Positions 1 to 64,000 of a DNA stretch of 64,000 nucleotides are shown here, in pieces. Under the pieces are notes generated by a model. The model was not told the DNA's origin, ran no database searches, and saw nothing but the letters and a program-made list of their open reading frames with translations. The stretch covers positions 3,782,001 through 3,846,000 of the forward strand of contig NC_018014.1 in NCBI RefSeq assembly GCF_000265425.1, read 5' to 3'. The stretch's first letter is position 1, and each line of letters starts with the position of its first letter. The position numbers and the translations under genes were made by a program. The DNA is from Terriglobus roseus DSM 18391. Lineage in GTDB: Bacteria; Acidobacteriota; Terriglobia; Terriglobales; Acidobacteriaceae.

Positions 1-27
1 ACTAAACCAGGGCGTCGATAGGTCTCC

Positions 28-2784
28 ATGCTCACCATGTCTTCTAAAGCACTTTCAGCCGGCCAGGCACGGACGTACCACGCACGTGAGTTCGCGTCAG
101 AGCGGCAGAACTACTGGAGCCGCGACCAGCAGGGCTTCAGCGAGTGGCAGGGGCGGCTTGCGGAGAATTGGGGTCTCTCCGGTTCCGTAGGCAACGAGCA
201 TTTTGCCCGCCTGAGCGAGGGCCAGCACCCGATCACCGAACAGCAGCTGGTGAAGCACCAGGTCTCACGAACCTATGAGGGCAAGGGCGGCAGGGAAGTC
301 ACCAGCGTGGAGCATCGCGCCGGATGGGACGCGACGTTCTCCGCTCCGAAGTCTGTTTCGCTGACCTCACTGGTCGGAGGCGATGATCGCGTCAGGGAAG
401 CGCATCGCGAGAGTGTACGTGTGGCCCTGCGGGAGATCGAGCACTACACGCAGGCCCGCATCGGTAATGTGCATGCCCCGGAGACGACGGGCAAGTTTGC
501 GGCGGCGACGTTTGAGCATGACACTGCCAGGCCGGTGGAAGGCTATGCCGCGCCGCAGCTTCATACCCATGCAGTGATCTTCAACGTCACCGAGCGTGAG
601 AACGGGCAGACCCGTTCTGTGCAGTCGCATGAGCTGTACGCTTCGCAGCACTACGGCACGGCAATCTACCGGGCGGAGCTGGCCACGCGGCTGCAAGATC
701 TCGGATATGAGATCGAGCGCGGCAAGGATGGACAGCCAGAGATCAAGGGCTACACCCGCGAGTACCTGGAAGCGTCGAGCCCACGCCGTCAGCAGGTGCA
801 GGATTACAAGCGAGAGCAGGGCATCGACGGCGCGGCCGCTGGACAGATCGCAGCACACCGCACGCGGGATAAGAAGGAACTGCAGACGCCGACGGAGGTG
901 CAGCGAGCCCACCAGGAGATTGCGGCGCAGCACGGCCATCAGGCCGATCGCGTGGTCGCCGAGGCCCTGGAGCGTACGCACAAGGTCCGGCAGGAACAGG
1001 CATACTCTCCGGAGATGAAGGCGCAACAGGCCGTCACCTATGCCCGCGATCATCTGTTCGAGCGGCAAGCTGTGCAGGACCGCCGCGCCCTGTACGAGAC
1101 GGCTCTGGATCGTGGCATGGGCGAGATTACCCATAGTCAGGTTCGGCAGGAGTTCGAACGCCGCATGCAGGCGGGCGAGTTCCGCGAGGCTCCGGCTGAT
1201 GTGCGGGGACCGCAGATCACGACCGCTGAAATGGTGCGCATGGAGCGCGAGATAGTGTCCGTCATGCGGCAGGGCAACGAACGGAACTTCAGCCATCCTA
1301 TGCTGCTGGAAGGCCGGGAACGCTTCGACACCATCGACCGGCACCCGGAGCTGAACGCTTCGCAACGCACGACTGCCGAGGAGCTGTTTGCTTCCCGAGA
1401 GAAGATCGTCGCCATCGACGGCGTAGCCGGCGCGGGTAAGACGACGACGTTGGCCGTCGTGCGTGAAGGAGCAGAGGCCGAGGGCTATCGCGTGGAGGGT
1501 TTTGCGCCCACGTCACGGGCGGCTCAAAAGCTGGGCGAGGCCGGGATCGAGACTTCAACGCTGCAGATGCACCTAGCGCGTGGACAGAAGCCGGACAGCG
1601 GAGAGAAGCGGCTCTATGTGCTGGATGAGTCTTCACTTGCTTCCACGAAACAGATGCACGAGTTCGTAACGCGCCTGCATCGGAACGACCGCGTTCTGCT
1701 GGTGGGCGACCGCAGGCAGCATGAGGCCGTGGATGCTGGCAAGCCGTTTGCGCAGTTGCAGCAGGCAGGCATGAGGACGATCTCGCTCGATCAGATCGTG
1801 CGGCAGAAGGATCCAGAGCTTCGCAATGTGATCGAGCAGCTTTCGCGTGGCGAAGTGGGCGCGGCGGTAAAGAAGCTGGATGACCAAGGGCGGGTGCATG
1901 AGTTCCGTGGCCGCGAAGAGCGCATGAATGCGATAGCGAAGGAATACGCGAAGTCGCCGGAGAACACGCTGGTCGTCTCACCCGACAACCGCTCTCGCGC
2001 CGAGATCAATGGCCGAATCCGCGCCGAACTACAGGAGCAAGGTCTTGTGAGCAGGGAAGAGCACCGCATCCAGACGCTGGTGCCACGGCAGGATCTCACG
2101 GGCGCGGCCCGGACCTGGGCGGAAAAGTACGAGGTTGGCGATGTGCTTCGCTACAGTCGTGCTTCAAAGGAAACCGGCATCGACAAGGGCGAGTACGCGC
2201 ACGTACTTGACGTGGACGGCAAACAGAACCGCATCACGGTGGAGTTGAACGACCGACGGCAGCAGAGCTACGATCCTCGCCGGCAGTCGGGTGTGTCGGT
2301 CTACCGTGAGGAAGAGCGCGCATTCTCTTCGGGAGATCGAATCCAGTTCACGGCGCCGGCGAATGATTTGAAGGTTGCCAATCGCGAGCTGGGGACAGTG
2401 GAGGGCATCACGGAAGGACGCATGGCGTTACGCATGGATGATGGCCGTTTCGTGCAGATCGATCCTGTGAAGCATCCGCACTTGGATCATGGCTACGCCG
2501 TCACAAGCCATTCCAGTCAGGGGCAGACCGCTGAGCGTGTGCTGGTCCATGTCGATACCGAATTGGGCGCGAAAGATCTGCTCAACAATCGCATGGCTTA
2601 TGTGGCAGTCTCGCGCGGCGCGCACGATGCGCAGCTCTTCACGAACGATCGGGAAAAGCTGCCCATTGCACTCGGGCATGAGGTTTCGCAGCAGAGCGCC
2701 CATGTGCCAGACATGGCCAAGGAACAGCGTGTCGAGATCGCCCCAAAGCATGAACACAGCTATGGCTTCGGTATCAGTGTGTGA
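28..2784 (+). CDS. MobF-type conjugative relaxase with C-terminal helicase (TrwC/TraI-like)
   Basis: This protein would nick the transfer origin, stay bound to the cut strand and unwind it during conjugation. The 918-residue translation has a relaxase half with candidate N-terminal catalytic tyrosines (Tyr17, Tyr29) and a three-histidine metal site, His164 plus His179 and His181 in the run QLHTHAVIFN. The helicase half carries a Walker A motif GVAGAGKTTT near residue 465, a Walker B LYVLDESS near 530, VGDRRQ near 560 and late SF1 motifs around SHSSQGQT (about 821) and AYVAVSRG. Its length is close to plasmid TrwC and much shorter than F TraI. An in-frame stop at 19-21 limits the start to position 28; an ATG at 37 is an alternative. 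No coupling protein or mating-pair genes are visible here, so it is either the edge of a transfer region or part of a mobilisable element. Confidence 0.93.
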   Translation: MLTMSSKALSAGQARTYHAREFASERQNYWSRDQQGFSEWQGRLAENWGLSGSVGNEHFARLSEGQHPITEQQLVKHQVSRTYEGKGGREVTSVEHRAGWDATFSAPKSVSLTSLVGGDDRVREAHRESVRVALREIEHYTQARIGNVHAPETTGKFAAATFEHDTARPVEGYAAPQLHTHAVIFNVTERENGQTRSVQSHELYASQHYGTAIYRAELATRLQDLGYEIERGKDGQPEIKGYTREYLEASSPRRQQVQDYKREQGIDGAAAGQIAAHRTRDKKELQTPTEVQRAHQEIAAQHGHQADRVVAEALERTHKVRQEQAYSPEMKAQQAVTYARDHLFERQAVQDRRALYETALDRGMGEITHSQVRQEFERRMQAGEFREAPADVRGPQITTAEMVRMEREIVSVMRQGNERNFSHPMLLEGRERFDTIDRHPELNASQRTTAEELFASREKIVAIDGVAGAGKTTTLAVVREGAEAEGYRVEGFAPTSRAAQKLGEAGIETSTLQMHLARGQKPDSGEKRLYVLDESSLASTKQMHEFVTRLHRNDRVLLVGDRRQHEAVDAGKPFAQLQQAGMRTISLDQIVRQKDPELRNVIEQLSRGEVGAAVKKLDDQGRVHEFRGREERMNAIAKEYAKSPENTLVVSPDNRSRAEINGRIRAELQEQGLVSREEHRIQTLVPRQDLTGAARTWAEKYEVGDVLRYSRASKETGIDKGEYAHVLDVDGKQNRITVELNDRRQQSYDPRRQSGVSVYREEERAFSSGDRIQFTAPANDLKVANRELGTVEGITEGRMALRMDDGRFVQIDPVKHPHLDHGYAVTSHSSQGQTAERVLVHVDTELGAKDLLNNRMAYVAVSRGAHDAQLFTNDREKLPIALGHEVSQQSAHVPDMAKEQRVEIAPKHEHSYGFGISV

Positions 2785-2871
2785 GGGATCACGCTTCGGA
2801 TCAGATATGACGCTCACATGGGTGAACCCCCTTGAATGGTGCGGATCGAGCGGGGATGGAGAGTTCCTCTT

Positions 2872-3165
2872 TTATCGTCTCGCTTGCTTGCGCAGGATTG
2901 CCGCCTGCATAGTCATTCTGCTCCGCTGCTGTCTAGTCTGCGCGAGAGCTGCATTAGTAGCGCCCGGGTGAGAGGTCGGCTGGCAGCAGGCAGGCGAAAA
3001 GCAGATCGAGCACCATTCGAATAGCTCGGCGCGATTATGCGAGCTGACCGAAATGAGAAGATCCGTCAGCCGGAGCTGTAGCTGTGTCGGAGCCACAGCG
3101 AGCATTCTCTGGCGTGATCCGCGTCCTGACGTTTTCCGATCAATCTCCGCTATACGGTCAGACAT
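2872..3165 (-). CDS. possible small protein next to the relaxase, unknown function
   Basis: This is a 97-residue reading frame beginning MSDRIAEIDRKTSGRG. An AGGGGAA sequence sits a few bases before its ATG at 3165, and an upstream in-frame ATG at 3207 has less support. The protein is basic, contains several cysteines in the middle (EWCSICFSPACC) and resembles no family I recognise. It lies between the relaxase and the RHH regulator and reads towards the relaxase stop. Supporting evidence is the ribosome-binding site and position only, so it may be a chance frame. Confidence 0.33.
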   Translation of the reverse strand: MSDRIAEIDRKTSGRGSRQRMLAVAPTQLQLRLTDLLISVSSHNRAELFEWCSICFSPACCQPTSHPGATNAALAQTRQQRSRMTMQAAILRKQARR

Positions 3166-3237
3166 AAGTTTCCCCTGAAACGACGACGATGATGATGCGA
3201 TGGGCAAAGATGAGGGAGAGTAGGTGCTCGGTGTTAC

Positions 3238-3321
3238 GCGCTGTACAGCCCAAATCCTTTACTCATAGAACTTTAGTTTCTTCCTATGTTGTCAAGCAGT
3301 ATTGGGCTTGCGCTGTACAGC
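3238..3321. promoter_or_regulatory. two copies of palindromic 12-mer upstream of the RHH gene
   Basis: GCGCTGTACAGC occurs at 3238-3249 and again at 3310-3321, 72 bp apart, both containing the perfect palindrome GCTGTACAGC. They lie just upstream of the ribbon-helix-helix gene and of the possible opposite-strand gene. This is the arrangement expected for an autoregulated operator, but binding is an inference. Confidence 0.5.
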
Positions 3322-3363
3322 TTGTGTGCTCAAAGTTGACCGACCTTGCAGCTTGTGTCGCAT

Positions 3364-3681
3364 ATGTATGATCAAGGCATGAAGAGCGCGGTCGACATTG
3401 CGAAAGACTTTACGGAGTTGGTCTTGAACTCAATCCGTCTCGACGAGACCAACCCGATGAAGCCTAAAAAGCAGGACCTGCTGACCCTTTCGGTCCGCCT
3501 GCCGCGCACAGAGAAGCATCGCTTCGAGCGCCTGGCCCGCCGCTACGGTGTCGAGCAGACTCAAGTGGTGCGGAAGGCTGTCACAGCAATCCTGGATCAC
3601 CTTGAGGATCAGGAAAGACAGATACAGCAGCTACCGCGGCATGCACAGGCGCCGCTGTTTTCTGAGTCAGCAGGGAAGTAG
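3364..3681 (+). CDS. ribbon-helix-helix DNA-binding protein, probable relaxosome or plasmid regulator
   Basis: The short protein (105 residues from the ATG at 3364, 100 from the ATG at 3379) has a CopG/MetJ-like core: a beta strand LLTLSVRLP followed by helices TEKHRFERLARRYGV and QTQVVRKAVTAILDHL. Such proteins bind palindromic DNA as dimers, either to control their own promoter or to help a relaxase at the transfer origin. Two identical 12-base palindromic sites lie directly upstream, which fits autoregulation. Neither start has a good ribosome-binding site, so the exact N terminus is uncertain. The tail (QQLPRHAQAPLFSESAGK) is low in structure. Confidence 0.7.
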   Translation: MYDQGMKSAVDIAKDFTELVLNSIRLDETNPMKPKKQDLLTLSVRLPRTEKHRFERLARRYGVEQTQVVRKAVTAILDHLEDQERQIQQLPRHAQAPLFSESAGK

Positions 3682-3816
3682 CACGCAGCTAGCTGTTGTT
3701 GCTTTGCCGTGGTTCGGCAAATAGGCAGCCGGCGTGAAGGCGTCTTCGGACAATCACTGGTCCTCGCATCTCCACCGGGACTGCTCCCGGTCGCCGCTGA
3801 TGGAGCTGACCTCGTG

Positions 3817-5328
3817 CTATCCAGCAGAACGTCCGAGCAGCTCGTTCGTGGTGCTACGGATCCCGAATCGCTTTGCAGTCTCGCGAGGCAAGTGCACGCC
3901 GAGTTTCGCACGAGTCAGTGCAACGTACAGTAAGCGTGCTTCGGAGGCTGTGGCCCTACTGACCTCAGCGGGAGGAAGCTGAGTGGCGCGGACGAAGCCT
4001 GCTTCGAAGTCCCTATCGAGGTGCACGTAGTTCCATTCGCGTCCCTTGGAACGGTGCGCCGTGGAGCAGATGACCTGCGCGGTGGCCTCGCTCGACTCAC
4101 AGACAGAGAGAGCCCGGAGCATACGGGCCTCACCATGCTCCTGGACCAGGTTGACCAGCGGCCGGAGTCCTCCGCCTTCTGGCTGGGCACTGAAGCTCAT
4201 CACATCTCTCCAGTTTTGAAACCCCAGGAGCTCGGGCGACTGTGCCACCTGACCTTGTTTCACGCGCTGCACGTCCGAGAGAACACGTTCCAGTTCCTTG
4301 GTACCGCCACTCACCGCGCAGCGCAGGTTCTGAGCAAGGCAACGGAGAACGTTTGCGATCACCCCCGCGTTGCTGCGAGCCAGGATCGCGTCCGGTCGAA
4401 CCCGTCCGATGTGTGAGTCGATAGCAGCAGACCCTCGCAACGATTCTCGTGCGCCGAGTGTGCGGAGAACGATGCTTGCTGCCGCGGCGATTGCCGGTCC
4501 AAATCGGAATGATTGTGAGAGGAGGCAGCGGTGCTGTGTATGAACCTGTTGCATCGCATTCACGGCCCCACGCCACTCGTAGATCTGTTGGTATGGATCC
4601 CCCACATAGACGATCTGGCATGCCGACTGGTTGAGCACATCCAGCAGGACCGGGCTCAGGTCCTGAGCCTCATCGACCATAATGTAGTCGACTTCGGCAC
4701 GGGGCTCCGATAAGGCCCATAGTTTCAGATAACCGTCATGGCCAAGTGGTAGGCCTCGTTCTCGATCAAGCATCGCCATCCAGAGATAACTGAGGTGCTC
4801 AGCAGCCTGTGTAGCGAAACTGTCGAACTGCCCTGAGCTCAGCGTTTCAAGCATGCCGTACCGGGGAATGTGGGCTGATCCCGGCGCCTTGTCACTGCTC
4901 TGCAGAAATGCCTTCATCCCGTCACGGAGGATCGCTGCATAAGATCTCTGTTCCAACACCACACCGCTATGGAACGACACCGTCTGAGGGAGACGGAACG
5001 CTTCGAGGATCAAATTGGGAGTGAGTGACTCGGTGAGCTTCCACTGCGGATAGCCGAGCTTTCGGCGTACACCCCGGTACGCCACAGAGTGTGTCGTGGC
5101 GCACTTCACGTGAGAAGGGAAGCGTTGCTGCGCTTCGACTGCGATGGCACGATTAAAGGCGAGGTACAGCCCTCTACCGGGCTTGCTGCCGGCCAGCAGT
5201 CTCAAGGTGGTGGTCTTACCTGTCCCAGCGTAGGCGTCGATCCGAAGATTGCCTCCAGCAAGGAAGAGATCGACTGCCCGTTGCTGCGCAATGACGGGCT
5301 GAACAGTAGACGTGCCTGATTCCAACAT
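3817..5328 (-). CDS. UvrD/Rep-like superfamily 1 DNA helicase
   Basis: This 503-residue ATP-dependent helicase unwinds DNA in repair, replication or plasmid maintenance. The Q-motif/Walker A region reads QQRAVDLFLAGG then AYAGTGKTTT (Lys38 in GTGKT). A Walker B VDEAQDLSP and motif III VGDPYQQIYEWRG lie mid-protein. The C-terminal motifs HRSKGREWNYVHLD and EARLLYVALTRAK are clear. At about 500 residues it is shorter than full UvrD (about 720), with reduced 1B/2B insertions, like the small helicases often found on phages and plasmids. The ATG at 5328 is the first in frame. It converges on the RHH gene, with about 135 bp between the stops. Confidence 0.9.
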   Translation of the reverse strand: MLESGTSTVQPVIAQQRAVDLFLAGGNLRIDAYAGTGKTTTLRLLAGSKPGRGLYLAFNRAIAVEAQQRFPSHVKCATTHSVAYRGVRRKLGYPQWKLTESLTPNLILEAFRLPQTVSFHSGVVLEQRSYAAILRDGMKAFLQSSDKAPGSAHIPRYGMLETLSSGQFDSFATQAAEHLSYLWMAMLDRERGLPLGHDGYLKLWALSEPRAEVDYIMVDEAQDLSPVLLDVLNQSACQIVYVGDPYQQIYEWRGAVNAMQQVHTQHRCLLSQSFRFGPAIAAAASIVLRTLGARESLRGSAAIDSHIGRVRPDAILARSNAGVIANVLRCLAQNLRCAVSGGTKELERVLSDVQRVKQGQVAQSPELLGFQNWRDVMSFSAQPEGGGLRPLVNLVQEHGEARMLRALSVCESSEATAQVICSTAHRSKGREWNYVHLDRDFEAGFVRATQLPPAEVSRATASEARLLYVALTRAKLGVHLPRETAKRFGIRSTTNELLGRSAG

Positions 5329-5522
5329 CTTCGTTCATTCTAGTTGTCTAGTGGTGCCACTTCGCTTCTCTGATGCTTCAGGAAAGAAGGCACAGAAACC
5401 ACACGGTCACCATTGACCACTCCTACATCACGGCCGTTCAATTGTTCTTTCATACGTCACTTGGGACGCCTTCGTGCGAAGACAGGGTGCATACACCCCG
5501 TCGCATGGCGGAAACTGACTCG

Positions 5523-5762
5523 CTAATCATGGGCTGGGGATTCGACGTCGCCCAGAAGACGGGATGACCTAACCAGCTCAGCTTGCAAAGCACACCATAA
5601 GGCCTGCTCAAGCCTAAGGTCCCTGCAGAAGTGTGCAGATGCAGTTGCTTCCATTTCGCTCGTCTTCAGGCTATTGGCAGCAGCTTGAAAGCACCTTAGG
5701 CAGATCCAATCTTCGGACCCGTCGGGGTTTACACGGCAAACGAAGAAGGATTGAAGGGGCAT
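5523..5762 (-). CDS. small two-cysteine zinc-ribbon-like protein, unknown function
   Basis: The 79-residue protein (start MPLQSFFVCRVNPDG at 5762; an upstream in-frame ATG at 5861 would give 112 residues) has a compact core FFVCRVNPDGSEDWICLRCF followed about 20 residues later by ASAHFC. The Cys, CxxC and H-x-C spacing suggests a metal-binding knuckle. From memory, similar short C/CxxC/HxC proteins are common in Acidobacteriaceae with no assigned function, and this is not checked. There is no good ribosome-binding site at 5762. It lies between the helicase and an oxidoreductase relic and probably has its own promoter. Confidence 0.6.
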   Translation of the reverse strand: MPLQSFFVCRVNPDGSEDWICLRCFQAAANSLKTSEMEATASAHFCRDLRLEQALWCALQAELVRSSRLLGDVESPAHD

Positions 5763-5889
5763 GACTCTAGGAGACTTCAAAACCCGCTGAGTGTCCGTCT
5801 GGAACTGTGCATTGTGCAGATTAAGCCTGAACAAGATTTGACTATGTTGATATGCATTCACAGCATGACGTCGGCTGCAAGCGCAGCCT

Positions 5890-6267
5890 CGAGCTGGACA
5901 TGTTCACGCGCTCCTACGCCACCTTTGGCAGGCAGAACAACGAGTACCGCGTTGTGCTCGAGCGTAACCGTGGCGTTGTGCTTGGGGGTCGAAGGGGCGT
6001 GTCGTCCTGGTGGGCGATGCTGGCTACTGCCCATCGCCAGCCGCAGGCATGGGTGGTTCCGTAGCGATCCTCGGCGCCGCAGCACTCGCCGATGCGCTCG
6101 CGCAACACCCGACCGATATCCAGGCGGCCTTCCGGCTCTACGACGAAAGCTTCCGGCCCACCGTGGAAGCCATCCAGACGCAAGCAGTCGAATTTCGCCT
6201 GGAGATGTTTCTGCCTAGATCAGAGGAGGCGTTACAGGACAGAAACGCGCGGCTCAGCATTCGCTGA
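5890..6267 (+). pseudogene. relic of an FAD-dependent monooxygenase (C-terminal part)
   Basis: From about 5995 the frame reads RVVLVGDAGYCPSPAAGMGGS and continues ILGAAALADALAQHPTDIQAAFRLYDESFRP. This is the third FAD-binding segment (GD motif) and following helix of aromatic-ring hydroxylases of the PHBH/TetX class. The N-terminal GxGxxG dinucleotide fold and most of the enzyme are missing. A different frame just upstream (around 5890-6000, RSYATFGRQNNEYRVVLERN) may be a frameshifted piece of the same gene. It is judged to be a decayed gene with no function. Confidence 0.6.
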
Positions 6268-6395
6268 TCAAATCACAGCCCAGATGAAAGCTCGCCCTCT
6301 CAAACGACGATCGTCGCAGGGGAGCCGAAATCCGATGTTGATGAGTGCATTAGTGATTTGTCGCTCATGGAGATCACAGCTGACGAGAACGGTGC

Positions 6396-7379
6396 CTATT
6401 GGGCCTGCCTGTGGTCTTCCAATCCACGTTTGAGGTACTCCCCTGGACTGGCTCCAACCACTCGCTTGAAGGCCTTACTGAATGCCGCATCGGACTCGTA
6501 ACCGACTAATCGAGCAACGTCGACGTGCTTCTTATCACGCTGTTCGAGTAGCTGCATCGCCTTCTGCATTCGCCATTCGGTTACGTATTCCAAAGGTGTC
6601 TGTCCGAGCAGATCTTTGAAACGCAGTGCAAATGCGGATCGAGACATGCCCGCTGCTGCGGACAGAGACTCGACTGTCCATGGCGCGCCCACTTGATCGT
6701 GAAAGGCGGTCAGGGCAGTGCCGATGGGAGGATCGAATACCGCCCGAAGCCATCCTTGTTTGCGTTCCGGTTCCGTCGCGATATACGCCCGGAGTACCTG
6801 TATAAAGAGAACCTCGGCGAGGCGGGTCGCGACGATTTCAGACCCTGGCACCTGGTCTGCCATCTCCGACGCTAGAGACTGCATGGTGTTGTGGAGAGCG
6901 AACGTGCGTGCCTGATCGGCCTTGATCAGAATGAAGTTTGGTAATAACTGAGTGACGGGTTTCAGGCTGGCACGGTCGAAGCTGAGAGACCCGCAGACGA
7001 TGGTCGTTGGTGCGCCGCCGCCTCCGCAATGAGCTACGTTGCTCTTGGCCTTGGCGGCGGCCTCACGAAATGTCGATTTCGGTGATGTGCGAGGGCTGTC
7101 GCGCATGACGATTGAAGTGTCACGGGCAAGCAAGATGAAATCGCCTCCGGTGAGTGGAATCGCCTCCTTGATGCCTTCGACGTTGAGCCAGCAATTGCCA
7201 CGCGAGAGCATGGCGAAGTGCGCCAACTCTGCCGGTGGCCGATGCTTGCCGGTATTCGGCGGTTTCTCTTCGTTCTCCGCCCCTCCCCCCCTGAGTCCCC
7301 ACGGGGCGGTGGCTTCGAGCCTGTGCTGACCGAATGCGGTTACGTGCAGCGTACGAAAGACATCTGTTATCGGATCCAC
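6396..7379 (-). CDS. AraC-family transcriptional regulator
   Basis: A 327-residue regulator. The N-terminal half is a cupin-like ligand domain (AELAHFAMLSRGNCWLNVEG, then LTGGDFILLARDT), and the C-terminal 100 residues hold the two AraC helix-turn-helix units: WTVESLSAAAGMSRSAFALRFKDLLG and VDVARLVGYESDAAFSKAFKRVVG ending PGEYLKR. The GTG at 7379 follows a purine-rich GAGAGG. It is divergent from the short-chain dehydrogenase operon across about 120 bp, the usual arrangement for a regulator that activates its neighbour in response to a small aromatic or aldehyde-like compound. The ligand cannot be read from the sequence. Confidence 0.9.
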   Translation of the reverse strand: MDPITDVFRTLHVTAFGQHRLEATAPWGLRGGGAENEEKPPNTGKHRPPAELAHFAMLSRGNCWLNVEGIKEAIPLTGGDFILLARDTSIVMRDSPRTSPKSTFREAAAKAKSNVAHCGGGGAPTTIVCGSLSFDRASLKPVTQLLPNFILIKADQARTFALHNTMQSLASEMADQVPGSEIVATRLAEVLFIQVLRAYIATEPERKQGWLRAVFDPPIGTALTAFHDQVGAPWTVESLSAAAGMSRSAFALRFKDLLGQTPLEYVTEWRMQKAMQLLEQRDKKHVDVARLVGYESDAAFSKAFKRVVGASPGEYLKRGLEDHRQAQ

Positions 7380-7500
7380 TCTCAGCCTCTCTGTTTGGAC
7401 GAATAGACAAAATGTCTGGACTCCTGGGCAGTTCCCGTCCGTCTCATGAGGAATCTACTCCCATGTATCGGATGTTATGCGATTACGAAAAGGAGCAAGT

Positions 7501-8250
7501 ATGGGAAAGCTTGAAGGAAAAGTTGCAGTTATCACAGGCGGAAACAGCGGGATTGGGTTAGCCACAGCTAAGCGCTTCGTTGAAGAAGGCGCGCACGTTG
7601 TAATCACCGGTCGACGCGAGAAAGAGCTGAAAGAGGCTGCAGCCTTTATCGGGAGAAACGTCACGACGATCACGGGCGACATTACGCGCCTAGAGGATTT
7701 GGACCGGCTCTATGCCGTCGTGAAAGAGAAACACGGGCACATCGACGCACTCTTCGCAAATGCCGGCTGGGGTGAAGTCGCACCGCTGGAAGCCGTTAGT
7801 GAAGCTCACTTCGACACGACCTTCGATTTGAATGCGAAGGGCACATTCTTTACCGTGCAGAAGGCCGTTCCGCTCTTCAACGATGGAGGCTCGATCATCC
7901 TGAACACTTCGGTCGCAAACGTAATGGGATTGCCGACCTTTGCTGTGTATGCCGCGGCTAAGGCGGCTGTGCGCAGTTTCTTGCGTGCCTGGACCTTGGA
8001 ACTGAAAGACCGCAAAATCCGCGTGAATGCGGTAAGCCCGGGACCTATCGAAACCCAGGCACTTGAGAAAGCGGGCATCCCCCCTGAAATGCTCGAACAA
8101 GCGATAGCAGGATTCGCTTCACAAGTCCCGCTCGGCCGCAGAGGCAAGCCAGAAGAAATCGCGGCAGCAGTTGCATTCTTTGCCTCTGATGAGAGTTCTT
8201 ACATTACCGGCGTCGAGCTCGCCGTCGCTGGCGGCATGGCGCAGGTCTAA
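7501..8250 (+). CDS. short-chain dehydrogenase/reductase (SDR)
   Basis: A classical SDR of 249 residues that would oxidise or reduce an alcohol or carbonyl with NAD(P)H in the cytoplasm. It has the cofactor motif TGGNSGIG (12-19), NAG at 87-89 and the full catalytic set Asn111, Ser137, Tyr150 and Lys154 (YAAAK). ATG 7501 is preferred over an upstream in-frame ATG at 7477 because AAAGGAG lies just before it and the normal SDR N terminus begins there. It is the first gene of a likely operon with the NAD(P)-binding reductase and the SnoaL-like protein, divergent from the AraC regulator. Confidence 0.93.
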   Translation: MGKLEGKVAVITGGNSGIGLATAKRFVEEGAHVVITGRREKELKEAAAFIGRNVTTITGDITRLEDLDRLYAVVKEKHGHIDALFANAGWGEVAPLEAVSEAHFDTTFDLNAKGTFFTVQKAVPLFNDGGSIILNTSVANVMGLPTFAVYAAAKAAVRSFLRAWTLELKDRKIRVNAVSPGPIETQALEKAGIPPEMLEQAIAGFASQVPLGRRGKPEEIAAAVAFFASDESSYITGVELAVAGGMAQV

Positions 8251-8339
8251 TCGCGCGTCCTGCGGCGGGCTTTCCAGCACGGCAAGTCGCGGGACGACAC
8301 TTTCAAACTTTCGTTCTCACACCAGATCGGAGAAACAGC

Positions 8340-8942
8340 ATGAGCTACGCAATTGTTGGATTCGGCAAGATCGGCCAGGCGCTGGCCCAAGCGTTTGCGC
8401 GTAAGGACATTGATGTGATCGTCGCGAGCCGCCGCCCGCCTGCAGAGCTGGAACCACAGGCTCGTGCAATTGGGCCGAAGGTTGTTACCAAGTCGCTGGA
8501 GGAAGCGCTCAAGGCGGACACGATCTTCCTGGCCGTTCCGTTTGGGGAACATCGAGAGGTTGCGAAGGCGCTGCCGAGTTGGGACGGCAAGACGATCATC
8601 GACGCGATGAATTCATTTCCCCTCCCCCCTGAGGAACTCGACGGTCTCCCGTCGTCAGCGTTCGCAGCGAAGTCGTTCGCCGGCGCCAAATTCGTGAAGG
8701 GCTTCAATCACCTGGGTGCGGCCAGGCTGGCGACCGATCCGCAGGTCGATGGAGGATACCGGGTGGTGTTTTTGTCGAGCGACGATGACGATGCTGTCGC
8801 TACCGTGGAGGAGGTCGCTAAAGAACTAGGGTTCGCACCCGTGAAACTGGGCAAGCTGAACGAGGGCGGATGGCTTGTGCACGCACGCGGCGCAACTTGG
8901 GGGCACCTGATCTTTCAGGATGTGTTCAAGAAGCAGCAGTAA
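8340..8942 (+). CDS. NAD(P)-binding reductase, NADPH-dependent F420-reductase-like
   Basis: The 200-residue protein opens with a Rossmann motif, YAIVGFGKIGQALAQAF, followed by VIVASRRPP, where the basic residues after the second strand favour NADPH. The remainder (FLAVPFGEHREVAKAL, AMNSFPLPPEEL, FVKGFNHLGA) matches the short F420-reductase-like / NAD-binding F420 oxidoreductase fold. In bacteria without F420 these act as general NADP-linked oxidoreductases with unknown substrates. It sits 90 bp after the SDR and is probably co-transcribed with it. Confidence 0.85.
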   Translation: MSYAIVGFGKIGQALAQAFARKDIDVIVASRRPPAELEPQARAIGPKVVTKSLEEALKADTIFLAVPFGEHREVAKALPSWDGKTIIDAMNSFPLPPEELDGLPSSAFAAKSFAGAKFVKGFNHLGAARLATDPQVDGGYRVVFLSSDDDDAVATVEEVAKELGFAPVKLGKLNEGGWLVHARGATWGHLIFQDVFKKQQ

Positions 8943-9027
8943 TCGGTTTGCGATTGCGGGCGAGTGGGATTATTTGTGAACGGTTCCGTTCATACGGACG
9001 CACTTGACGAAGGAGAGGAGAGAATCG

Positions 9028-9438
9028 ATGAGCAACGAAGAAGAGAACGTGCAGGTTGTGAAGAATTTCTTTGCAGCGATAGGAAGCGGCGACGAGCAAG
9101 CACTGCTGGCGCTGATTGACGAAGGCATGGAGTGGAACATCCCAGGCGAGGATTGGCCGTTGGCTGGCACGCATCGTGGGCACGCGGGTGTGGCGGCTGT
9201 GCTGCGCAAGGCGGCTGAAGAGATAGAGACGACATACCCGAAGCCTCCGGAATTCGTGGCGCAGGGAGGCCGGGTTTTGGTTGTTGGAGTCGCTATTGGG
9301 AAGATCAAGGCCACCAATAAGACGTTCAAGGATCATTGGGTCTTCGACATCACCGTTCGAAATGGCAAACTGACAAAAATCCGGGAGTACATCGACACAC
9401 AAGCCTTAGCGAAGGCTTCGGCAGGAGGAGTGCAGTGA
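9028..9438 (+). CDS. SnoaL-like (NTF2-fold) protein
   Basis: A 136-residue alpha+beta barrel protein. The N-terminal helix region NVQVVKNFFAAIGSGDEQALLALID, the strand EWNIPGEDWPLAGTHRGHAGV and the end DHWVFDITVRNGKLTKIREYIDTQAL are typical of SnoaL-like cyclases/isomerases and ketosteroid-isomerase relatives. ATG 9028 follows GGAGAGGAG and is preferred to an in-frame TTG at 9004. It is the last intact gene of the SDR operon. Its stop overlaps the GTG of a broken DoxX-like gene (GTGA), a sign that a fourth gene was once coupled here. Confidence 0.88.
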   Translation: MSNEEENVQVVKNFFAAIGSGDEQALLALIDEGMEWNIPGEDWPLAGTHRGHAGVAAVLRKAAEEIETTYPKPPEFVAQGGRVLVVGVAIGKIKATNKTFKDHWVFDITVRNGKLTKIREYIDTQALAKASAGGVQ

Positions 9439-9535
9439 GATCGTAGAGATTGTCGCTCGTTATCTGCTGGGGATCATCTTCACCGTATTTGGGCTGAACG
9501 GCTTATTAAACTACAGGCGATTTGGCAATAGTTGA
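9435..9535 (+). pseudogene. frameshifted and truncated N terminus of a DoxX-like membrane protein
   Basis: From 9437 the sequence reads EIVEIVARYLLGIIFTVFG followed by LNGLLNYRRF and a stop. This is the first membrane segment typical of DoxX-like proteins. It is out of frame with the GTG at 9435 that overlaps the SnoaL stop (GTGA). One missing base after that GTG would restore V-K-I-V-E. Only about 30 codons survive, so this is a remnant unless the break is a sequencing error. Confidence 0.6.
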
Positions 9536-9577
9536 ATGCTTTGCTGGGCAAGCATAGTAAGGAGGAGCCCGTCTCTG

Positions 9578-10501
9578 TTATTTGAGAAGCCGGTACATCT
9601 GGGCTCTCAACCATCCCAAGCCTTCGTCCTTTTGCGTTCGCTCGTGCCAGATTAGGCGGTAAGCAAATGGTGTTTCGCCGCGCAGGGGAATCTGCGAAAG
9701 CGGTGCCGAGTCAGCCAGCACGCGTCCCAGGCGTGAGGGGAGGATGATGAAGTGATCCGTATGCGTGAGCATCATTGGAGCGGAAGCGAAATAGGGCGTT
9801 CGCAACGCAATCCTTGGTGACGGATGACCGAAGCGAGCAAGTGGATCGTCTCCCTCCAACCGGTCGCCAACGGGATACAGGAGTACGATCTGCGGATAAG
9901 CGGATGCCAATGCGGGGTCGAGGCTTCCATCTTTCCTTCGCCCGTCAAGCAGCGGATGCCCCTGCCGAACAAGACAGACGGATCTCTCTCGATAGAGGGT
10001 ACGAGCATGAAAGTTCTCGGGTAGGCGGCTTTCGGAGTCTAGGGCAAGGTCAAGCCAGCCTGTCTCCAGTTCGTGGAGGGTCTGTGCACTCCATGGGGTG
10101 ACCTCCAACGTGATGCCTGGCGCGAATGTGCCGAGCATTTCAATTAACGGTGACAGAACTACGGTCGCACCGTGGTCCGTCGTCGCGATCCGCACGATCA
10201 GTTTTGCTGTGGACGGCGCAAAGACCTCTCGTTCGAAAAGAACTGATATAGACCTCAGCGCTTCCGCTACCGCCGGTCGAAGTTCCTCACCCCTTGGCGT
10301 CAACGTGTTGCCCTGACGACCCCGAACCAGAAGTGGATCACCGAGCGTAAGGCGCAATCGCGATAGCACCCGACTTGCAGCGGGCTGGCTGAGTTCTAAA
10401 GCTTCGCCGGCCTTAGTGACGCTTTTCAAATCGAGGAGTTGTTTCAACATGCGCAGTGAGCGAAGGTCGAGGTTATCGAAGGAAGCATTCATTTGCTGCA
10501 T
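9578..10501 (-). CDS. LysR-family transcriptional regulator
   Basis: A 307-residue LysR regulator. The N-terminal winged helix-turn-helix is LRMLKQLLDLKSVTKAGEAL followed by SQPAASRVLSRLRLTLGDPLLVRG, with the family signature TPRGEELRP. The rest is the two-lobed co-inducer domain. The ATG at 10501 is the first in frame, and ATG 10492 is nearly as good. It is divergent from an amidohydrolase gene across 88 bp, so it probably controls that gene and itself. The effector is unknown, possibly an aromatic acid given the neighbour. Confidence 0.92.
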   Translation of the reverse strand: MQQMNASFDNLDLRSLRMLKQLLDLKSVTKAGEALELSQPAASRVLSRLRLTLGDPLLVRGRQGNTLTPRGEELRPAVAEALRSISVLFEREVFAPSTAKLIVRIATTDHGATVVLSPLIEMLGTFAPGITLEVTPWSAQTLHELETGWLDLALDSESRLPENFHARTLYRERSVCLVRQGHPLLDGRRKDGSLDPALASAYPQIVLLYPVGDRLEGDDPLARFGHPSPRIALRTPYFASAPMMLTHTDHFIILPSRLGRVLADSAPLSQIPLRGETPFAYRLIWHERTQKDEGLGWLRAQMYRLLK

Positions 10502-10589
10502 ATGGGGTATGCCCTTTCAGCCATTGGCTGCATGTGGCGTTCTCGTAATACTAAATACGCCGTGATAGCAGCACCCGAGAAGGGAATCA

Positions 10590-11591
10590 ATGAAGATCAT
10601 CAGCATTGAAGAACATATACTTCCTCAGCGAATCCACGCCGCGTGGAACGCGTCACCGATTGGTGCGGAAGGTACGGACCATTTAGACCAAGGCGAGATG
10701 GGTCGAATGCTTGAAGACTTGGGTGATGGCCGTTTGGCACTTATGGATGAGAGTGGAATTGACGTTCAGGTTCTCTCCGTCACGACCCCCGCACTTCATA
10801 ACCTGGAACCAATAGAGAGCATTAATCTCGCGAAAGATACCAATGATTTGATCGCCGCGACCATTGCAAAGTACCCAACCAGGTTTCAGGGGTTCGCGGT
10901 CCTTCCCATGGCTGCGCCGCCGGAAGCAGCCTTGGAACTGCAGCGTACCGTGGAGGACCTCGGGTTTCGCGGTGCGATGGTATGTGGTCGTGTACGCGAT
11001 AAGAACCTGGATCACCCTGACTTCATTCCATTGCTGCGCACAGCGGCAGAGCGGCGTGTACCGCTGTTCATCCATCCTCAAGTCCCGCAAGCTTCTGTTC
11101 GAGCAGACCTCTATTCAGGATTCGGCGAGACGGTTGATCTAGCCTTCGCGACGTTTGGCCTGGGCTGGCACTATGAGGCCGGTATCCAGTTTGTACGGCT
11201 GATTCTGGCGGGCGTGTTCGACCGTTTTCCTGATCTTCAGATCATTCTCGGTCATTGGGGCGAGGTCGTGCTCTTCTACCTTGAGCGGCTCAAGTCGCTT
11301 GCGCGAGTGGCAAAGCTCGGGCGCCCCATTGAGGACTACTTCCGGCAGAACCTGTACGTTACCCCCAGCGGGATGTGGAGTCAGGAGTACCTGAAACGAG
11401 CCGTAGATGTTGTGGGGCAGGGACGGATTCTGTTTTCCAGCGACTATCCCTACCAGTACCGGCCCGGGCAGCCGGGGCGTTCATTCCTGCTCAGCGCCGA
11501 GCTATCGCAGGAAGCTAAGGAAGCGTTTGCACATGGCAACTGGGAAAAGCTCACGAACGCTGGGCTTGCCCACCCTAAGAGTTTCGCCTGA
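10590..11591 (+). CDS. amidohydrolase-2 family protein, possible aromatic-acid decarboxylase
   Basis: A 333-residue TIM-barrel metal enzyme. It starts MKIISIEEHILP: the EEH triad replaces the HxH of ordinary amidohydrolases and is characteristic of 2,3-dihydroxybenzoate and gamma-resorcylate decarboxylases. Further metal and catalytic residues are seen in VPLFIHPQ, DLQIILGHWGE and RILFSSDYPYQY (the Asp near residue 290). GAAGGGA precedes the ATG. The gene stands alone, divergent from a LysR regulator, which fits a small inducible catabolic unit. Non-oxidative decarboxylation of a phenolic acid is a reasonable guess, and hydrolysis cannot be excluded. Confidence 0.88.
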   Translation: MKIISIEEHILPQRIHAAWNASPIGAEGTDHLDQGEMGRMLEDLGDGRLALMDESGIDVQVLSVTTPALHNLEPIESINLAKDTNDLIAATIAKYPTRFQGFAVLPMAAPPEAALELQRTVEDLGFRGAMVCGRVRDKNLDHPDFIPLLRTAAERRVPLFIHPQVPQASVRADLYSGFGETVDLAFATFGLGWHYEAGIQFVRLILAGVFDRFPDLQIILGHWGEVVLFYLERLKSLARVAKLGRPIEDYFRQNLYVTPSGMWSQEYLKRAVDVVGQGRILFSSDYPYQYRPGQPGRSFLLSAELSQEAKEAFAHGNWEKLTNAGLAHPKSFA

Positions 11592-11806
11592 TAGTCGGCT
11601 TGTGTTTATCAAGGCCGAACGTCAATTGACGAGAACAGGCCGACTCATCATTGAGCTTCAGCTTGAGCCGAATCAGCTGTCATCTAATAGGCCGAGAAGG
11701 TGGTCCGAGAGTATTGCGCTCTTGCCGCTATACTGAATAAGTCCTTGAGGTCCAATAACTTACCTTCGATAACCATCATTCTGTATAGTCGCTACAATTC
11801 AGCGTG

Positions 11807-12040
11807 ATGAGCGAAGAGCAACTCCACAATTTGATCTCGATATGGACAACTGAGAGCGACGGTTTCAAGGCTGAGGCACGTCGATTGGAGTCCTCCGACC
11901 AGAGCCGCCTTGCAACTTCGATCGCGATGCTCGAGACTCGGGCTCAGACAATTGATCGATGCATCCTTGGGCTTGAAACCTTGTCTAAGTTGGCATCTCC
12001 AGCAGAGGCTAGCGACCGCTCGGCTTACTCGTGCGCTTGA
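11807..12040 (+). CDS. small hypothetical protein
   Basis: A 77-residue, mostly helical and charged protein (SEEQLHNLISIWTTESDGF, then LATSIAMLETRAQTIDRCIL). The ATG at 11807 follows an in-frame GTG at 11804. TATAGT about 25 bp upstream could be a -10 box. Its 3' end overlaps the end of the convergent LysR gene by about 30 bp. It matches no family I recognise. Regular codon use and helix periodicity suggest it is real. Confidence 0.5.
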   Translation: MSEEQLHNLISIWTTESDGFKAEARRLESSDQSRLATSIAMLETRAQTIDRCILGLETLSKLASPAEASDRSAYSCA

Positions 12041-12938
12041 TGGGCTTCAGCGATTGAGCAAGCAGGAAGCCGCGGAAGGCACCCACGTTCCCGACAGGTT
12101 CTGGGCCAGCGGGGTAAGCCATGGAAAAGCTCCGTGAAAACTTCAGCCCTTTGACCCTGGAGAGCTTGAGCGTTCCCAGAGCAAGCTGATTGCGTACGGC
12201 CCATCGAGAAACGAAGGTATAGCCCAGCCCGGCTTCGACGGCATTGAGCAGGCCTTCATTGGAATCAAGCTCCATGCCCGGCGTCAGTTCCTTCATCTTC
12301 AGGCCCGCCTTCGCCAGGCAGCTTTCTATGATTCGACGCGTGCCAGAGCCGAACTCGCGCATCAGCAAGGGCTCCGTCCGGAGATCTTCAAGCGTTATCT
12401 CCTGCTCTGCCCATCCGTGATTTGCCGGAACAACCAATACCAGTTGGTCTTCCATGAACGCTTCGATGTGCACGTCTCTGCGCTGCTCCGGACCTTCGAT
12501 CAACGCAATTTGGATGTCACCAGCGACCAGAGCCTCCAGCATCTGATCTGTGTTGCCGCTCCGAGCTGTGACATGGATCTTCGGATGGGTCTTCACAAAT
12601 GCGGCCACGAATCTAGGCAGCAGATATTGCCCAATGGTCTGCGAGGCTCCAATCGACAACTCTCCCGCATGTCCTCCGTATGCACCTGCAACAGCCACGA
12701 GAGCCTCACTTTCGAGATTTTTCATCTGCTCTGCAAATGGCAGTAATGCCGTACCTCCTGGGGTCAGAACGATCCTCCCGCCTCCGCGATCGAAGAGCGA
12801 GACGCCGATCTGGTCTTCGAGCGCCTTGATCTGCTGGGTGACTGCAGGCTGCGTGAGGAGAAGCTCTTCCGCAGCCCTGCTGAAGTTGAGGTGGTGCGCT
12901 ACCGTTCGGAAAACCCGGATTCGAAAGTTCTCGATCAT
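12009..12938 (-). CDS. LysR-family transcriptional regulator, CysB/CbbR-like
   Basis: A 309-residue LysR protein: winged helix-turn-helix in VFRTVAHHLNFSRAAEEL, TQPAVTQQIKALEDQIG and LFDRGGGRIVLTPGG, then an effector domain (LSIGASQTIGQYLLPRFV). This ordering resembles the CysB/CbbR/YeiE group, which often responds to sulfur or carbon metabolites. Its ATG overlaps the stop of the sulfite-oxidase-like gene in TGATG, so the two are translated together. That is unusual for LysR genes, which are normally divergent, and suggests it senses something tied to that enzyme's sulfur substrate. Confidence 0.92.
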   Translation of the reverse strand: MIENFRIRVFRTVAHHLNFSRAAEELLLTQPAVTQQIKALEDQIGVSLFDRGGGRIVLTPGGTALLPFAEQMKNLESEALVAVAGAYGGHAGELSIGASQTIGQYLLPRFVAAFVKTHPKIHVTARSGNTDQMLEALVAGDIQIALIEGPEQRRDVHIEAFMEDQLVLVVPANHGWAEQEITLEDLRTEPLLMREFGSGTRRIIESCLAKAGLKMKELTPGMELDSNEGLLNAVEAGLGYTFVSRWAVRNQLALGTLKLSRVKGLKFSRSFSMAYPAGPEPVGNVGAFRGFLLAQSLKPIKRTSKPSGR

Positions 12939-14020
12939 CAGCGAACGACCACTTCGATCCCAAACGTATGGTGAATCACATAGGTGCCGAACTTCTTATC
13001 GTGGTGGTCAGGCTGAACGTTACCCTGGCTATCCGTCGCTCTCGACTTCAGGATGTAAGTTCCCTTCTCTACTGGAACTTTCCAATCGAACTCCCAGCGA
13101 CGCCAGACGAACGGGACTGCTTCATCGAGGAATGTCACGGGTTCCCATGTCTCTCCGTCATCCGTTGAGAGTTCCACCTGCTCAACGACTGTGTCGCTTC
13201 CCCAGGCAGCGCCGAAGACACGGTAGCTCTCTCCTGCCGGGATGAATTCGCGAGTACGTGGCCGGGCAATCGCCGATTTCAACGCCATCTGCCCCAGCGC
13301 TCGCCGCATCGGATTGTTGTTTTCGTCGTAATCCCAGTAGCCGTAGTCAGAGGTCTGCCAGTAGCCTTTGAAGGGCTCCGTCAGGATGCGGATGCCGGTG
13401 AGCCATTTAACGGAAGCCATACCGTAGTGGCCCGGCACGATGGCCCGCAGCGGAAAGCCATGGTCGATCGGGATCTCTTCGCCGTTCATCTGGTACGCGA
13501 TGATCACGTCCTCGGCCTTCGCCATCGCAAGGCTGCGAGCGTACTGTGTCTCGCCCGGGGGTACCGGCTCTTCCCGTGGGGTTCCTTTATCGCAAGCCTC
13601 AAACAGGATTTCGCAGGCTTCAGGGCTCACTCCGGCGCGCTCCAGCAGCGCAGACAGGGGCACTCCGGTCCAGTTGGCCGTGCTAACGGCGCCAAGCTGC
13701 CACTGCGCACCCTTCACCTGGGGAACGAGGAAGATGCGGCCATTCCCCGCGCATTCCAGGGTCGCGGGGCGCGTAACGCTCGGCAGAGCGAGCAACTCCT
13801 CGTAGGGGATCTTGAACGGTTTCGCGACCGCGCCATAAACCGCTAGTTCGTAAGAATCGCGATCCAGAACTGGAGCTTTAAAGTGACTGCGGATATAGAA
13901 GAGATCGTTCGGCGTGAGAAATTCGTCGAGCTCATCGAAGGGATACTCAAGGTTCAGGGGATCGCGTTCGCGAATGATAAGACCGATGTTTGGCTCGGCG
14001 GCAACTGATGCTGTGCTCAT
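12938..14020 (-). CDS. molybdopterin sulfite-oxidase-like oxidoreductase
   Basis: A 360-residue molybdenum enzyme. The oxidoreductase molybdopterin domain holds the Mo-ligating cysteine at Cys90 in ATLECAGNGR, plus PLRAIVPGHYGMASVKWL, where the family binds cofactor and anion. The C-terminal third is the immunoglobulin-like dimerisation domain (VEQVELSTDDGETWE, FVWRRWEFDW). It lacks the heme b domain of animal sulfite oxidase. No Tat or Sec signal is visible at the N terminus, so it would be cytoplasmic, or the true start is missed. It likely oxidises sulfite or a related S-compound. The LysR gene begins inside its stop codon. Confidence 0.9.
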   Translation of the reverse strand: MSTASVAAEPNIGLIIRERDPLNLEYPFDELDEFLTPNDLFYIRSHFKAPVLDRDSYELAVYGAVAKPFKIPYEELLALPSVTRPATLECAGNGRIFLVPQVKGAQWQLGAVSTANWTGVPLSALLERAGVSPEACEILFEACDKGTPREEPVPPGETQYARSLAMAKAEDVIIAYQMNGEEIPIDHGFPLRAIVPGHYGMASVKWLTGIRILTEPFKGYWQTSDYGYWDYDENNNPMRRALGQMALKSAIARPRTREFIPAGESYRVFGAAWGSDTVVEQVELSTDDGETWEPVTFLDEAVPFVWRRWEFDWKVPVEKGTYILKSRATDSQGNVQPDHHDKKFGTYVIHHTFGIEVVVR

Positions 14021-14253
14021 GGATTCTCCTCGTACCGGTCACGACGACGGAACTTCAGTTGAGATGCGTGAAACAAACCAGGTCTGCAGTCACCAAGCCA
14101 ATACGCTAGCGTTCGCATCCGTCATCGTCAGGTAAAGTGACGTGATTGTAGAGTCGTGATGCATCGCTCTGCTAAAGATGGATTCTGACAAGAGTTTCGC
14201 AAAAGCTACCGCTTGCGGGGCTCAAGGATAACGACACGTGCAGCGAACATTCT

Positions 14254-14302
14254 GTCGGCGGAGGTGATAGGCGGTGAGAGCGCCACTGACGCCTCCACCG
14301 AC
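14254..14302. promoter_or_regulatory. inverted repeat, 11-bp arms with one mismatch
   Basis: GTCGGCGGAGG at 14254-14264 pairs with CCTCCACCGAC at 14292-14302, and the enclosed sequence can add a short inner stem (GGCG...CGCC). It could be an RNA hairpin or a protein site upstream of the secreted-protein gene. Confidence 0.4.
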
Positions 14303-14359
14303 GCTATCGATTGTGCTGGCCGTGCCGTTCGTGTTCTGTCCTGTCGTCATCCTGATTTC

Positions 14360-14386
14360 CTCTATCGCTAACGTTAGGAGATAGAG
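14360..14386. promoter_or_regulatory. 27-bp imperfect palindrome, possible operator
   Basis: CTCTATC (14360-14366) and GATAGAG (14380-14386) flank the perfect palindrome CTAACGTTAG (14368-14377). The size and symmetry fit a dimeric repressor site such as a TetR operator. Confidence 0.45.
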
Positions 14387-14410
14387 ACGTGGAAAGGAAT
14401 TCGCAAATGC

Positions 14411-14457
14411 TTATGGGGTATAAGGGGTGCCCTTGTCCCGGCGCTTATACCCCATAA
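14411..14457. promoter_or_regulatory. perfect 15-bp inverted repeat with 17-base loop
   Basis: TTATGGGGTATAAGG at 14411-14425 is exactly repeated in reverse complement at 14443-14457. It ends about 64 bp before the ATG of the secreted-protein gene, so it could be a leader hairpin, an operator pair or an upstream transcription stop. Confidence 0.5.
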
Positions 14458-14521
14458 CGATTACTGCTTGGACGGGTGAACCTCCCCAGCTCGACACTGG
14501 ATTTCGACAAGGAGAAACACC

Positions 14522-15226
14522 ATGAACAAGATCTTCGCCCGTACCCTGATCGCCGGCCTCGCCGTAGTCTCCGCAGCGATTGCGCCCCTGGTTTGCCAGG
14601 CACAGATCCGGTCGAAGTCGGGCGAACTGGTTGTGATCGAACCGCGCAGCCTCCCGGAGCAGGCTCAACTGGGCGGCAACTCCTTCTTCCTGCACAGCGA
14701 TGATGCTGGCAGCACCTATCTCTATGTGGAACAGCAGGAAGGTGCACGGCTTACTGTCTTCGAAGTCACTGACCCGAGCCGCATCAAAATGGTCTCAACG
14801 ACGCCCTTGACCGTGGACGGTCCTTTCGACTTCGTTCGCGCCCTCGACGGGAACGCAGAGCTCGTCCGTTTCCGCGACGGCAAAACCGTTGCGCTCCTTG
14901 ATCTGCGCAACGCAAAGAATCCGAGACTCCACGTCGTCTCTGGACTTCTGGATCCAGGACCGACAGAACCGCTCGGAAAGACAGGTTTTCTCGGAGTCAA
15001 CAAGCCTTACTACTATGTGTTCGCTTTGCCTCGCGACTATCAGGTAGTCGACATCTCAACACCTGAGAAGCCTGTTCTGCTCACTACGATCAAAGAGGTG
15101 AAGCATCGTGTGGTGAACGAAGATACAGGAACGACCTTCCTGCTCGGGACTGATGGATTGACCGTCATTCGACGGATCAGCGTTGAAACTGACTACAAAA
15201 TGCACCAGATGCAACTGGCGAATTAA
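14522..15226 (+). CDS. secreted protein of unknown function, LVIVD-repeat-like
   Basis: A 234-residue exported protein. A Sec signal peptide occupies about residues 1-28 (two basic residues, a hydrophobic core IAGLAVVSAAIAPLV, cleavage after CQAQ). The mature part has short repeats ending in VVDIS/TVFEV-type strands (LTVFEVTDPSRIKMVS, YQVVDISTPEKPVLL), like the LVIVD beta-propeller repeats found in bacterial surface proteins. AAGGAG lies just upstream. It may bind other envelope proteins. No enzyme motif is seen. Three inverted repeats in the long upstream region suggest tight control. Confidence 0.75.
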   Translation: MNKIFARTLIAGLAVVSAAIAPLVCQAQIRSKSGELVVIEPRSLPEQAQLGGNSFFLHSDDAGSTYLYVEQQEGARLTVFEVTDPSRIKMVSTTPLTVDGPFDFVRALDGNAELVRFRDGKTVALLDLRNAKNPRLHVVSGLLDPGPTEPLGKTGFLGVNKPYYYVFALPRDYQVVDISTPEKPVLLTTIKEVKHRVVNEDTGTTFLLGTDGLTVIRRISVETDYKMHQMQLAN

Positions 15227-15338
15227 AGGGCTCTTGCGGGAAGAGGCTTGCACCCCTGAGGCAAGTCTGGAAGACTGTAGGGCTCTTCATCAAAAACAGA
15301 AAGCACCTTCATTACGAAGGCACTGAGGCAAAGGCGAC

Positions 15339-15719
15339 GTGACTCCTACTCCCGAAAAAGATCCTCGCGTCTACTTCGCTGCGGAACGCACCTTCCTAGC
15401 CTGGATCAGAACCGGTCTGGGCCTGATGGGCGTCGGCTTTGCGGTGGCTCGATTTGGGTTATTCCTGAGGCAAATGCGAGCGAGCGAGACTCACTCCGTA
15501 GTGCGTAGCTCTGGTCTTTCCCTCTGGTCGGGAGTCGCGATCGTCTTCCTTGGTGTTGTCGTTCTCATCTCGTCTGTCACACAGCACTTGGCCCTGATCC
15601 GAGAGCTTAGCACCGGATCATGGGTGCCCGGCCGTGTGTCCAGGAACGCGGTAATCCTGGCTTTGCTGCTAGCCCTGGTCGGGTTGGGTATGAGTATTTA
15701 TCTGCTTGTTCTCAGATGA
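15339..15719 (+). CDS. DUF202 inner-membrane protein (YidH-like)
   Basis: A 126-residue membrane protein with three hydrophobic helices (GLGLMGVGFAVARFGLFL, SLWSGVAIVFLGVVVLI, NAVILALLLALVGLGMSIYLLVL) and the DUF202 signature RVYFAAERTFLAWIRTGLGLM near the N terminus. It starts at a GTG (15339) with AAGG eight bases upstream. Function is unknown; family members occur singly in many bacteria and fungi. It lies 113 bp after the secreted-protein gene and could share its transcript. Confidence 0.88.
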   Translation: MTPTPEKDPRVYFAAERTFLAWIRTGLGLMGVGFAVARFGLFLRQMRASETHSVVRSSGLSLWSGVAIVFLGVVVLISSVTQHLALIRELSTGSWVPGRVSRNAVILALLLALVGLGMSIYLLVLR

Positions 15720-16171
15720 GTCGTCAGGGAAACAATCAGCGTCACCTTCGCGACTCTTCTATGAGGAGTCCGACGCCATGTCGGCAAGATCATTGCATGG
15801 AGCTATCTCCGGCGGGGTGACAGCGAGGCAGATAAGAGGCCATGCCCGCAAAGAGACTGTGGCGTCTCAAGCTCTCCTAAACGCGAAGACAAGCCTAAGG
15901 ACGGCCCTCGTCTACCAAGGGGATCCTTCCAAGGAAAGGCGTGTTGCCCTTGGCCGACGCCTACAACTGAAGCATTGGTCGGCTGCAAGAGAGAGGGCCC
16001 TTCCGACGATCTATGATGAGCAGAAGTTGAGGGGCAGGTATCGCTCGCAAGAGAGTTGCTTTCTTGGCGGGTCCATTTTGGCTAGAAGGTTTCGAAGATC
16101 TTATTGATAGACCCGATTGAAGATGGCCGCCAGTCCACCAGGCGGCCCTCCTCAGTATGCTCGCGCTCTTG
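15720..16171. other. stretch without a supported gene
   Basis: A + strand frame from about 15778 to 16107 (MSARSLHGAISGGVTARQ) is open but strongly basic, resembles no family and has no ribosome-binding site. I do not call it. No repeats or hairpins stand out. Confidence 0.4.
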
Positions 16172-16462
16172 CTAGCGCCAGTACCCGCGATGTAAGTAGT
16201 AGCCATCACCTCGGTGATCGTAGTCACCCGGAACCCAAGTTGCCCCCGGCCGTGGTGGACGCCCCCAATGCCCTGCAGCCCACACATAACGACGCCCATT
16301 CCAGCGATGGTAGCCGCTTTGCCAGACGTAGCCGGGACGGGGAGGAGGACCGTAACGCTCCACGATGGGTGCCGGCGGCCCGATGCGTATCGCAACCTGA
16401 GCCTCAGCGGCGGCCGAACCGATCAATAACAGAAGTGCGAGTGGGACTGTCTTCTTCAGCAT
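16172..16462 (-). CDS. small secreted YXWGXW-type protein
   Basis: A 96-residue exported protein. Residues 1-21 form a signal peptide (MLKKTVPLALLLLIGSAAA, cleavage after EAQ). The mature part is rich in Gly, Pro, Arg, Tyr and Trp: PGYVWQSGYHRWNGRRYVW, AAGHWGRPPRPG, ATWVPGDYDHRGDGYYL. This matches the YXWGXW/WXXGXW repeat family, predicted to be an outer-membrane or periplasmic coat protein of unknown role. The ATG at 16462 follows TTTGGAGA. The same direction and similar nature of the 16942 gene suggest a shared envelope role. Confidence 0.8.
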   Translation of the reverse strand: MLKKTVPLALLLLIGSAAAEAQVAIRIGPPAPIVERYGPPPRPGYVWQSGYHRWNGRRYVWAAGHWGRPPRPGATWVPGDYDHRGDGYYLHRGYWR

Positions 16463-16585
16463 AACGATATTCTCCAAAGCGGCTGTCCGCCAGGCCCGCG
16501 CCGTTTGAACGAACGACGACGGTTGATGTGAAGTTGCGAGTGCAGATGGAGAGTTGGGAAGCACTCTCCGATCGTTTGAGGCGGA

Positions 16586-16942
16586 TTATCTTGGCAATAC
16601 ACCGGGATCGGTTGCGGCATTGTGGTTGCGGTTGTAGATCCCTCGAGAGGTGCGGTCCTGCTCGCGAGCGAGCTTGTGACGATCGCTGGCAGTGAGACGG
16701 CCTCCATCGGCCGCACGCATACTGTTCTCACGTGAAGCCAACTTCGCCTGATTCGCTTCTGCGTGGGCCGCGCCGCCTGGGGTGATCTGCCCATCCTGAA
16801 CGCCACGCGCGATGCGGGCCTGTTGACGATCCTGACGTGCATTGATCGAGTGGCGCTGGTGATAGGTCGTACGTTGCGCGAAAGCGCTCGAAGCAGGAAT
16901 GATCAGGAGCGATGCTGCGACGACTAAGGATTTCAGATACAT
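16586..16942 (-). CDS. small periplasmic protein with charged helical repeats
   Basis: A 118-residue exported protein with a clear signal peptide (MYLKSLVVAASLLIIPASSAFA-Q). The mature region is highly charged and helical: RQDRQQARIARGVQDGQITPGG, AHAEANQAKLASRENSMRAADG, GRLTASDRHKLAREQDRTSRG. The pattern of basic helices separated by GxLT/GxIT loops occurs in small acidobacterial and proteobacterial periplasmic proteins, possibly metal-stress related (CpxP-like in style but without the LTxxQ motif). AAGGAG lies eight bases before the ATG. Confidence 0.75.
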   Translation of the reverse strand: MYLKSLVVAASLLIIPASSAFAQRTTYHQRHSINARQDRQQARIARGVQDGQITPGGAAHAEANQAKLASRENSMRAADGGRLTASDRHKLAREQDRTSRGIYNRNHNAATDPGVLPR

Positions 16943-17287
16943 TGTGATGCTCCTTCTAAAGAGAACTGGGTTGAGGCATTCAGTGAGTTCGAATGCCGGG
17001 TGTGCCGATCCAATCTTGCTGCCCGGGGCGCGACATGAGTCGTCTCGCGATCTGTATGTAGGAACGCATATCGGGGCAGCGTCCCCCTCCCGTCGGGAGG
17101 GTATTCTTCTTGACCTCTGGACGGGAGGCAGGACCGGCAGGGAATCTGGGATTCTCCGTTCTGCTTAGGTTTCGTGCGTATCCTTCCTCATGCTTTCTCC
17201 CATCTGGGCCTGTATCGAAGACGTCGTACCGGGATGTCGGACAAAGAGAGGAAAGGCGGGGATATCCTCTGTTCAGGAGGCGAAGCA
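16943..17287. other. intergenic region between divergent genes with a 17-bp palindrome
   Basis: No gene is called in this 345-bp region between the secreted-protein gene and the histidine kinase. It contains a strong palindrome at 17085-17101, and possible upstream starts for the kinase (GTG 17174, ATG 17234) that I consider less likely than 17288. Confidence 0.5.
17085..17101. promoter_or_regulatory. perfect 17-bp palindrome CCCTCCCG-T-CGGGAGGG
   Basis: Eight-base arms with a single central base lie about 190 bp before the kinase start and 140 bp before the opposite secreted-protein start. This could be a response-regulator or repressor site serving the divergent pair. Confidence 0.45.
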
Positions 17288-18652
17288 GTGGCTTTGGTGA
17301 GCACAGGAAAACCCAATATTGCGAAACAGCACCTTTCGGGAATGAAGGTCCTGTGGGTTGGCTGCGCCTTCATCCTGGCAGTGATGTGTGTCAGCACGGC
17401 GGATATCATCTACTCCCTCCGCAAGACTTCAATCAGAAGCGATGCCGTGATATCAGCTTTCCGAGAAAGAACGCATTTGCTGGATACACTTCGAGCGCTA
17501 ATGCTTCGGTCGGCCCTGTCACCGAACAATGCCGGTGAGCGTGCGATGGACGAGAGTCAATTGCCCACTACACATCTGCAGGCAAGCAAGGCGCTTGAAG
17601 ACTTCGGGAGGTCACTAGAGGCAAGCGGCGATGATGCCACACAGCAGAGGTTGGCCGACCTCAAGACTTCTATCGATCGCTACTGGGAATCTCTTCCTGA
17701 CATTCGGCAGCAGAATGGCAAGCTGAGAGATTCGATACAGCCACGAGCCGGATCGCCCGAACGAAGACAGATCAGACGCATTACACGACAAATCAATGCA
17801 CTAAACAGAGAACAGCAGGACCGTACGGAAGCAAAGCTCCATGAAGAGCATCAACGTTTACAGGGCGAGCTTCTCCTCGCCTCTTTGCTTTCTTTGGCTG
17901 CGGTCATTGCATTGGTGACCGGGATGTCATACCGACTCAGAGCGTCTGAAGGTCAAGCCGAATCCCAATATCAGGCTGTAGTGCAGGCGCGTAACGAGCT
18001 GCGAAATCTTACCGCGCGCCTTGAGCAAGCGCAGGAAGAAGAGAGACGCACGTTGTCACGCGAGCTCCATGACGAATTTGGCCAGACCATGGCGGCAGCC
18101 CTTGTCGAACTTAGTCGCATAGAGGATGAAATGATTCATGATGGCGGAACAAGAGCCCAGCTCGCGAGAGTCAAATTAGCACTCGAACAGAGTATGCGTT
18201 CCATTCGCGATATAGCTCTGGCCCTACGTCCCTCCATGCTCGATGACCTGGGACTGGTTCCTGCTCTTCGCTGGCAAGGACGGGAGGTAGCACGTCGACA
18301 TGGGCTGGCTGTGAGCGTGGATGCTGATGACAATGCGGGCTTTCTTCCTGACGCGTATCGAACCTGCATCTTCCGTGTTGTTCAGGAGGCTCTTCACAAC
18401 ACCGTAAAGCACGCGTCGGCCAAGTCCGCTCGTGTTGTTTTCCAAAGGACAGATGATGCGATGACACTAAAGATTGAAGATGATGGCAAAGGGTTTCGCC
18501 CCGATTTGGAAAAAGGATTGGGTCTGCTCGGTATTGAAGAGCGAGTCAGTAGACTCTCCGGGCAGGTGCACGTGACATCTACCGTGAATAATGGAACGTC
18601 AGTTTTTGTCACGCTCCCACAACCCGCAACCTTAGAAGACGAGATAGCTTGA
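17288..18652 (+). CDS. membrane sensor histidine kinase, NarL-partner (HisKA_3) type
   Basis: A 454-residue two-component sensor. It has one membrane helix (about 20-42), a 150-residue helical periplasmic domain resembling CHASE3, a second helix (LLLASLLSLAAVIALVTG), then a HisKA_3 dimerisation domain. The phosphorylated histidine is His261 in SRELHDEFGQTMAAAL. The ATPase follows with RVVQEALHNTVKHA and DDGKGF..GLGLLGIEERV. The GTG at 17288 is chosen because AGGAGG lies seven bases upstream; the frame is open further up to 17174. The response regulator starts within its stop codon, so they form a coupled pair. The stimulus is unknown. Confidence 0.92.
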   Translation: MALVSTGKPNIAKQHLSGMKVLWVGCAFILAVMCVSTADIIYSLRKTSIRSDAVISAFRERTHLLDTLRALMLRSALSPNNAGERAMDESQLPTTHLQASKALEDFGRSLEASGDDATQQRLADLKTSIDRYWESLPDIRQQNGKLRDSIQPRAGSPERRQIRRITRQINALNREQQDRTEAKLHEEHQRLQGELLLASLLSLAAVIALVTGMSYRLRASEGQAESQYQAVVQARNELRNLTARLEQAQEEERRTLSRELHDEFGQTMAAALVELSRIEDEMIHDGGTRAQLARVKLALEQSMRSIRDIALALRPSMLDDLGLVPALRWQGREVARRHGLAVSVDADDNAGFLPDAYRTCIFRVVQEALHNTVKHASAKSARVVFQRTDDAMTLKIEDDGKGFRPDLEKGLGLLGIEERVSRLSGQVHVTSTVNNGTSVFVTLPQPATLEDEIA

Positions 18653-19296
18653 TGGTTCGGATAGTTCTTGCAGATGATCACACCGTTCTGCGCGCAGGTT
18701 TGAAATCCCTGCTGGAGCGTCAGCGTGACTTTGAGGTGGTCGGCGAAGCCGGCGACGGTCGTGAGTTGCTCCGCGTAGTCGATGAGCAACGCCCCGATGT
18801 GGTGATCTCCGACATCAGTATGCCGAAGCTGAACGGGGTAGAAGGGACTTCGCAGATCGTGGCAAAGCATCCGAAGACACACGTCATCGTGCTCAGTATG
18901 CATACCGACGAAGCTTACGTACTCCGAGCCCTGAAGGCCGGCGCTCGAGGGTACTTAGTAAAAGAATCGGCTGAGGCCGATTTGATGATGGCGATCCGGA
19001 CGGTACATGCTGGAAAGGCGTTCTTCAGTCCATCCGTGAGCGCGCTGCTGGTCGAAGATTACGTACGGCAAATGCGCGACCGTGGGGTGGAAGACAGCTA
19101 TGAGCTGCTCTCATCGAGAGAGCGGGAGGTCTTGCAGCTGGTCGCCGAAGGACAAAGCAACAAAGACATCGCGCAGCAACTCGGTCTGAGCGTCTATACG
19201 ATCGAGACGCACCGCGGAAACTTATTGCAAAAGCTGAATCTCCACAGTGTCCCGGAACTAATCCTCTACGCGGTGCGAAAAGGAGTCATCTGCTGA
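18652..19296 (+). CDS. NarL/LuxR-family response regulator
   Basis: A 214-residue partner of the kinase just upstream; the ATG shares its A with the kinase stop (TGATG). The receiver domain has acidic residues in LADDH, the phosphoacceptor Asp54 in VVISDISMPKLNG, and the Thr/Ser and Lys switch residues (VLSMH, YLVKES). The C-terminal LuxR helix-turn-helix reads LSSREREVLQLVAEGQSNKDIAQQL and TIETHRGNLLQKLNL. It would be phosphorylated on Asp54 and switch on target promoters. The palindrome at 17085 is a candidate site. Confidence 0.94.
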   Translation: MVRIVLADDHTVLRAGLKSLLERQRDFEVVGEAGDGRELLRVVDEQRPDVVISDISMPKLNGVEGTSQIVAKHPKTHVIVLSMHTDEAYVLRALKAGARGYLVKESAEADLMMAIRTVHAGKAFFSPSVSALLVEDYVRQMRDRGVEDSYELLSSREREVLQLVAEGQSNKDIAQQLGLSVYTIETHRGNLLQKLNLHSVPELILYAVRKGVIC

Positions 19297-19458
19297 AGTT
19301 GGTGTAAAGAGCGTTGCTCTTGCCTGTCACCGCGCCAAGACCATCGATTTCCATCGCTACTTTTGGCGTGATTGGTGGTTCACTCATCGCTTAGTCATGT
19401 CGGGCAGACGGAAGACTCGGGAACTACCGTCGCCGAAGATCTCAGAGAAGGTAGGGAC

Positions 19459-19698
19459 ATGGCAAACGAGATCAAACACGCGGACGTACTTTCCGAAGAG
19501 CTCTTGCTCACTGTAGACGATGGGAGTGTTGCCATCGTCAAACATCAAGACGTGATCGAGTGCGCACAGAAGACCGCTGGCTTCGAAAGGGCTGAAGAGG
19601 TAAGGCGTCAAGCCGACAAAGAGGACCAGTCTACCGATGAATTATCGTACAACCACGACGGAACACTAAAGACAGAGCCAAACTGCTCATGCTGCTAG
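19459..19698 (+). CDS. small hypothetical protein with C-terminal cysteine cluster
   Basis: A 79-residue acidic protein, MANEIKHADVLSEELLLTV then DDGSVAIVKHQDVIECAQK, ending in Asn-Cys-Ser-Cys-Cys. A purine-rich GAAGGTAGGG precedes ATG 19459. The three C-terminal cysteines plus one internal cysteine might bind metal or form disulfides. I recognise no family. It follows the response-regulator gene by about 160 bp in the same direction and might be regulated by it. Confidence 0.5.
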   Translation: MANEIKHADVLSEELLLTVDDGSVAIVKHQDVIECAQKTAGFERAEEVRRQADKEDQSTDELSYNHDGTLKTEPNCSCC

Positions 19699-21032
19699 CA
19701 TTACCGCTGACAGCACTCTGAGGAGTATTCATGTCAGGGAGAGCGCTGGCGCACGGACCGCGTTGATAGGAACTTAGAGTCTTGGCCTGCGGGAACCAGG
19801 AGCGATGCATTGCTCAAAGCACCGAGGATCAGACTGCAGCGAAGGGTCAACACGTCCAATCAACCTCAACGACGTGCATGGCAAGTCGACTATGCGGCAG
19901 AGTCCCAGGCAACAGGGGAGTGTGACGGTGGCATGACAACCCGTTGCCCGATAGGTTCTGCGTTGCAAGCCAATTGGTTCAACGAGCCGATGGAGCCTGG
20001 TATCGTCTTTCAGGTTTCAAAGGAATGGCCCGCATTTTCTGGCCATGTGATAGCCTGCCTAGCCTGCAATCACGGAATGATTGGTACGTGACGCAGTAGG
20101 TATACCGCGACGCTCAGCAGATCTCAGCTCTCATTGCGGCGAGCAAAAGCTCAGGGGAACGGGTTCTGGAGAATCTCGTAGCGTTTGTCGTTATCGTCAT
20201 AGTCCCTGAAGAGCTCTAGCATGTGTGCCAGCCCTGAAAGCAAGTCACCGGGCAGTCTGCACAAAGTATTTTCAGCTGGTGTGCAACTCGAATCCGGTTA
20301 TGCCAAGCAACATGAAATGACCAGAATAGAGCAGCTAACGAGGCGCTTGCCAAGCGCTATAAGTGGATCGGAGACGCTACTGTATTGAAGCCGTGAATCT
20401 TGATCATGGCAACCATGGTATTAGCGACGAGTTGGTCGTCGACGACGAAGACTCTTTACTCCGTGACACTTATAGGGTCCCCATTCCGTGATGGTTGGAC
20501 TATCATGAGCGGCAAGTCCCGATTTTGACGCCAAAGGCCAATGATTGCGGTCGATTTCGACCGATGAGGCTGACGGCTATCGCTGGCGTGGACTTCGCCT
20601 CCACCAAGTGTTTGGTACTAAACGCCTAAAGGCCCGTCACCTCTTTGTCAGTCGAGCGTTACACGTCGCACAAAAGGCCAGATGCGCAGAGAACGCTGGC
20701 CACTCCTTCGAAATCTGAAACACAGAACCGTCTGCAAGTTCTTCCTCCAGCCAGTTCCTTTCCAAAGCTACTCCAATCTCGCACAGCGATTTCATTGCGA
20801 ATCCTTTCCCGCTATTCGAGCGAGCATCCGAGGTTGAACTATGTTGTTAGAACCTACGCCTAGGCGCCCTCTTCCGCGTTGAGAACAGAGTGGCATCGTT
20901 TTCTTCGGCCTGCGCGTCGCCATCGAACAGTTTCAGATGTCAGGCTGCTTGCAAGACTATTTAAAACAGAACACGAGGAAGTTTTCGAAGGCGAAACCTG
21001 CACACTTCGGCGGAGTGACGGCAGAGGATTGT
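19699..21032. other. 1.3-kb stretch with decayed fragments only
   Basis: No intact gene is supported. A response-regulator remnant lies at 20357-20455 (separate entry). On the minus strand at about 20140-20290 a short frame ends GLAHMLELFRDYDDNDKRYE then ILQNPFP and looks protein-like, but it begins after a stop and has no clear start, so it may be the tail of a lost gene. Confidence 0.5.
20357..20455 (-). pseudogene. remnant of a response-regulator receiver domain
   Basis: The minus strand reads RVFVVDDQLVANTMVAMIKI followed by HGFNTVAS and a stop, which is the first strand, acidic pocket (VVDD) and first helix of a receiver domain. A stop codon lies just before it, and the rest of the domain, including the phosphoacceptor, is absent. 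Confidence 0.55.
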
Positions 21033-21224
21033 CTATTTCATGAAACGAATGATCGCCCAGAGCAGAGCGGCCAGACCCATGGCTATGGCGCCAGCGTACA
21101 GCAAGCGCATATCACTGCCGGATGGAGCATGACCGGACATGAGGCAACCTTGCAGCTGTATCAGTGCCAGTGTCATAGGCAGCGAGTAGGAGATACGACG
21201 AAGGTTGCGATTAGCCTTGATCAA
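21033..21224 (-). CDS. possible small membrane or lipoprotein
   Basis: A 63-residue frame starting at a TTG (21224) with AGGTG upstream. It has one convincing membrane helix near the C terminus (LLYAGAIAMGLAALLWAIIRF) and a lipobox-like LQGC mid-way (LALIQLQGCLMSG). If translation starts at the internal Met17, the short leader ending LQGC would suit a lipoprotein. I recognise no family. Confidence 0.42.
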   Translation of the reverse strand: MIKANRNLRRISYSLPMTLALIQLQGCLMSGHAPSGSDMRLLYAGAIAMGLAALLWAIIRFMK

Positions 21225-21477
21225 CGATTCACCTAAGAGTAAGAGCGTGATTCGTTTCCAGAGGGTGTATTGAGTTGGATCTCGTCTTTTGAAGTTCCTT
21301 GCGTTGGCGCTTGGGTAAACCGGCGTATCTGAAGCGCTGGAGTCGGCCTGAGGAGCTGCTAGTTTCCCTGTGTGTCAGGTGCCGGACAGACCGCGTATGC
21401 CATCCCCAGTAGAGTTAGTGCAAGCAATTTACCCCGCATCGATGCGGCCCTCCCTTGCGATCTATTTAGGGAGAATC

Positions 21478-22191
21478 ATGCCTGCTCCGCTCGTCAATCG
21501 CCTCCTCAGCTCCCTTTCGCCCGAAGTCCGCCAATCTCTTGAGCGGAAACTTGTAAGCGTGCCACTGCCAATACGTACGCCCATCTACGAGCCTGGGAGG
21601 GAGCCGAAATACAGCTACTTCATCACCTCTGGCATCGCTTCGGTCGTCACCGAAATGGACGAGGGAAGCGTTGTGGAAGTCGGTCTACTGGGGCGTGAAG
21701 CGGTCCCTGGTAGCTTATTGATGCTTGGAGCGCAACAGGGGGGAAACCGCTGTTTCATGCAGGTTGGGGGCACAGGACTGCGCATCGGCTTTAGCGACCT
21801 CGTTCAAGAGTTCCGTAGAAGTCCTGAGGTTCATGCTCGCATCCTGCAGCAGGTTCAGTACGAGGCTTTTACCCTCACACAGCTTTCGGCATGCAACCGG
21901 CTTCACGAAGTTGAGGAGCGGCTCGCGCGCTGGATACTGATGGTTTCAGATCGCATTTCGGATGACGTTTTGCCTATCACGCATGAGTTTCTCGGTCAGA
22001 TGCTGGGAACTCGAAGGTCTACCGTGTCGATGAGCGCAGCAGTCCTGCAAAGAGCTGGCTTCATCGAATATCAGTATGGGCAGATCCGCATCCTGGATCG
22101 TCCACTTCTGGAAAGTGCGGCCTGTCAGTGCTATCCGATGATGAAGCGGTTACACAGCGACCTCTACGCCGACGCTGTTTCCCTCGTTTAA
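21478..22191 (+). CDS. Crp/Fnr-family transcriptional regulator
   Basis: A 237-residue regulator: an N-terminal cyclic-nucleotide-like jelly roll (IYEPGREPKYSYFITSGIAS, VVEVGLLGREAVPGSLLML) and a C-terminal winged helix (THEFLGQMLGTRRSTVSMSA, VLQRAGFIEYQYGQIRILDR). The pocket lacks the RS pair of cAMP-binding Crp, and no N-terminal cysteine cluster of Fnr is present. It therefore probably senses another cue. ATG 21478 is chosen over an upstream GTG (21370) because AGGGAG precedes it. Similar single-copy regulators are frequent in soil Acidobacteriota and rhizobia. Confidence 0.9.
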   Translation: MPAPLVNRLLSSLSPEVRQSLERKLVSVPLPIRTPIYEPGREPKYSYFITSGIASVVTEMDEGSVVEVGLLGREAVPGSLLMLGAQQGGNRCFMQVGGTGLRIGFSDLVQEFRRSPEVHARILQQVQYEAFTLTQLSACNRLHEVEERLARWILMVSDRISDDVLPITHEFLGQMLGTRRSTVSMSAAVLQRAGFIEYQYGQIRILDRPLLESAACQCYPMMKRLHSDLYADAVSLV

Positions 22192-23024
22192 GGGACGGGC
22201 GAAGGTGTTTTAGCAAGCGCTGAATTTTGTGCTACTTTCAGGAGTTCTTCTTAAGCAGGTCGCAGCCGCTTCTATTCTTGCTACCCTCGGAGATAAGCCG
22301 AAGTGCTCCTAAGAGCGCTCTTGGGCCTCGAAGCTCGATAGAGATACGCCGAGCTGGCGGCAAAGATGATGTGGACTGCTATTCAGCGATCGAATGAATC
22401 AATCTGTTCTTCGGGTCACGATCTGTCGGGGCACGTGGTCACTTTCTAAAGTGCTGGGGATGGTGCGATCGTTGCACACAGCGCATGTCCAAATGTGCTC
22501 TTGATAGTCCGTCCACGCGACGGACGCACGAGAGCTTGTCTTCGATGGCAGCGGTCCCTGCGACCAGACCTGCCTCAGCGATAACCCAACCGCACAGCGA
22601 TGTTTCATGGATAAGCAATAGTTGAGTCAGAAACGGCTTACCGTCTTCCAAGAGACAGAATGCGCGAAATCGTCGAATCTATTGATTTTTGATGGAAAAC
22701 CACTTTAAAACGTGTTTGTTTCGTGATGTCGCAAACAGCAGTGCACACACCAATAGTCCACTGAGAATCTTGAGTTCTGGCTCTATGCTGCAAGAACAGT
22801 GCCCTGATGGTCAGATAGCACAAAGCCTAGCATGGAGTCGAACTAGCAGTATCAGGGCTCCATCAGTCCAAATTTCGACGTGCGGTGGGCGCAGCTCCAT
22901 CGAGGGTTGAGCAAGGACTACAAGCTCCCGCACACAAATTGGTCACCAGCGTGGTGTCCGATTCAGTAGCGAATATTTGCCAGTGTCTCAACCGCACTGC
23001 TGGTTTGCACGAGGAATTCTTACG
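22192..23024. other. 830-bp stretch without a supported gene
   Basis: On the minus strand around 22440-22650 two frames look faintly protein-like (one gives LTQLLLIHETSLCGWVIAEA; another gives DYQEHIWTCAVCNDR, with a CxxC). They may be pieces of one frameshifted small zinc-binding protein, but I cannot support a gene. Confidence 0.4.
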
Positions 23025-23432
23025 ATGAAGAGCATCGTTATTTGTGGCAAAGACCCTACCTTGCTTCAAGTTCGGGCCGAAGTCCTCCGCCGGGCGTCCT
23101 TTGTACCGATACTTCTCTTAGGTATTGATGCATTTCTCGACGCAACACTTGAAGAAGACCCTGCCCTTTTGGTTCTTTGCAACAGTCTTCCGCTTGCCGA
23201 AAGAGTGAGGGCGAACGCCCTCGCTAAGACCCGGTTCCCCTCCGTGCCCGTGATCACACTTCTGCGCGGACTAGAGTCTGACAATCACTTGTTGGGCGAG
23301 ACACTGACGCTCACCGAGGGGCCTGCAGCTCTCGTCAGTACTGCACATCGCTTGACCAGGTTCGCGCAGGCAGCGTGTAGCGCTCAGATTGTTGGCTCTG
23401 CGAGAGCGCACTGGGTGGCAGATGGAGTCTGA
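23025..23432 (+). CDS. receiver-like protein lacking a clear phosphoacceptor
   Basis: A 135-residue protein with the alternating strand-helix plan of a CheY-type receiver: MKSIVICGKDPTLLQVRAEV, ASFVPILLLGIDAF, PALLVLCNSLPLAERVRANA, PSVPVITLLRGLES. The usual acidic pair is replaced by GKD, and the position of the phosphorylated Asp is taken by the CNSL segment, so it probably cannot be phosphorylated normally. GAGGA precedes ATG 23025. It lies 500 bp before a PAS histidine kinase and may act as a phosphorylation-independent scaffold. Confidence 0.65.
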   Translation: MKSIVICGKDPTLLQVRAEVLRRASFVPILLLGIDAFLDATLEEDPALLVLCNSLPLAERVRANALAKTRFPSVPVITLLRGLESDNHLLGETLTLTEGPAALVSTAHRLTRFAQAACSAQIVGSARAHWVADGV

Positions 23433-23941
23433 CACCGTTCGAACCACGACTTCCTTGCTGGCTGCTAGGTTTCGACGCTTTGACATCAGCATCGTCTTGC
23501 CTCGCACCGTTAGGAATCTCCCGCCTCCTCGAAAGCGTCCTTTCTCCTTGAAGCGCAGGCCAATTGGAATGCAAGAGAGGCCAGCTCCGGTATCTTCCCC
23601 GCACATAAGCAGTTCCTCGATGGGGTCATGAGACAACTCCCCAGGCTCGCGGGTATGCTGCGGTGGTCGGTAGAGTTTTAGGATCGAGCGCGCTTTGCCG
23701 TTGCCCAAGGTGTGGACATGCCCATTGCGGGGCAAGACCGGCGAAACGGCCTCAATACTCCGGCTCATTCAGCTAAAGACGGTCCTGAGCGTTGAATATC
23801 AGCTTTTCTCAAAGGACTGAGCCCTACATTTGCTAATCCCGGCATCGCACATAGGTAGACCTGGTTTGTGGAGGCTTGAACTCCTAAACGACACGCCATA
23901 TATGGCGTTCTCTCCAGAGCTTTAGAGCTGGAGACACCTTC
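23433..23941. other. 500-bp stretch, one weak minus-strand frame
   Basis: A minus-strand frame ending inside the receiver-like gene and beginning near 23768 (MSRSIEAVSPVLPRNGHVHT) is open for 165 codons but has no ribosome-binding site and no family likeness. I leave it uncalled. Confidence 0.4.
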
Positions 23942-25186
23942 TTGAACGACGACTCATCTTTATCGCAGCAGGATCTCGTGAGCAGAAACGGCGCCCAGGA
24001 TAAGGCTCACATCGGATCGCTATTGCGATCTTTTCCCTTCCGGTCGGATCCCTGGCACCTTGAAAGTCCTTCCGCTCAAGAGACAGAGGAGCGGTTTGCC
24101 GTGGCGACCGTCGCGGCGGATATTGGAATCTGGGACGTGGATGTGCAATCCGGTTCCCTACATTGGTGTCCGCGTTGCGCGAAGATCTTCGGAGAGCCGC
24201 TCGGCCCCGGTGGATGGCAGGAGCGTCTCTTAGAGCGTGTTCACCCCGGGGACCGCGGGGGCCTCGAGACTTCCATCGCGAACGCGCTCCGCCCAACAGG
24301 TACCGGAATCTTCGACGCGGAGTACCGCATCCTCAAATCGCACGATGAGCAGCGGTGGTTATCAATCAACGGGAAAGTCTTCTTTGAGAACGTCTCAGGA
24401 CGTCGTACAGCGATACGTTTCCTTGGCACGATGCTGGACAGGACGACCCAGAAATTGGCTGAGCAGGCGCTCGTTGAAGCAGAGAAGCTTGCCATCACGG
24501 GCCGGCTTGCGGTATCGATTGCGCACGAAATCAAAAACCCAATCGAGTCGGTATCGAATCTGCTCTACCTTGTCCGCCATGAACCCGCGGCCGAGCAGAG
24601 AGCCGAGTATTTGTCGTTGGCCGGAGCGGAGTTGACGCGGCTGGATGACATCGTAACGAATACCCTGCGCTTCTACCGCAACCCTGTGGAGGCCGTCACG
24701 GTCGATATCGGCGATCTCATCGCCATGGTGACGGCCTTGTTCCGAGGCCGGATCGACGCGCAGCAAGTGCGAGTGCAGACCGAGATTGCACCAGGGATTG
24801 TGGCTTCTGCTCCGCAGGGAGAATTACGACAGGTGCTCGCTAATCTAGTGGGCAATGCCCTCGATGCAATGCCCGCAGGAGGCCGCTTGCTGATCCGAGC
24901 GCGTGCCTTGAACAGTAAACACCCTAAGCGCATCCGCCTCACGGTAGCCGATACCGGGATGGGCATGACGCGTGAAGTTCAAACGAAGGTGTTTGACCTG
25001 TTCTACACGACGAAGAAGGTCAATGGCACCGGCGTCGGCCTCTGGCTGAGCCATGAGATTGTCAAGAAATTAGGCTCGCAACTAAGAGTGAAGAGCGCTA
25101 TCGGACGGGGAACAGTCTTCCGGTTCTGCCTATCGGGAGCAAAAGACTCTTCCCCAGCACGCGTTGGGTCTGCAAATGCTGCTTAG
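23942..25186 (+). CDS. cytoplasmic PAS-domain sensor histidine kinase
   Basis: A 414-residue kinase without membrane helices. A PAS domain with PAC motif (about 55-175: FAVATVAADIGIWDVDVQSG, FDAEYRILKSHDEQRWLSIN) is followed by a HisKA domain with phosphorylated His195 in VSIAHEIKNPIESVSNLLYL, and an ATPase with N-box NLVGNALDAMPAGG, G1 DTGMGM and G2 NGTGVGLWLSHEIVKKLG. It starts at a TTG (23942) after CTGGAGA. No response regulator is adjacent, apart from the receiver-like gene upstream, so it is likely an orphan. A soluble PAS sensor suggests a redox, gas or small-molecule signal. Confidence 0.9.
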   Translation: MNDDSSLSQQDLVSRNGAQDKAHIGSLLRSFPFRSDPWHLESPSAQETEERFAVATVAADIGIWDVDVQSGSLHWCPRCAKIFGEPLGPGGWQERLLERVHPGDRGGLETSIANALRPTGTGIFDAEYRILKSHDEQRWLSINGKVFFENVSGRRTAIRFLGTMLDRTTQKLAEQALVEAEKLAITGRLAVSIAHEIKNPIESVSNLLYLVRHEPAAEQRAEYLSLAGAELTRLDDIVTNTLRFYRNPVEAVTVDIGDLIAMVTALFRGRIDAQQVRVQTEIAPGIVASAPQGELRQVLANLVGNALDAMPAGGRLLIRARALNSKHPKRIRLTVADTGMGMTREVQTKVFDLFYTTKKVNGTGVGLWLSHEIVKKLGSQLRVKSAIGRGTVFRFCLSGAKDSSPARVGSANAA

Positions 25187-26459
25187 TTCTATCGCACTAA
25201 TGCCCGTCACATTTCCCAAGCGGCTCATTTGGGAATTAGATTCTTGCCGCCGCTTCATAATGCATTAGGGTGCAAAAGGTTGTATGAGTTACGAAAGAAC
25301 TCCACTCTTTCGAGTTGGCAAACGGACTGGAGTTGTTCGGAATGGACCGGAACCAAGCCCGGCGGAGCAGGTCACTCGGCGGGCAAAGGATGTTGATTTG
25401 AGCTCTGCCCAGGAGCGAGGTTTACCAGAGATCCATCGAGCGTCAGGAATCTCGGTTGGGCGTACCTCAACCCTGATAGCCTCCGGAAATGACACCGGGG
25501 TAAGCCGCATGAAGCAGAGCACGTTTCCCATGACGGCAGCGTATCACTCACGCCCGAGCGTGAACCTATTAAATTGCGCTTCTGTCAGTTCTATGCCCAA
25601 GCCGCCGGCGCAATTGCGAATGCCAGCTTCCAGATCCTGTTTGGCGGCCAGATCTTTGGGCGCCCCTGCGCGCAGTGCAATAGCCTGTTCTTATCCGAAA
25701 GTCGCACTCAGGCTTGATTCTCGAGCAAGCTTGTGTCCTAAGCCGTCGGACCGAACCGAGGCCAGACGACCGCATCGTCGTGTCCGACGGATCTGCAATT
25801 GCAATCTGCACCGCTAGCGAACCTTTTGTTTGTGTAACCCGATAGTGAATCACCATTGCGCCAACGAACGCGATCCACAAAAAGAGTATGCTGGACCCGT
25901 CAGGGCATGGCCCCAAGGCAAAGAATCGGGGGACAGTCGAACGCAGACTGCGGCAGACCGCCACGGACCCGCCCGCTCCAGACGAAGAGCCCTCCCATAT
26001 ACAAACCAGCCCCAACAGAGCAGAGTGTAGTTGCGGTGCCAAAGGCTGACTCAACGCATAGGTGGGCCATGTGATCTACGCACCTGCTTGTTCCGAAGGA
26101 TGACGCAGTGTCAACAATTTCGTCAGCTGATAACTTTGCTGCGGCTGGCGCCTCTCATGTGCAACACAATGCTGCAAGGCAGTCAATCTGAATTGACCGC
26201 TGGCAGCAGTACCATCAACCGACGAAGCGCAGAGTTCCCACTCCCTAAGTCCTTCTTTACGTTCGGATAAGCGTCGAGTCTCGTGCAGACGCTCACAATT
26301 GCGCCAACTGGTAGATAAGTCCCGAGATTTGTACCTCGTCGCAGGTCTACAAACCTTCTTAGCCTAAACGGCAAATGAGTGGTATCTTGCACCTCCGAGA
26401 AGTTGGACTGACTCAGGTTTCAACCGGTCGAGGTTAGATTTGTACGAGGTGTCCATCTT
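25187..26459. other. 1.27-kb stretch without a supported gene
   Basis: A hairpin after the kinase gene is listed separately. A minus-strand frame around 25560-25710 reads KDLAAKQDLEAGIRNCAGG then LGIELTEAQFNRFTLG before a stop. Another minus frame near 25790-25850 reads SLAVQIAIADPSDTT, faintly like the N-terminal domain of type II secretion ATPases. These may be frameshifted relics; neither has a start or signals. Confidence 0.4.
25213..25235. terminator. possible transcription-stop hairpin after the PAS kinase
   Basis: TTCCCAA (25213-25219) pairs with TTGGGAA (25229-25235) around a nine-base loop, 27 bp after the kinase stop. There is no strong T run after it, so termination is only suggested. 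Confidence 0.3.
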
Positions 26460-29048
26460 ATGCGTGAACAGCCCTTCTCGCCGCACCTCCCTAAGGTTCT
26501 TATCGCAGCGCTGGAAGAACGAGCACTCGGGGAGGGCCTATCGATCGAAGACTTCATAGTCTTCGCGATCGCTGAGAAAATTGCACGATCCGAACATCAA
26601 ACCTGGCAGACTCAAAAGTCTGAACTGAGCAGAACCGTCGTCGCTCAGGAGGAACAAGCAGAGAAGAATAACCAGTCTATGCTGGCGGATCTTTTCGAAC
26701 AAGCGCCTATTTTCATCGCTGTCTTAGCAGGTCCAGAGCACGTCTTTGAGATGGTCAACCAGTCGTGTCGAGACTTCCTGGGCGGTCGGGAGTTGCTTGG
26801 GAGGCGGGCTGCAGAGTGTTTCCCCGAATCAGCCAAGACAGCTTGGCTGGAGCTGCTCGATGACGTCTACCAACGTGGCGATGTGCGTCTTGAACAGGAC
26901 GTCCAGGTGTCGCTTACCTCCAGTGACGGGAGGACTCCTGAAATCAAGTACGTAGACATCATGTACAAGCCACGGCTCGATTCGGCAGGACTTGTGAACG
27001 GCATCATCACACTTGGGGTGGATCGTAGCCTGCTTTATGAAGTGTTACACAGCACGAGCGATGGCATCTTCTTACTTGATCGAGACTGGCGCTTCGTCTA
27101 TCTAAACCCATGCGCCATTGAGCTCTTGAGCGGTGGAAAAGCTTTAGTAGGCCGCAATGTATGGGAAGCGTTCGAGGCGGCTTCCTCCCTTGAGTTCTGG
27201 GACAAGTACCACACGACAATGGAACAGCGGGTCCCAACGGAGTTTGAAGCTTACTATCCGGCACCGCTCGATCGCTGGTTTCAGGTACACGCTCACCCAA
27301 TCAGCCAAGGTATCAGTGTCTTCTTCCGTGACATAACAGAAAGGAGGGGCGAGACCGTTAGGCTGCGATTGTTGGAACAAACGGTCGATGCTGCCCCCAT
27401 CGGCATCGCTCTATCCGAATACAAAAGCGCAGACGATTGTCCCTTGATCTACGTCAATCCCGCCTTCGAACGCTTAACCGGCTATTCCGCCGAAGAGGTA
27501 CTTGGTACCGACTGTCGCTTTCTTCAAGGTTCCGACCTTGGACAGCCAGGCGGCTCTACACTTCAAAGCGCAATTGCGAATGGGTGCTCCGGAAAGGCTG
27601 TTCTTCGCAACTACAAGAAGGACGGTACTCGCTTTCTGAACGAGGTCCACATTTCGCACGTTCGCGGTTCGGACAGCAAGGTGAGTCACATCATAGGACT
27701 CCAATACGACGTGACGGAGCAGCTCGAAACAAGGGAGCAGCTTGCCAAGCAGGCACGACATGATGCTTTGACTGGCCTCAGCAATCGGCACGCGCTGTTG
27801 GAACACCTAGAGACGACTTTAGCCCATGCAAAAGCATCGGGTAGGCCTGTCGCCGTTGTCGTCCTAGACCTTGATAACTTCAAGCACATGAATGACCGGT
27901 TCGGCCACATCGAAACCGATAGAATCCTTGTACACGTCAGCCGCCGGATTGCATCGTTCGCAGGCGTCCAGACTGCAGCGAGGCTCGGAGGGGATGAATT
28001 TGCACTAATCCTTTCGCAGTGGAACGATCATACCGATCTCGGAAAACTGGTTGAACAGCTCCTCCACGAAATCAGCAAACCTCTACCACTGGGCAGTAAG
28101 GAGATTTTGATTACCGGAAGTGCCGGCATTGCCCTCTTTCCGCAGGACACCGTTGAACCAGAAGAGCTCCTGCAGATGGCGGACGTTTCGATGTACGCGG
28201 TCAAGCGACGCGGTAAGAACTCGTTTCGGTTTTATACCGCCGATCTGCGTTTCAATCAGAACGAACCGCTGGACGTGGCCGTTGGATTTCGACGGGCACT
28301 TGCAAACAGTGAGTTTGAGCTCTATTACCAACCACGCGTGAACGCATCGTCGAAGCGGATCATTGGCTGTGAAGCGCTCATTCGCTGGAATCATCCGGAT
28401 CGTGGCACCCTTCTTCCGGCTCAGTTCATTCGTATCGCCGAAGATACCGGGCTCATCAACGAGATCGGACGTTGGGTGCTTGAAGAAGCTCTGCAGCAAA
28501 ACGCGTCATGGCGTCGATCTGGCTTCCAGTCCGCCCTCATTTCAATAAATGTGTCCCCTTCACAGATCCGTGATCCAAACTTCCCAGCCATAGTTCAAGA
28601 TGCACTTGCCAGGTATCGCTTGCCCGGGACATCTCTCGAACTTGAACTCACGGAGTCTCTACTCATCGACAATGGCGAACTCGCCGAATCTTCGCTGCGT
28701 CTTTTGAAGAAGCTCGGGGTTCGCATCGCTATCGACGATTTCGGGACCGGGTACTCGGGCCTTCAATACCTTGCTCGTTTCCCTATCGACACAATCAAGA
28801 TTGATCAAGGCTTCACCCGAAACATAACTTCCGACCATCTGTCCGCCACCATCTGCAAATCAATTCTCACATTGGGGCGCGACCTTGGCCTGACGACGGT
28901 CGCAGAAGGCGTTGAATCGGTCGAGCAGGCCGAACTACTCCGATCTTGGAGCTGTAAGGAATTGCAAGGACATCTGTTTGGTAAGCCGTGGCCCCGCAAC
29001 ATGGCTGAACGGGCGTTTCAAAAAACGCGCCCTCAAAAGTCCCCGTAG
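26460..29048 (+). CDS. multi-PAS/LOV-like GGDEF-EAL cyclic-di-GMP protein
   Basis: An 862-residue soluble signalling protein. After an N-terminal coiled region come two PAS domains (about 75-185 and 190-295). A third PAS (about 305-425) carries the LOV flavin signature with Cys352 in GTDCRFLQ, plus NYKKDGTRFLNEVHISHV and a conserved Gln in GLQYDVTEQ. Diguanylate cyclase domain: intact GGDEF at 510-514, no RxxD inhibitory site. Phosphodiesterase domain: EAL at 638-640 with ALIRWNHP, DDFGTGYSGL and KIDQGF, so both output domains may be active. It probably tunes cyclic-di-GMP (biofilm, motility) in response to blue light or redox. The gene stands alone. Confidence 0.92.
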   Translation: MREQPFSPHLPKVLIAALEERALGEGLSIEDFIVFAIAEKIARSEHQTWQTQKSELSRTVVAQEEQAEKNNQSMLADLFEQAPIFIAVLAGPEHVFEMVNQSCRDFLGGRELLGRRAAECFPESAKTAWLELLDDVYQRGDVRLEQDVQVSLTSSDGRTPEIKYVDIMYKPRLDSAGLVNGIITLGVDRSLLYEVLHSTSDGIFLLDRDWRFVYLNPCAIELLSGGKALVGRNVWEAFEAASSLEFWDKYHTTMEQRVPTEFEAYYPAPLDRWFQVHAHPISQGISVFFRDITERRGETVRLRLLEQTVDAAPIGIALSEYKSADDCPLIYVNPAFERLTGYSAEEVLGTDCRFLQGSDLGQPGGSTLQSAIANGCSGKAVLRNYKKDGTRFLNEVHISHVRGSDSKVSHIIGLQYDVTEQLETREQLAKQARHDALTGLSNRHALLEHLETTLAHAKASGRPVAVVVLDLDNFKHMNDRFGHIETDRILVHVSRRIASFAGVQTAARLGGDEFALILSQWNDHTDLGKLVEQLLHEISKPLPLGSKEILITGSAGIALFPQDTVEPEELLQMADVSMYAVKRRGKNSFRFYTADLRFNQNEPLDVAVGFRRALANSEFELYYQPRVNASSKRIIGCEALIRWNHPDRGTLLPAQFIRIAEDTGLINEIGRWVLEEALQQNASWRRSGFQSALISINVSPSQIRDPNFPAIVQDALARYRLPGTSLELELTESLLIDNGELAESSLRLLKKLGVRIAIDDFGTGYSGLQYLARFPIDTIKIDQGFTRNITSDHLSATICKSILTLGRDLGLTTVAEGVESVEQAELLRSWSCKELQGHLFGKPWPRNMAERAFQKTRPQKSP

Positions 29049-29114
29049 ATTTGCGCGTTAAGATCTGCCTCACGATTCCGCTCTGCTTTCGCAACGTAGG
29101 AGCTTTTTCAATAG

Positions 29115-29432
29115 ATCAAACATGTCGCGCAGGCGAACTATGCCGTTGCGTCAACTATCATCGCCTCTGAGCCAGCAGTGCCCCCAGATGGGATCGGCAG
29201 GCTACGGTCCAAAGAAGATATCCTTGAGGCATTGGCGAAGACATTCGTTGCCATTCGCATCGCAATCCTGACAAGCACAACAACGAACGCAAACGATGTG
29301 GTTGATGATCCTGGTGTCGGACCGAATCAAACCCGTGCCAGCGAAGCAGCTTGGGCTGCAGTTCATGGGTACGATCATTATGGCCAGGTGATCGGATATC
29401 TGCGCTGGAACGGCATCATCCCTAAGCCGTAG
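29115..29432 (+). pseudogene. relic of a DinB-like family gene (C-terminal two thirds)
   Basis: The frame is open from a stop at 29112 and reads KHVAQANYAVASTIIASEPA, KEDILEALAKTFVAIRIAIL and ends HGYDHYGQVIGYLRWNGIIP. These are the second helix (HVAQANY) and the last helix (DHYGQ.V.YLR.NGI.P) of DinB-like four-helix proteins, which use three histidines to bind metal. The N-terminal helix with the first histidine is absent, and no sound start exists; GTG 29178 is the only candidate. Confidence 0.6.
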
Positions 29433-29475
29433 CGAACTGATCGCATCTCGCACGGAAGTCTACGGAGGCACGTTT

Positions 29476-30534
29476 ATGAGTCACCCAGATCTGGAACATA
29501 GGGGTCTGCCCATCCGTCCCATCATGGGGATCGCAGCCGTGGTCACCATTGCGGGTGCGGCGTTCGCCTACACTGCCGGCTGGCTGTCGCCGCATCGTCT
29601 CACTCCGCAGAAGTTTGTTGCAGCGCTCGCGCCACCTAAGGGCCCTGCTCTCGGTCATCGTCGAAATCACGTCATCGGCATCTGCTACACCGGGACATTC
29701 ACCGCGAACGGCGCAGGCAGCGCTCTTTCTACCGCACAAGTATTCAGGTCGGGCCAGTATCCCGTTGTCGGCCGCTTCAACCTCCCCGGTGGTGATCCGC
29801 ACATGCCTGACGCTCTGGCGCAGGCTCGCGGCTTTAGCTTCCGCATCACCACCCCCGATGGGGGCGACTGGCGATCGGCGATGCTGGATGCTCCCTTTTT
29901 CGCCGCCTCTTCACCCGAGAACTTCTACAAGTTCATCACCGCAGCAGCCAGCAAGAATCCCAACGACATCAAGACCTACCTCGGCGCGCACCCTGAAACG
30001 CTGTCCTTCATTGGGTGGGCAAAGGGTCATCCGCGCACCGAAAGCTGGGCCGAAGACCGGTTCAACAGCCTAAACTCCTTCGTATTTACTGACGGGTCTG
30101 GTACAAAGCGGACCGGCCGATGGTCGCTCGTACCCTCTGCACCCGCGGTCACTCTCACGCCCGACGAACTCAAAGCACGTGACCCCAATTTTCTCTTGCA
30201 GGACATCACCCAGCGCGTAGCCGCCGCACCACAGCATTGGGACCTTATTTTAACCATCGCCAATCCCGGAGATTCTACATCCGACCCGACGAAAGCCTGG
30301 CCGGTTGATCGACAAACTATCAAAGCTGGCATGCTTACTGTGAGCCAGATCGAAGATGAGGCCAATGGTCCCTGCCGCGATGTCAATTTTGATCCGGCGG
30401 TTCTACCAGCCGGCATTGCTACTTCGGACGATGGGTTCCCCGCTGCCCGTTCAGCCGCGTACCGCGTTTCTTTCGACAAGCGGATAGCGGAAGCAAAGAG
30501 CTACCCGCACACCACAGCAGGAGGACAGCAATGA
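29476..30534 (+). CDS. catalase-like heme peroxidase, membrane-anchored
   Basis: A 352-residue protein with one N-terminal membrane helix (GIAAVVTIAGAAFAYTAGWL) followed by a minimal catalase fold of about 310 residues, the catalase-related peroxidase (SrpA-like) type. Likely distal His65 lies in RRNHVIGICYTGTFTANG, and the proximal heme Tyr at about 329 in RSAAYRVSFDKR. RFNLPGGDPHMPDALAQARG and FAASSPENFYKFI are typical. It would degrade peroxide or oxidise organic donors in the periplasm. ACGGAGG precedes the ATG. Its stop overlaps the ATG of the cytochrome b561 gene (ATGA), so the two are co-translated and may form an electron-transfer pair. Confidence 0.9.
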   Translation: MSHPDLEHRGLPIRPIMGIAAVVTIAGAAFAYTAGWLSPHRLTPQKFVAALAPPKGPALGHRRNHVIGICYTGTFTANGAGSALSTAQVFRSGQYPVVGRFNLPGGDPHMPDALAQARGFSFRITTPDGGDWRSAMLDAPFFAASSPENFYKFITAAASKNPNDIKTYLGAHPETLSFIGWAKGHPRTESWAEDRFNSLNSFVFTDGSGTKRTGRWSLVPSAPAVTLTPDELKARDPNFLLQDITQRVAAAPQHWDLILTIANPGDSTSDPTKAWPVDRQTIKAGMLTVSQIEDEANGPCRDVNFDPAVLPAGIATSDDGFPAARSAAYRVSFDKRIAEAKSYPHTTAGGQQ

Positions 30535-31103
30535 GTGACGCAAAACGTTTCGCTACACCGCAGCGCGTTATGCACTGGCTGATGGCCGCCTGCATCATCG
30601 CGATCCTTTTTATTGGGGTTGGGATGGTGGCAACCGTCGCGCCCAAGTACCTTACGCTCTACCAGGTTCACAAGCCGCTTGGGATAGTCATCTTCATTCT
30701 GGCGCTCATTCGCCTGGCCATGCGTGTTGGCTATGGCGCACCTGCGCTTCCCAAAGACATGCCCTTCATGATGCGCCTTGCCGCAGAGTCCTCACAGTAC
30801 GTGTTCTACGCTCTTATGCTCGCTATGCCGCTCCTCGGCTGGGGCATGCTCTCCGCCGCGTCGCACCCCGTCCTCTTATTCGGTGGCGTGCACATTTTTC
30901 CGATCCTGCCAGTCAACGAGACGCTCTATTCCCTTCTCCGTCAGGCACATGTCTATCTCGCTTTTGCCTTCTACGCACTCATCCTCATGCACGTCGGCGC
31001 ACTCCTCTTTCACAAGTTCGTCCGAAAAGATGGCGTCTTTGAAGCTATGGCTCCGGTGCTCACTCCAAATCAGGTGGAAGAGCTAAACGCAAAGAACTCC
31101 TAA
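30531..31103 (+). CDS. cytochrome b561 family membrane protein
   Basis: A 190-residue protein with four membrane helices and heme-ligand histidines in VMHWLMAACIIAILFIGVG, YQVHKPLGIVIFILALIRLA and VYLAFAFYALILMHVGALLFH. This is the bacterial cytochrome b561 pattern (two hemes b, quinol side and periplasmic side). The ATG lies inside the stop of the catalase-like gene. In other bacteria the same two families occur together, and the b561 is thought to pass quinol electrons to the periplasmic heme enzyme. Confidence 0.92.
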   Translation: MSDAKRFATPQRVMHWLMAACIIAILFIGVGMVATVAPKYLTLYQVHKPLGIVIFILALIRLAMRVGYGAPALPKDMPFMMRLAAESSQYVFYALMLAMPLLGWGMLSAASHPVLLFGGVHIFPILPVNETLYSLLRQAHVYLAFAFYALILMHVGALLFHKFVRKDGVFEAMAPVLTPNQVEELNAKNS

Positions 31104-31394
31104 GCTGCATATGCAGGCTACCGGGGTTCCTTTGGGCTCGTGTTGTGCAGGTTCTGTCACCCATCGAGTGTCCAAGTTTCACCGAGATCTTTCTGGCAGA
31201 ATACCCCTCGGCTGTCGAATCACGCCTGCTTTCCCTGCATGTGATGTTGCGCCGTGGCTGTCTTTATTCACAGTTTGATGTCTGAGTTTGATCGCGTTCT
31301 TCGCCGCACTTTCTGAAGGCCGCCAGCGCCCACACCCTGAGCACACATGGCATCCTGTAGTTCACAGGACTTGGGCGGCCTCTGATGTGGATGA

Positions 31395-31673
31395 TTATTG
31401 ATCTGAGAGTCGAAACCCTTTGGCCTGCATAGTCCTAGCGTCGGGAACAGGTACCAGCTTGGACCAACGCTGCACGCCCTCATCAAGGACCGTTTGCACA
31501 TCTTCTCCGCAAAGGAACTTACACTCGGCGGCGGCGAAACTGACTGCCTCCGCGACACTCTGAAACGTCTTGGAATAGAAGGCTCTTTGGGTAACAAGAT
31601 GCAGTTCGATCTGTCGTGCGCCTGAGTAAAAACTGACCAAAGCTTGGTCTTTCGGGATGTAGTGCGTTGGCAT
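31395..31673 (-). CDS. small hypothetical protein
   Basis: A 92-residue frame, MPTHYIPKDQALVSFYSGAR then TFQSVAEAVSFAAAECKFLC and LDEGVQRWSKLVPVPDART. The mix of residues and helix pattern look like a folded protein, but there is no ribosome-binding site and I recognise no family. It stands alone downstream of, and opposite to, the b561 gene. Confidence 0.42.
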   Translation of the reverse strand: MPTHYIPKDQALVSFYSGARQIELHLVTQRAFYSKTFQSVAEAVSFAAAECKFLCGEDVQTVLDEGVQRWSKLVPVPDARTMQAKGFRLSDQ

Positions 31674-32255
31674 GACAGCAGCGTAACACTAGCCCAAGCG
31701 CAAGAAACATCGCTCGCACTCGCCCTTGTCTTTTGCAACATGATTGTCCTTGGACGTCTTCCAGAAGCCGTCGAAGGGCCGGTCCACCTCCGCGTTATTC
31801 AACTTGACATGCGCATTTCTCTGGCTGACCCAGACCTTCAGGAAAGAGTCGGCCGGGTTTCGCCTCCGATGCGCTGAAACCTCAACAAGTTGACCGCCGG
31901 TGAGTTGCTGTCGCTGCCAAGGAGCCCTTTGCACGCAAAGCGGAGCGCTGGTAACAGTGCAACGAAAGCGTGAAGCCTGTCTGGAGTCATCACAAGTCGC
32001 TTAGCCATGAGGTAAACAGGTCATCACTCAGACCATGGCATCAACCTGACTCTTCGAGATGAAGCTAATCTATCCAGAACTACAGAGCGCCGAGAGGGAT
32101 AACTCTCGGCGCCGTCGCCACAACCAGAGAGCGCTCCCCCTTGGATTGTCTCCGTCAGGCATCGTTAACTTCTCACAGGCGGCGAACTAGGTCTAGTGAC
32201 GGGAGCGTCGCACTGCAAGTTGATTGCGATTTAATGAACAAATCTTACGCGAACC
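31674..32255. other. 580-bp stretch without a supported gene
   Basis: Short frames on both strands at 31644-31934 are open but show no family likeness or start signals. The region ends at the DNA-ligase relic. Confidence 0.4.
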
Positions 32256-32900
32256 TTAATTCCTGTCGCCGGGTGTGTAGCCGCCGATGACGAACTCCTG
32301 CGCCATGTTCATGCGCTGCTTCACCCATAGGCCGGAGCATATGCCGGGTTCGTACAGTCCGTTCAGACGCTTGGCCACGATGCCCTCGAGCGAGTGAGCG
32401 CGAACCGTGTCGAGCATCTGTTGTAGCGGCACCTGGACGCTTATGCCAAGTTGCGCATCACCGGAGACAGCTTCTCCAGCAACCCTCGACGCTCAGGAGA
32501 GGCTTGGACAACATGCTCTTCCCGCGGAGGTGCAAGAGGTCGAACGCGTAGAAGACCAGATGTGAATAGCGGCTCTTCCGGTTTTGCAAGAGCTGGAAGC
32601 TCGGGCGACCGACCGCGTCGAGCGCGCACAGTTCACCGTCGACGGCGGTACCAGGCGGCAGCAGATGTGCCAGAGCTGCGCATGGGCCGGATGCCTGTTC
32701 GGTGAGCGGCTTGCCGTTGCGAGACAACATCTGTACGGCGCCGCTGCCTCGCATGGCCTGCGCACGGTAGCCGTCGAGCTTAATCTCGTACGTCCACGCG
32801 CTCCTTCCGGCAGCTTCTTCACCGCAAGGCATTCCATGGGCGCGGTGAAAGGTGTTTCGGGCATAGAGGTTATGGGGTCCAGGAGTTCGAATGCGCGCGG
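32256..32900 (-). pseudogene. relic of an ATP-dependent DNA ligase (LigD/LigC type)
   Basis: Three frames on the minus strand together recover ligase sequence: FTAPMECLAVKKLPEG (about 32800-32850), then WTYEIKLDGYRAQAM with the adenylation lysine (KLDG), LPPGTAVDGELCALDAVGRP and LVFYAFDLLHLRG, and finally LEGIVAKRLNGLYEPGICSG, WVKQRMNMAQEFVIGGYTPG ending at 32256. At least two frameshifts and an internal deletion separate them, so no full enzyme can be made. The OB-fold tail is also missing. Confidence 0.85.
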
Positions 32901-33234
32901 GGGCGGGTGGTATGAATTGGTACCGAGCTAGAGCCGATCAGCGGTCTTGTGATTGGGTAAATATCTTAACCGCGCAGTGGAAGCGGGATCGTCAGATTTT
33001 CGCCGTCTATGTCATCCGAGAGATAAATTTTACAGATGGTTCACCGTTGTGCCACTGCGTTGGCCTTGCACAGTCTCTGGCTCAACCAAGCGCCCCGACT
33101 GCGTCCCACCCTCAAAGCTTCTCAGGAGTGGGAGGCTTTGCATGATCACATCATCTCGTGCCCGAAGTGCACAGCCTTGCTACCCGGGCCACCATTTAGC
33201 CCTTTCGATGGCATCGAGCGCCGCCGGACCCGAC
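32901..33234. other. stretch with one weak small frame
   Basis: A + strand frame at 33036-33251 (71 codons) contains EWEALHDHIISCPKCTALL, a CxxC next to a histidine as in small zinc-binding proteins, but it has no ribosome-binding site. I do not call it as a gene. Confidence 0.35.
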
Positions 33235-33450
33235 TCATTCAGCGTCGGTGACGGACCGCGCGGTCAGTTCTTCCTGCAGTTGAAATAGCGCCGCATCTAG
33301 CAAAGCCTCTTCGAGGCGAAGCTCGCCCGCAAACCTCGATTCCTCGAGTTGTTCTGCAGTAAATAGCGCAGCACCGTGGTCCGCGAAGGTGACGAGTAGG
33401 CCATTTGGGAGTACATCGGCGGCCACGATCTTGGGTGACTCGGATTGCAT
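33235..33450 (-). CDS. small hypothetical protein
   Basis: A 71-residue acidic protein: MQSESPKIVAADVLPNGLLV, then TFADHGAALFTAEQLEES and a helical end LRLEEALLDAALFQLQEELT. The opening beta-hairpin (ADVLPNGLLVTFADHGAALF) resembles short acidobacterial proteins I have seen as unannotated genes. It has no clear ribosome-binding site and stands alone. Confidence 0.5.
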   Translation of the reverse strand: MQSESPKIVAADVLPNGLLVTFADHGAALFTAEQLEESRFAGELRLEEALLDAALFQLQEELTARSVTDAE

Positions 33451-33782
33451 AGATCTGTTCTATCGAAGCATAACGGGGGACGTCTTCCGCTTACCCGGAG
33501 AACGCTCAAAATCGGGACTTCACGGCTGAATCGCTTCACGTAGCATTCATGCGAGCTCTGTAGGTAGCCCCGCGCGCGGCGGGACGCTCTGCAGTCTCAG
33601 CGAGGCCGGCCGGACCAGCTGTTAACCCGTCCTTTACCAGTCAGACATTATCGACTCCAGTCCTTCCAGCAAGGTAACGACGGCCTTTGTTCCTAGACGC
33701 AAGGCCCTCATCACCTTCGGGCCATTCGGAGGCGCGAAAGTGCTATGAGGAGAGCAGAGCCTGCGCTGCTAGCCTCAGCCAC
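33451..33782. other. 330-bp stretch, nothing recognised
   Basis: No gene, repeat or strong hairpin was seen between the two small genes on either side. Confidence 0.4.
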
Positions 33783-33995
33783 ATGAGCCTGAGATCGCCG
33801 TCAGAAAACGAACCGGAATGGATCGAACTGTTCACCGGCGACAGCGACGTCGCCGTGATCTACTGGCTGACCGCCGCGCGAAAACTCACCTGCCGAAATG
33901 ACGCCTTGCAAAAGGGTTGGAGCCGCTTCGCATACGCGGCGGAGATCGAGTGCATGCGCCGCGGCCTGCCCATGCCGGGGATACCGGAAGCATAA
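33783..33995 (+). CDS. small hypothetical protein
   Basis: A 70-residue protein: MSLRSPSENEPEWIELFTGD, SDVAVIYWLTAARKLTCRND, then RFAYAAEIECMRRGLPMPG. Aromatic and acidic residues alternate in a helix-like pattern. The frame is open further upstream to 33687 but that part is unlike protein, so ATG 33783 is preferred. It has no ribosome-binding site and no recognised family. Confidence 0.45.
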   Translation: MSLRSPSENEPEWIELFTGDSDVAVIYWLTAARKLTCRNDALQKGWSRFAYAAEIECMRRGLPMPGIPEA

Positions 33996-34363
33996 CGGCA
34001 TCCATAACCTGACGCGGCTCTTCATTGCAGGCTCCTAGACACCGGGTCCTTAGAACTCGGCAGAGGCTAAGCACCTTCGCTGCATTGGCGAGCTCGCTGC
34101 CGCCGGACGAATGCTTCCCGCAGAGGCCCCAACGCTGCGAGAAATCGCTGGGAAGTGGAGCCGACCGATCGGAGCATCTGGCGCGAACCCAGATCGCGCG
34201 CCGACTCGGACATCTGTTGTTCAGCTGAATCGCTAGTAACATCATCTCGTCTGATAGGCATCATGCACCCCGACGTTGACAGTACATGCACGCAGAAAAA
34301 GCTGCTGCCACGGTACAAGTTGGGTGGTGAAATTGACCAGGCGTAAATGCCTCTGGGAGTCCT
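33996..34363. other. 370-bp stretch, nothing recognised
   Basis: Frames on both strands here are short or overlap each other. No family likeness or repeat was found. Confidence 0.4.
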
Positions 34364-34588
34364 ATGCAAAGCAGGCGCCATTCCAAGGACGATCTGAACT
34401 CGGGACAAGGGCTGGCCTTGAGTAGTAGTGCTGCTATGTGGCTGAGCACCAATCTGACTGTCGCTAAATATCCACTTATGGTCCTGAGCATGATCGGCAT
34501 CGGGATGATGGCGCGCGCAGCTTATCGAGATCTCTTCCGACCCGAGCGTGGGTCGCAGCAAGATGCTGGTAGTCAACAGAGTTCGTGA
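34364..34588 (+). CDS. small single-span membrane protein, unknown
   Basis: A 74-residue frame with a GGGAG site five bases before ATG 34364. A basic N terminus is followed by a hydrophobic span around VAKYPLMVLSMIGIGMMARA and a charged end DLFRPERGSQQ. It looks like a small inner-membrane protein, and no family is recognised. Confidence 0.5.
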   Translation: MQSRRHSKDDLNSGQGLALSSSAAMWLSTNLTVAKYPLMVLSMIGIGMMARAAYRDLFRPERGSQQDAGSQQSS

Positions 34589-34800
34589 CTTCAAGTTTGA
34601 GAAGCGTAAAAAGTGGGAGCCGCGTGCACGACTCCCAAACGCGTTCTTAGTACCTGGGCAAAACTTTAGCAGCGGATCGGTTCCGGCGCATAGCAAAAAG
34701 GCATCAGGAAGGCAGATCTAGATCTCGTCGCCTTAAGCGGAAAGGTAGCCCGAAACGTAAAAGCCTTGGCGAACCGTTTGCTCACAGAACTTTGACCGCT

Positions 34801-35170
34801 TTACTGCGAAGTGGCAGCTCGGGCAATCGCTAGCCGGAACTCTCCGAGGTCGGTCTCGTTGGTGTTGCTCAGCAGATGATCGTGAGGCCATCCTCCGAGA
34901 AGATCGTCAAGAGTGCATTCGCTCCCATGTTGGTCCCATAGCGTTCAAAGGTCAGCCGTCCCTTCCCCGCGATCTCGTAGTGCTGCACCTAAACGCCATC
35001 GCCGTTGTTGTCGAGGCCCGGCGTCATCATCTCGTCTAACGACTTCGGGCTAAGGAGCTGCCCATAGAACAACGCCCCCGCGAACAGGCTGAGGTCATCT
35101 ACAGTGCTGTACATTGCGCCACCAGCAGACATGTTCTCGGGATACATGGCGTCTGCAAACTTCAGAGCTC
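34801..35170 (-). pseudogene. relic of a beta-lactamase-family serine hydrolase (C-terminal part)
   Basis: The minus strand reads DAMYPENMSAGGAMYSTVDD, LSLFAGALFYGQLLSPKSLD and MMTPGLDNNGDGV, then a TAG, VQHYEIAGKGRLTFERYGTN, and in another frame LLSNTNETDLGEFRLAIARA. This is the C-terminal half of a class C beta-lactamase/D-aminopeptidase-like protein (the SAGG..STVDDL and LLSN.N strands). An in-frame stop and a frameshift disable it, and the catalytic SxxK half is missing. Confidence 0.75.
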
Positions 35171-35253
35171 ACGAAACGGCGTTAGCAGAAGCTCCACGTC
35201 ACTGTTACCGCGAACCCGACTTTCGAGCTAGTACGGGTGTAATCTCGCTATCT

Positions 35254-35796
35254 ATGCGCAGATGGCGACACGTCTCCAACGCAGTCATCAACCTTCTGTG
35301 GACCAGCCTTTTCCTTACCCCGGTTTTTGTCTATTGTGCGCACCATGTACCTTCGAAATGGCTTCTTGTGTTCGGAATCGCTGCCATTCTTCCGCTTGGA
35401 CTTCCGAGAGCGATTTTGCAGAGGTTTCGGCTTGGTTCAGAGGTCGAAGTGTACCGCCGCCTTGGGGTGCCATTTCTGATGTGGTTCACCCAAGATGCTC
35501 CGTGGCTTATGCGGTGGGGCGGTGACCAGAGCAGGCGTGTTTCGCTTGATCGCAAACTCATCGCACAGGTGATACGAGAAACGTGGATGCGAGAGCGTTT
35601 CCATCTCGGGCTGCTTTTGTTCTGCGGGTTCTGCTCCGGCCAAGCGCTTTGTCAGATGCAGCTCAGGTGGTGCCTCGCTCTCATCTTCATCAACACTTTG
35701 TACAACTTGTACCCGGTTTGGCTGCAGCAATATGTTCGACTTCGTCTTAGCCGAGCTCTGGTGCGTGCCGTCATGTCACAGTCTGATAGCTTGTGA
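35254..35796 (+). CDS. membrane protein, glycosyl-diaponeurosporenoate acyltransferase-like
   Basis: A 180-residue membrane protein from MRRWRHVSNAVINLLWTSLF. It has about four hydrophobic spans (INLLWTSLFLTPVFVYCAHH, WLLVFGIAAILPLGLPRAIL, FHLGLLLFCGFCSGQALCQM, WCLALIFINTLYNLYPVWLQ) and the pair YRRLGVPFLMWFTQDA and NTLYNLYPVWLQQYVRLRL typical of the CrtO-like acyltransferase fold. In Acidobacteriota these are unassigned. ATG 35254 is chosen because the frame upstream (to 35104) runs across the beta-lactamase relic. Confidence 0.65.
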   Translation: MRRWRHVSNAVINLLWTSLFLTPVFVYCAHHVPSKWLLVFGIAAILPLGLPRAILQRFRLGSEVEVYRRLGVPFLMWFTQDAPWLMRWGGDQSRRVSLDRKLIAQVIRETWMRERFHLGLLLFCGFCSGQALCQMQLRWCLALIFINTLYNLYPVWLQQYVRLRLSRALVRAVMSQSDSL

Positions 35797-35872
35797 CTTC
35801 AGCTCTAGAGCTCACGACAACATGCAGGCGATACCTCGGAAAAACGATGATCTCGGCAAGTCCGAGAATACT

Positions 35873-35897
35873 GTTTCCGAAAACTCGACTTTCGAGG
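35873..35897. repeat. GTTTCCGAAAAC-type repeat, left copy
   Basis: GTTTCCGAAAACTCGACTT starts at 35873, about 55 bp before the phosphatase ATG. The same sequence with one change begins at 36276, just after that gene's stop. GTTTCCGAAAAC is nearly self-complementary. See the findings for the cassette idea. Confidence 0.65.
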
Positions 35898-35927
35898 ATG
35901 GAGCGCCGCCTATAGTAGTTTCAGTGC

Positions 35928-36266
35928 ATGAACCTGCTATTCGTCTGCAGCCGCAACAGGTTACGTAGCCCTACTGCCGAAGCCGTCTTCTCGATGCTGG
36001 ATGGATACGAAGTTCTGTCTGCAGGAACGGGTTCTGACTCCGAGCAGGAGGTGTCGACCGATCTCGTAGATTGGGCTGACGTGATTTTTGCGATGGAAGG
36101 TGTTCATCGCCGGAGGCTGAATCAACGGTTCGGTTCACGCCTGAGAGCGAAGCGTCTCATCGTCCTAGGCATTCGAGATGAGTACAGCTACATGGATCCT
36201 CGGCTCGTCGAACTCCTGAAGGAGAGAGTTCTCCCTCACCTACCCGTCAGCCATCCCGTCCGCTAG
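35928..36266 (+). CDS. low-molecular-weight protein-tyrosine-phosphatase-like protein
   Basis: A compact 112-residue member of the LMW phosphatase fold. It starts MNLLFVCSRNRLRSPTAEAV; the P-loop CSRNRLRS satisfies C-x5-R-S, with Asn in the usual position. The core strands are EVLSAGTGS and WADVIFAMEG followed by HRRRLNQRFG, and the late Asp region RDEYSYMDPRLVELL is where the general-acid Asp of the family sits (normally a DP pair, as here). At 112 residues it is shorter than the classical enzyme (about 150) and matches the small single-domain group common in soil bacteria. Direct repeats flank the gene on both sides. Confidence 0.85.
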   Translation: MNLLFVCSRNRLRSPTAEAVFSMLDGYEVLSAGTGSDSEQEVSTDLVDWADVIFAMEGVHRRRLNQRFGSRLRAKRLIVLGIRDEYSYMDPRLVELLKERVLPHLPVSHPVR

Positions 36267-36275
36267 AGGTAAGGT

Positions 36276-36300
36276 GTTTCCGAAAACCCGACTTCAAGGG
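36276..36300. repeat. GTTTCCGAAAAC-type repeat, right copy
   Basis: GTTTCCGAAAACCCGACTT starts at 36276, ten bases after the phosphatase stop, and lies 403 bp from the left copy in the same orientation. Confidence 0.65.
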
Positions 36301-36315
36301 ACTCGCTGACTTGAA

Positions 36316-36513
36316 TCAGATCCATGGCACCGAATAGACCGAGTAAACGCGGTAAGGTCCTGGCTCAGCTTCATCGAACGCGCCAGCGGTCAGAGCCGCT
36401 TTGGCTTCTTCTAAAGTCTGGAAGAGGCAATGCTCGTTAGTCTTCATGTCTGCAGCGACACTGTTGCATGAAAGCGGCGAATGCGAATGCGGACCGTCAC
36501 AGGACGTAACCAC
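36316..36513 (-). CDS. possible small hypothetical protein
   Basis: A 65-residue frame, MVTSCDGPHSHSPLSCNSVA, then CLFQTLEEAKAALTAGAFDE and AEPGPYRVYSVYSVPWI. The second half looks like a normal helix plus strand. There is no recognised family, and it lies just outside the right repeat copy. Confidence 0.4.
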   Translation of the reverse strand: MVTSCDGPHSHSPLSCNSVAADMKTNEHCLFQTLEEAKAALTAGAFDEAEPGPYRVYSVYSVPWI

Positions 36514-36543
36514 GTCAAAACCTTCAAGCTGTCTCGTGGACGG

Positions 36544-36768
36544 GTGTCGTTTTGCGAATTAAGTGGCCGACTTTTGTGCTAATTATCTGGCACACAGCGA
36601 GCGGTGATGGCGGGAAACCACACGGGTACAAGCGCTTATACAGCAACAGCTTAGCCGTGTTTGGGGCGATATCGCCGCGGAAGGCGTTCGGGGTTGAGGG
36701 TCTTAAAAGCGCGCCAAAGTGCCAAATAGCGCGAACAGAACTTCGCCACTTAATTAGCAAAACAACAC
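36544..36768. mobile_element. 225-bp inverted-repeat element, copy 1
   Basis: The left end reads GTGTCGTTTTGCGAATTAAG from 36544 and is matched at the right end (reverse complement of about 36743-36768) by GTGTTGTTTTGCTAATTAAG. Each end has a second unit about 22-24 bp inside (AATTATCTGGC on the left, GCTATTTGGC on the right), so both ends carry two TGGC units. No gene lies inside. It is homologous in ends to the elements at 43022 and 54947, which fits a non-autonomous mobile element. Confidence 0.7.
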
Positions 36769-36836
36769 CCATGAAGGTAGCAGAGCCGCCGGAACGTCTG
36801 CGAAGCATCGGGTGAGTCCTCTTCGGTTGATTGGGA

Positions 36837-36970
36837 GTGTCACTTTCAGAATTATCTGGCTTAATGTTTCAGCAAGATTGGCGTTTGTTCTGCGACGGCG
36901 GAGCCGGTTCAATGGGCGCAGGAACTTCTACCTCACTGAGGCCAATGTTGAATCAAGAACTTGCAACCAG
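36837..36970. mobile_element. left end of the same element family, truncated
   Basis: GTGTCACTTTCAGAATTATC begins at 36837 and is followed by a second unit AGCAAGATTGGCG. Similarity to the 54947 copy runs on for about 130 bp (GAGCCGGTT, CTTGCAACC). No right end is found before the PQQ-protein gene, so the copy is partial or its partner end lies elsewhere. Confidence 0.6.
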
Positions 36971-37035
36971 CAATACCGATCTGTCGGTTCTGGAACCACG
37001 TTCGCCCGCCATCATGATGGGAGAGCTACGGTCTA

Positions 37036-38580
37036 CTAAGGAATATAAAAGGCATACAGCTTGTTGTTACCTGTTCCTCCAAACCGCTTATAGCCGGATC
37101 CCCAGTAGAGTGTTCCATCGACAATGGCAGGCGCACCAAATACTGATCCCCCGCTTGGGAAAGACCACAGCACCTGACCGGTTGCGGAACTCAACGCATA
37201 CATATATCCCGCCGCATCGAGAGACCCAACATAAACGACCCCGTTCGCAGTGCTCATGGAAGATATAGCTGAAGCGCCATGGGTTGGTTCCGGAGTCTGC
37301 CAGAGAATCTTTCCGGTTTTCATGTCAAGTGCGCTCCAGAATCCCCAATTGATGCTCTGGCCGGAGGCAAGAGTCCATGTGGCCGCTGCGGAGTTCGCCG
37401 AGGCGACAAAGATGCGTGAACCATCGCTGGCAGTGCCCCAAAGAATGCCGCCGAGCTGGCCACCGGGACCTACGGGCACAGACCAGATGTACTTGCCCTT
37501 TGCCGCATCAAACATGTTAAATACTCCGCTCTTCTGGCCAGCTCCAACGACATTGTTGAAGAGGTTTGGGCCGCCGCCGCCGAAGTCGTAGTCGAGGCCC
37601 TGAATGGTGGGGCAGTTGGGGCCGGGCGGAGTGAGATGACAGGCAAGATTGTAAGTGTCATAAACGGAAGGCCTCTGCCACCACACGGGCTCGCCCGTTG
37701 TAAGGTTCAGGGCAACAATCGCGTCAAACATGTCGGAAGCCAAGGCGCATCGCTTGGTGGTGTTATGAGCGGCATTTGCTGCGGCCTGGCAGGCCTGCAC
37801 GCTAGAAGGCACACTGTAATTATTTCCGGTAGTTGTGAAAAGAAGATTGCGGCCAACGTCGATCGCTGGCGGACTCCAGATTGCTGCACCGCTGTACTGA
37901 TTTGGCTGGCCATTGTTGTCAGGCGTCATATAGGTTTGCCACAGCTTGGCACCGGTTGTGGCATTCAGCGCAACTATGCTGCCGCGAAATGTGCAGCAGG
38001 CATAACCCTTCTGTTGGGTTAAACCTTCCTCTTCGGAAGAGATCCCTACGTAAGCAACGTTGTTGTAGACGACGGGAGAGCCGGTGATGATCGCAGCTTT
38101 ATTCGCATCAACCTGCGTAATCCACAGCAGCTTGCCGTCCGCTTGGTTCACGGCGAAGACGTGCGCGCCGGCATGTTTCTCGGTGACCGACAAGTTGTCG
38201 CCGAGAATGATTTCGTTCATGTAGACGGCCGGACTCACCCTAGCAATAGCGTTCGGCATTCCGACGTAGCTTGTAATAGTTTGCTGCCAGATCTTAATAC
38301 CGGTGGTGGCGTTGACGGCATAGAGGTTCCCAGCTGAATCAGGAAAATAGACCACGCCGCCACTCACAGTCGGGGTAGCAGTGACATCTCCGACAGTGGT
38401 AAAAGCCCACTTAACCGCGAGCCTACCCACGTTCAACGCAGAGATGCTCTTCTCTGCGGGCTGTGACCGGAGGTTGGTGAGACCTTGGCCAACGCTGGTC
38501 CACGCTGCGGTTGTCTGCGCGAATGAGGACACTGAAAACACGATAACCGACATGAGTACCGAGAAGAGCGAGCGAAGCAT
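37036..38580 (-). CDS. exported PQQ-binding-like beta-propeller protein
   Basis: A 514-residue periplasmic protein. Signal peptide MLRSLFSVLMSVIVFSVSSF then AQ (start at 38580; an upstream in-frame start at 38637 adds a non-signal stretch). The rest repeats the propeller blade pattern: GGVVYFPDSAGNLYAVNATT, GIKIWQQTITSY, VVALNLTTGEPVWWQRPS, TANGVVYVGSLDAAGYMYAL. Tryptophan-docking motifs are clear, as in the quinoprotein alcohol dehydrogenase superfamily, but the Glu-Asn-Asp metal triad and adjacent Cys pair of true PQQ dehydrogenases are not evident. It may be a PQQ dehydrogenase-like sugar or alcohol oxidase or a scaffold. AAGGTG lies before the ATG, and two inverted repeats lie 150-290 bp upstream. 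Confidence 0.85.
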   Translation of the reverse strand: MLRSLFSVLMSVIVFSVSSFAQTTAAWTSVGQGLTNLRSQPAEKSISALNVGRLAVKWAFTTVGDVTATPTVSGGVVYFPDSAGNLYAVNATTGIKIWQQTITSYVGMPNAIARVSPAVYMNEIILGDNLSVTEKHAGAHVFAVNQADGKLLWITQVDANKAAIITGSPVVYNNVAYVGISSEEEGLTQQKGYACCTFRGSIVALNATTGAKLWQTYMTPDNNGQPNQYSGAAIWSPPAIDVGRNLLFTTTGNNYSVPSSVQACQAAANAAHNTTKRCALASDMFDAIVALNLTTGEPVWWQRPSVYDTYNLACHLTPPGPNCPTIQGLDYDFGGGGPNLFNNVVGAGQKSGVFNMFDAAKGKYIWSVPVGPGGQLGGILWGTASDGSRIFVASANSAAATWTLASGQSINWGFWSALDMKTGKILWQTPEPTHGASAISSMSTANGVVYVGSLDAAGYMYALSSATGQVLWSFPSGGSVFGAPAIVDGTLYWGSGYKRFGGTGNNKLYAFYIP

Positions 38581-38724
38581 GAGGCACACCTTGACTCTTA
38601 CTTTCCAGCTTAGAGGTTGAAACTGAACCCACGGCACTAAAGTGGCTCAGATAGGCAGAGTGACGCGAGGGCATCTGGCGAAACCTTCTCTCAGTCACGG
38701 CGCACGTTGAGCGGACATAAATTC

Positions 38725-38753
38725 CACCAAACACAATGACTAAGTGTTTGGTG
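38725..38753. promoter_or_regulatory. perfect 10-bp inverted repeat, 9-base spacer
   Basis: CACCAAACAC at 38725-38734 and GTGTTTGGTG at 38744-38753, about 145 bp upstream of the PQQ-propeller start. It could be an operator or a hairpin in its leader. Confidence 0.5.
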
Positions 38754-38836
38754 ATGCTCACGATTTCAAGAGAGTGTTGTCAATTAGATCTTAAGCGCAG
38801 AGTGCGTATAACGTTAAAATCAGTGTGTAGCACTTA

Positions 38837-38869
38837 AAGTAACTTGCCGCGTGGTTACGCAAGTTACTT
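38837..38869. promoter_or_regulatory. perfect 11-bp inverted repeat, 11-base spacer
   Basis: AAGTAACTTGC at 38837-38847 and GCAAGTTACTT at 38859-38869. It could be a transcription stop for whatever lies to the right or another operator of the PQQ-propeller gene. Confidence 0.45.
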
Positions 38870-39285
38870 GGTACCGGAAACTACTTAATAAGCGACTGCT
38901 GTTGGTCTACATGCATGGGAATTCTTGCATTGCGCATATGCCCTGAGGTGCTCTTAAGTGCGCTGCCATGCATTACCTGCTTACTCTTCACGGCCACGCG
39001 TTCCCAAATAAACGGGCTTTGGGTGAGATCGCAGGCGCGATAACAGCCATGCCTCAACGGGCGCACTGACATGGCTACGCTATGGCTTTAACTTCGTTGC
39101 GACGGACCAGATTTCCGCGTACTCGATCTCCAGGGTGATTTTGCCGCGTGTGAGCGGAATGAAGTTTAGTGGCGTTGCTTGGGTCGGGCTGCTGCAGGTT
39201 TATGACAGTGTTGTTGACCCGGCCATTGATGAGGCGCGATCGCCCTGCCAGATGACTTCGACGGTGCTCCAGTAACTCTGCCGAA

Positions 39286-39937
39286 GTGAAGCTTGTCAGC
39301 CTACGACCGAAGGCGGGGGCCATCGAGATGCACTTGCGCGCCTGCCGAAGTGACTCAGTCGGTCCAGACTGCAACAGAAGCTCGAGCCGAGTTCATAGCC
39401 GCTATGTTCGCTTCCTTGGCGATCTACCTTGGGAGGGCCTGCCTGTGCGGATCGTGCTCGAGAGCAGGAGGTTCTTCTGCCGGGAGCTGGCATGCGCCCG
39501 CAGGATCTTCACTGAGTCGCTGCCCAGCACGGTGCGCCACTCGCACGCCACAGCGCCCGCTTGAGTGAACCCTCGCACTGGGAACGCTCAGTCTGAGAGG
39601 TGCAGCCGGAGCTCGGCTGGCACACAGGCTGGGCTTACTTGTAAGTGGCTCGAGTCTCCTTCGGCATCTGCGCCGGCGGTCGCGGACAACTCCGTTAGAG
39701 GCGCCTCGCGTGCTGGGCATCGATGACTAGGCCTGGCGTAAGGGCCATCGCTATGGCACGATCCTGTGCGATCTGGAGCAGCGAAGAGTCATTGACCTGC
39801 TGCCGTGTCGTTGTTCTAGTTATTTGGGTTCTGGCGCGCTTTTGGTGAAGCGGGCACGTGAACTCGCGAACGCGTATACCCGCGTTGATGGCTGCAACTC
39901 TGAAGGTGGCGAGATGGGGAGCCACAAGCGCTTCTGA
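39286..39937 (+). pseudogene. ISL3-family transposase relic
   Basis: N-terminal zinc-finger part: RVHSRYVRFLGDLPWEGLPV and RRFFCRELACARRIFTESLP (39380-39530). After a frameshift the sequence continues GAAGARLAHRLGLLVSGSSL, LEAPRVLGIDD, then TAG, then AWRKGHRYGTILCDLEQRRV and IDLLPC. VLGIDDWAWRKG is the ISL3 DDE motif region, with the Trp codon now a stop (TGG to TAG). The C-terminal half is lost. It is a dead insertion sequence, and no clear terminal repeats remain. Confidence 0.85.
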
Positions 39938-40342
39938 TCCGAACCATGACCTCACGCAGGCTCAGTTCGCTCAGGCGATTGCTGGTCAGTAACAGTCCTG
40001 GTTACCTGGCGCCGGTCTCTGAACCAGTTGTAAATGCAATTTCTATTGAGCTGGTGCTTTGGTTTGGAGATGAGATCAGGGCCATGGCCCTGATCTCATC
40101 TCGGCCGTTTGGATTCCTGTACATCACTGGTAATTCCAGTGAGTTATGGGCCGCTCTACAGTACTCCTGCTCGCATTCTGCCAGCTTCTGACGCACCTCG
40201 TTTAGAGTGCGAAACCAGCTGGGTGGAGGCACTCATAACGCAGCCGGACGTGGAAGCTCCCGAGTAGCTATCGTTTGCTAAGAAAATCGGCCTCACCGAT
40301 CACGATGTCCTGGGCTCGGGCGAGGCCGTTGGCCTACTACTG
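39938..40342. other. 400-bp stretch between the ISL3 relic and the FG-GAP gene
   Basis: No gene is supported; frames on both strands at 40000-40230 exist only because of the long palindrome at 40067-40102, which has its own entry. Confidence 0.45.
40067..40102. repeat. perfect 36-bp palindrome without spacer
   Basis: GAGATGAGATCAGGGCCA at 40067-40084 is followed directly by its exact reverse complement at 40085-40102. It lies between the ISL3 relic and the FG-GAP gene end. It could be a strong bidirectional transcription stop, a recombination site or a leftover of element insertion. Confidence 0.7.
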
Positions 40343-42109
40343 TCACTGTCCCTGCAACTGCGCTGTGCTCGAAGTACTCGGGTTGTAAGGAGCAGCAGGC
40401 GAGCTTGCCGCCTGCACGGAATGCGTTCCGGGGCCGGTGACGGATACGCCGGTGAGCACCGCCTGCGCAGTTTGTGTTGGTTTATCTAAAAGCACGCCAG
40501 GCCCCACAAGCAGATCCGGATTGCCGTCACCGTTCATATCAGCGCTCAGGATGCTGGCGTAATACTGCCCGCCAGCGTATGGCTTTGCGAGCGGAAGTAT
40601 TGTTGACGTGAAGGTGCCCTGTCCGGTTCCAAACAGCACCGTTTGGTAGCCGATTCCCTCGTACGTCGAGCTGGTGGCTACGGCGATATCTTCTAAGCCA
40701 TCCTGGTTGAGATCGGTCAATGCCAATGCATTGGGCTGAGTCGCGCCGTCAAATGGAATGGAGGCAGCAGCGGTGAACGATCCATTTCCGTTGCCGAGTA
40801 GAACGGAAACCGCGTAGTTCACTTGGCTTGCCACGGCTAGATCAACTTTTCCGTCCGCGTTGAAATCCCCACCAATCATCTGCGTGGCATTCGCGACTGC
40901 TGTCAATCCAGCGCTGGTAAATGTCGCACCAGCCGATCCAAGAAGGACCTCGATCGAGTTATCTTCGGCTGCTGCCAGGTCCTGAATACTATCGCCATTC
41001 ACGTCGGCAACGACCAGACTGATTGCAGCACTCGCCAGTGGTGCAACCTTCCTACGGAAGGTTCCATCGCCCTGCCCAATGAAAAGCGAAACCGCGCTCA
41101 CGCCATTACTCGTTGTCGCTAAGTCTGCTATGCCGTCCCGATTGAAATCACCGACCGCGATGGTGTTCGTATAAGCCACACCAGGATAGGCTACAGCTGT
41201 CTGGAATGTTCCATCCCCTTCACCCAAAAGGATGATGAGTTTGGCATCCGTATAGCTTGTCGCCGCAATGTCCTGGAAGCCATCTCCGTTGAAGTCACCT
41301 ACCGCAAAGGTATTGACAGAGTAGCCGACCGGGAAATTGACCGCCCGTACCGGGAACCCACCGGTTCCATCGCCGAGCACCACGCCCACGCTATTGTTTA
41401 ATCCGACACCGGCAAGGTCAGGAATTCCGTCATCGTTAAAGTCACCCACTGTGTAATTGGCAGGCAGATTGACACTATTCGGAGCGACGATTAGGGATAG
41501 ACCCGGGGTGCTGCTTCCAAGTGAACTTACTCCCAGTTGCGTCGGCTGCGGTTGACTCGTGGTCAGATCTGTAAAGAAGACATTCCCTGTGAGTGCTGCC
41601 GCAGAACCGGTTCCGACCACCGTGGCCGTGAGTGTGTAGTTGCCCGGAGAGCCGGTAGCCACTAGCGTCGTCTTCGTCGGGAACTTGCCGTTGACAGTCA
41701 ACATTTCGTTGGAAGAAACACTGGGTTGAAACTGTTTGACCACTCCCAGGAACTCCGCTCGGTATGCCCGTGAGCCAGGGCCGGGAACGATGCTCAGGGT
41801 GGCCGTGCCCGAGGGTGTTAGCTGTGCGACTCCCAACAGGTGTAGATCAGTGCATCTCGGTGCAGACGCGTCGCAAAATCGAACCTGGCCGGTTGTAAGC
41901 GGCGCCGTCGAACTTTGCACCTGTGCAACGAGTTGGACTGAAGTCTGTTTGGGAACCCTGTTCACTAGAGCGCCGCTTGATTTCACCGAAAGCAGAGTAC
42001 TGGTTGGCACCGCTGATTGGGCATAAGCAATCGTTGAGCTACCTGCGGCGCAGGCGGCCGCCACAACCGCCAAAGCTACTGGCATGGAAAAGACTTTACG
42101 AGCAAGCAT
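40343..42109 (-). CDS. exported FG-GAP/VCBS-repeat protein with Ig-like domain
   Basis: A 588-residue secreted protein. Signal peptide from ATG 42109 (MLARKVFSMPVALAVVAAAC, ending AYAQ). An Ig-like region about 35-165 (TTGQVRFCDASAPRCTDLHL, SGTATLSIVPGPGSRAYRAE) is followed by at least six FG-GAP/VCBS repeats with calcium-type loops: VGDFNDDGIPDLAG, VGDFNGDGFQDIAA, VGDFNRDGIADLAT, GGDFNADGKVDLAV, LTDLNQDGLEDIAV, SADMNGDGNPDLLV. These build an integrin-like beta propeller used in adhesion or polymer binding. Acidobacteriota encode many. AGGA precedes the ATG. Confidence 0.85.
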   Translation of the reverse strand: MLARKVFSMPVALAVVAAACAAGSSTIAYAQSAVPTSTLLSVKSSGALVNRVPKQTSVQLVAQVQSSTAPLTTGQVRFCDASAPRCTDLHLLGVAQLTPSGTATLSIVPGPGSRAYRAEFLGVVKQFQPSVSSNEMLTVNGKFPTKTTLVATGSPGNYTLTATVVGTGSAAALTGNVFFTDLTTSQPQPTQLGVSSLGSSTPGLSLIVAPNSVNLPANYTVGDFNDDGIPDLAGVGLNNSVGVVLGDGTGGFPVRAVNFPVGYSVNTFAVGDFNGDGFQDIAATSYTDAKLIILLGEGDGTFQTAVAYPGVAYTNTIAVGDFNRDGIADLATTSNGVSAVSLFIGQGDGTFRRKVAPLASAAISLVVADVNGDSIQDLAAAEDNSIEVLLGSAGATFTSAGLTAVANATQMIGGDFNADGKVDLAVASQVNYAVSVLLGNGNGSFTAAASIPFDGATQPNALALTDLNQDGLEDIAVATSSTYEGIGYQTVLFGTGQGTFTSTILPLAKPYAGGQYYASILSADMNGDGNPDLLVGPGVLLDKPTQTAQAVLTGVSVTGPGTHSVQAASSPAAPYNPSTSSTAQLQGQ

Positions 42110-42328
42110 GAGAGGGTCCTGGGACAACGTGAATGAAGCGTTTAGACACTACAAACGTTCTTATGTCACAACGAAAACTGTTCCCGCGCGACGAGCATGG
42201 TGATGCCTTCAAGAATGGGTCCTGAGCATGAGTTGCGTGACTATAACAGCAGTATTCCTTCAAACGCCATGGAGTGTCTGGAAATGACACCGCTCTTTCG
42301 GTCCTCTCTGCCTGGTTTAACCAAGTTC

Positions 42329-42916
42329 TCACAACGCGGCTGACCTGATCTGGAAAAGGTCCTCCTTCATGTCGGCCAGCCGCTTCGCTTCGTGCTGCGC
42401 ATCCATCAAGGCTTTGCGTTGGTCCAACAACATCGAAACTTGGCGAGCAAGCGACTCCAGGGCGGCTAGTTGCTTAAGTGACAGTGTTCTTGGAACGGTG
42501 TCAATCACGCACACCGTTCCAAGAACATAACCGTCCTGGACTATGGGAGCGCCAGCGTAGAACCGGATGTTTGGATTGCCCAGGACCAGTGGATTATCGC
42601 GAAAGCGCGGATCCGTCCGCGCATCTTCTACGACAAGTGTTTCTCTCGTTGATATCGTATTGGCGCAAAAGCTTTGTGTTCGCGGGGTCTCTCGTGCACC
42701 CAATCCAACTTCAGACTTGAACCATTGCCGCTGTTCATCGACGAAGGAGATCAGCGAAATCGGAGTACCGCAGATGAAAGACGCAAGCGCCGTCACATCC
42801 TCATAGCCCTGCTCCGGGAGTGAGTCGAGGACCGCAAAGCTCCGTAATTTCTCAAGTCGAGCCAGTTCTTGGTCGAGCTGCGGCTCTTCTGCAGGAAGCA
42901 CAGTCGATTTTCTCAC
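42329..42916 (-). CDS. stand-alone GAF-domain protein
   Basis: A 195-residue soluble protein with one GAF domain: ARLEKLRSFAVLDSLPEQGY, TALASFICGTPISLISFVDE, RQWFKSEVGLGARETPRTQS, FYAGAPIVQDGYVLGTVCVI. This N-terminal type normally precedes a kinase or GGDEF domain in signalling proteins. Here the chain stops shortly after the coiled segment (HEAKRLADMKEDLFQIRS), so it is either a genuine single-domain sensor or a C-terminally truncated sensor. A perfect 17-bp inverted repeat lies inside the coding sequence at 42485-42527. Start ATG 42916. Confidence 0.8.
   Translation of the reverse strand: MRKSTVLPAEEPQLDQELARLEKLRSFAVLDSLPEQGYEDVTALASFICGTPISLISFVDEQRQWFKSEVGLGARETPRTQSFCANTISTRETLVVEDARTDPRFRDNPLVLGNPNIRFYAGAPIVQDGYVLGTVCVIDTVPRTLSLKQLAALESLARQVSMLLDQRKALMDAQHEAKRLADMKEDLFQIRSAAL
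42485..42527. repeat. perfect 17-bp inverted repeat inside the GAF gene
   Basis: TGTTCTTGGAACGGTGT at 42485-42501 is the exact reverse complement of 42511-42527, with a nine-base loop. It covers the codons for the conserved GAF strand VLGTVCVID and the VPRTL turn. Confidence 0.65.
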
Positions 42917-43021
42917 GTCTTAAATGACCTCTCTGCCTACCGTTACTGCCTCGCCCAAAATCCACGGCTTGCGAGTCAGCTACGACGACGGCGCTCGAGT
43001 GAAGACTCTGCGGATCTTGAA

Positions 43022-43259
43022 ATGTCGCTTTGAGCGATATTTGGCGTAGACCTTTGAGCGATAACTGGCGTAAGGAGCCGTCGGAGGCGACCCTGCACCA
43101 TCCATCTGAGTCTGTGCTCGATCAGCAGAATTAGAGCTGGTTGCAGGCATCCGGAAGGGGCTCGAGCTTGATTGACAGTTCACCTCAGCGATGAGACGGG
43201 ATGAACCTTGCGCCAGAAAGCTCCCAAGAAGTTACGCCACTTTGCGATCCAAACAACAC
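43022..43259. mobile_element. 238-bp inverted-repeat element, copy 2
   Basis: The left end has two tandem units: TGTCGCTTTGAGCGATATTT-GGCG (43023-43046) and CTTTGAGCGATAACTGGCG (43052-43070). The right end, read on the minus strand from 43259, is GTGTTGTTTGGATCGCAAAG then GTGGCG and, 22 bp on, a second unit ending CTGGCGCA. No gene lies inside. Ends and size match the copies at 36544 and 54947. Confidence 0.65.
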
Positions 43260-43648
43260 ACAGGGCGAGTGGTAAACGCCTCTCGCCTCCCTTTCTCAAG
43301 TTTTGAAGGAGGTCTGCCCCTGTCTCCGGAATGCGCCGGCAAGAAGCACCGGGCCATTCTTCCGCCACCCCCCTCTGCGGGGACACCCCGCAACGCCCCA
43401 AGAGCAATTCCCGCGCTACGCGCCGAGCTAGGTAACCAAACCTGCTGTGGGACTCCGTCCCTGGCGCGCGCAAGCTGATGGAAAAAGCTCCGTGCAGCTC
43501 CAGGTGTTCGCTTCCTCCGTGCCTCCGGCATGCCCTTACGGGCACTTTTCCGCACAGCCTGCACTTGCCGCCCCTGCTGGCGTGGGCCAGGGCCAAGGCG
43601 TGTTTGAAAGCAAACACAGCACAGCCATTCAAAACGGAGAAGCCCACC
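43260..43648. other. leader region upstream of the ArdC fragment
   Basis: This GC-rich stretch carries small hairpins (TGCCC-TTAC-GGGCA near 43530 and TGTTTG-AAAG-CAAACA near 43600) typical of long leaders of plasmid genes. No gene is supported in it. Confidence 0.4.
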
Positions 43649-43912
43649 ATGACCAGCAACGCAACCGCAAACAACGTCACCACCCTTCCCTCCACACCGA
43701 ATCCCCAGACCTCCAAGGAAGTGATCGCCGCCAACGTTCAGCTCCTCATCGAGCAGCTTGAGGCAGGACACTCCGAAGGCCTCACCGCCTACCTCACCGC
43801 CATGGGCAGGTTTCATAACTACAGCTTCGGCAACATCCTTGAGATCGCACGACAGATGCCCGAGGCGACCCGCGTTGCAGGCCTCTATGCGTGGAACCAG
43901 CTTGGACGTTGC
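43649..43912 (+). pseudogene. N-terminal fragment of an ArdC-type antirestriction gene
   Basis: From ATG 43649 (GGAG upstream) the frame reads VIAANVQLLIEQLEAGHSEG, LTAYLTAMGRFHNYSFGNIL and EIARQMPEATRVAGLYAWNQ then LGR. This is the single-strand-DNA-binding N-terminal domain of ArdC, a protein that protects incoming plasmid DNA. After LGR the similarity stops abruptly at about 43912, exactly where the acyltransferase fragment ends on the other strand. The metallopeptidase half is gone, so this is a recombination junction. Confidence 0.75.
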
Positions 43913-43913
43913 C

Positions 43914-44161
43914 GTTATAAGGAAGCCGGAGACCGCGAAGAACATCTGCACCCCATACTGTCCGTTCCACACAAGGGAGGAAACCACCTGACGTGGGAGA
44001 CCCTGCGTGTACGGCACGCGCGCGAACAGAAGCTGCATGTTCACGTGGTTCATCAACACGAAGAAGATCGCGAGGCCCCGAATAAGGTCGACCCCATCCA
44101 CCCTGTTCCAGCTCTTGGTCTCGGTGTTGCTGCGCTCCAGAGACAGGAAACACCATCGCAT
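43914..44161 (-). pseudogene. N-terminal fragment of an acyltransferase-3 (OafA-like) gene
   Basis: On the minus strand from ATG 44161: NRVDGVDLIRGLAIFFVLMN, HVNMQLLFARVPYTQGLPRQ, VVSSLVWNGQYGVQMFFAVS then GFLITATS. This is the first two membrane helices of an acyltransferase-3 protein with its conserved R..DG..G.AI..V..NH motif. It breaks off at about 43914 against the ArdC fragment and the frame then runs on into antisense ArdC sequence. Confidence 0.75.
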
Positions 44162-44230
44162 CTCGGGATCATGAAAGCCAACCCTGGGCATTTGCGAGAG
44201 TTGGTACATAGCCTTGACCCCTATTACGTC

Positions 44231-44264
44231 AATGCGCATTTCCGCATATTTTTGCTATGCGCAT
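44231..44264. repeat. doubled ATGCGCAT motif, copy 1
   Basis: TACGTCAATGCGCATT around 44226-44240 and ATGCGCAT at 44257-44264, followed by CGATACTGTCGTTC and GCGACAGCGAT. The copy at 56984 has the same layout. It lies about 190 bp before the hypothetical gene at 44455. Confidence 0.55.
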
Positions 44265-44366
44265 TTCAACAATTCGATACTGTCGTTCAATGCGACAGCG
44301 ATGTCCTGCTCCGATCCTAGGCAGCGCTCCGTCGTCTGGGACCATGGGCCTGTTACCTCGCGAGGC

Positions 44367-44432
44367 AGCAAACCGCAGCCGTTGCGCCAAATCGCTCTGG
44401 AAGACAGAGCAAAGTAATAATCGAAGCTGAAC
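44367..44432. mobile_element. right end of the 230-bp element family, partial
   Basis: GCAAACCGCAGCCGTTGCGC (from about 44371) through AATAATCGAAGC (44417-44428) matches the right end of the 54947 element nearly base for base. No matching left end is found 230 bp upstream; the nearest upstream ends are at 36837 and 43022. Confidence 0.55.
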
Positions 44433-44454
44433 CTTGACCTCTAAACTGGTTCCG

Positions 44455-45243
44455 ATGTCCATCTCGGAAGCAGCCCAGCTCTACAGCAGCAACATGTCGA
44501 TCATTCGCGATCGCATCAATCTCGTTCGCAGCGTTCTAGATAATCAAGTCCTTCTCGGGTCTGAAGCCTTCGAGACTGAGCTGGTGTACCTGCAATTCCG
44601 AAAAGTGTTGGAGTCCATCGCGTTCTCGTCCCTAGCGGCAAACAAAGAGCAATACGCGTCTCTCCACGCCAATTTCGGCAGACATTGGAAAGCCGAACAG
44701 ATCCTCAAGGAACTGACCGCGCTCAACCCTGACTTTTACCCGATGCCTTTAGAGGCTCCCATCTCAATGCCGGGATTTCACCACTTCGACTTGGTCACAG
44801 ATGGATTCCTTACGCGAGAAGACTTCGCCACCCTCTACGACGTGTCGTCTCAAGTGCTACATACACGCAATCCCTACTCAGAGAAGGCCCCTGTCATCCA
44901 GGCGAAATACTCTGGCATTGAGTGGACAGCACGAATCCAGCGCCTCCTTTCGATACATTCGGTGCGGCTTCTGAATGGTGAGGTTTTTCTGGTGCAGATC
45001 CCCGCGGAGGGTCCTATATTGATGAACCACGGGGCCGCCGGTCAAAACTTAGACCCGGTCCGGGCTGAAGAGAACCGCCGCAACGCTGTGATGTATGGCT
45101 GGCTCACGGGGCATCAGACGTTCATAGGCGCCGTGCCGTCTACAGCTGTGCCCTTGCAGCCTGCACCCCAACTTGTGAGCTTCTCACGCCTACCAATATC
45201 CAAGTCACCTCCGGGCGTGGATCGACAGCCCAAGGCGCACTGA
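44455..45243 (+). CDS. hypothetical protein of conserved type
   Basis: A 262-residue soluble protein from MSISEAAQLYSSNMSIIRDR. It has a helical first half (LVYLQFRKVLESIAFSSLAA, NFGRHWKAEQILKELTALNP) and a middle segment with DFATLYDVSSQVLHTRNPYS. I remember similar proteins (FRK.LE.IAF.S.....Y, W....IL..L...NP.FYP, L...Y...S..LHA.NP) as scattered, unassigned genes of bacteria, but no function. No ribosome-binding site is evident. It begins right after the element end at 44432, which may carry its promoter. Confidence 0.7.
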   Translation: MSISEAAQLYSSNMSIIRDRINLVRSVLDNQVLLGSEAFETELVYLQFRKVLESIAFSSLAANKEQYASLHANFGRHWKAEQILKELTALNPDFYPMPLEAPISMPGFHHFDLVTDGFLTREDFATLYDVSSQVLHTRNPYSEKAPVIQAKYSGIEWTARIQRLLSIHSVRLLNGEVFLVQIPAEGPILMNHGAAGQNLDPVRAEENRRNAVMYGWLTGHQTFIGAVPSTAVPLQPAPQLVSFSRLPISKSPPGVDRQPKAH

Positions 45244-45816
45244 TGTTCACGTGTAGCTGCGGGTCTTCCTCCGCTGTCCCTAATTGACTGTCAAATCCAA
45301 TACCGATTCCGATGCCCCACGGATGCCGATTTGACCACTCGCGACCTCCGGTTTTATCACCCTACGGGGCAAATACCCCGGAGAGATCGCACACACATGA
45401 GCAAACGCAAGAGCCCGCCTAGTCCCAGCCGCAACCCGCACACAAAAGGGGAAAGCTGCTGCATATGCCGCAAGACCACATCATCCTCCAACAATCCTCC
45501 GACCCAATCGGGTTCCTCACGCGGATCACGCTGTCTCCCAATCAGACCCTGCCGTCAAAGCTGGAAGAAAGAGCGGCCGATGCAGAGGACAGATCGGAGT
45601 AGCACTTAGCCGATCCGTCCACAGTCTTCGCGGTCCGGCGGCGATTCCCTTTGGGAACGTCGCCCGGCAAGCGGGATCCCCTGTTGACCCTTCCTCACAG
45701 TCCACCTGTTCCCCAAGAGCTAGCAACCCGATGGCGCCAGGGCTGTTTTGATCGAGCACGAATGCCGAATGAGCAGCTTCCGCTAACGGTCGCGTTTGCT
45801 CGCGGCCTCCCACAGC
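45244..45816. other. 570-bp stretch without a supported gene
   Basis: A + frame at about 45466 (MPQDHIILQQSSDPIGFLTR) looks faintly protein-like but ends after 40-45 codons, and other frames are Ser/Arg rich. No function is suggested. Confidence 0.4.
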
Positions 45817-46180
45817 CTAGTTTTCGGACGGCGGTTCCATATGATCGATCACCATGACTTGCACGAAGGCTTTCACAGGAGCAAGCTTCAACCCCGCCTG
45901 CTCTTGAATCGCGGTGTAAAGGCCCGGAGGAGCGTTCGGATCGTCTCCGGTGTGGCTCCCAGCTACGGGGCAATAGCCCTGTGATTCATCGGGTGTCCAC
46001 TTAAGATCGAAATCGTATCGAGAAGGCAAACCAGTTTGATCGACCACGGGCTTGTCCATGAACGCATCCTGCATCCCTTTGGCGACGTCTCCAAGAGAAG
46101 CGTTTCGGACCCTAAGGACGGCTTGGCATTTGTACGGGAAGCCCGTGCTGTCGCTTGGCTGACACTTAAGGCTATGAGCA
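45817..46180 (-). pseudogene. C-terminal relic of a TIGR03435-family protein
   Basis: The minus strand reads RNASLGDVAKGMQDAFMDKP, VVDQTGLPSRYDFDLKWTPD, then DDPNAPPGLYTAIQEQAGLK and VIDHMEPPSEN before the stop at 45817. This is the last third of the secreted TIGR03435 family (VVD.TGL.G.YDF.L.W.P ... LF.A..EQLGLKL). Upstream sequence to about 46180 (KCQPSDSTGFPYKCQAV) is still similar, but no start or signal peptide remains. Confidence 0.7.
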
Positions 46181-46208
46181 ATTGCTCATCTTTGGTACTC
46201 GCATCCCT

Positions 46209-46619
46209 ATGCTCAGGAAACGTGTAGCGGCCAGGACGATAAAGCCACGTAAATTGCCCCGTCAAAAGCGCGCAGAAGAGACTGTGGCTGTCATCGTGGA
46301 AGCGGCTGCTCGCATTCTTGAGAAGAGCGGGTTCGAGGGATTCAACACAAACGCCGTGAGCAAGAAAGCGGGCGTGAGTATTGGCTCGTTGTACCAGTAC
46401 TTCCCGAGCAAGAACGCTCTTCTCAGTGCAATCATCGAACGTGAGGCAGCACCTCTGCTGGCGATCAAGGCGCAGGTAGCTCGACTCACTGATTGCCGCA
46501 TAGCCATGCAGCGCTACATCGCGGCGGCAACCCAACACCAGATGCGTCGCCCTCAACTCGCCAGGCTTATCGACATAGCAGAGAAGCGGGAGATTTTCTC
46601 GCGCCGACAAGGGCCCTGA
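46209..46619 (+). pseudogene. TetR-family regulator, truncated
   Basis: From ATG 46209 a normal TetR DNA-binding domain is seen: RAEETVAVIVEAAARILEKS, GFEGFNTNAVSKKAGVSIGS and LYQYFPSKNALLSAIIEREA. The protein stops after 136 residues (EKREIFSRRQGP), whereas TetR proteins usually have about 190-210, so most of the ligand-binding domain is lost. It might still bind DNA, but I judge it broken. Confidence 0.65.
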
Positions 46620-47447
46620 TCGTAAAGAGAACGCATTATGAGCACAATCGAAGGTGCCTCCAACAAACTTCGGGAAAGAGTGGAAGGGGCCGTCTGGGGC
46701 TATCTCCGATCGAGTTGATCAAGCATTCACTATGACGCCGCTCTGCCGACTCAGCCGGTGAGCGGGATGAAGGCTTCTGACACCATGAACGCCTGTAGGT
46801 TCGGTCTAGGCTTGCGCTGCTCCAGAGACCTAGCAATCAGCGGCTGAGAGCCTGTGCAGCGTCAGGTCCCAGCTTCACCAAAAGTGATCCAGAACCAATA
46901 AATGTCGTAGTTTGATCACGATATTTGTCGCATTCCGCGCCGGAATCGCTTCCATTCCCTTGGCGTCACGGGCGAGCTAAATCACGCTTGGTAAGGCCCA
47001 GCACCCTTCGACCGATTTAGTACTGCTCATAATATTCGAGTCGCAGTTCCCGCTGCTGTGCGAGTCGTTGTTGGCGGTTGGCATTAGCAGCCGCTACGAA
47101 TCCTTCGTTAAATTCCGTGGCAAATGTATTTGCGCAGTATCCCGCGCGGATGCCGGGGCCCCTAGCTGGACGCTTGGCGACGCGGCTGTCGCTGCTACAA
47201 CAATGTCGTTTTGCGTCATTTCCATTTTGGGAATGTAGAGCAACCCATGTGTCAGACGGCTCGCTCCATATGCTCGGTATTCCAAAGCACACTTGCGATG
47301 CGGGTCCATGCTGCGATTGTTAGCTAATAGGCCCAAACCGGCGCCGTCACCGGCGTGCCGCCGCTGACGGGTACTCAATTTACCTAATTGTTTTCTACGT
47401 GCCGGCAATGGTAATGCTCGTCCATCTTCCCGGAGGGAGAAATCGAC
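46620..47447. other. 830-bp stretch with a weak minus-strand frame
   Basis: A minus-strand frame ending near 47017 has a plausible tail (NEGFVAAANANRQQRLAQQR then ELRLEYYEQY), but its first half is unlike protein. TGTCGTAGTTTGATCACGAT at about 46896 followed by TTTGTCGCA and, 44 bp later, TTGGCGTCA resembles the left ends of the 230-bp elements, weakly. Confidence 0.4.
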
Positions 47448-47693
47448 ATGACTATCGCTCATAACAGACAACCCAGAACGTTCCTACTGCTCGCACTCAC
47501 AATGTGCAGCGTGGCCGCGGCTGCGGGCTTTGGCATCAAGGCTCACGCCACACACGCAATAGTCCGACCACAGACTTGCGTAGGTGCTGGCCACGAAACA
47601 CCAACCGGTGGCTGTTATGCCAACTCGTCGCATACTGGCAGCCAATGCGGCGCTGACGGAACGTGGGAACCCGGCACTGGCGACTGCTTCTAG
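47448..47693 (+). CDS. small secreted cysteine-rich protein
   Basis: An 81-residue exported protein. Signal peptide within residues 1-34 (RTFLLLALTMCSVAAAAGFG, then KAHA-T). The 38-residue mature core has four cysteines: CVGAGHETPTGGCYANSSHT, GSQCGADGTWEPGTGDCF. The spacing suits two disulfides. GGGAG precedes the ATG. It is followed by a membrane-anchored thioredoxin-like gene, a natural helper for disulfide formation. No known family; possibly a toxin, a signal or an envelope protein. Confidence 0.65.
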   Translation: MTIAHNRQPRTFLLLALTMCSVAAAAGFGIKAHATHAIVRPQTCVGAGHETPTGGCYANSSHTGSQCGADGTWEPGTGDCF

Positions 47694-47799
47694 TGATAGA
47701 AGACCACTGCTGAGCGACAAGCGCTGTTCACTACAGTGGACTCGCTTGTCGCTTTGCAGCCGGACGCAGTGCTACATCAGCCGAAGCATGGAAGAAACA

Positions 47800-48375
47800 A
47801 TGTCGAAACTGTTGAACAAGCGGGCATTACTAGGAGCTCTCCCTACAGTTCTCCTCGCCGCATCATTGATGCTCAATCTCGCTCAGTATTGGAACAGCAC
47901 TAGTAAAGCAAGCAGCTCACGCGTGACGACGCAGGTCCTACCGGCGGTAGGACAAGAATTAGCCTCACTGCACGTCATTACTTCTGACGGTCGTGCGATC
48001 TCATTGCCTCTGAGGACCTCTGGCAAGCAAACAGTTCTATACGTCCTCTCACCAACGTGCAAATGGTGCAAGCTGAATCAGAAAACAATTAACTCTCTAT
48101 CGCAGCAATCAAATGGGCGCTTTCAAGTGATTGGCTTGATGGCGCAGAAGGCAGATAGTGAGTCAAAAAAGGTTCTGAGTTCCTATGCTTTCCCCGTCTA
48201 CACCGTAGACGCGACCGTTCCATATCAAGGTGTGCCGCTCGATGTAACTCCCCGGACCTTTGTCGTATCCCCAAGTGGCCATGTCGCCAAAAGGTGGGAG
48301 GGCGCCTACAGCGATGTCACGCTTCAAGCGATCGCTGCTTTCCTCCACGTAGAATTACCGCAGCCTCATGATTAA
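47800..48375 (+). CDS. membrane-anchored thioredoxin-like protein (TlpA/ResA-like)
   Basis: A 191-residue protein. One N-terminal membrane helix (LLGALPTVLLAASLMLNLAQ) anchors a periplasmic thioredoxin fold with the active-site motif CKWC in VLYVLSPTCKWCKLNQKTIN and the cis-proline region TPRTFVVSPSGHVAKRWEG. This resembles the TlpA/ResA/DsbE group that reduces or forms disulfides in the periplasm. GGAAG lies before ATG 47800; an in-frame ATG at 47788 is an alternative. It lies between a Cys-rich secreted protein and a TIGR03435 protein. Confidence 0.82.
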   Translation: MSKLLNKRALLGALPTVLLAASLMLNLAQYWNSTSKASSSRVTTQVLPAVGQELASLHVITSDGRAISLPLRTSGKQTVLYVLSPTCKWCKLNQKTINSLSQQSNGRFQVIGLMAQKADSESKKVLSSYAFPVYTVDATVPYQGVPLDVTPRTFVVSPSGHVAKRWEGAYSDVTLQAIAAFLHVELPQPHD

Positions 48376-48445
48376 CCCTCTGCTGATACTTTGGAGCAAA
48401 GCTTAGAAAGCGTTCTTTTCTCTTCGGTTTACAGGCCGCCACTCA

Positions 48446-49228
48446 ATGCGTCTTCTTTCCGTCTTGTTCTTCAGTTGTCTGTTATCACAATGTGTCGCTC
48501 AAAGTACTGAAGGCACACTGCCAAATGAACTGAGGGATTTCCCTGTATCCATCGTCAAACCGAATGTGAGAAATGATGGCAGATGGCGTGCTCAGTTTGT
48601 CGCCACTGGATATACCGCTATGGGAGTGACGCTTAAGCAGATCATCCAGGATGCGTATTTTGTTTATGACGAATCTCGACTCGAGGGTCTGCCAAAGTGG
48701 GCAAGTACAGAAAAGTTGGACCTCGATGCGCGCGTTGACACGGAACAGTTAGCGACCTTCGAAAAGCTGAGTACAGAGCAAAAGCAATTACTTCTACAGC
48801 GTCTTCTGCATCAAAGATTCGGACTTCAAGCCGGCTTTGAAAAAAAGGCTGGTCGTCAGTACGTTCTGACGATCGCAAAGGGTGGGGCGAAACTGAAGCG
48901 GTCAGCCCAAGCAGTAAACGAAAGCAATGAAAAAGGTCTATGGCCAAGCCTAAGACCCGGGAAGATGGTAGCTTCGCATGTTCCCATGGGGGAGTTTGCA
49001 AGATCTCTCGGTCTAGTACTTGGCCGCCCCACAATTGATAGGACCGGATTGAACGATCATTTTGATATTGCGCTTGAGTGGCAGCCTGATCTCGATAGCG
49101 CAGGGGAGACGTCTGGGCCTTCTGTATTTTCGGCGTTGAAGGATCAGCTCGGACTCGAATTAAGGCTCGATAAGGCGGCAACAGATGTGCTCGTCGTTAC
49201 GGCAGTTGAACACCCCCAGAGCAACTGA
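48446..49228 (+). CDS. secreted TIGR03435-family protein
   Basis: A 260-residue exported protein with signal peptide MRLLSVLFFSCLLSQCVAQ. The family core is intact: VTLKQIIQDAYFVYDESRLE, LPKWASTEKLDLDARVDTEQ, LLLQRLLHQRFGLQAGFEKK, YVLTIAKGGAKLKRS, LGRPTIDRTGLNDHFDIALE and FSALKDQLGLELRLDKAATD. TIGR03435 was defined from soil Acidobacteria, where many copies exist. It is thought to resemble secretin/TonB-like short domains, but its role is unknown. It follows the thioredoxin-like gene in the same direction by 71 bp. Confidence 0.88.
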   Translation: MRLLSVLFFSCLLSQCVAQSTEGTLPNELRDFPVSIVKPNVRNDGRWRAQFVATGYTAMGVTLKQIIQDAYFVYDESRLEGLPKWASTEKLDLDARVDTEQLATFEKLSTEQKQLLLQRLLHQRFGLQAGFEKKAGRQYVLTIAKGGAKLKRSAQAVNESNEKGLWPSLRPGKMVASHVPMGEFARSLGLVLGRPTIDRTGLNDHFDIALEWQPDLDSAGETSGPSVFSALKDQLGLELRLDKAATDVLVVTAVEHPQSN

Positions 49229-49385
49229 GCATCTTTACTAGGTCCGCAACAGCCAACCTACCGATAAAGGCTGAGTACTATCAGTATCAACACATCAAAT
49301 GAAAGTGTCGAAACACTATCCAGACGGGAACAGCACAAGGAATCGCGCAGCGGCAGCGATGAGTCAAAACACCCGAGGATCGCGA

Positions 49386-50213
49386 CTAAGCCTTTACAAA
49401 CCAGTCTGCGAGAGCGGTCAAATCATCCTGCGCGTACTCGCTATTGGTTGTGTAGTTTAAAGTCGAACGAGACGGGGGAGGACGAAATAGTGACGCCGCG
49501 GGCGAGAGTGAAAGATGCTCGATTCCCGAAACCGTTTCGTTTCCTTCCGTATCTCCATCAATAACCTTCACGACCAGGCGCATCTCCAATGAAATCCATA
49601 CTTCGTGGAATGTAATTTTCGGGCCGTCAGCTGAGGCACCGCTACATGTGACAGTTCTAAACCCAGTCACATGGATGCCCTGAATAGTGGCCTCTCCCAG
49701 ATCTTGCGTAAACACGCCATGCTCGAGATCAGTGTTGAACTTGCGCGGTCGCAAAGCGGAGGTGAGGCGTTGGGCATCGGCGAGTTGAGCCGTGCTTAGG
49801 CTTATCTGTATCGCCTGCGATGTGTTCCCTAATGGCCCTTCTCCCCAGTGCCATATCGAACCGACCTTTGGATCAAAAACAAACTGTCGCCAGTAATCGC
49901 AGGGCGGCAGCGTGCCATACTCTGGAACGTCGCATTGTTGGTCAAAGGGCTGCGCTCCGATCATGGTGACTGTCCCATCCGCGTCACGAGCTAATAGGAC
50001 GTGTCCCATTTCCTGAATAAGGGTTTGCTTACCTTTGCCGTCGAGATGTACTCTTCGGGCGAACTTCAAAGCAGAAAATGGGCGACCCTGCACTATCGCG
50101 GGCGGCGAGAGATCAGGATCGGTCGATCCAGGTCCGTCAGCATTTGCCCTCTTGGAAACCGTTACGCAGCAAGTCAGGAGTAGTCCTCCGACAGCTACCC
50201 TTAAATGCTTCAT
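49386..50213 (-). CDS. secreted hypothetical protein
   Basis: A 275-residue exported protein, start ATG 50213 after GGAGGGAG. Signal peptide MKHLRVAVGGLLLTCCVTVS. The mature chain is beta-rich with no cofactor motif: PFSALKFARRVHLDGKGKQT, DYWRQFVFDPKVGSIWHWGE, KITFHEVWISLEMRLVVKVI, and ends LSLSPAASLFRPPPS. I recall this end (HEVW.S..L.LVVKV..GDT.G...SGIEHLSL...LF.PP) in acidobacterial secreted proteins of unknown role. It stands alone. Confidence 0.72.
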   Translation of the reverse strand: MKHLRVAVGGLLLTCCVTVSKRANADGPGSTDPDLSPPAIVQGRPFSALKFARRVHLDGKGKQTLIQEMGHVLLARDADGTVTMIGAQPFDQQCDVPEYGTLPPCDYWRQFVFDPKVGSIWHWGEGPLGNTSQAIQISLSTAQLADAQRLTSALRPRKFNTDLEHGVFTQDLGEATIQGIHVTGFRTVTCSGASADGPKITFHEVWISLEMRLVVKVIDGDTEGNETVSGIEHLSLSPAASLFRPPPSRSTLNYTTNSEYAQDDLTALADWFVKA

Positions 50214-50317
50214 AGAAGTTCTCCCTCCAGAACGCGCCAGCATTACTTGTGCAAATCGCTACAGCCTTCGATCGCTGCCCGTGCCTATATCACGTTACCG
50301 CGTTTAGGACTAAGTTG

Positions 50318-51070
50318 TCAGTCTAGCGAAAAGCAGAGGCCCTGCACCTCCCCAACCTGATCCATAGCTCTTTGTTGTTGCAGAGGGCCTTGGCTGTGGA
50401 ACTGTTGCCAGTCATGGAACGTTTGACCGTCCGCCTTTTGCAAGGTCGTCATCTCTGCGCTGAACTCCGCTTTCGCGATGGCGCAGCCATCGTGGCTTGC
50501 CTCTGCCCGCTTCAAAGCGCTTCCCGCTGGGCTGTCTAGGGTGGAATGCCACTCGGCTGGGTAGCGCTGCTCTATCTGCTTTTCCCAGAGGGAGAAGGTA
50601 GCTGGCATGTCTGCGGCTCCGTCCAAGACGATCAGCTTCTCAACATGCTCGGGGTAGCGTGACGCATATTCCAACGCGATAGTACCGCCGAAACTGTGGC
50701 CCATCAGCGAAAGCTTTTGGATGCCCAAGCTCCTCCTCAGAGCTTCAACGTCCTGCACCAGCGTGGTCATGGCGTAATCGCGGTTCACCGGCCGTTCACT
50801 ACGACCAGAGCCGCGCTCATCAAGATAGATGATCTGTACATGCCCTTCGAGCTGTGCACCGATCGTTTTCTCGAAGCTGTAGCTGTTGTACCCAGCCCCA
50901 CCATGCAAAAAGAGCGCAGGCGACTTGGCCCGACGCCTTTGACCCGCAACTTTGAACCAAAGCTTAACCCCATTGATCGTCGCTTGATGCTCTCCAGCAG
51001 GAAGCGAAACCTGACCAAATGAGCAGGCCGAGGAGCACAGGACGGACGCAAGCGTTAGCTTCAGCAGCAT
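50318..51070 (-). CDS. exported alpha/beta hydrolase, probably truncated
   Basis: A 250-residue hydrolase with signal peptide MLLKLTLASVLCSSACSFGQ (start 51070; an upstream start at 51106 is less likely). The fold is clear: ALFLHGGAGYNSYSF (oxyanion loop), YLDERGSGRSERPVNRDYAM, nucleophile in KLSLMGHSFGGTIALEYAS and acidic strand KLIVLDGAA. It resembles proline-iminopeptidase-type hydrolases (300-330 residues), but it ends at VQGLCFSLD, before the strand that should bring the catalytic histidine. The gene may be frameshifted or inactive. Confidence 0.75.
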   Translation of the reverse strand: MLLKLTLASVLCSSACSFGQVSLPAGEHQATINGVKLWFKVAGQRRRAKSPALFLHGGAGYNSYSFEKTIGAQLEGHVQIIYLDERGSGRSERPVNRDYAMTTLVQDVEALRRSLGIQKLSLMGHSFGGTIALEYASRYPEHVEKLIVLDGAADMPATFSLWEKQIEQRYPAEWHSTLDSPAGSALKRAEASHDGCAIAKAEFSAEMTTLQKADGQTFHDWQQFHSQGPLQQQRAMDQVGEVQGLCFSLD

Positions 51071-51337
51071 TGCTCTAATGTACGAAGGTCTGCAAGCGAG
51101 TTCCACCCGGTTGCGGTCGTGTCTACTAGTCCAGAGAAGAGCCGTTGTTGAAAGTCCGAACGCCTGGGCTCGCTCCGTTCCCTAACTGACGGGATGCGAC
51201 TTGGTGTGCCTCAAGGGCGTTGGAAGCGTAGGTGTCTTTCTTTAGGGCCAATCGCCGATGCGGACACCACTGAGGCGCCGCTTGTTCGCGACTGATACCC
51301 TGCCAATGACATCAGCTCGCCGCGTCTTGGAGCAGGA

Positions 51338-52999
51338 ATGCGTTTTCGTGGTCGGACTGCTCTAATTGCAGCGTCACTGTGGTGGGCATGGAGCGCACTC
51401 TGCTATGCCCAATGCCGTTTTAAGCCCAGTGCTCATCGTCAGGTTACATACACCTTCCGACCTGAGATTTCTGCAACAGGCCTCATACTTCACACCGTTC
51501 TAGAATTCGAAGTCGGCAGGACCGGCACAGAAGTCCTGGCACTGCCGATGGGATGGGCAGGTGAGAAGCTCCAGTCCATGACCGAACTCCAAGCCGCCTC
51601 ATCCGAGGCGGTCCTAGTTGAGGGGTCGGATCCAAGTCAGCGCGTGATCCACGCATATCCCGGACGTAGCGTGAGGGTCACCTACGACCTTACGAGAGAT
51701 TGGACCGGAACCTTTAAACATCCCCTGCAGTTCCATCCCGTTCTGGATCCCGAGTACCTAGAGTTCACTGGAAGCAACGGTCTCGTGCGCCTTGGTCTCG
51801 GAAACGACGAGATTGAGACAGCGCACTTTGATTGGAGTGCATTGCCTCGGGGCTGGGTGCTTGCAACAAGCTTCGGCAGCTCCCGCTCGTCCTCCGGTCT
51901 TTGCCAAACGAAGACAGCACCATGGCGCGATATACACGGCGCGCTCTACGCTGCAGGAGACTTCCGTCTGCACGACTTCTCCATCAACGGTAAACCGGCC
52001 CTGTTAGCCATTCGAGGTGCTTGGCAGTTCTCAGATGAAGACGCTGTCTCAGACATTCGGGACGTTGTTGGGATGGTACGACGCTTCTGGCATGATGACC
52101 ACTTCCCTTCGTTCCTGGTCACTCTCGCCCCCTACGATCAGGATCACGGTAGCAGTGATGGCAGTGCATTCACAGACGCATTCTGGATGTTCGTCTCCAA
52201 GCGCGACCAGATCAAAGGTTTGCTTCCGCAACTAGCGCATGAGTCTTTCCATGCCTGGAATCCTAAGCGGATGGGACGCATCCCCGTGGGCTACGATGAG
52301 CGCAACATCAGGTGGTTTGACGAGGGTACGACGGAGTACTACGCTCAGCTGCTCACCCTGCGGGCCGGGGCTATGACGTCCACTGCGTACATCTCCTCAC
52401 TGAACAAAGACCTCCGGCGCTTTCCAACGAGCACAGACGAATACATCCGTGGGCGAGTGATCTCACTTTGGCTCGACGGAACCATCCGGGACGAATCGCA
52501 TAATAAACATTCCTTGGACGATGTCATGTTCGACATGGTCAAAGGTGCCTCCAGGCCTTTAACGTTTGAGCGCCTGCTGGCCACCATCGACAAGTACCTC
52601 TCGCCCTCCTCTCAAGCGCTGCTGCAGCAGGCCGTGGTCGATTACGGAATGCTGCCGGCGCCAGCTCGAATCCCTCGGCAGGAGTCTTGTGGCAAGGCAG
52701 CGGTGGAATCCCTGCCGGCTTACGAGCTCGGTTTCGATCTAAAGATGTCCTCCTCCACCATGACGGTCGCGGGCGTTGCTGATGGTGGTCCCGCCTTCCT
52801 TGCCGGACTCCGCAATGGTCAAAAGCTTCTGGGGTTCTCAGTGCGGAACGGCGACACCGACCATTTAGCCACCTTCCGGGTCAGCACCGACTCGGGAGAT
52901 AAGCGTTTGAGCTACTACCCTCGGGGCTCGTCGGTGGAAGTCTGGCAATACACGGCTACATCAGACAACTGCTTAGGAAGCCTTGAGACGCGCCCCTGA
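51338..52999 (+). CDS. M61-family (glycyl aminopeptidase-like) metallopeptidase with PDZ domain
   Basis: A 553-residue secreted peptidase. Signal peptide MRFRGRTALIAASLWWAWSA-LCYA. Zinc site HESFH at 301-305 followed by Glu329 in WFDEGTTEYYAQL, the HExxH...E gluzincin arrangement. The substrate-binding N-terminal beta part (YTFRPEISATGLILHTVLEF) and the C-terminal PDZ-like domain (VADGGPAFLAGLRNGQKLLG) match the M61 family. It likely cleaves peptides starting with glycine or similar. GGAGCAGGA precedes the ATG. Confidence 0.9.
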   Translation: MRFRGRTALIAASLWWAWSALCYAQCRFKPSAHRQVTYTFRPEISATGLILHTVLEFEVGRTGTEVLALPMGWAGEKLQSMTELQAASSEAVLVEGSDPSQRVIHAYPGRSVRVTYDLTRDWTGTFKHPLQFHPVLDPEYLEFTGSNGLVRLGLGNDEIETAHFDWSALPRGWVLATSFGSSRSSSGLCQTKTAPWRDIHGALYAAGDFRLHDFSINGKPALLAIRGAWQFSDEDAVSDIRDVVGMVRRFWHDDHFPSFLVTLAPYDQDHGSSDGSAFTDAFWMFVSKRDQIKGLLPQLAHESFHAWNPKRMGRIPVGYDERNIRWFDEGTTEYYAQLLTLRAGAMTSTAYISSLNKDLRRFPTSTDEYIRGRVISLWLDGTIRDESHNKHSLDDVMFDMVKGASRPLTFERLLATIDKYLSPSSQALLQQAVVDYGMLPAPARIPRQESCGKAAVESLPAYELGFDLKMSSSTMTVAGVADGGPAFLAGLRNGQKLLGFSVRNGDTDHLATFRVSTDSGDKRLSYYPRGSSVEVWQYTATSDNCLGSLETRP

Positions 53000-53211
53000 A
53001 CGGCCTCGTTTTCCGTCGCGACTTATATGCCGCGATCAGTGGACCCTCGGTACCTGGGTAATGGCGGCCGCTTCGCTCTGTTGACCGAAGCCCGACAATT
53101 CTAGTGGCTTTACAGTACGAAGGTCCTGAGAAACGTCGTCAGCGAAAGTCGACCAGATCTCCAATCGCCCGGATGGCTCCGCTCCGAAATTGACGAGAAT
53201 TCTACTTCTCG

Positions 53212-53712
53212 TTACCGGCGCCTGCTCGCACTATCGACTGGCATGAGAGCGTTTGGCGCTACACGACAAACGCTTCCCGGTGTTTGAGACCACACTTCGC
53301 CGTCAAGGTAGGTCACCTTCTCCAGCTGAATCCACCGGACACCAGTCAAGTGGCGTGTGTACACCATCGCCTCGGCACCCGGAAGCGTAAATCTCTCCGA
53401 AATCAGGTCCCCGCGATCGCCATCCGACGCTCTTAGCATGGAAGCCTCGTCGATACCGATCAGCTTCACCTGAGCGCTTCTCACTAGTTTGCCATCCGAT
53501 GTGAGCAGGGCGATCTTGTATGCCAGTCTGTCATGCAAGCGTGCGTTGGTATCCCGATCCACGCTCCGGAGCGCGGGGAGGGTGCGAGGAGAGGCCTCAA
53601 CACCCACGGGGCAGCTAGTGCTTTGTCCTAGCCGGAGAATGGCTTGATCGTTACGCTGCGCCATCAGAGCAGGAGCTAGGATTACGGCTGCGAAAGTGAG
53701 AAGTGAGCGCAT
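53212..53712 (-). CDS. secreted hypothetical protein
   Basis: A 166-residue protein with signal peptide MRSLLTFAAVILAPALMAQ and GGAGG before the ATG. The mature part has no recognisable domain: AYKIALLTSDGKLVRSAQVK, ERFTLPGAEAMVYTRHLTGV, LEKVTYLDGEVWSQTPG. Two Cys (SCPVGVE, GSVCRVA) could form one disulfide. It stands alone and faces away from the peptidase gene. Confidence 0.65.
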   Translation of the reverse strand: MRSLLTFAAVILAPALMAQRNDQAILRLGQSTSCPVGVEASPRTLPALRSVDRDTNARLHDRLAYKIALLTSDGKLVRSAQVKLIGIDEASMLRASDGDRGDLISERFTLPGAEAMVYTRHLTGVRWIQLEKVTYLDGEVWSQTPGSVCRVAPNALMPVDSASRRR

Positions 53713-53801
53713 CGGTGGCCTCCGTTTCTGGGAAAATCATACTCCAGGACAAGAAATGAGGAACGCCGTTGTCGTCACCTGCGCACCCTCATTCCCGTAG
53801 G

Positions 53802-53819
53802 GTCGGATTTCGGAAACTG
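53802..53819 (-). repeat. GTTTCCGAAA-type repeat, reverse orientation
   Basis: On the minus strand GCAGTTTCCGAAATCCGAC resembles the repeats at 35873 and 36276 (GTTTCCGAAAAC.CGAC). It lies between two minus-strand genes, just after the stop of the DoxX-like gene. Confidence 0.45.
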
Positions 53820-53857
53820 CCACCCCAACGGAGTTGTTCTGGGTGTGATTCTCGCTG

Positions 53858-54880
53858 TTACCGATTAAAGGGATTCTCCTGGACCCAGTGAAAGCCGCGC
53901 TGAGTCAGCAGATGCTTTTGCTGGGGCACGGGATCAGTCCACCATGCATGGTAGTTATTGCTGATAGTCGTGTAAAAGAGCGACGCGATGACCAAAGCCT
54001 GCAGAACGTAACCAGCGATGCGGAGCCGATGGCGTTCTGGTTTCGGCACGGTAGGCGTTCTGAGAGGAACAGCGCGATGTTGGATGAACACGCTCCAGAG
54101 CCGACCCATATCGGGGAGCAACAGAAACATGCTCAGTACGAGCAGCGTTGAAGAAAAGAGTTTGACTGGAACGTCGTAACAGAAATTCAGGGCTACAACG
54201 TTCAGGAATACGGCGACGGAGATCAAGGCTCCCAGGGTGGCCGTGCGGCGAAAGAGCAACAGGATGCCAGGAATCACCTCAGCCACACCGGACAATACCG
54301 TGTATGGAATTGAGTACCCCATGAAAGTCCAAAGCAAGCCCATAGGGGAAAAGTCACCCAAGCGTTCATTTAACGTGTTCAGGCCTGGCGGACTGAACTG
54401 CGCATCGAAGACTTTGCTGAACCCATACCCAAGCAAGGTGGCGGCGAGAGAAATCCGAAGGGCGAGGTGCAGGTAAGCAAAGAGGGTTCGATACTCCTGC
54501 CGCACACCGCGGACCGATGCAACGGTCGTCCAAACGACACAGCCGAGCCAAGAAACGAGCACGAGAGCAAGCATGCCGATCCAAGCAAGGGCAGTATCAC
54601 CCGATCCAGTTTGGTGAGCCACTGCGGCGACGCCGGCCAGGTGGAACACGTGATGCGCCAGCAAGCTTGTGAGCGCCTGAACAGGCCAGGTCAAGATGCG
54701 GACAGGCCATGGCAGGAGCCAGTGCTGCAGCAAGGGAGCAAACGCCGTGATCGCCAAGAGCACACCGCTTCGTAGAAGGAAGCCAACCCAGAACAAAGCC
54801 ACGAAGCGAAAGGCCACTCGTTTCCAATGTGGCCAGACTTCTGCAGTGATTACGTTTCTATTCTCTGGAGGGCCGGTCAT
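53858..54880 (-). CDS. DoxX-like membrane protein
   Basis: A 340-residue integral membrane protein with about eight hydrophobic spans, such as LFWVGFLLRSGVLLAITAFA, LAWIGMLALVLVSWLGCVVW, YTVLSGVAEVIPGILLLFRR, GALISVAVFLNVVALNFCYD, LVLSMFLLLPDMGRLWSVFI. YGFSKVFDAQFSPPGLNTLN and PYTVLSGVAEVIPGILLLFR recall DoxX-like/DoxD proteins but are longer. It may take part in quinone or thiosulfate-linked electron transfer or membrane stress. ATG 54880 is given; a GTG at 54892 is the alternative. Confidence 0.75.
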   Translation of the reverse strand: MTGPPENRNVITAEVWPHWKRVAFRFVALFWVGFLLRSGVLLAITAFAPLLQHWLLPWPVRILTWPVQALTSLLAHHVFHLAGVAAVAHQTGSGDTALAWIGMLALVLVSWLGCVVWTTVASVRGVRQEYRTLFAYLHLALRISLAATLLGYGFSKVFDAQFSPPGLNTLNERLGDFSPMGLLWTFMGYSIPYTVLSGVAEVIPGILLLFRRTATLGALISVAVFLNVVALNFCYDVPVKLFSSTLLVLSMFLLLPDMGRLWSVFIQHRAVPLRTPTVPKPERHRLRIAGYVLQALVIASLFYTTISNNYHAWWTDPVPQQKHLLTQRGFHWVQENPFNR

Positions 54881-54946
54881 GTACGGAACCACTATAAGGG
54901 CTACGATTTGGGGCCGTCTATTCCGAATTGCATATTGTGGTACTGG

Positions 54947-55176
54947 TTGTCACTTTCAGAATTATGTGGCGTAATGTTTCAGCATTATCTGCCGTATGTT
55001 CGGCGACGGCCGAGCCGGTTTGACGGGCGTAGGGGCTTCTGTCTTGGCGAGCCAACCGTCGAACAACAACTTGCAACCCACGGGCACCACCGGTCCGTGC
55101 CTTCTCAAGCGGCAAACCGCAGCCGTTGCGCCAAATAGCGCTGAAAGACCGCGCCAAGTAATTATCGAAGCTACAC
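54947..55176. mobile_element. 230-bp inverted-repeat element, copy 3
   Basis: The left end has TTGTCACTTTCAGAATTATG then TGGCGTAATG, with a second unit ATTATCTGCCG; the right end read on the minus strand from 55176 is GTGTAGCTTCGATAATTACT-TGGCG with a second unit GCGCTATTTGGCG 22 bp inside. About 18 of 27 terminal bases match between the ends. No gene lies inside. It lies between the DoxX-like and TPR genes. Confidence 0.7.
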
Positions 55177-55195
55177 TCAGCGGAAGCTCTTTAAG

Positions 55196-56770
55196 CTATT
55201 GGTTTCCTCTGGGCTTCAGTAGCTTAGTCAGATACAGCAGGGTTTGCGGATCATCGGGCTTGAGTTGCAACACTTTTTTATAGAAGACAAGTGCTTCTTG
55301 GTCCTGTCCGCGCTCTTGAAACATCACACCCAAATTGAAGTAGGCGGCGACATCATTGGGGTCAATTGCTATTGCGCGTTTATACATGGCAATGGCTTCA
55401 TCAAGACGTCCTTCTACGATGTAAAGATTCTCCAGATCAACGTGAGCTTGGGCATTCATCGGAGCCAACGTGATTACGCGCCTGTATGCGTCCTCTGCCT
55501 CGGCCTGACGGCCCGCCAGCTGGAGTGCCACTCCGTAGTTGAGATTCGTCAAAGCACTGTTGGGCGTAGCCTCAAGCGAATGACCATAGAGTGCGAGGGC
55601 GCTCTGCCAGTCGTCCACTCTCCCCACCAATCTCCACGCTCCCCAGCCCATCCAAATGACAAGACACGCAACAACAATCCGGCGTGCAGCGGGGCGCACG
55701 CCAGCGACTGCCCCCGCGAGTCCGGCTGCGAAGCCAATCGAGGCGAAATAGACGTAGCGTTCCGCCATGCCTTGATAGATATAGACGAATCCGTAATACG
55801 GTAACAGCGTAATGAGGACCACAGCCAGCCCTGCAGTGAGCGCGGGAATCCGCTGCCGCAAAAGGACCATGCCGGCAATCAAGAAGATCAGAGCCGCCCA
55901 TGCAAAAACAGCTCCGCTCGACAATGCTGTCCCAGGAACGCTCGTGGAGCGTTCGATACTCATGTGTACGGGCAGCACGATTAGTTTGAGATAGTGCCAA
56001 AACACTTCAGCAACATTCCAAAAGTGATGCGGCCCTTTACCGGCACGCGTACCCACTGCCCAACGACATGCAAAATAGGCCGTAGCCGCCAGCAGCCCAG
56101 CCCCTGCAAGCAAACCCCAGCGATGCCACGGCCGTTGCTCGTTCAGCAGAATATATCCCAACCCAACGAGCACCACTAGCAGAAGGCCCTGTTCGTAAGA
56201 GAAATCCGCCAGTAACGCAGCAATCGTAAAAGCCACCAGCCACCCGCTTCCGCCGGATCGCACAAACCCTAACCCCAGCAAAAGAGCGGAGAGAAGAAAC
56301 ATTAAGCAAAGCGGATACGATTGCGCGCTCCCCCAAACCACCGCTTCACTGTTGATGGGCATTCCAAGCCAAATCAAACTCGCTAGCGCAGCAAACAGCG
56401 ACCGCATTCTCAGTCGGCGCAGCAGCTCAAAAAGCAGCACACCATTTATCCAATGAAGGAATAGACCGGTAAAGTGGAACCCGCCCGGCTGGTCTCCGAA
56501 CACGTGTTTTTCGATGGCTAGCAGGATCAAGAACATTGGGCGATACGTTCCTTCACCCTTAATCGCCAGTCCCAGACCAAGCGGCAACGGGCTCAACACA
56601 TACTTCGTCCAAACCTCATGCCATGACAGGAGAATGGTGTTGTTCGCGATCAGACCTATGTCGTCATCCAGGAAGGGAGCATTAATTACCGCCGAGTAAA
56701 GAAGGCTCACCCACACCATGGCGACAACGCAAAAGCTCAAAAGCGGATTCTTCGCAATCCATTGGCGCAT
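55196..56770 (-). CDS. polytopic membrane protein with C-terminal TPR repeats (TMTC/oligosaccharyl-transferase-like)
   Basis: A 524-residue protein with about ten hydrophobic spans in the first 385 residues (FCVVAMVWVSLLYSAVINAP, LASLIWLGMPINSEAVVWGS, GLLLVVLVGLGYILLNEQR, AVVLITLLPYYGFVYIYQGM, FAAGLAGAVAGVRPAARRIV) and a DD motif in FLDDDIGL early on. The end has three to four TPRs: NYGVALQLAGRQAEAEDAYR, YIVEGRLDEAIAMYKRAIAI, FNLGVMFQERGQDQEALVFY. This arrangement resembles the TMTC/PMT-like glycosyltransferase group that uses lipid-linked sugars. AGGAAAAGAAGG precedes the ATG. Confidence 0.85.
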   Translation of the reverse strand: MRQWIAKNPLLSFCVVAMVWVSLLYSAVINAPFLDDDIGLIANNTILLSWHEVWTKYVLSPLPLGLGLAIKGEGTYRPMFLILLAIEKHVFGDQPGGFHFTGLFLHWINGVLLFELLRRLRMRSLFAALASLIWLGMPINSEAVVWGSAQSYPLCLMFLLSALLLGLGFVRSGGSGWLVAFTIAALLADFSYEQGLLLVVLVGLGYILLNEQRPWHRWGLLAGAGLLAATAYFACRWAVGTRAGKGPHHFWNVAEVFWHYLKLIVLPVHMSIERSTSVPGTALSSGAVFAWAALIFLIAGMVLLRQRIPALTAGLAVVLITLLPYYGFVYIYQGMAERYVYFASIGFAAGLAGAVAGVRPAARRIVVACLVIWMGWGAWRLVGRVDDWQSALALYGHSLEATPNSALTNLNYGVALQLAGRQAEAEDAYRRVITLAPMNAQAHVDLENLYIVEGRLDEAIAMYKRAIAIDPNDVAAYFNLGVMFQERGQDQEALVFYKKVLQLKPDDPQTLLYLTKLLKPRGNQ

Positions 56771-56983
56771 GCCTTCTTTTCCTGTTTCTTTGTATGAGGT
56801 TGTGTTGCGTTCTTGGCGCTTTTCTTTTGACGAACGCCGAGCGGTCCCGCTTCATAGGACACTGCTGATTTGCCTCTACCAACGTGGCGTCGTTCATTGC
56901 AAGTCCTCAACCGGAATCAACACACTAGAGCCTGATGCCAGGCTGCTCGCTCTCATGCATGCCTCTACTACGATGAAAGCGTC

Positions 56984-57009
56984 AATGCGCATTTACGTCA
57001 ACGCGCATT
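56984..57009. repeat. doubled ATGCGCAT motif, copy 2
   Basis: AATGCGCATT at 56984-56993 and AACGCGCATT at 57000-57009, with TACGTCA between and CAATACTGTAG downstream. It lies about 240 bp before the esterase gene. It is homologous to the copy at 44231 for about 60 bp. Confidence 0.55.
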
Positions 57010-57239
57010 TTCTACAATCCAATACTGTAGTCCACAGCGACAGCGATCTCGTGCCAGCGATCACGTCAGACACGTGGAGCCAACACCGTGCGATAGGGAA
57101 ATGGCGGGTGGGCGGTCTGACGCACCCCATGCCGCGTGGAGCCGAAGCCGTTCCTGTTGCCAGGGCCACCCGTCAACTCGTCCATCGTAGCGCGCCTGGT
57201 TCCTGATACGACAAGCTTCGTTGTGCAGCTACGATATGC

Positions 57240-58133
57240 ATGATGATGGTGTCGATCAGAAACGAGCCCGCTAGAACCTGGCTCTGCTGGCTCATGCTGC
57301 TGTGGTCTGCCGTAGGTTTGAAGGCACAGCAGAGCAGTCCAGCAGTCCCAGCGAGCAGCTATGTCCGTGTGGACGGGGTAACGTACGGTCAAGGCAAGTC
57401 TGCTCCATTGCTTGCGGACATGTACGTGCCGAAAGATCCCGGGCTACATCCAGCGGTCGTCTACATCCATGGCGGCGGTTGGACCGGGGGCAGTCGGACA
57501 GGTTGGAGCAGGCTGATCGTGCCCTTCGCGGAGCATGGCTATGTTGGGATGGCAATCGACTACGACCTCAGTCCGGATGTCCGTTTTCCGATCGCCCTTG
57601 AAGAATGCAAGGAAGCCGTTCGTTGGCTTCGCGCCCACGCCATCCAGTACCATGTCGACCCGAATCGCATCGCGGTAGCTGGCGGCTCTGCAGGGGGCGA
57701 GCTGGCAGCACTTGTGGCGTTGACAAACGGCGATAACCGCTACGAAGTCGGCGCATTCACGAATTTCAGTTCGAGTGTGAAAGCGGCCGTCCTTTACAGC
57801 GCTGACCTTGATCTGACGAAGTTCTCTGACACGGACGACGCAATACTCCCATACCTCGGAGGTTCGTGCTCCGCGCAACATGCTCTGTGCCGCGAGGCTT
57901 CTCCACAATTTCACCTCCATGGCGATCTGCCTCCCATCTATATCGGCCATGGCAACGCAGATGGGGACGTTCCGTACTCCCAATTCACCAGCTTCGTTGA
58001 TGCCTATAGGAAAGCGAACGGAGCCATCACTCCCTTCACCGCGGAAGGCGGTCCACACTCGTATGCTGCAGACCCTCGTTGGTTTCAGGCAAATATGGAT
58101 GCCGTCTTGAGCTTCCTTCGGAAAAACCTTTAG
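57240..58133 (+). CDS. exported alpha/beta hydrolase (esterase, HGGG type)
   Basis: A 297-residue enzyme of the hormone-sensitive-lipase/carboxylesterase-like group. A short hydrophobic leader (WLCWLMLLWSAVGLKAQQ) suggests export. The oxyanion motif HGGGWTGGSRTG is followed by nucleophile Ser150 in AVAGGSAGGELAAL, an acidic residue region GHGNADGDVPY and catalytic His in GGPHSYAADPRW. It likely hydrolyses short esters, perhaps acylated sugars. The start at 57240 has two further ATGs at 57243 and 57246. The ATGCGCAT motif lies upstream. Confidence 0.88.
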   Translation: MMMVSIRNEPARTWLCWLMLLWSAVGLKAQQSSPAVPASSYVRVDGVTYGQGKSAPLLADMYVPKDPGLHPAVVYIHGGGWTGGSRTGWSRLIVPFAEHGYVGMAIDYDLSPDVRFPIALEECKEAVRWLRAHAIQYHVDPNRIAVAGGSAGGELAALVALTNGDNRYEVGAFTNFSSSVKAAVLYSADLDLTKFSDTDDAILPYLGGSCSAQHALCREASPQFHLHGDLPPIYIGHGNADGDVPYSQFTSFVDAYRKANGAITPFTAEGGPHSYAADPRWFQANMDAVLSFLRKNL

Positions 58134-58167
58134 ACGTTAAACTTCCTTGCTTGAAGGGTTCAGCAGA

Positions 58168-58986
58168 ATGGTCATACGGATTTCCGCGAAGTGTCTGCTT
58201 AAACTGACGGTCTTGATGGGCTCAGCTATCTTACCGCTGGGCGCACTGGCTCAGGCTGCTCCAGAAGCGCTGCGACCACCTCTTCTGGCGACGTTCGAGA
58301 TCGTGTCAATTCATCCTATGAGACAGGATGACTTGCGTCCGGAGCACATCGACAATCCATCCAGACGCGGGTATCTAAGCGCAGTTAATGTCAACCTGAA
58401 GTCATTGATGGAGATCGCCTACGATATCCCTGATCTAAGGATGTTCGGTGGGCCGACTTGGCTGACATCAGAAAGGTTCTCCGTCGAAGCCAAGGCCGAC
58501 CCGAGGCTAGACGAAGAGCTCTCTGCACTTCCGAACGATCAAGCGAGGCAGACGAAGCGAAAGATGATTTCGGCCTTGCTCACTGCGAGATTCCAACTGG
58601 CGGTACACGCTGACGCAAAGGTGATGCCCGTATACGCGATGGTTGTCGCAAAGGGCGGTCCAAGACTTCGCGGTAGACAGTACAACGGCGACTCGCAGCC
58701 CGCAGGCAGCGAGCTCATCAACATACGACCGGGCAACAACACGCTGCAGGTTCTCGCCTATGAACTTTCGTGGCGACTTGGACGACCCGTTCTAGACCGG
58801 ACGGGTTTGCAGGACAATCAGGCGATCACATTACGTTGGCGAGACGATGAGGGTTCATCAGATGAACTGAACGCCCCTTCGCTCCTCAATGCCATGCAAG
58901 AACAGCTTGGATTGACGCTTGAGTCCACGAAGGGCTCCGTACCGATCCTATTGATCGATCACGCAGAGAAACCTGCCGACAACTAG
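58168..58986 (+). CDS. secreted TIGR03435-family protein
   Basis: A 272-residue protein; start ATG 58168 rather than TTG 58147. Signal peptide VLMGSAILPLGALAQAAP. The family core is complete: ATFEIVSIHPMRQDDLRPEH, NLKSLMEIAYDIPDLRMFGG, WLTSERFSVEAKADPRLDEE, LLTARFQLAVHADAKVMPVY, LGRPVLDRTGLQDNQAITLR and LLNAMQEQLGLTLESTKGSV. It is 35 bp after the esterase gene and may be read with it. Role unknown. Confidence 0.88.
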   Translation: MVIRISAKCLLKLTVLMGSAILPLGALAQAAPEALRPPLLATFEIVSIHPMRQDDLRPEHIDNPSRRGYLSAVNVNLKSLMEIAYDIPDLRMFGGPTWLTSERFSVEAKADPRLDEELSALPNDQARQTKRKMISALLTARFQLAVHADAKVMPVYAMVVAKGGPRLRGRQYNGDSQPAGSELINIRPGNNTLQVLAYELSWRLGRPVLDRTGLQDNQAITLRWRDDEGSSDELNAPSLLNAMQEQLGLTLESTKGSVPILLIDHAEKPADN

Positions 58987-59099
58987 GCCGACCCTTGTGA
59001 CGGTGCTGATCGCATTCAGCCGCTAAATCGCTCCCGTAACTAGTAACAAAGATCGCCGCCGTCGGAAGTTGGTCTTGAAGCCGAGTCGGCATTCTTAGC

Positions 59100-59133
59100 A
59101 ATGCGCATGTTTGCATTTACGTCAATGCGCATT
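59100..59133. repeat. doubled ATGCGCAT motif, copy 3
   Basis: AATGCGCATG at 59100-59109 and AATGCGCATT at 59124-59133 with TTTACGTC between. It lies 100 bp before the dienelactone-hydrolase-like gene. Confidence 0.5.
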
Positions 59134-59234
59134 GCCTACTTCCCAATTCTGCCGTTGAATGGAACCCTGGTGTCTTGCTCGGGCGAAGGTCTCCTCCAAC
59201 GGGCTAGTCTAACCTCAACTCGCCGAGGCTCCGA

Positions 59235-60779
59235 ATGCGTTTTTTCGTACTTCTCACTCTGTTCTCCTGCATTGCATCCGCCCAGTCGACTCCCTACTTC
59301 CACTTCACCTTACCGCCGGGCCCCCACGGGGTCGGCCTCAAGGTTGTGCAGCAGTACGATTACACCCGCACCTTCCACTCGACGACAGACGTCCTCGGGA
59401 AGCCTTACGCCGGTGAGCGTGCCCGTCCGATCCAAACTCTCATCTGGTACCCGGCACAAACCTCCAAAATCCAGCAGATGGCCGTATCTGACTACGGGAA
59501 GCTCTTGGCTTCTGAGACTGACTTCAGCAACCCGAGCATGTCGTCCCGCTGGCAGGATTGGATCAAAGCCATGGCGCCCACCCTGAACGACAGTCTTCTG
59601 GCTTTACGAGACGCGCCACAAGCACCAGGCCAGTACCCACTGGTGGTTTACGCTCCGAGCTTTTCTGCAATGTCCTGGGAGAATGCCGACCTATGCGAAT
59701 ACTTGGCCAGCTACGGCTACGTCGTTGTTGCCAGCCCTGACATGGGTGAGAGTACCCGCTACATGACTTCCGACATCGCGGGGATAGAGGCACAGGCAAA
59801 AGACGTCTCTTTCCTGATCTCTTATGCCCGGACCCTGCCTAACGTCGACCTCTCCAAGATTGCTGTAGCAGGCTTCAGTTGGGGTGGCATCTCCAACCTT
59901 TTTGCTGCAGCACGCGATTCCCGTATCGATGCTCTGGTCGCGCTCGATGGCTCGATGCGGTATTTCCCAGGCCTTGTGAAACAAGCCGGCTACGTCCATC
60001 CTGACCAGATGACGATCCCCCTCCTCTACTTCACTCAGGGTGAGATCAGTCTTGAGCACGTCTACCTGAATCATTCCGCGCCCGATCAGCAAGGGCCGAG
60101 TGTGCTCAACCAGTGGACCCACGGCGACCTTCTGACCGTCCACGATCTCGCCTTAGTACACCAGGAACACAGCTCCATGTACCAGAGGAGCGAAGACTTC
60201 TGGAAAGATTATGCAGGTGACCACAAGGGCGACTACGCCCGTGAAGATGGCGTGGCCGGGTATGCCTGGATGTGTCGCTACACTCTCAACTTCCTCAACG
60301 CGTATTTGAAGAACGATGCGGCAGCTGCAGCCTTTCTAAGGAAGACTACCGCCGAGAACGGTGCCCCACCCCACCTGCTTACCGCTGACTTCCAACCCGC
60401 GAAAGGCTTTCCGGCGTCATTCGACTCGTTCCGCTTCCAGATCGGTCGTCAGGGCTTTGATCACGCCGCCACAATCTTCGCCGCCATGCAGAAAGAGAAG
60501 CCAGATTTCATGCTGAAAGAGCCGACCTTACTGAACTGGTCTTTCGAGCTGGAGGAGCAGGGCCATCTAACTGAGGGTATCGCTATTCTGAGGCTCACCT
60601 GTCAGCTGTACCCGAAGTCGAGTTACGACCATGAAGCGCTTGGGGAGGCGTACATGAAAGCTCACGAAAGCGCCTTGGCTGTGGACGCGTTCAAGTCGGC
60701 TCTTACGATCGACCCTAACAATCAAAACGCTAAGGCCAAACTCAAGGAGCTCCATGATCCTGAGCAAAAAGCCAACTAG
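59235..60779 (+). CDS. exported dienelactone-hydrolase-like protein with TPR end
   Basis: A 514-residue protein: signal peptide MRFFVLLTLFSCIASAQS, then a hydrolase domain with PLVVYAPSFSAMSWENADLC, nucleophile in KIAVAGFSWGGISNLFAAA (GFSWGG) and a catalytic-His region HEGL-like in the later part (DLALVHQEHSSMYQRSEDFW). The last 70 residues form TPR-like helices (EALGEAYMKAHESALAVDAF then KSALTIDPNNQNAKAKL). It resembles platelet-activating-factor acetylhydrolase/dienelactone hydrolase fused to TPR as in soil Bacteroidota and Acidobacteriota. The substrate is unknown. Confidence 0.85.
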   Translation: MRFFVLLTLFSCIASAQSTPYFHFTLPPGPHGVGLKVVQQYDYTRTFHSTTDVLGKPYAGERARPIQTLIWYPAQTSKIQQMAVSDYGKLLASETDFSNPSMSSRWQDWIKAMAPTLNDSLLALRDAPQAPGQYPLVVYAPSFSAMSWENADLCEYLASYGYVVVASPDMGESTRYMTSDIAGIEAQAKDVSFLISYARTLPNVDLSKIAVAGFSWGGISNLFAAARDSRIDALVALDGSMRYFPGLVKQAGYVHPDQMTIPLLYFTQGEISLEHVYLNHSAPDQQGPSVLNQWTHGDLLTVHDLALVHQEHSSMYQRSEDFWKDYAGDHKGDYAREDGVAGYAWMCRYTLNFLNAYLKNDAAAAAFLRKTTAENGAPPHLLTADFQPAKGFPASFDSFRFQIGRQGFDHAATIFAAMQKEKPDFMLKEPTLLNWSFELEEQGHLTEGIAILRLTCQLYPKSSYDHEALGEAYMKAHESALAVDAFKSALTIDPNNQNAKAKLKELHDPEQKAN

Positions 60780-60850
60780 GCCTCCCACTCAGAGGGGGCT
60801 GCTGCTCATCCCGATTCCGACCAATGGACTTTACGGACTAATCTGAGGTT

Positions 60851-62113
60851 ATGAAAACAGCTGCACACGGTAAAAGCGCCGCGAACAGGGCTACGGGATG
60901 GAAGGTAGTACCTTCTCTGGGCCGGAGTTCCTTGGCATCTCGCGTTCTCTCGTCGTTGCTTATTGCCTTGGTGGCACTCGTTTGTAATGGGCAGGCTGCT
61001 GCTAGCCGGACAGCCAGCGACGCCCGGGCATCAACTCCTGAACCTGCTCTTCCGGCGATCCTGAAGATCTTCGAAACTTATGAAGTTGTAGGGATACAAG
61101 CAGCCCACGCCCAAAAGGACGTGGACGACTTCATTTTGTCTCTGATCCGGGATCCACGCTTTCCGGAAACAGTGAATGACATCGTTGTTGAATGTGGGAA
61201 TGTCCGCTACCAGCCGATCCTTGATCGCTATATCGCCGGCGAGGATGTCGCGTTCACTGAAGTCCAACATGTCTGGCGCGACACAACTCAAGCCATGTGT
61301 GGCGAATCTGGCTTCTTTGAGCAACTGTACCCGCTCGTCCGTGCGATCAATCAACATCTTCCTGCGGCAAGACGGCTGCGCGTGGTCGCGGCCGACCCGC
61401 CTATTGATTGGGCTAAAGTCCAGACGGCCAAGGACATCACGCCTTTCTTTGACCGCGATGGCAGCATTGCTTCCGTAATGGAAAGTGAGGTGCTCTCTAA
61501 ACACCGGAAAGCGCTTATGCTGTTCGGGATTTTTCATCTACTGCATCGAAGCGGTCCTGGTCCGGGAGATGCAGTCACAATCTACGAGCACCGCTACCCC
61601 GGCAAGACCTTCGTAATTAGCACTCTCGGGTATTACAGCACGAACGGCGAATCACTCACAGACTTTCACGCTGGACTTGGAGCATGGCCGTCGCTTCTAA
61701 GAACCAAGAACAGCAGACTAGGCTCTTTGAGCCTTGGTGCGTTTCTGCCGACACCGGTCACCACAGATTCGGATTGCAACGTCGTCGATGCGGTTACGGG
61801 CAAGTCCTCCAAGACCGTCGCCGGTCTTCTCGACGCTTTCCTGTATCTTGGCCCCCAAGATCTCCAATTGAGTGAAGCCATCCCAGCTGACATCGCGCTT
61901 GATCATGCATACAGGTCGGAATGGCTCCGACGCCTTAAAGTTTCCGGCCTGCCCGGGCCTTCGACAAACGAAGCGGTTGATGCTGAGGTCATCGCGGGGG
62001 CGGCAGACCCCATTCTCGTGACTCCCAGAAACCCGGATGCGAAGGAACTTTACCCGATGATCAAGCAGGCCTGTCTTCTTAGGAAGCATGCGGCACCGAA
62101 CACCGCACCTTAA
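60851..62113 (+). CDS. secreted protein with ChaN/TraB-like erythromycin-esterase fold, unknown function
   Basis: A 420-residue exported protein; a hydrophobic segment VLSSLLIALVALVCNGQAAA follows a long basic leader. Motifs include ETYEVVGIQAAHAQKDVDDF (normally GE.H), DIVVECGNVRYQPILDRYIA, WRDTTQAMCGESGFFEQLYP, LRVVAADPPIDWAKVQTAKD and ALMLFGIFHLLHRSG. These correspond to a family of acidobacterial proteins of ChaN/EreA-like fold (the usual GEAH is replaced by GIQAAH, so a metal ligand may be missing). A heme- or metal-related hydrolase activity is only a guess. Confidence 0.7.
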   Translation: MKTAAHGKSAANRATGWKVVPSLGRSSLASRVLSSLLIALVALVCNGQAAASRTASDARASTPEPALPAILKIFETYEVVGIQAAHAQKDVDDFILSLIRDPRFPETVNDIVVECGNVRYQPILDRYIAGEDVAFTEVQHVWRDTTQAMCGESGFFEQLYPLVRAINQHLPAARRLRVVAADPPIDWAKVQTAKDITPFFDRDGSIASVMESEVLSKHRKALMLFGIFHLLHRSGPGPGDAVTIYEHRYPGKTFVISTLGYYSTNGESLTDFHAGLGAWPSLLRTKNSRLGSLSLGAFLPTPVTTDSDCNVVDAVTGKSSKTVAGLLDAFLYLGPQDLQLSEAIPADIALDHAYRSEWLRRLKVSGLPGPSTNEAVDAEVIAGAADPILVTPRNPDAKELYPMIKQACLLRKHAAPNTAP

Positions 62114-62269
62114 GCGCAGAAAATGGCCTGCCCATCACTTCCCATAATGCGACTTTCCCAAGCCAGTGCTAGTCGTCCGCTTTTAGGAAGTCGTGACACA
62201 TCCGCGAAAGCCGTTCGGGAAGGTTGCGATTAGTCCTAGTACAACGCCGTTGTGGGAGGTTGGCCTTTG

Positions 62270-62300
62270 ATGCGAATCCATTATTCCAGCAATGCGCATC
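62270..62300. repeat. doubled ATGCGCAT-like motif, degenerate copy 4
   Basis: ATGCGAATCC near 62270 and AATGCGCATC at 62291-62300. It is weaker than the other three copies and lies 90 bp from the 3' end of the minus-strand membrane gene. Confidence 0.35.
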
Positions 62301-62390
62301 TCCTTCGCAGCTTCGGTGACGACCGACCAAATGGCCCAGTCGCGCCGATTTTGTTCGCAGGACTTGGCTCTGCAGCACCGTATGAAAACC

Positions 62391-63122
62391 CTATTGCTGC
62401 GTCAAGCGCCGATAGTCTTCTTCGAGGTTGGACGGCAAAGTTGGTGCTTCCGGCTCAGGTAACCAAAAGGCGATACACCAGAACAGAAGGACACCCTGAT
62501 ACACAGAGTTCCTCATATTTTCAAGGAGCCCGAAGTGCTCCGTTGTGCGCCAGTAAGCATGCAGCGTGTCAATAGCGAAGGCGGACAGCGTCCATACCGT
62601 TAGCCCCAAACTCTCGCGCGCGATGTAGCTGCGCCAGTCCAGGCCAAGTTTCTGCATTGCACGAATCACTGCGACAAAGAGAAAACAGACCAGCACCGTG
62701 GAGAAGAGGCTTGCGCGCGCCGCTAGGCCATCAAGAACATTACTCGCTGCTGGCGTTATCCATATCGTGAGCACAACCGCGAATGTTGGCCCGAGAGTAA
62801 GGAACGGAATGAGCGTCTTCTTTGCGCCTTCCACCCATCGTCCATCTCGTTTGAGAGCAGATCGAGCTATCTCCGCTACGACTGCGATCTGGAGCAGGAA
62901 GTCGCCCAAAGCTCCGATCCAATACACCACGCGGTAGTTTTCCTTGGATCCCAATCGGTACGCCAAGAAGCACGACAGCGTATAAAGCAAACCGTAAGCG
63001 ATCCAAGTGGCAAACCACGGCACGACCCGCCATCTGATCTTCAGCGTCAGCACGAGAACCAGGACCAAACGGAGCATCGGGTCGAGCGCCCAAAGCGCGA
63101 TGTCTAAAAGAGACAGCTTCAC
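62391..63122 (-). CDS. polytopic membrane protein, unknown
   Basis: A 243-residue membrane protein with about six to seven spans: LLDIALWALDPMLRLVLVLV, VPWFATWIAYGLLYTLSCFL, VVYWIGALGDFLLQIAVVAE, PFLTLGPTFAVVLTIWITPA, ASLFSTVLVCFLFVAVIRAM, VYQGVLLFWCIAFWLPEPEA. GTG 63122 is chosen because GGAAGGGG precedes it; the longer frame to 63368 runs antisense to the small gene at 63259. Similar multi-span proteins are common and unassigned in Acidobacteriota. Confidence 0.75.
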   Translation of the reverse strand: MKLSLLDIALWALDPMLRLVLVLVLTLKIRWRVVPWFATWIAYGLLYTLSCFLAYRLGSKENYRVVYWIGALGDFLLQIAVVAEIARSALKRDGRWVEGAKKTLIPFLTLGPTFAVVLTIWITPAASNVLDGLAARASLFSTVLVCFLFVAVIRAMQKLGLDWRSYIARESLGLTVWTLSAFAIDTLHAYWRTTEHFGLLENMRNSVYQGVLLFWCIAFWLPEPEAPTLPSNLEEDYRRLTQQ

Positions 63123-63208
63123 CGATAGCCCCTTCCGTAAGGGTATCCGATCTGCTGTTTGCGCAGAAGTAGGGTTCCTCGGCCAGATCACGCATGGGCT
63201 TAGGACAG

Positions 63209-63235
63209 GTTCCGAAAACGCCGTTTTAGGGGAGC
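63209..63235. repeat. GTTCCGAAAAC-type repeat, left copy around a small gene
   Basis: GTTCCGAAAACGCCGTTTTA starts at 63209 (AAAACGCCGTTTT is a palindrome). A near-identical sequence starts at 63521 after the small gene. Confidence 0.65.
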
Positions 63236-63258
63236 AGCCCGACGTCTCCCGCGTTAGC

Positions 63259-63501
63259 ATGGCCGACATGGCGACATTTATCCGAGCAATCTTCTCAGTC
63301 CTAGTGGCGCTTGCAGCTTTCGTTGTCTCGTTTTTGGTAATCTTCGTTCCCATGCTGTTCCTAGACATGCACTACGCTCCCCATGACGGCCAGGGAGGGA
63401 TGAGCGGGTTCTTCATCGGTATTCCGGTTGCGACCATCGCCTCTTTGGTTGCTGGGCCGTTGTGCTACGTACATGCAAAGCGGAAAAAGTGGTTTGCATG
63501 A
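63259..63501 (+). CDS. small two-span membrane protein
   Basis: An 80-residue protein (MADMATFIRAIFSVLVALAA) with two membrane helices: ATFIRAIFSVLVALAAFVVS plus FLVIFVPMLF, then FFIGIPVATIASLVAGPLCY. The loop has DMHYAPHDGQGG. ATG 63259 has no strong ribosome-binding site. Direct repeats at 63209 and 63521 bracket the gene. Function unknown. Confidence 0.65.
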   Translation: MADMATFIRAIFSVLVALAAFVVSFLVIFVPMLFLDMHYAPHDGQGGMSGFFIGIPVATIASLVAGPLCYVHAKRKKWFA

Positions 63502-63520
63502 ACGAAAGGCCCACGTGTAC

Positions 63521-63549
63521 GGTTTCCGGAAACGCCGTTTTGCGGGAGC
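63521..63549. repeat. GTTTCCGGAAAC-type repeat, right copy
   Basis: GGTTTCCGGAAACGCCGTTT at 63521-63540 continues TGCGGGAGC; the left copy ends AGGGGAGC. The copies are 312 bp apart in the same orientation. Confidence 0.65.
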
Positions 63550-63553
63550 TATC

Positions 63554-64000
63554 TCACGGGGCGTCAGCTGACAACAAGGGCGCTTCAGTGTGATTGAAAT
63601 GCACAGACTTCACCACTTTCAGAAGAAGGGCTTCTATAGTGTGCGTTTGTTTTGCATCAGGATCCCGACCTGTCTCCGAGGAGGCGGTTGCCTTTGCGAT
63701 TGCTGTCTCGAAGAAAAAGCAGTTTGGACGCAGATAGAGCACGTAAAGCGTGCCTGAGTTCGATTGCATCATCCCGGATGAGGCTGTTTTGCGGACAGTG
63801 AGAGCGTGACTGCCCATGAGCACGGTTCGGAATTTAGATGTTCCCGATATAGACGTCGAGATCGATTCGCAAGCCATACGATTCGGGGAACGCACCGCGG
63901 CGTACACAACTCCAAAGCCCTCCAAGTTCGTCTCTGCGTAAGGACGTCCCACTTGCTCTCTCGGGAATCCTCCTACTTCGTAGCCAAAACCCGCTATGAG
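63554..64000 (-). CDS. partial gene running off the right edge, unknown
   Basis: The minus-strand frame is open from the window edge at 64000 and gives LIAGFGYEVGGFPREQVGRP, then YAETNLEGFGVVYAAVRSPN, GTLYVLYLRPNCFFFETAIA and ends HFNHTEAPLLSADAP at 63554. At least 148 residues are visible; the N terminus is outside. No domain is recognised. A GTG at 63952 lies inside the frame, but the coding-like sequence continues upstream of it. Confidence 0.55.
   Translation of the reverse strand, partial: LIAGFGYEVGGFPREQVGRPYAETNLEGFGVVYAAVRSPNRMACESISTSISGTSKFRTVLMGSHALTVRKTASSGMMQSNSGTLYVLYLRPNCFFFETAIAKATASSETGRDPDAKQTHTIEALLLKVVKSVHFNHTEAPLLSADAP

Follow-up and report, generated by a model that had tools for sequence, protein, structure and literature searches.

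A 64,000-nucleotide window of the Terriglobus roseus DSM 18391 genome (NC_018014.1, positions 3,782,001 to 3,846,000) harbors several short elements with inverted, two-unit ends, raising the question of which mobile elements they descend from and which enzyme moved them. A preliminary description of the window had listed three complete and two half copies. All five were recovered, the true termini of the complete ones lying one base inside the coordinates first given, and no gene was recognised in any host copy, in keeping with the gene-less interiors reported there.

The mini-elements of the window and their ends

The elements and adjoining remnants are as follows.

36545..36767, + strand: complete mini-element B1, 223 bp; left end TGTCGTTTTGCGAATTAAGTGGC with inner unit, right end TGTTGTTTTGCTAATTAAGTGGC with inner unit
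36838..36968, + strand: left half of class A element A2, 79% identical to 54948-55078; outer unit an exact pattern match
39275..39812, + strand: remnant of an ISL3-type transposase gene, amino acids 9-187 in two pieces (tblastn with the ISL3 transposase of locus L047)
39806..39826, + strand: class B/C-type left-end fragment TGTCGTTGTTCTAGTTATTTG, with an ISL3-type end GGTTCTGG directly after it
43023..43258, + strand: complete mini-element E1, 236 bp
44269..44339, - strand: 3' fragment of a 312-aa tyrosine recombinase family, about amino acids 290-312
44365..44428, + strand: right half of A2, 88% identical to the right part of 54948-55175
54948..55175, + strand: complete mini-element A1, 228 bp

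Each complete element has inverted ends composed of two ~23-bp units per end, with 23–24 bp from the first TGGC to the second; the tips TGT...ACA and the arrangement of at least two ~20-bp repeats at either end are those of TniA/TniB transposon ends. The two A2 halves, 7.4 kb apart, look from their sequences like the two parts of what may have been a single 54948-type element. The ISL3-type remnant runs as far as the end fragment at 39806, which was absent from the preliminary list and, with 2 mismatches to the pattern, is weaker than the other ends. A search for gene frames entering A1 came to nothing.

That all these ends follow one plan, as first proposed, holds within elements and in part between them. 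Local alignment of 50 bp per end against 1000 dinucleotide shuffles gave left-to-right scores that 0/1000 shuffles reached in all three complete elements. Between elements likeness was uneven: among the 21 pairs formed by seven ends, 11 had scores reached by 0/1000 shuffles, while the remaining 10 were reached by shuffles, in the worst case by 762/1000. A position weight matrix (PWM) scan scored six window ends at 32.9–54.3, gave one further weak match (16.7 at 63305) and missed the half copy at 36838. No score of at least 14 arose in 20 mononucleotide shuffles, a control that is partly circular because the matrix was trained on these same ends.

The complete genome contains the further copies that the preliminary description had called for: the pattern TGTNRNTTTNNNNNTTANNTGGC, with at most one mismatch, occurs at 15 places (11 exact), compared with 1 for a reversed-pattern control. 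This count, together with the shuffle alignments, rules out a chance origin of the ends. All but one of the matches (14/15) fall within 3,733,090-3,854,369. Over its whole length, B1 is 91% identical to C1:3854150-3854369 of the host, and a lichen Acidobacteriaceae MAG (L081) has a copy that is 80% identical; A1 has a shorter host relative of 118 bp (C1:3733090-3733207), as well as a left half at C1:3637612. Searching 398 genomes with the whole element B3 returned full-length copies in the host only. As a weak signal, C is the base immediately outside the tip at 36 of the 86 distinct ends (p 9e-5, a value too small since the ends are related).

Transposon genes inside matching ends

In the host genome (G000), TniA gave 0 matches and rve no match either, and host copies showed no similarity to TniA or TniB better than E 0.23, the Edaphobacter element L112 described below being the exception among mini-elements. 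The host copies therefore look orphaned, and without a TniA-type transposase found there, present mobility is unsupported.

Matching ends with genes are found in other bacteria, so the longer, recombinase-bearing copies anticipated by the preliminary description do exist, outside the host. The two-unit pattern was located at 42 loci in public genomes, 26 of them in Acidobacteriota; at 19/42 (a count that leaves out one weak, outward match in L090) homologues of TniA, TniB, serine resolvase or TnsAB, or a remnant, lie inward of the end. At eight of the 42, the match to TniA, a DDE transposase with rve and Mu-transpos_C domains (best PDB match TnsB 7svw, E 1.6e-52), begins only 27–39 bp inside the end. 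The same ends bound an rve + Mu-transpos_C transposase and an AAA ATPase in the relatives L098, L087, L120, L121, L162 and L197, and not in the host. Locus L098 (1711-5703) is a complete element, with TniA, TniB and a serine resolvase between inverted two-unit ends.

To judge from sequence, the host holds at least five end classes (A–E), which would match five transposon lineages found whole or partly in other bacteria, and tni genes are present in relatives of all five. They accompany class A ends in L087, L098, L120, L121 and others, class D ends in L202/L125 and class E ends in L198; class B/C left ends precede TniA N-termini in L164, L166 and weakly L165 (E 6e-4), and a class B right end follows TniB in L162. 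In a comparison by eye, three of the 23 bases in the right outer unit of E1 were unlike those of the right end that lies behind a TniB gene in Granulicella (L198:4853). In addition, a 310-bp mini-element of Edaphobacter (L112:7600-7909) still has, close to its right end, 40 codons of TniB (E 2.7e-15). Tni coding sequence was kept in this one of the 19 element pieces tested, the ends providing the link for the others, and no autonomous element was found with both ends nearly identical to those of a host element.

From the tni genes inside the ends of relatives and the TniB codons of the 310-bp element, it follows that the mini-elements are very probably non-autonomous miniature derivatives of Tn552/Tn7-type transposons, with a TniA DDE transposase, a TniB ATPase and a serine or tyrosine resolvase, rather than tyrosine-recombinase elements. 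The two ~23-bp units of each end would then be TniA binding sites and TGT...ACA the transposon tips. Intact relatives may have provided the TniA/TniB that copied the elements in trans, in a host which would since have lost, or never kept, the tniA/tniB genes.

Target-site duplications and junctions

The target-site duplications that the preliminary description proposed to look for were not seen in the mini-elements: 0/19 carry one of at least 4 bp. Their absence is unexpected for simple transposition. Among three full-length elements, one shows a duplication (L098, 8 bp, GGTTCGGG), with none in L087 and 2 bp in L162. MITEs and TIMEs are miniature elements of other transposon families. The host elements resemble them in being short, non-coding, present in several copies, spread between genera (L081) and bounded by inverted ends common to autonomous transposons, but differ in lacking flanking duplications and in having a TniA/TniB transposon as parent. 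Owing to the missing duplications they are here called MITE-like mini-elements and not strict MITEs.

Truncated genes and truncated sister elements adjoin the element ends. The last base with homology to a truncated recombinase gene is 3755148, 3757447 or 3854149, and in each case an element starts at the next base (3755149, 3757448 and 3854150). At five loci the junction between an element and a truncated one of a different class falls precisely at the tip (L077:262/351, L119:5022/5081, L122:4494/4579, L047:9549/9664 and L162:5188/5183). The mini-elements appear to break up the genome surrounding them. Replicative transposition within the chromosome could give end-anchored deletions, removing duplications and truncating neighbouring genes. 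Tentatively, resolvase-less Tn552/Tn7-type mini-elements may generate deletions: with every replicative move inside the chromosome one tip would stay fixed, the sequence beyond it would be deleted or exchanged, and no duplication would remain. Repeated over time, this might build up islands in which partial genes and partial elements meet precisely at element tips, like that at 3.73–3.85 Mb.

An alternative, which keeps the TniA-type ancestry, ascribes the lost duplications and truncated flanks to RecA recombination between dispersed copies instead of transposition in cis. Within a class, copies reach 91–94% identity over 210–223 bp (B1/B3, D1/D2) and the region holds other duplications, but RecA recombination neither needs nor predicts the exact-tip junctions between classes at the five loci, and this account is considered rather unlikely.

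Complementary outward flanks among 26 host ends amounted to only two 5-6-mers (0.3 expected for 5-mers), too few to pair inversion products. A claim that left ends alone adjoin truncated genes was dropped, six cases being too few.

Known transposons and other candidate movers

Tn552 is a staphylococcal transposon encoding the p480 transposase, the p271 ATPase and a resolvase. Acidobacterial TniA is 42–44% identical, over 87–99%, to proteins of staphylococcal and enterococcal plasmids flanked by a recombinase, and about 25–27% identical to enterobacterial plasmid relatives (40 rows spread over 4621 records); the staphylococcal matches probably represent Tn552 itself. Two enterococcal loci (L086, L115) likewise hold a serine resolvase and TniA inside a two-unit end. 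Unlike Tn552, a full transposon with cargo, the host elements are gene-less, of 118–236 bp and without duplications. Arrays of ~20-bp transposase-binding repeats at the ends are a further likeness to Tn552, and paired repeats of this kind make up the ends described for Tn7, Tn5053 and Tn552 (PMC8649781). Tn5053/Tn402, for which the same paper gives a replicative pathway via a cointegrate (PMC8649781), shares the TniA-TniB-resolvase design, but its TniA is more distant and no TniQ was noticed in the gene lists of L098 and L162 (own ORF calls, made without a TniQ model). Tyrosine resolvases are reported there for Tn7-like clades 2 and 3 (PMC8649781), and L162, whose two-unit ends enclose TniA, TniB and a tyrosine recombinase, resembles these.

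Literature searches turned up no miniature derivatives of Tn7/Tn552-type transposons. If the present elements are such, MITE-like elements would extend to the superfamily that includes CRISPR-associated transposons, and the mini-elements illustrate shrinkage in Tn552/Tn7-type jumping genes that occur at full length in related bacteria. The end sequences yield predictions of the TniA that acts on each mini-element and so offer an easy way to test end recognition, and the missing duplications and exact junctions provide a testable case for resolvase-less replicative elements reshaping genomic islands by deletion.

The preliminary description likened the paired TGGC units to tyrosine-recombinase binding arms more than to DDE transposase ends, and suggested that the elements may be passive ones moved by a recombinase encoded elsewhere. 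Being gene-less with a common end plan, they must indeed move in trans; that the mover was a tyrosine recombinase is highly improbable. In its favor, a 312-aa XerC/D-like recombinase with two intact and several broken host copies adjoins many ends, its match starting 64 bp inside the right ends of L162 and L198 (72 bp for the host locus L080), and the lack of duplications suits such an enzyme. However, the 1.5-kb flanks of 30 recombinase loci held TniA/TniB/TniR in 0/30, an end just upstream of the gene in 0/30 and any end in only two (L170, L181), and TniA-coding elements bounded by these ends occur in phyla with no such recombinase seen in the locus. The ends, beginning with TGT and built of long two-unit repeats, are like those of DDE elements of the Tn552/Tn7 superfamily; they bound DDE transposase genes at the eight loci above, and the pairing of units, matching the published plan, does not single out a tyrosine recombinase. 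Intact copies code for TniA/TniB, unlike a RIT or similar element, in which tyrosine recombinase genes would be the only recombinase and the ends would be tied to them. In one branch (L162; also L198 and L080) the tyrosine recombinase lies inside the element beside the right end, at the resolvase position, and since it stands beside TniA and TniB in the one complete case (L162) it reads as a resolvase, not a transposase.

IS21 ends also start with TGT and can have repeated units, and IS21 is common in the family (46/200 genomes above cut-off), but an origin of these ends in istA/istB elements is barely credible, as 30 IS21 loci showed the one-unit pattern in only 4 and the paired unit in none (by eye), the transposase inside matching ends reached 19.5 bits against the IS21 model, whose cut-off is 160, and istA/istB were not found between these ends. 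One IstB match above the cut-off (C1:3913259) was set aside, its ORF reading, in our judgement, like a helicase-loader gene and not an IS gene. A 526-aa frame with a weak IS21 match is a putative transposase of ISL3 type, to judge from where it lies, from its ends and from an 8-bp duplication.

Mini-elements and their ends in the host genome

The host chromosome (Terriglobus roseus DSM 18391; coordinates marked C1) is a single contig of 5,227,858 bp, of which the window spans C1:3782001–3846000. The window holds three complete, gene-less mini-elements:

Window 36545–36767: complete mini-element, class B type
Window 43023–43258: complete mini-element, class E type
Window 54948–55175: complete mini-element, class A type

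Each end starts with TGT (the tip) and comprises a first unit of 23 bases closing with TGGC and a second TGGC 23–24 bases inward. The preliminary description's view that all ends follow one plan holds within elements, left and right beating all 1000 shuffles in three of three, but only partly among seven ends, where 11 of the 21 pairings reached that mark and 10 fell short. The search of the complete genome that it proposed gave further host copies: the one-unit pattern (at most one mismatch) matches 15 places, 11 exactly, against one for the reversed control, with 14 of the 15 falling within C1:3,733,090–3,854,369. Reading of the stretches gave the following:

C1:3755149–3755368: further complete copy
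C1:3854150–3854369: further complete copy
C1:3848982–3849194: further complete copy
C1:3766053–3766261: further complete copy
C1:3733090–3733207: further complete copy
C1:1308450–1308648: further complete copy
C1:3757448–3759355 (L047:7449–9356): further copy, split by an ISL3-type IS

By end sequence, the host copies were grouped into five classes of our own: A (54948 type), B (36545 type), C (1308450 type, near class B), D (TGTAGTTTGAG... with TGTCG units) and E (43023 type). Same-class copies may match throughout, with 91% identity between the B copies at window 36545 and C1:3854150 (B1/B3) and 94% between two D copies (D1/D2). A lichen-associated Acidobacteriaceae MAG (L081) also carries an element with 80% identity to B1; the 1.4-kb flanks of that element match the searched host stretches in a single 107-bp segment, distant from the B copies. 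Class A-like ends bound a 255-bp element in another genus of the family (G072:C1:2903612; L048:3113–3367). The window also contains a DUF3738 gene and an ORF (43478–44320) whose likeness, judged by eye, is to the N-terminal region of ArdC-type antirestriction proteins, with no Pfam match at E 0.001.

Transposons carrying the same ends

The two-unit plan, written as a degenerate pattern, was used in one scan of the genome collection and returned 42 stretches, some sharing a genome: 26 from Acidobacteriota (by record title), eight from Enterococcus, Staphylococcus or Mammaliicoccus, three cyanobacterial and five others. In 19, the element side of the end holds TniA (DDE transposase), TniB (ATPase), a serine resolvase or a cyanobacterial TnsAB homologue, or a remnant, and in eight of the 42 the TniA match begins 27–39 bp inside the tip. 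The other 23, some being mini-elements or cut by a contig end, gave no TniA, TniB, serine resolvase or TnsAB match.

One complete element of 3993 bp (L098, 1711–5703) encodes a transposase with rve and Mu-transpos_C domains, a second protein with AAA_22 and a third with a serine resolvase domain. The top PDB match of its transposase is TnsB 7svw (E 1.6e-52), Tn7 TnsB being much weaker (E 1.3e-6). Among the plasmid-record matches listed, a sample taken across the whole ranking, the closest are a Scytonema protein (55%) and enterococcal and staphylococcal ones (42–44%), with enterobacterial proteins at only about 25–27% identity. The staphylococcal relatives are probably Tn552, a name absent from the records.

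Each class has relatives with tni genes. Class A is found with them in L087, L098, L120, L121 and others; class B/C left ends accompany TniA N-termini in L164, L166 (the host's genus) and weakly in L165, and in L162 a right end of B type comes after a TniB fragment. For class D, TniA lies interior to a TGTGGTTTGAGGAATTATTTGTCG end (L125/L202), and for class E, Granulicella (L198) has TniB followed by a right end that matches. An Edaphobacter mini-element of 310 bp (L112) retains 40 TniB codons (E 2.7e-15) and is therefore shown to be an internal-deletion derivative; in the same search, 18 other element pieces gave nothing better than E 0.23. It is solely through their ends that the remaining mini-elements appear tied to TniA/TniB transposons.

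The L098 TniA finds no match in the host genome at E 0.001, nor does the rve model. Six of 398 genomes in the family carry the class-B two-unit pattern (control 0) and 2 of 200 an A-type end, the host being one of them each time. On these grounds the host copies look orphaned. A literature search of partial coverage found no published miniature derivatives of Tn552, Tn5053, Tn7-like or TniA/TniB transposons. One MITE of 439 bp is reported to surround a Tn402-like integron; it has 5-bp direct repeats, and its termini resemble those of no known element (PMC3934969).

Junctions at the tips

The target-site duplication that the preliminary description proposed seeking is absent: none of 19 mini-elements, a set including distant ones (L108 and L116 come from outside the Acidobacteriota, and in two a tip departs from TGT), has one of at least 4 bp, and none shares a 5-mer within 10 bp of its ends. 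Broken recombinase homology ends exactly one base short of the element at C1:3755148/3755149, 3757447/3757448 and 3854149/3854150. In Edaphobacter (L084), protein homology begins 3 bp from the tip, with nucleotide homology detected only from 64 bp. At L079:17649 an ISL3 transposase remnant comes to an end no more than 5 bp from the tip; at window 39806 another overlaps the end fragment by 7 bp. Truncated sister elements lie directly at tips at L077:262, L119:5022, L122:4494, L047:9549 and L162:5188.

Replicative transposition within one molecule yields deletions anchored at element tips. Such events beside the mini-elements would leave tip-anchored deletions, and we infer that this mechanism lies behind both the lost duplications and the exact junctions. 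The main alternative is RecA exchange between copies instead of replicative transposition. The deletion mechanism fits the cointegrate route by which TnsA-less clades with a resolvase are reported to move (PMC8649781).

ISL3-type IS also occur inside the outer unit of ends at C1:3757448–3759355 (L047:7449–9356), window 39806–39833 and L181:979, placed after ATTATCTG or TTATTTG. In all three, the unit gives way to the ISL3 end GGTTCTG at the same position, and the host case at C1:3757448–3759355 has an 8-bp duplication, ATTATCTG.

An associated tyrosine recombinase

A 312-aa XerC/D-like recombinase is found alongside many ends. In L162 its place is between TniB and the right end, with the match starting 64 bp inside; in L198 the match starts 64 bp inside a right end without adjoining TniB, and in the host (L080) a broken copy starts 72 bp inside a right end. 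We read it as a putative resolvase of one branch of these transposons, since tyrosine resolvases are reported in clades of Tn7-like transposons (PMC8649781). A survey of 30 recombinase loci from the family counts against a general tie between recombinase and ends: tni genes are absent from all of them, no locus has an end just upstream, and any end at all occurs in two.

Two further short fragments of the gene lie at window 44269–44339 and 62298–62343, with no element end found beside the latter. A module of a 158-aa gene and the recombinase 3' end is repeated at C1:3756774–3757447 and C1:3853213–3853886 (93% identical). Each copy is truncated by a mini-element, and the two mini-elements belong to different classes.
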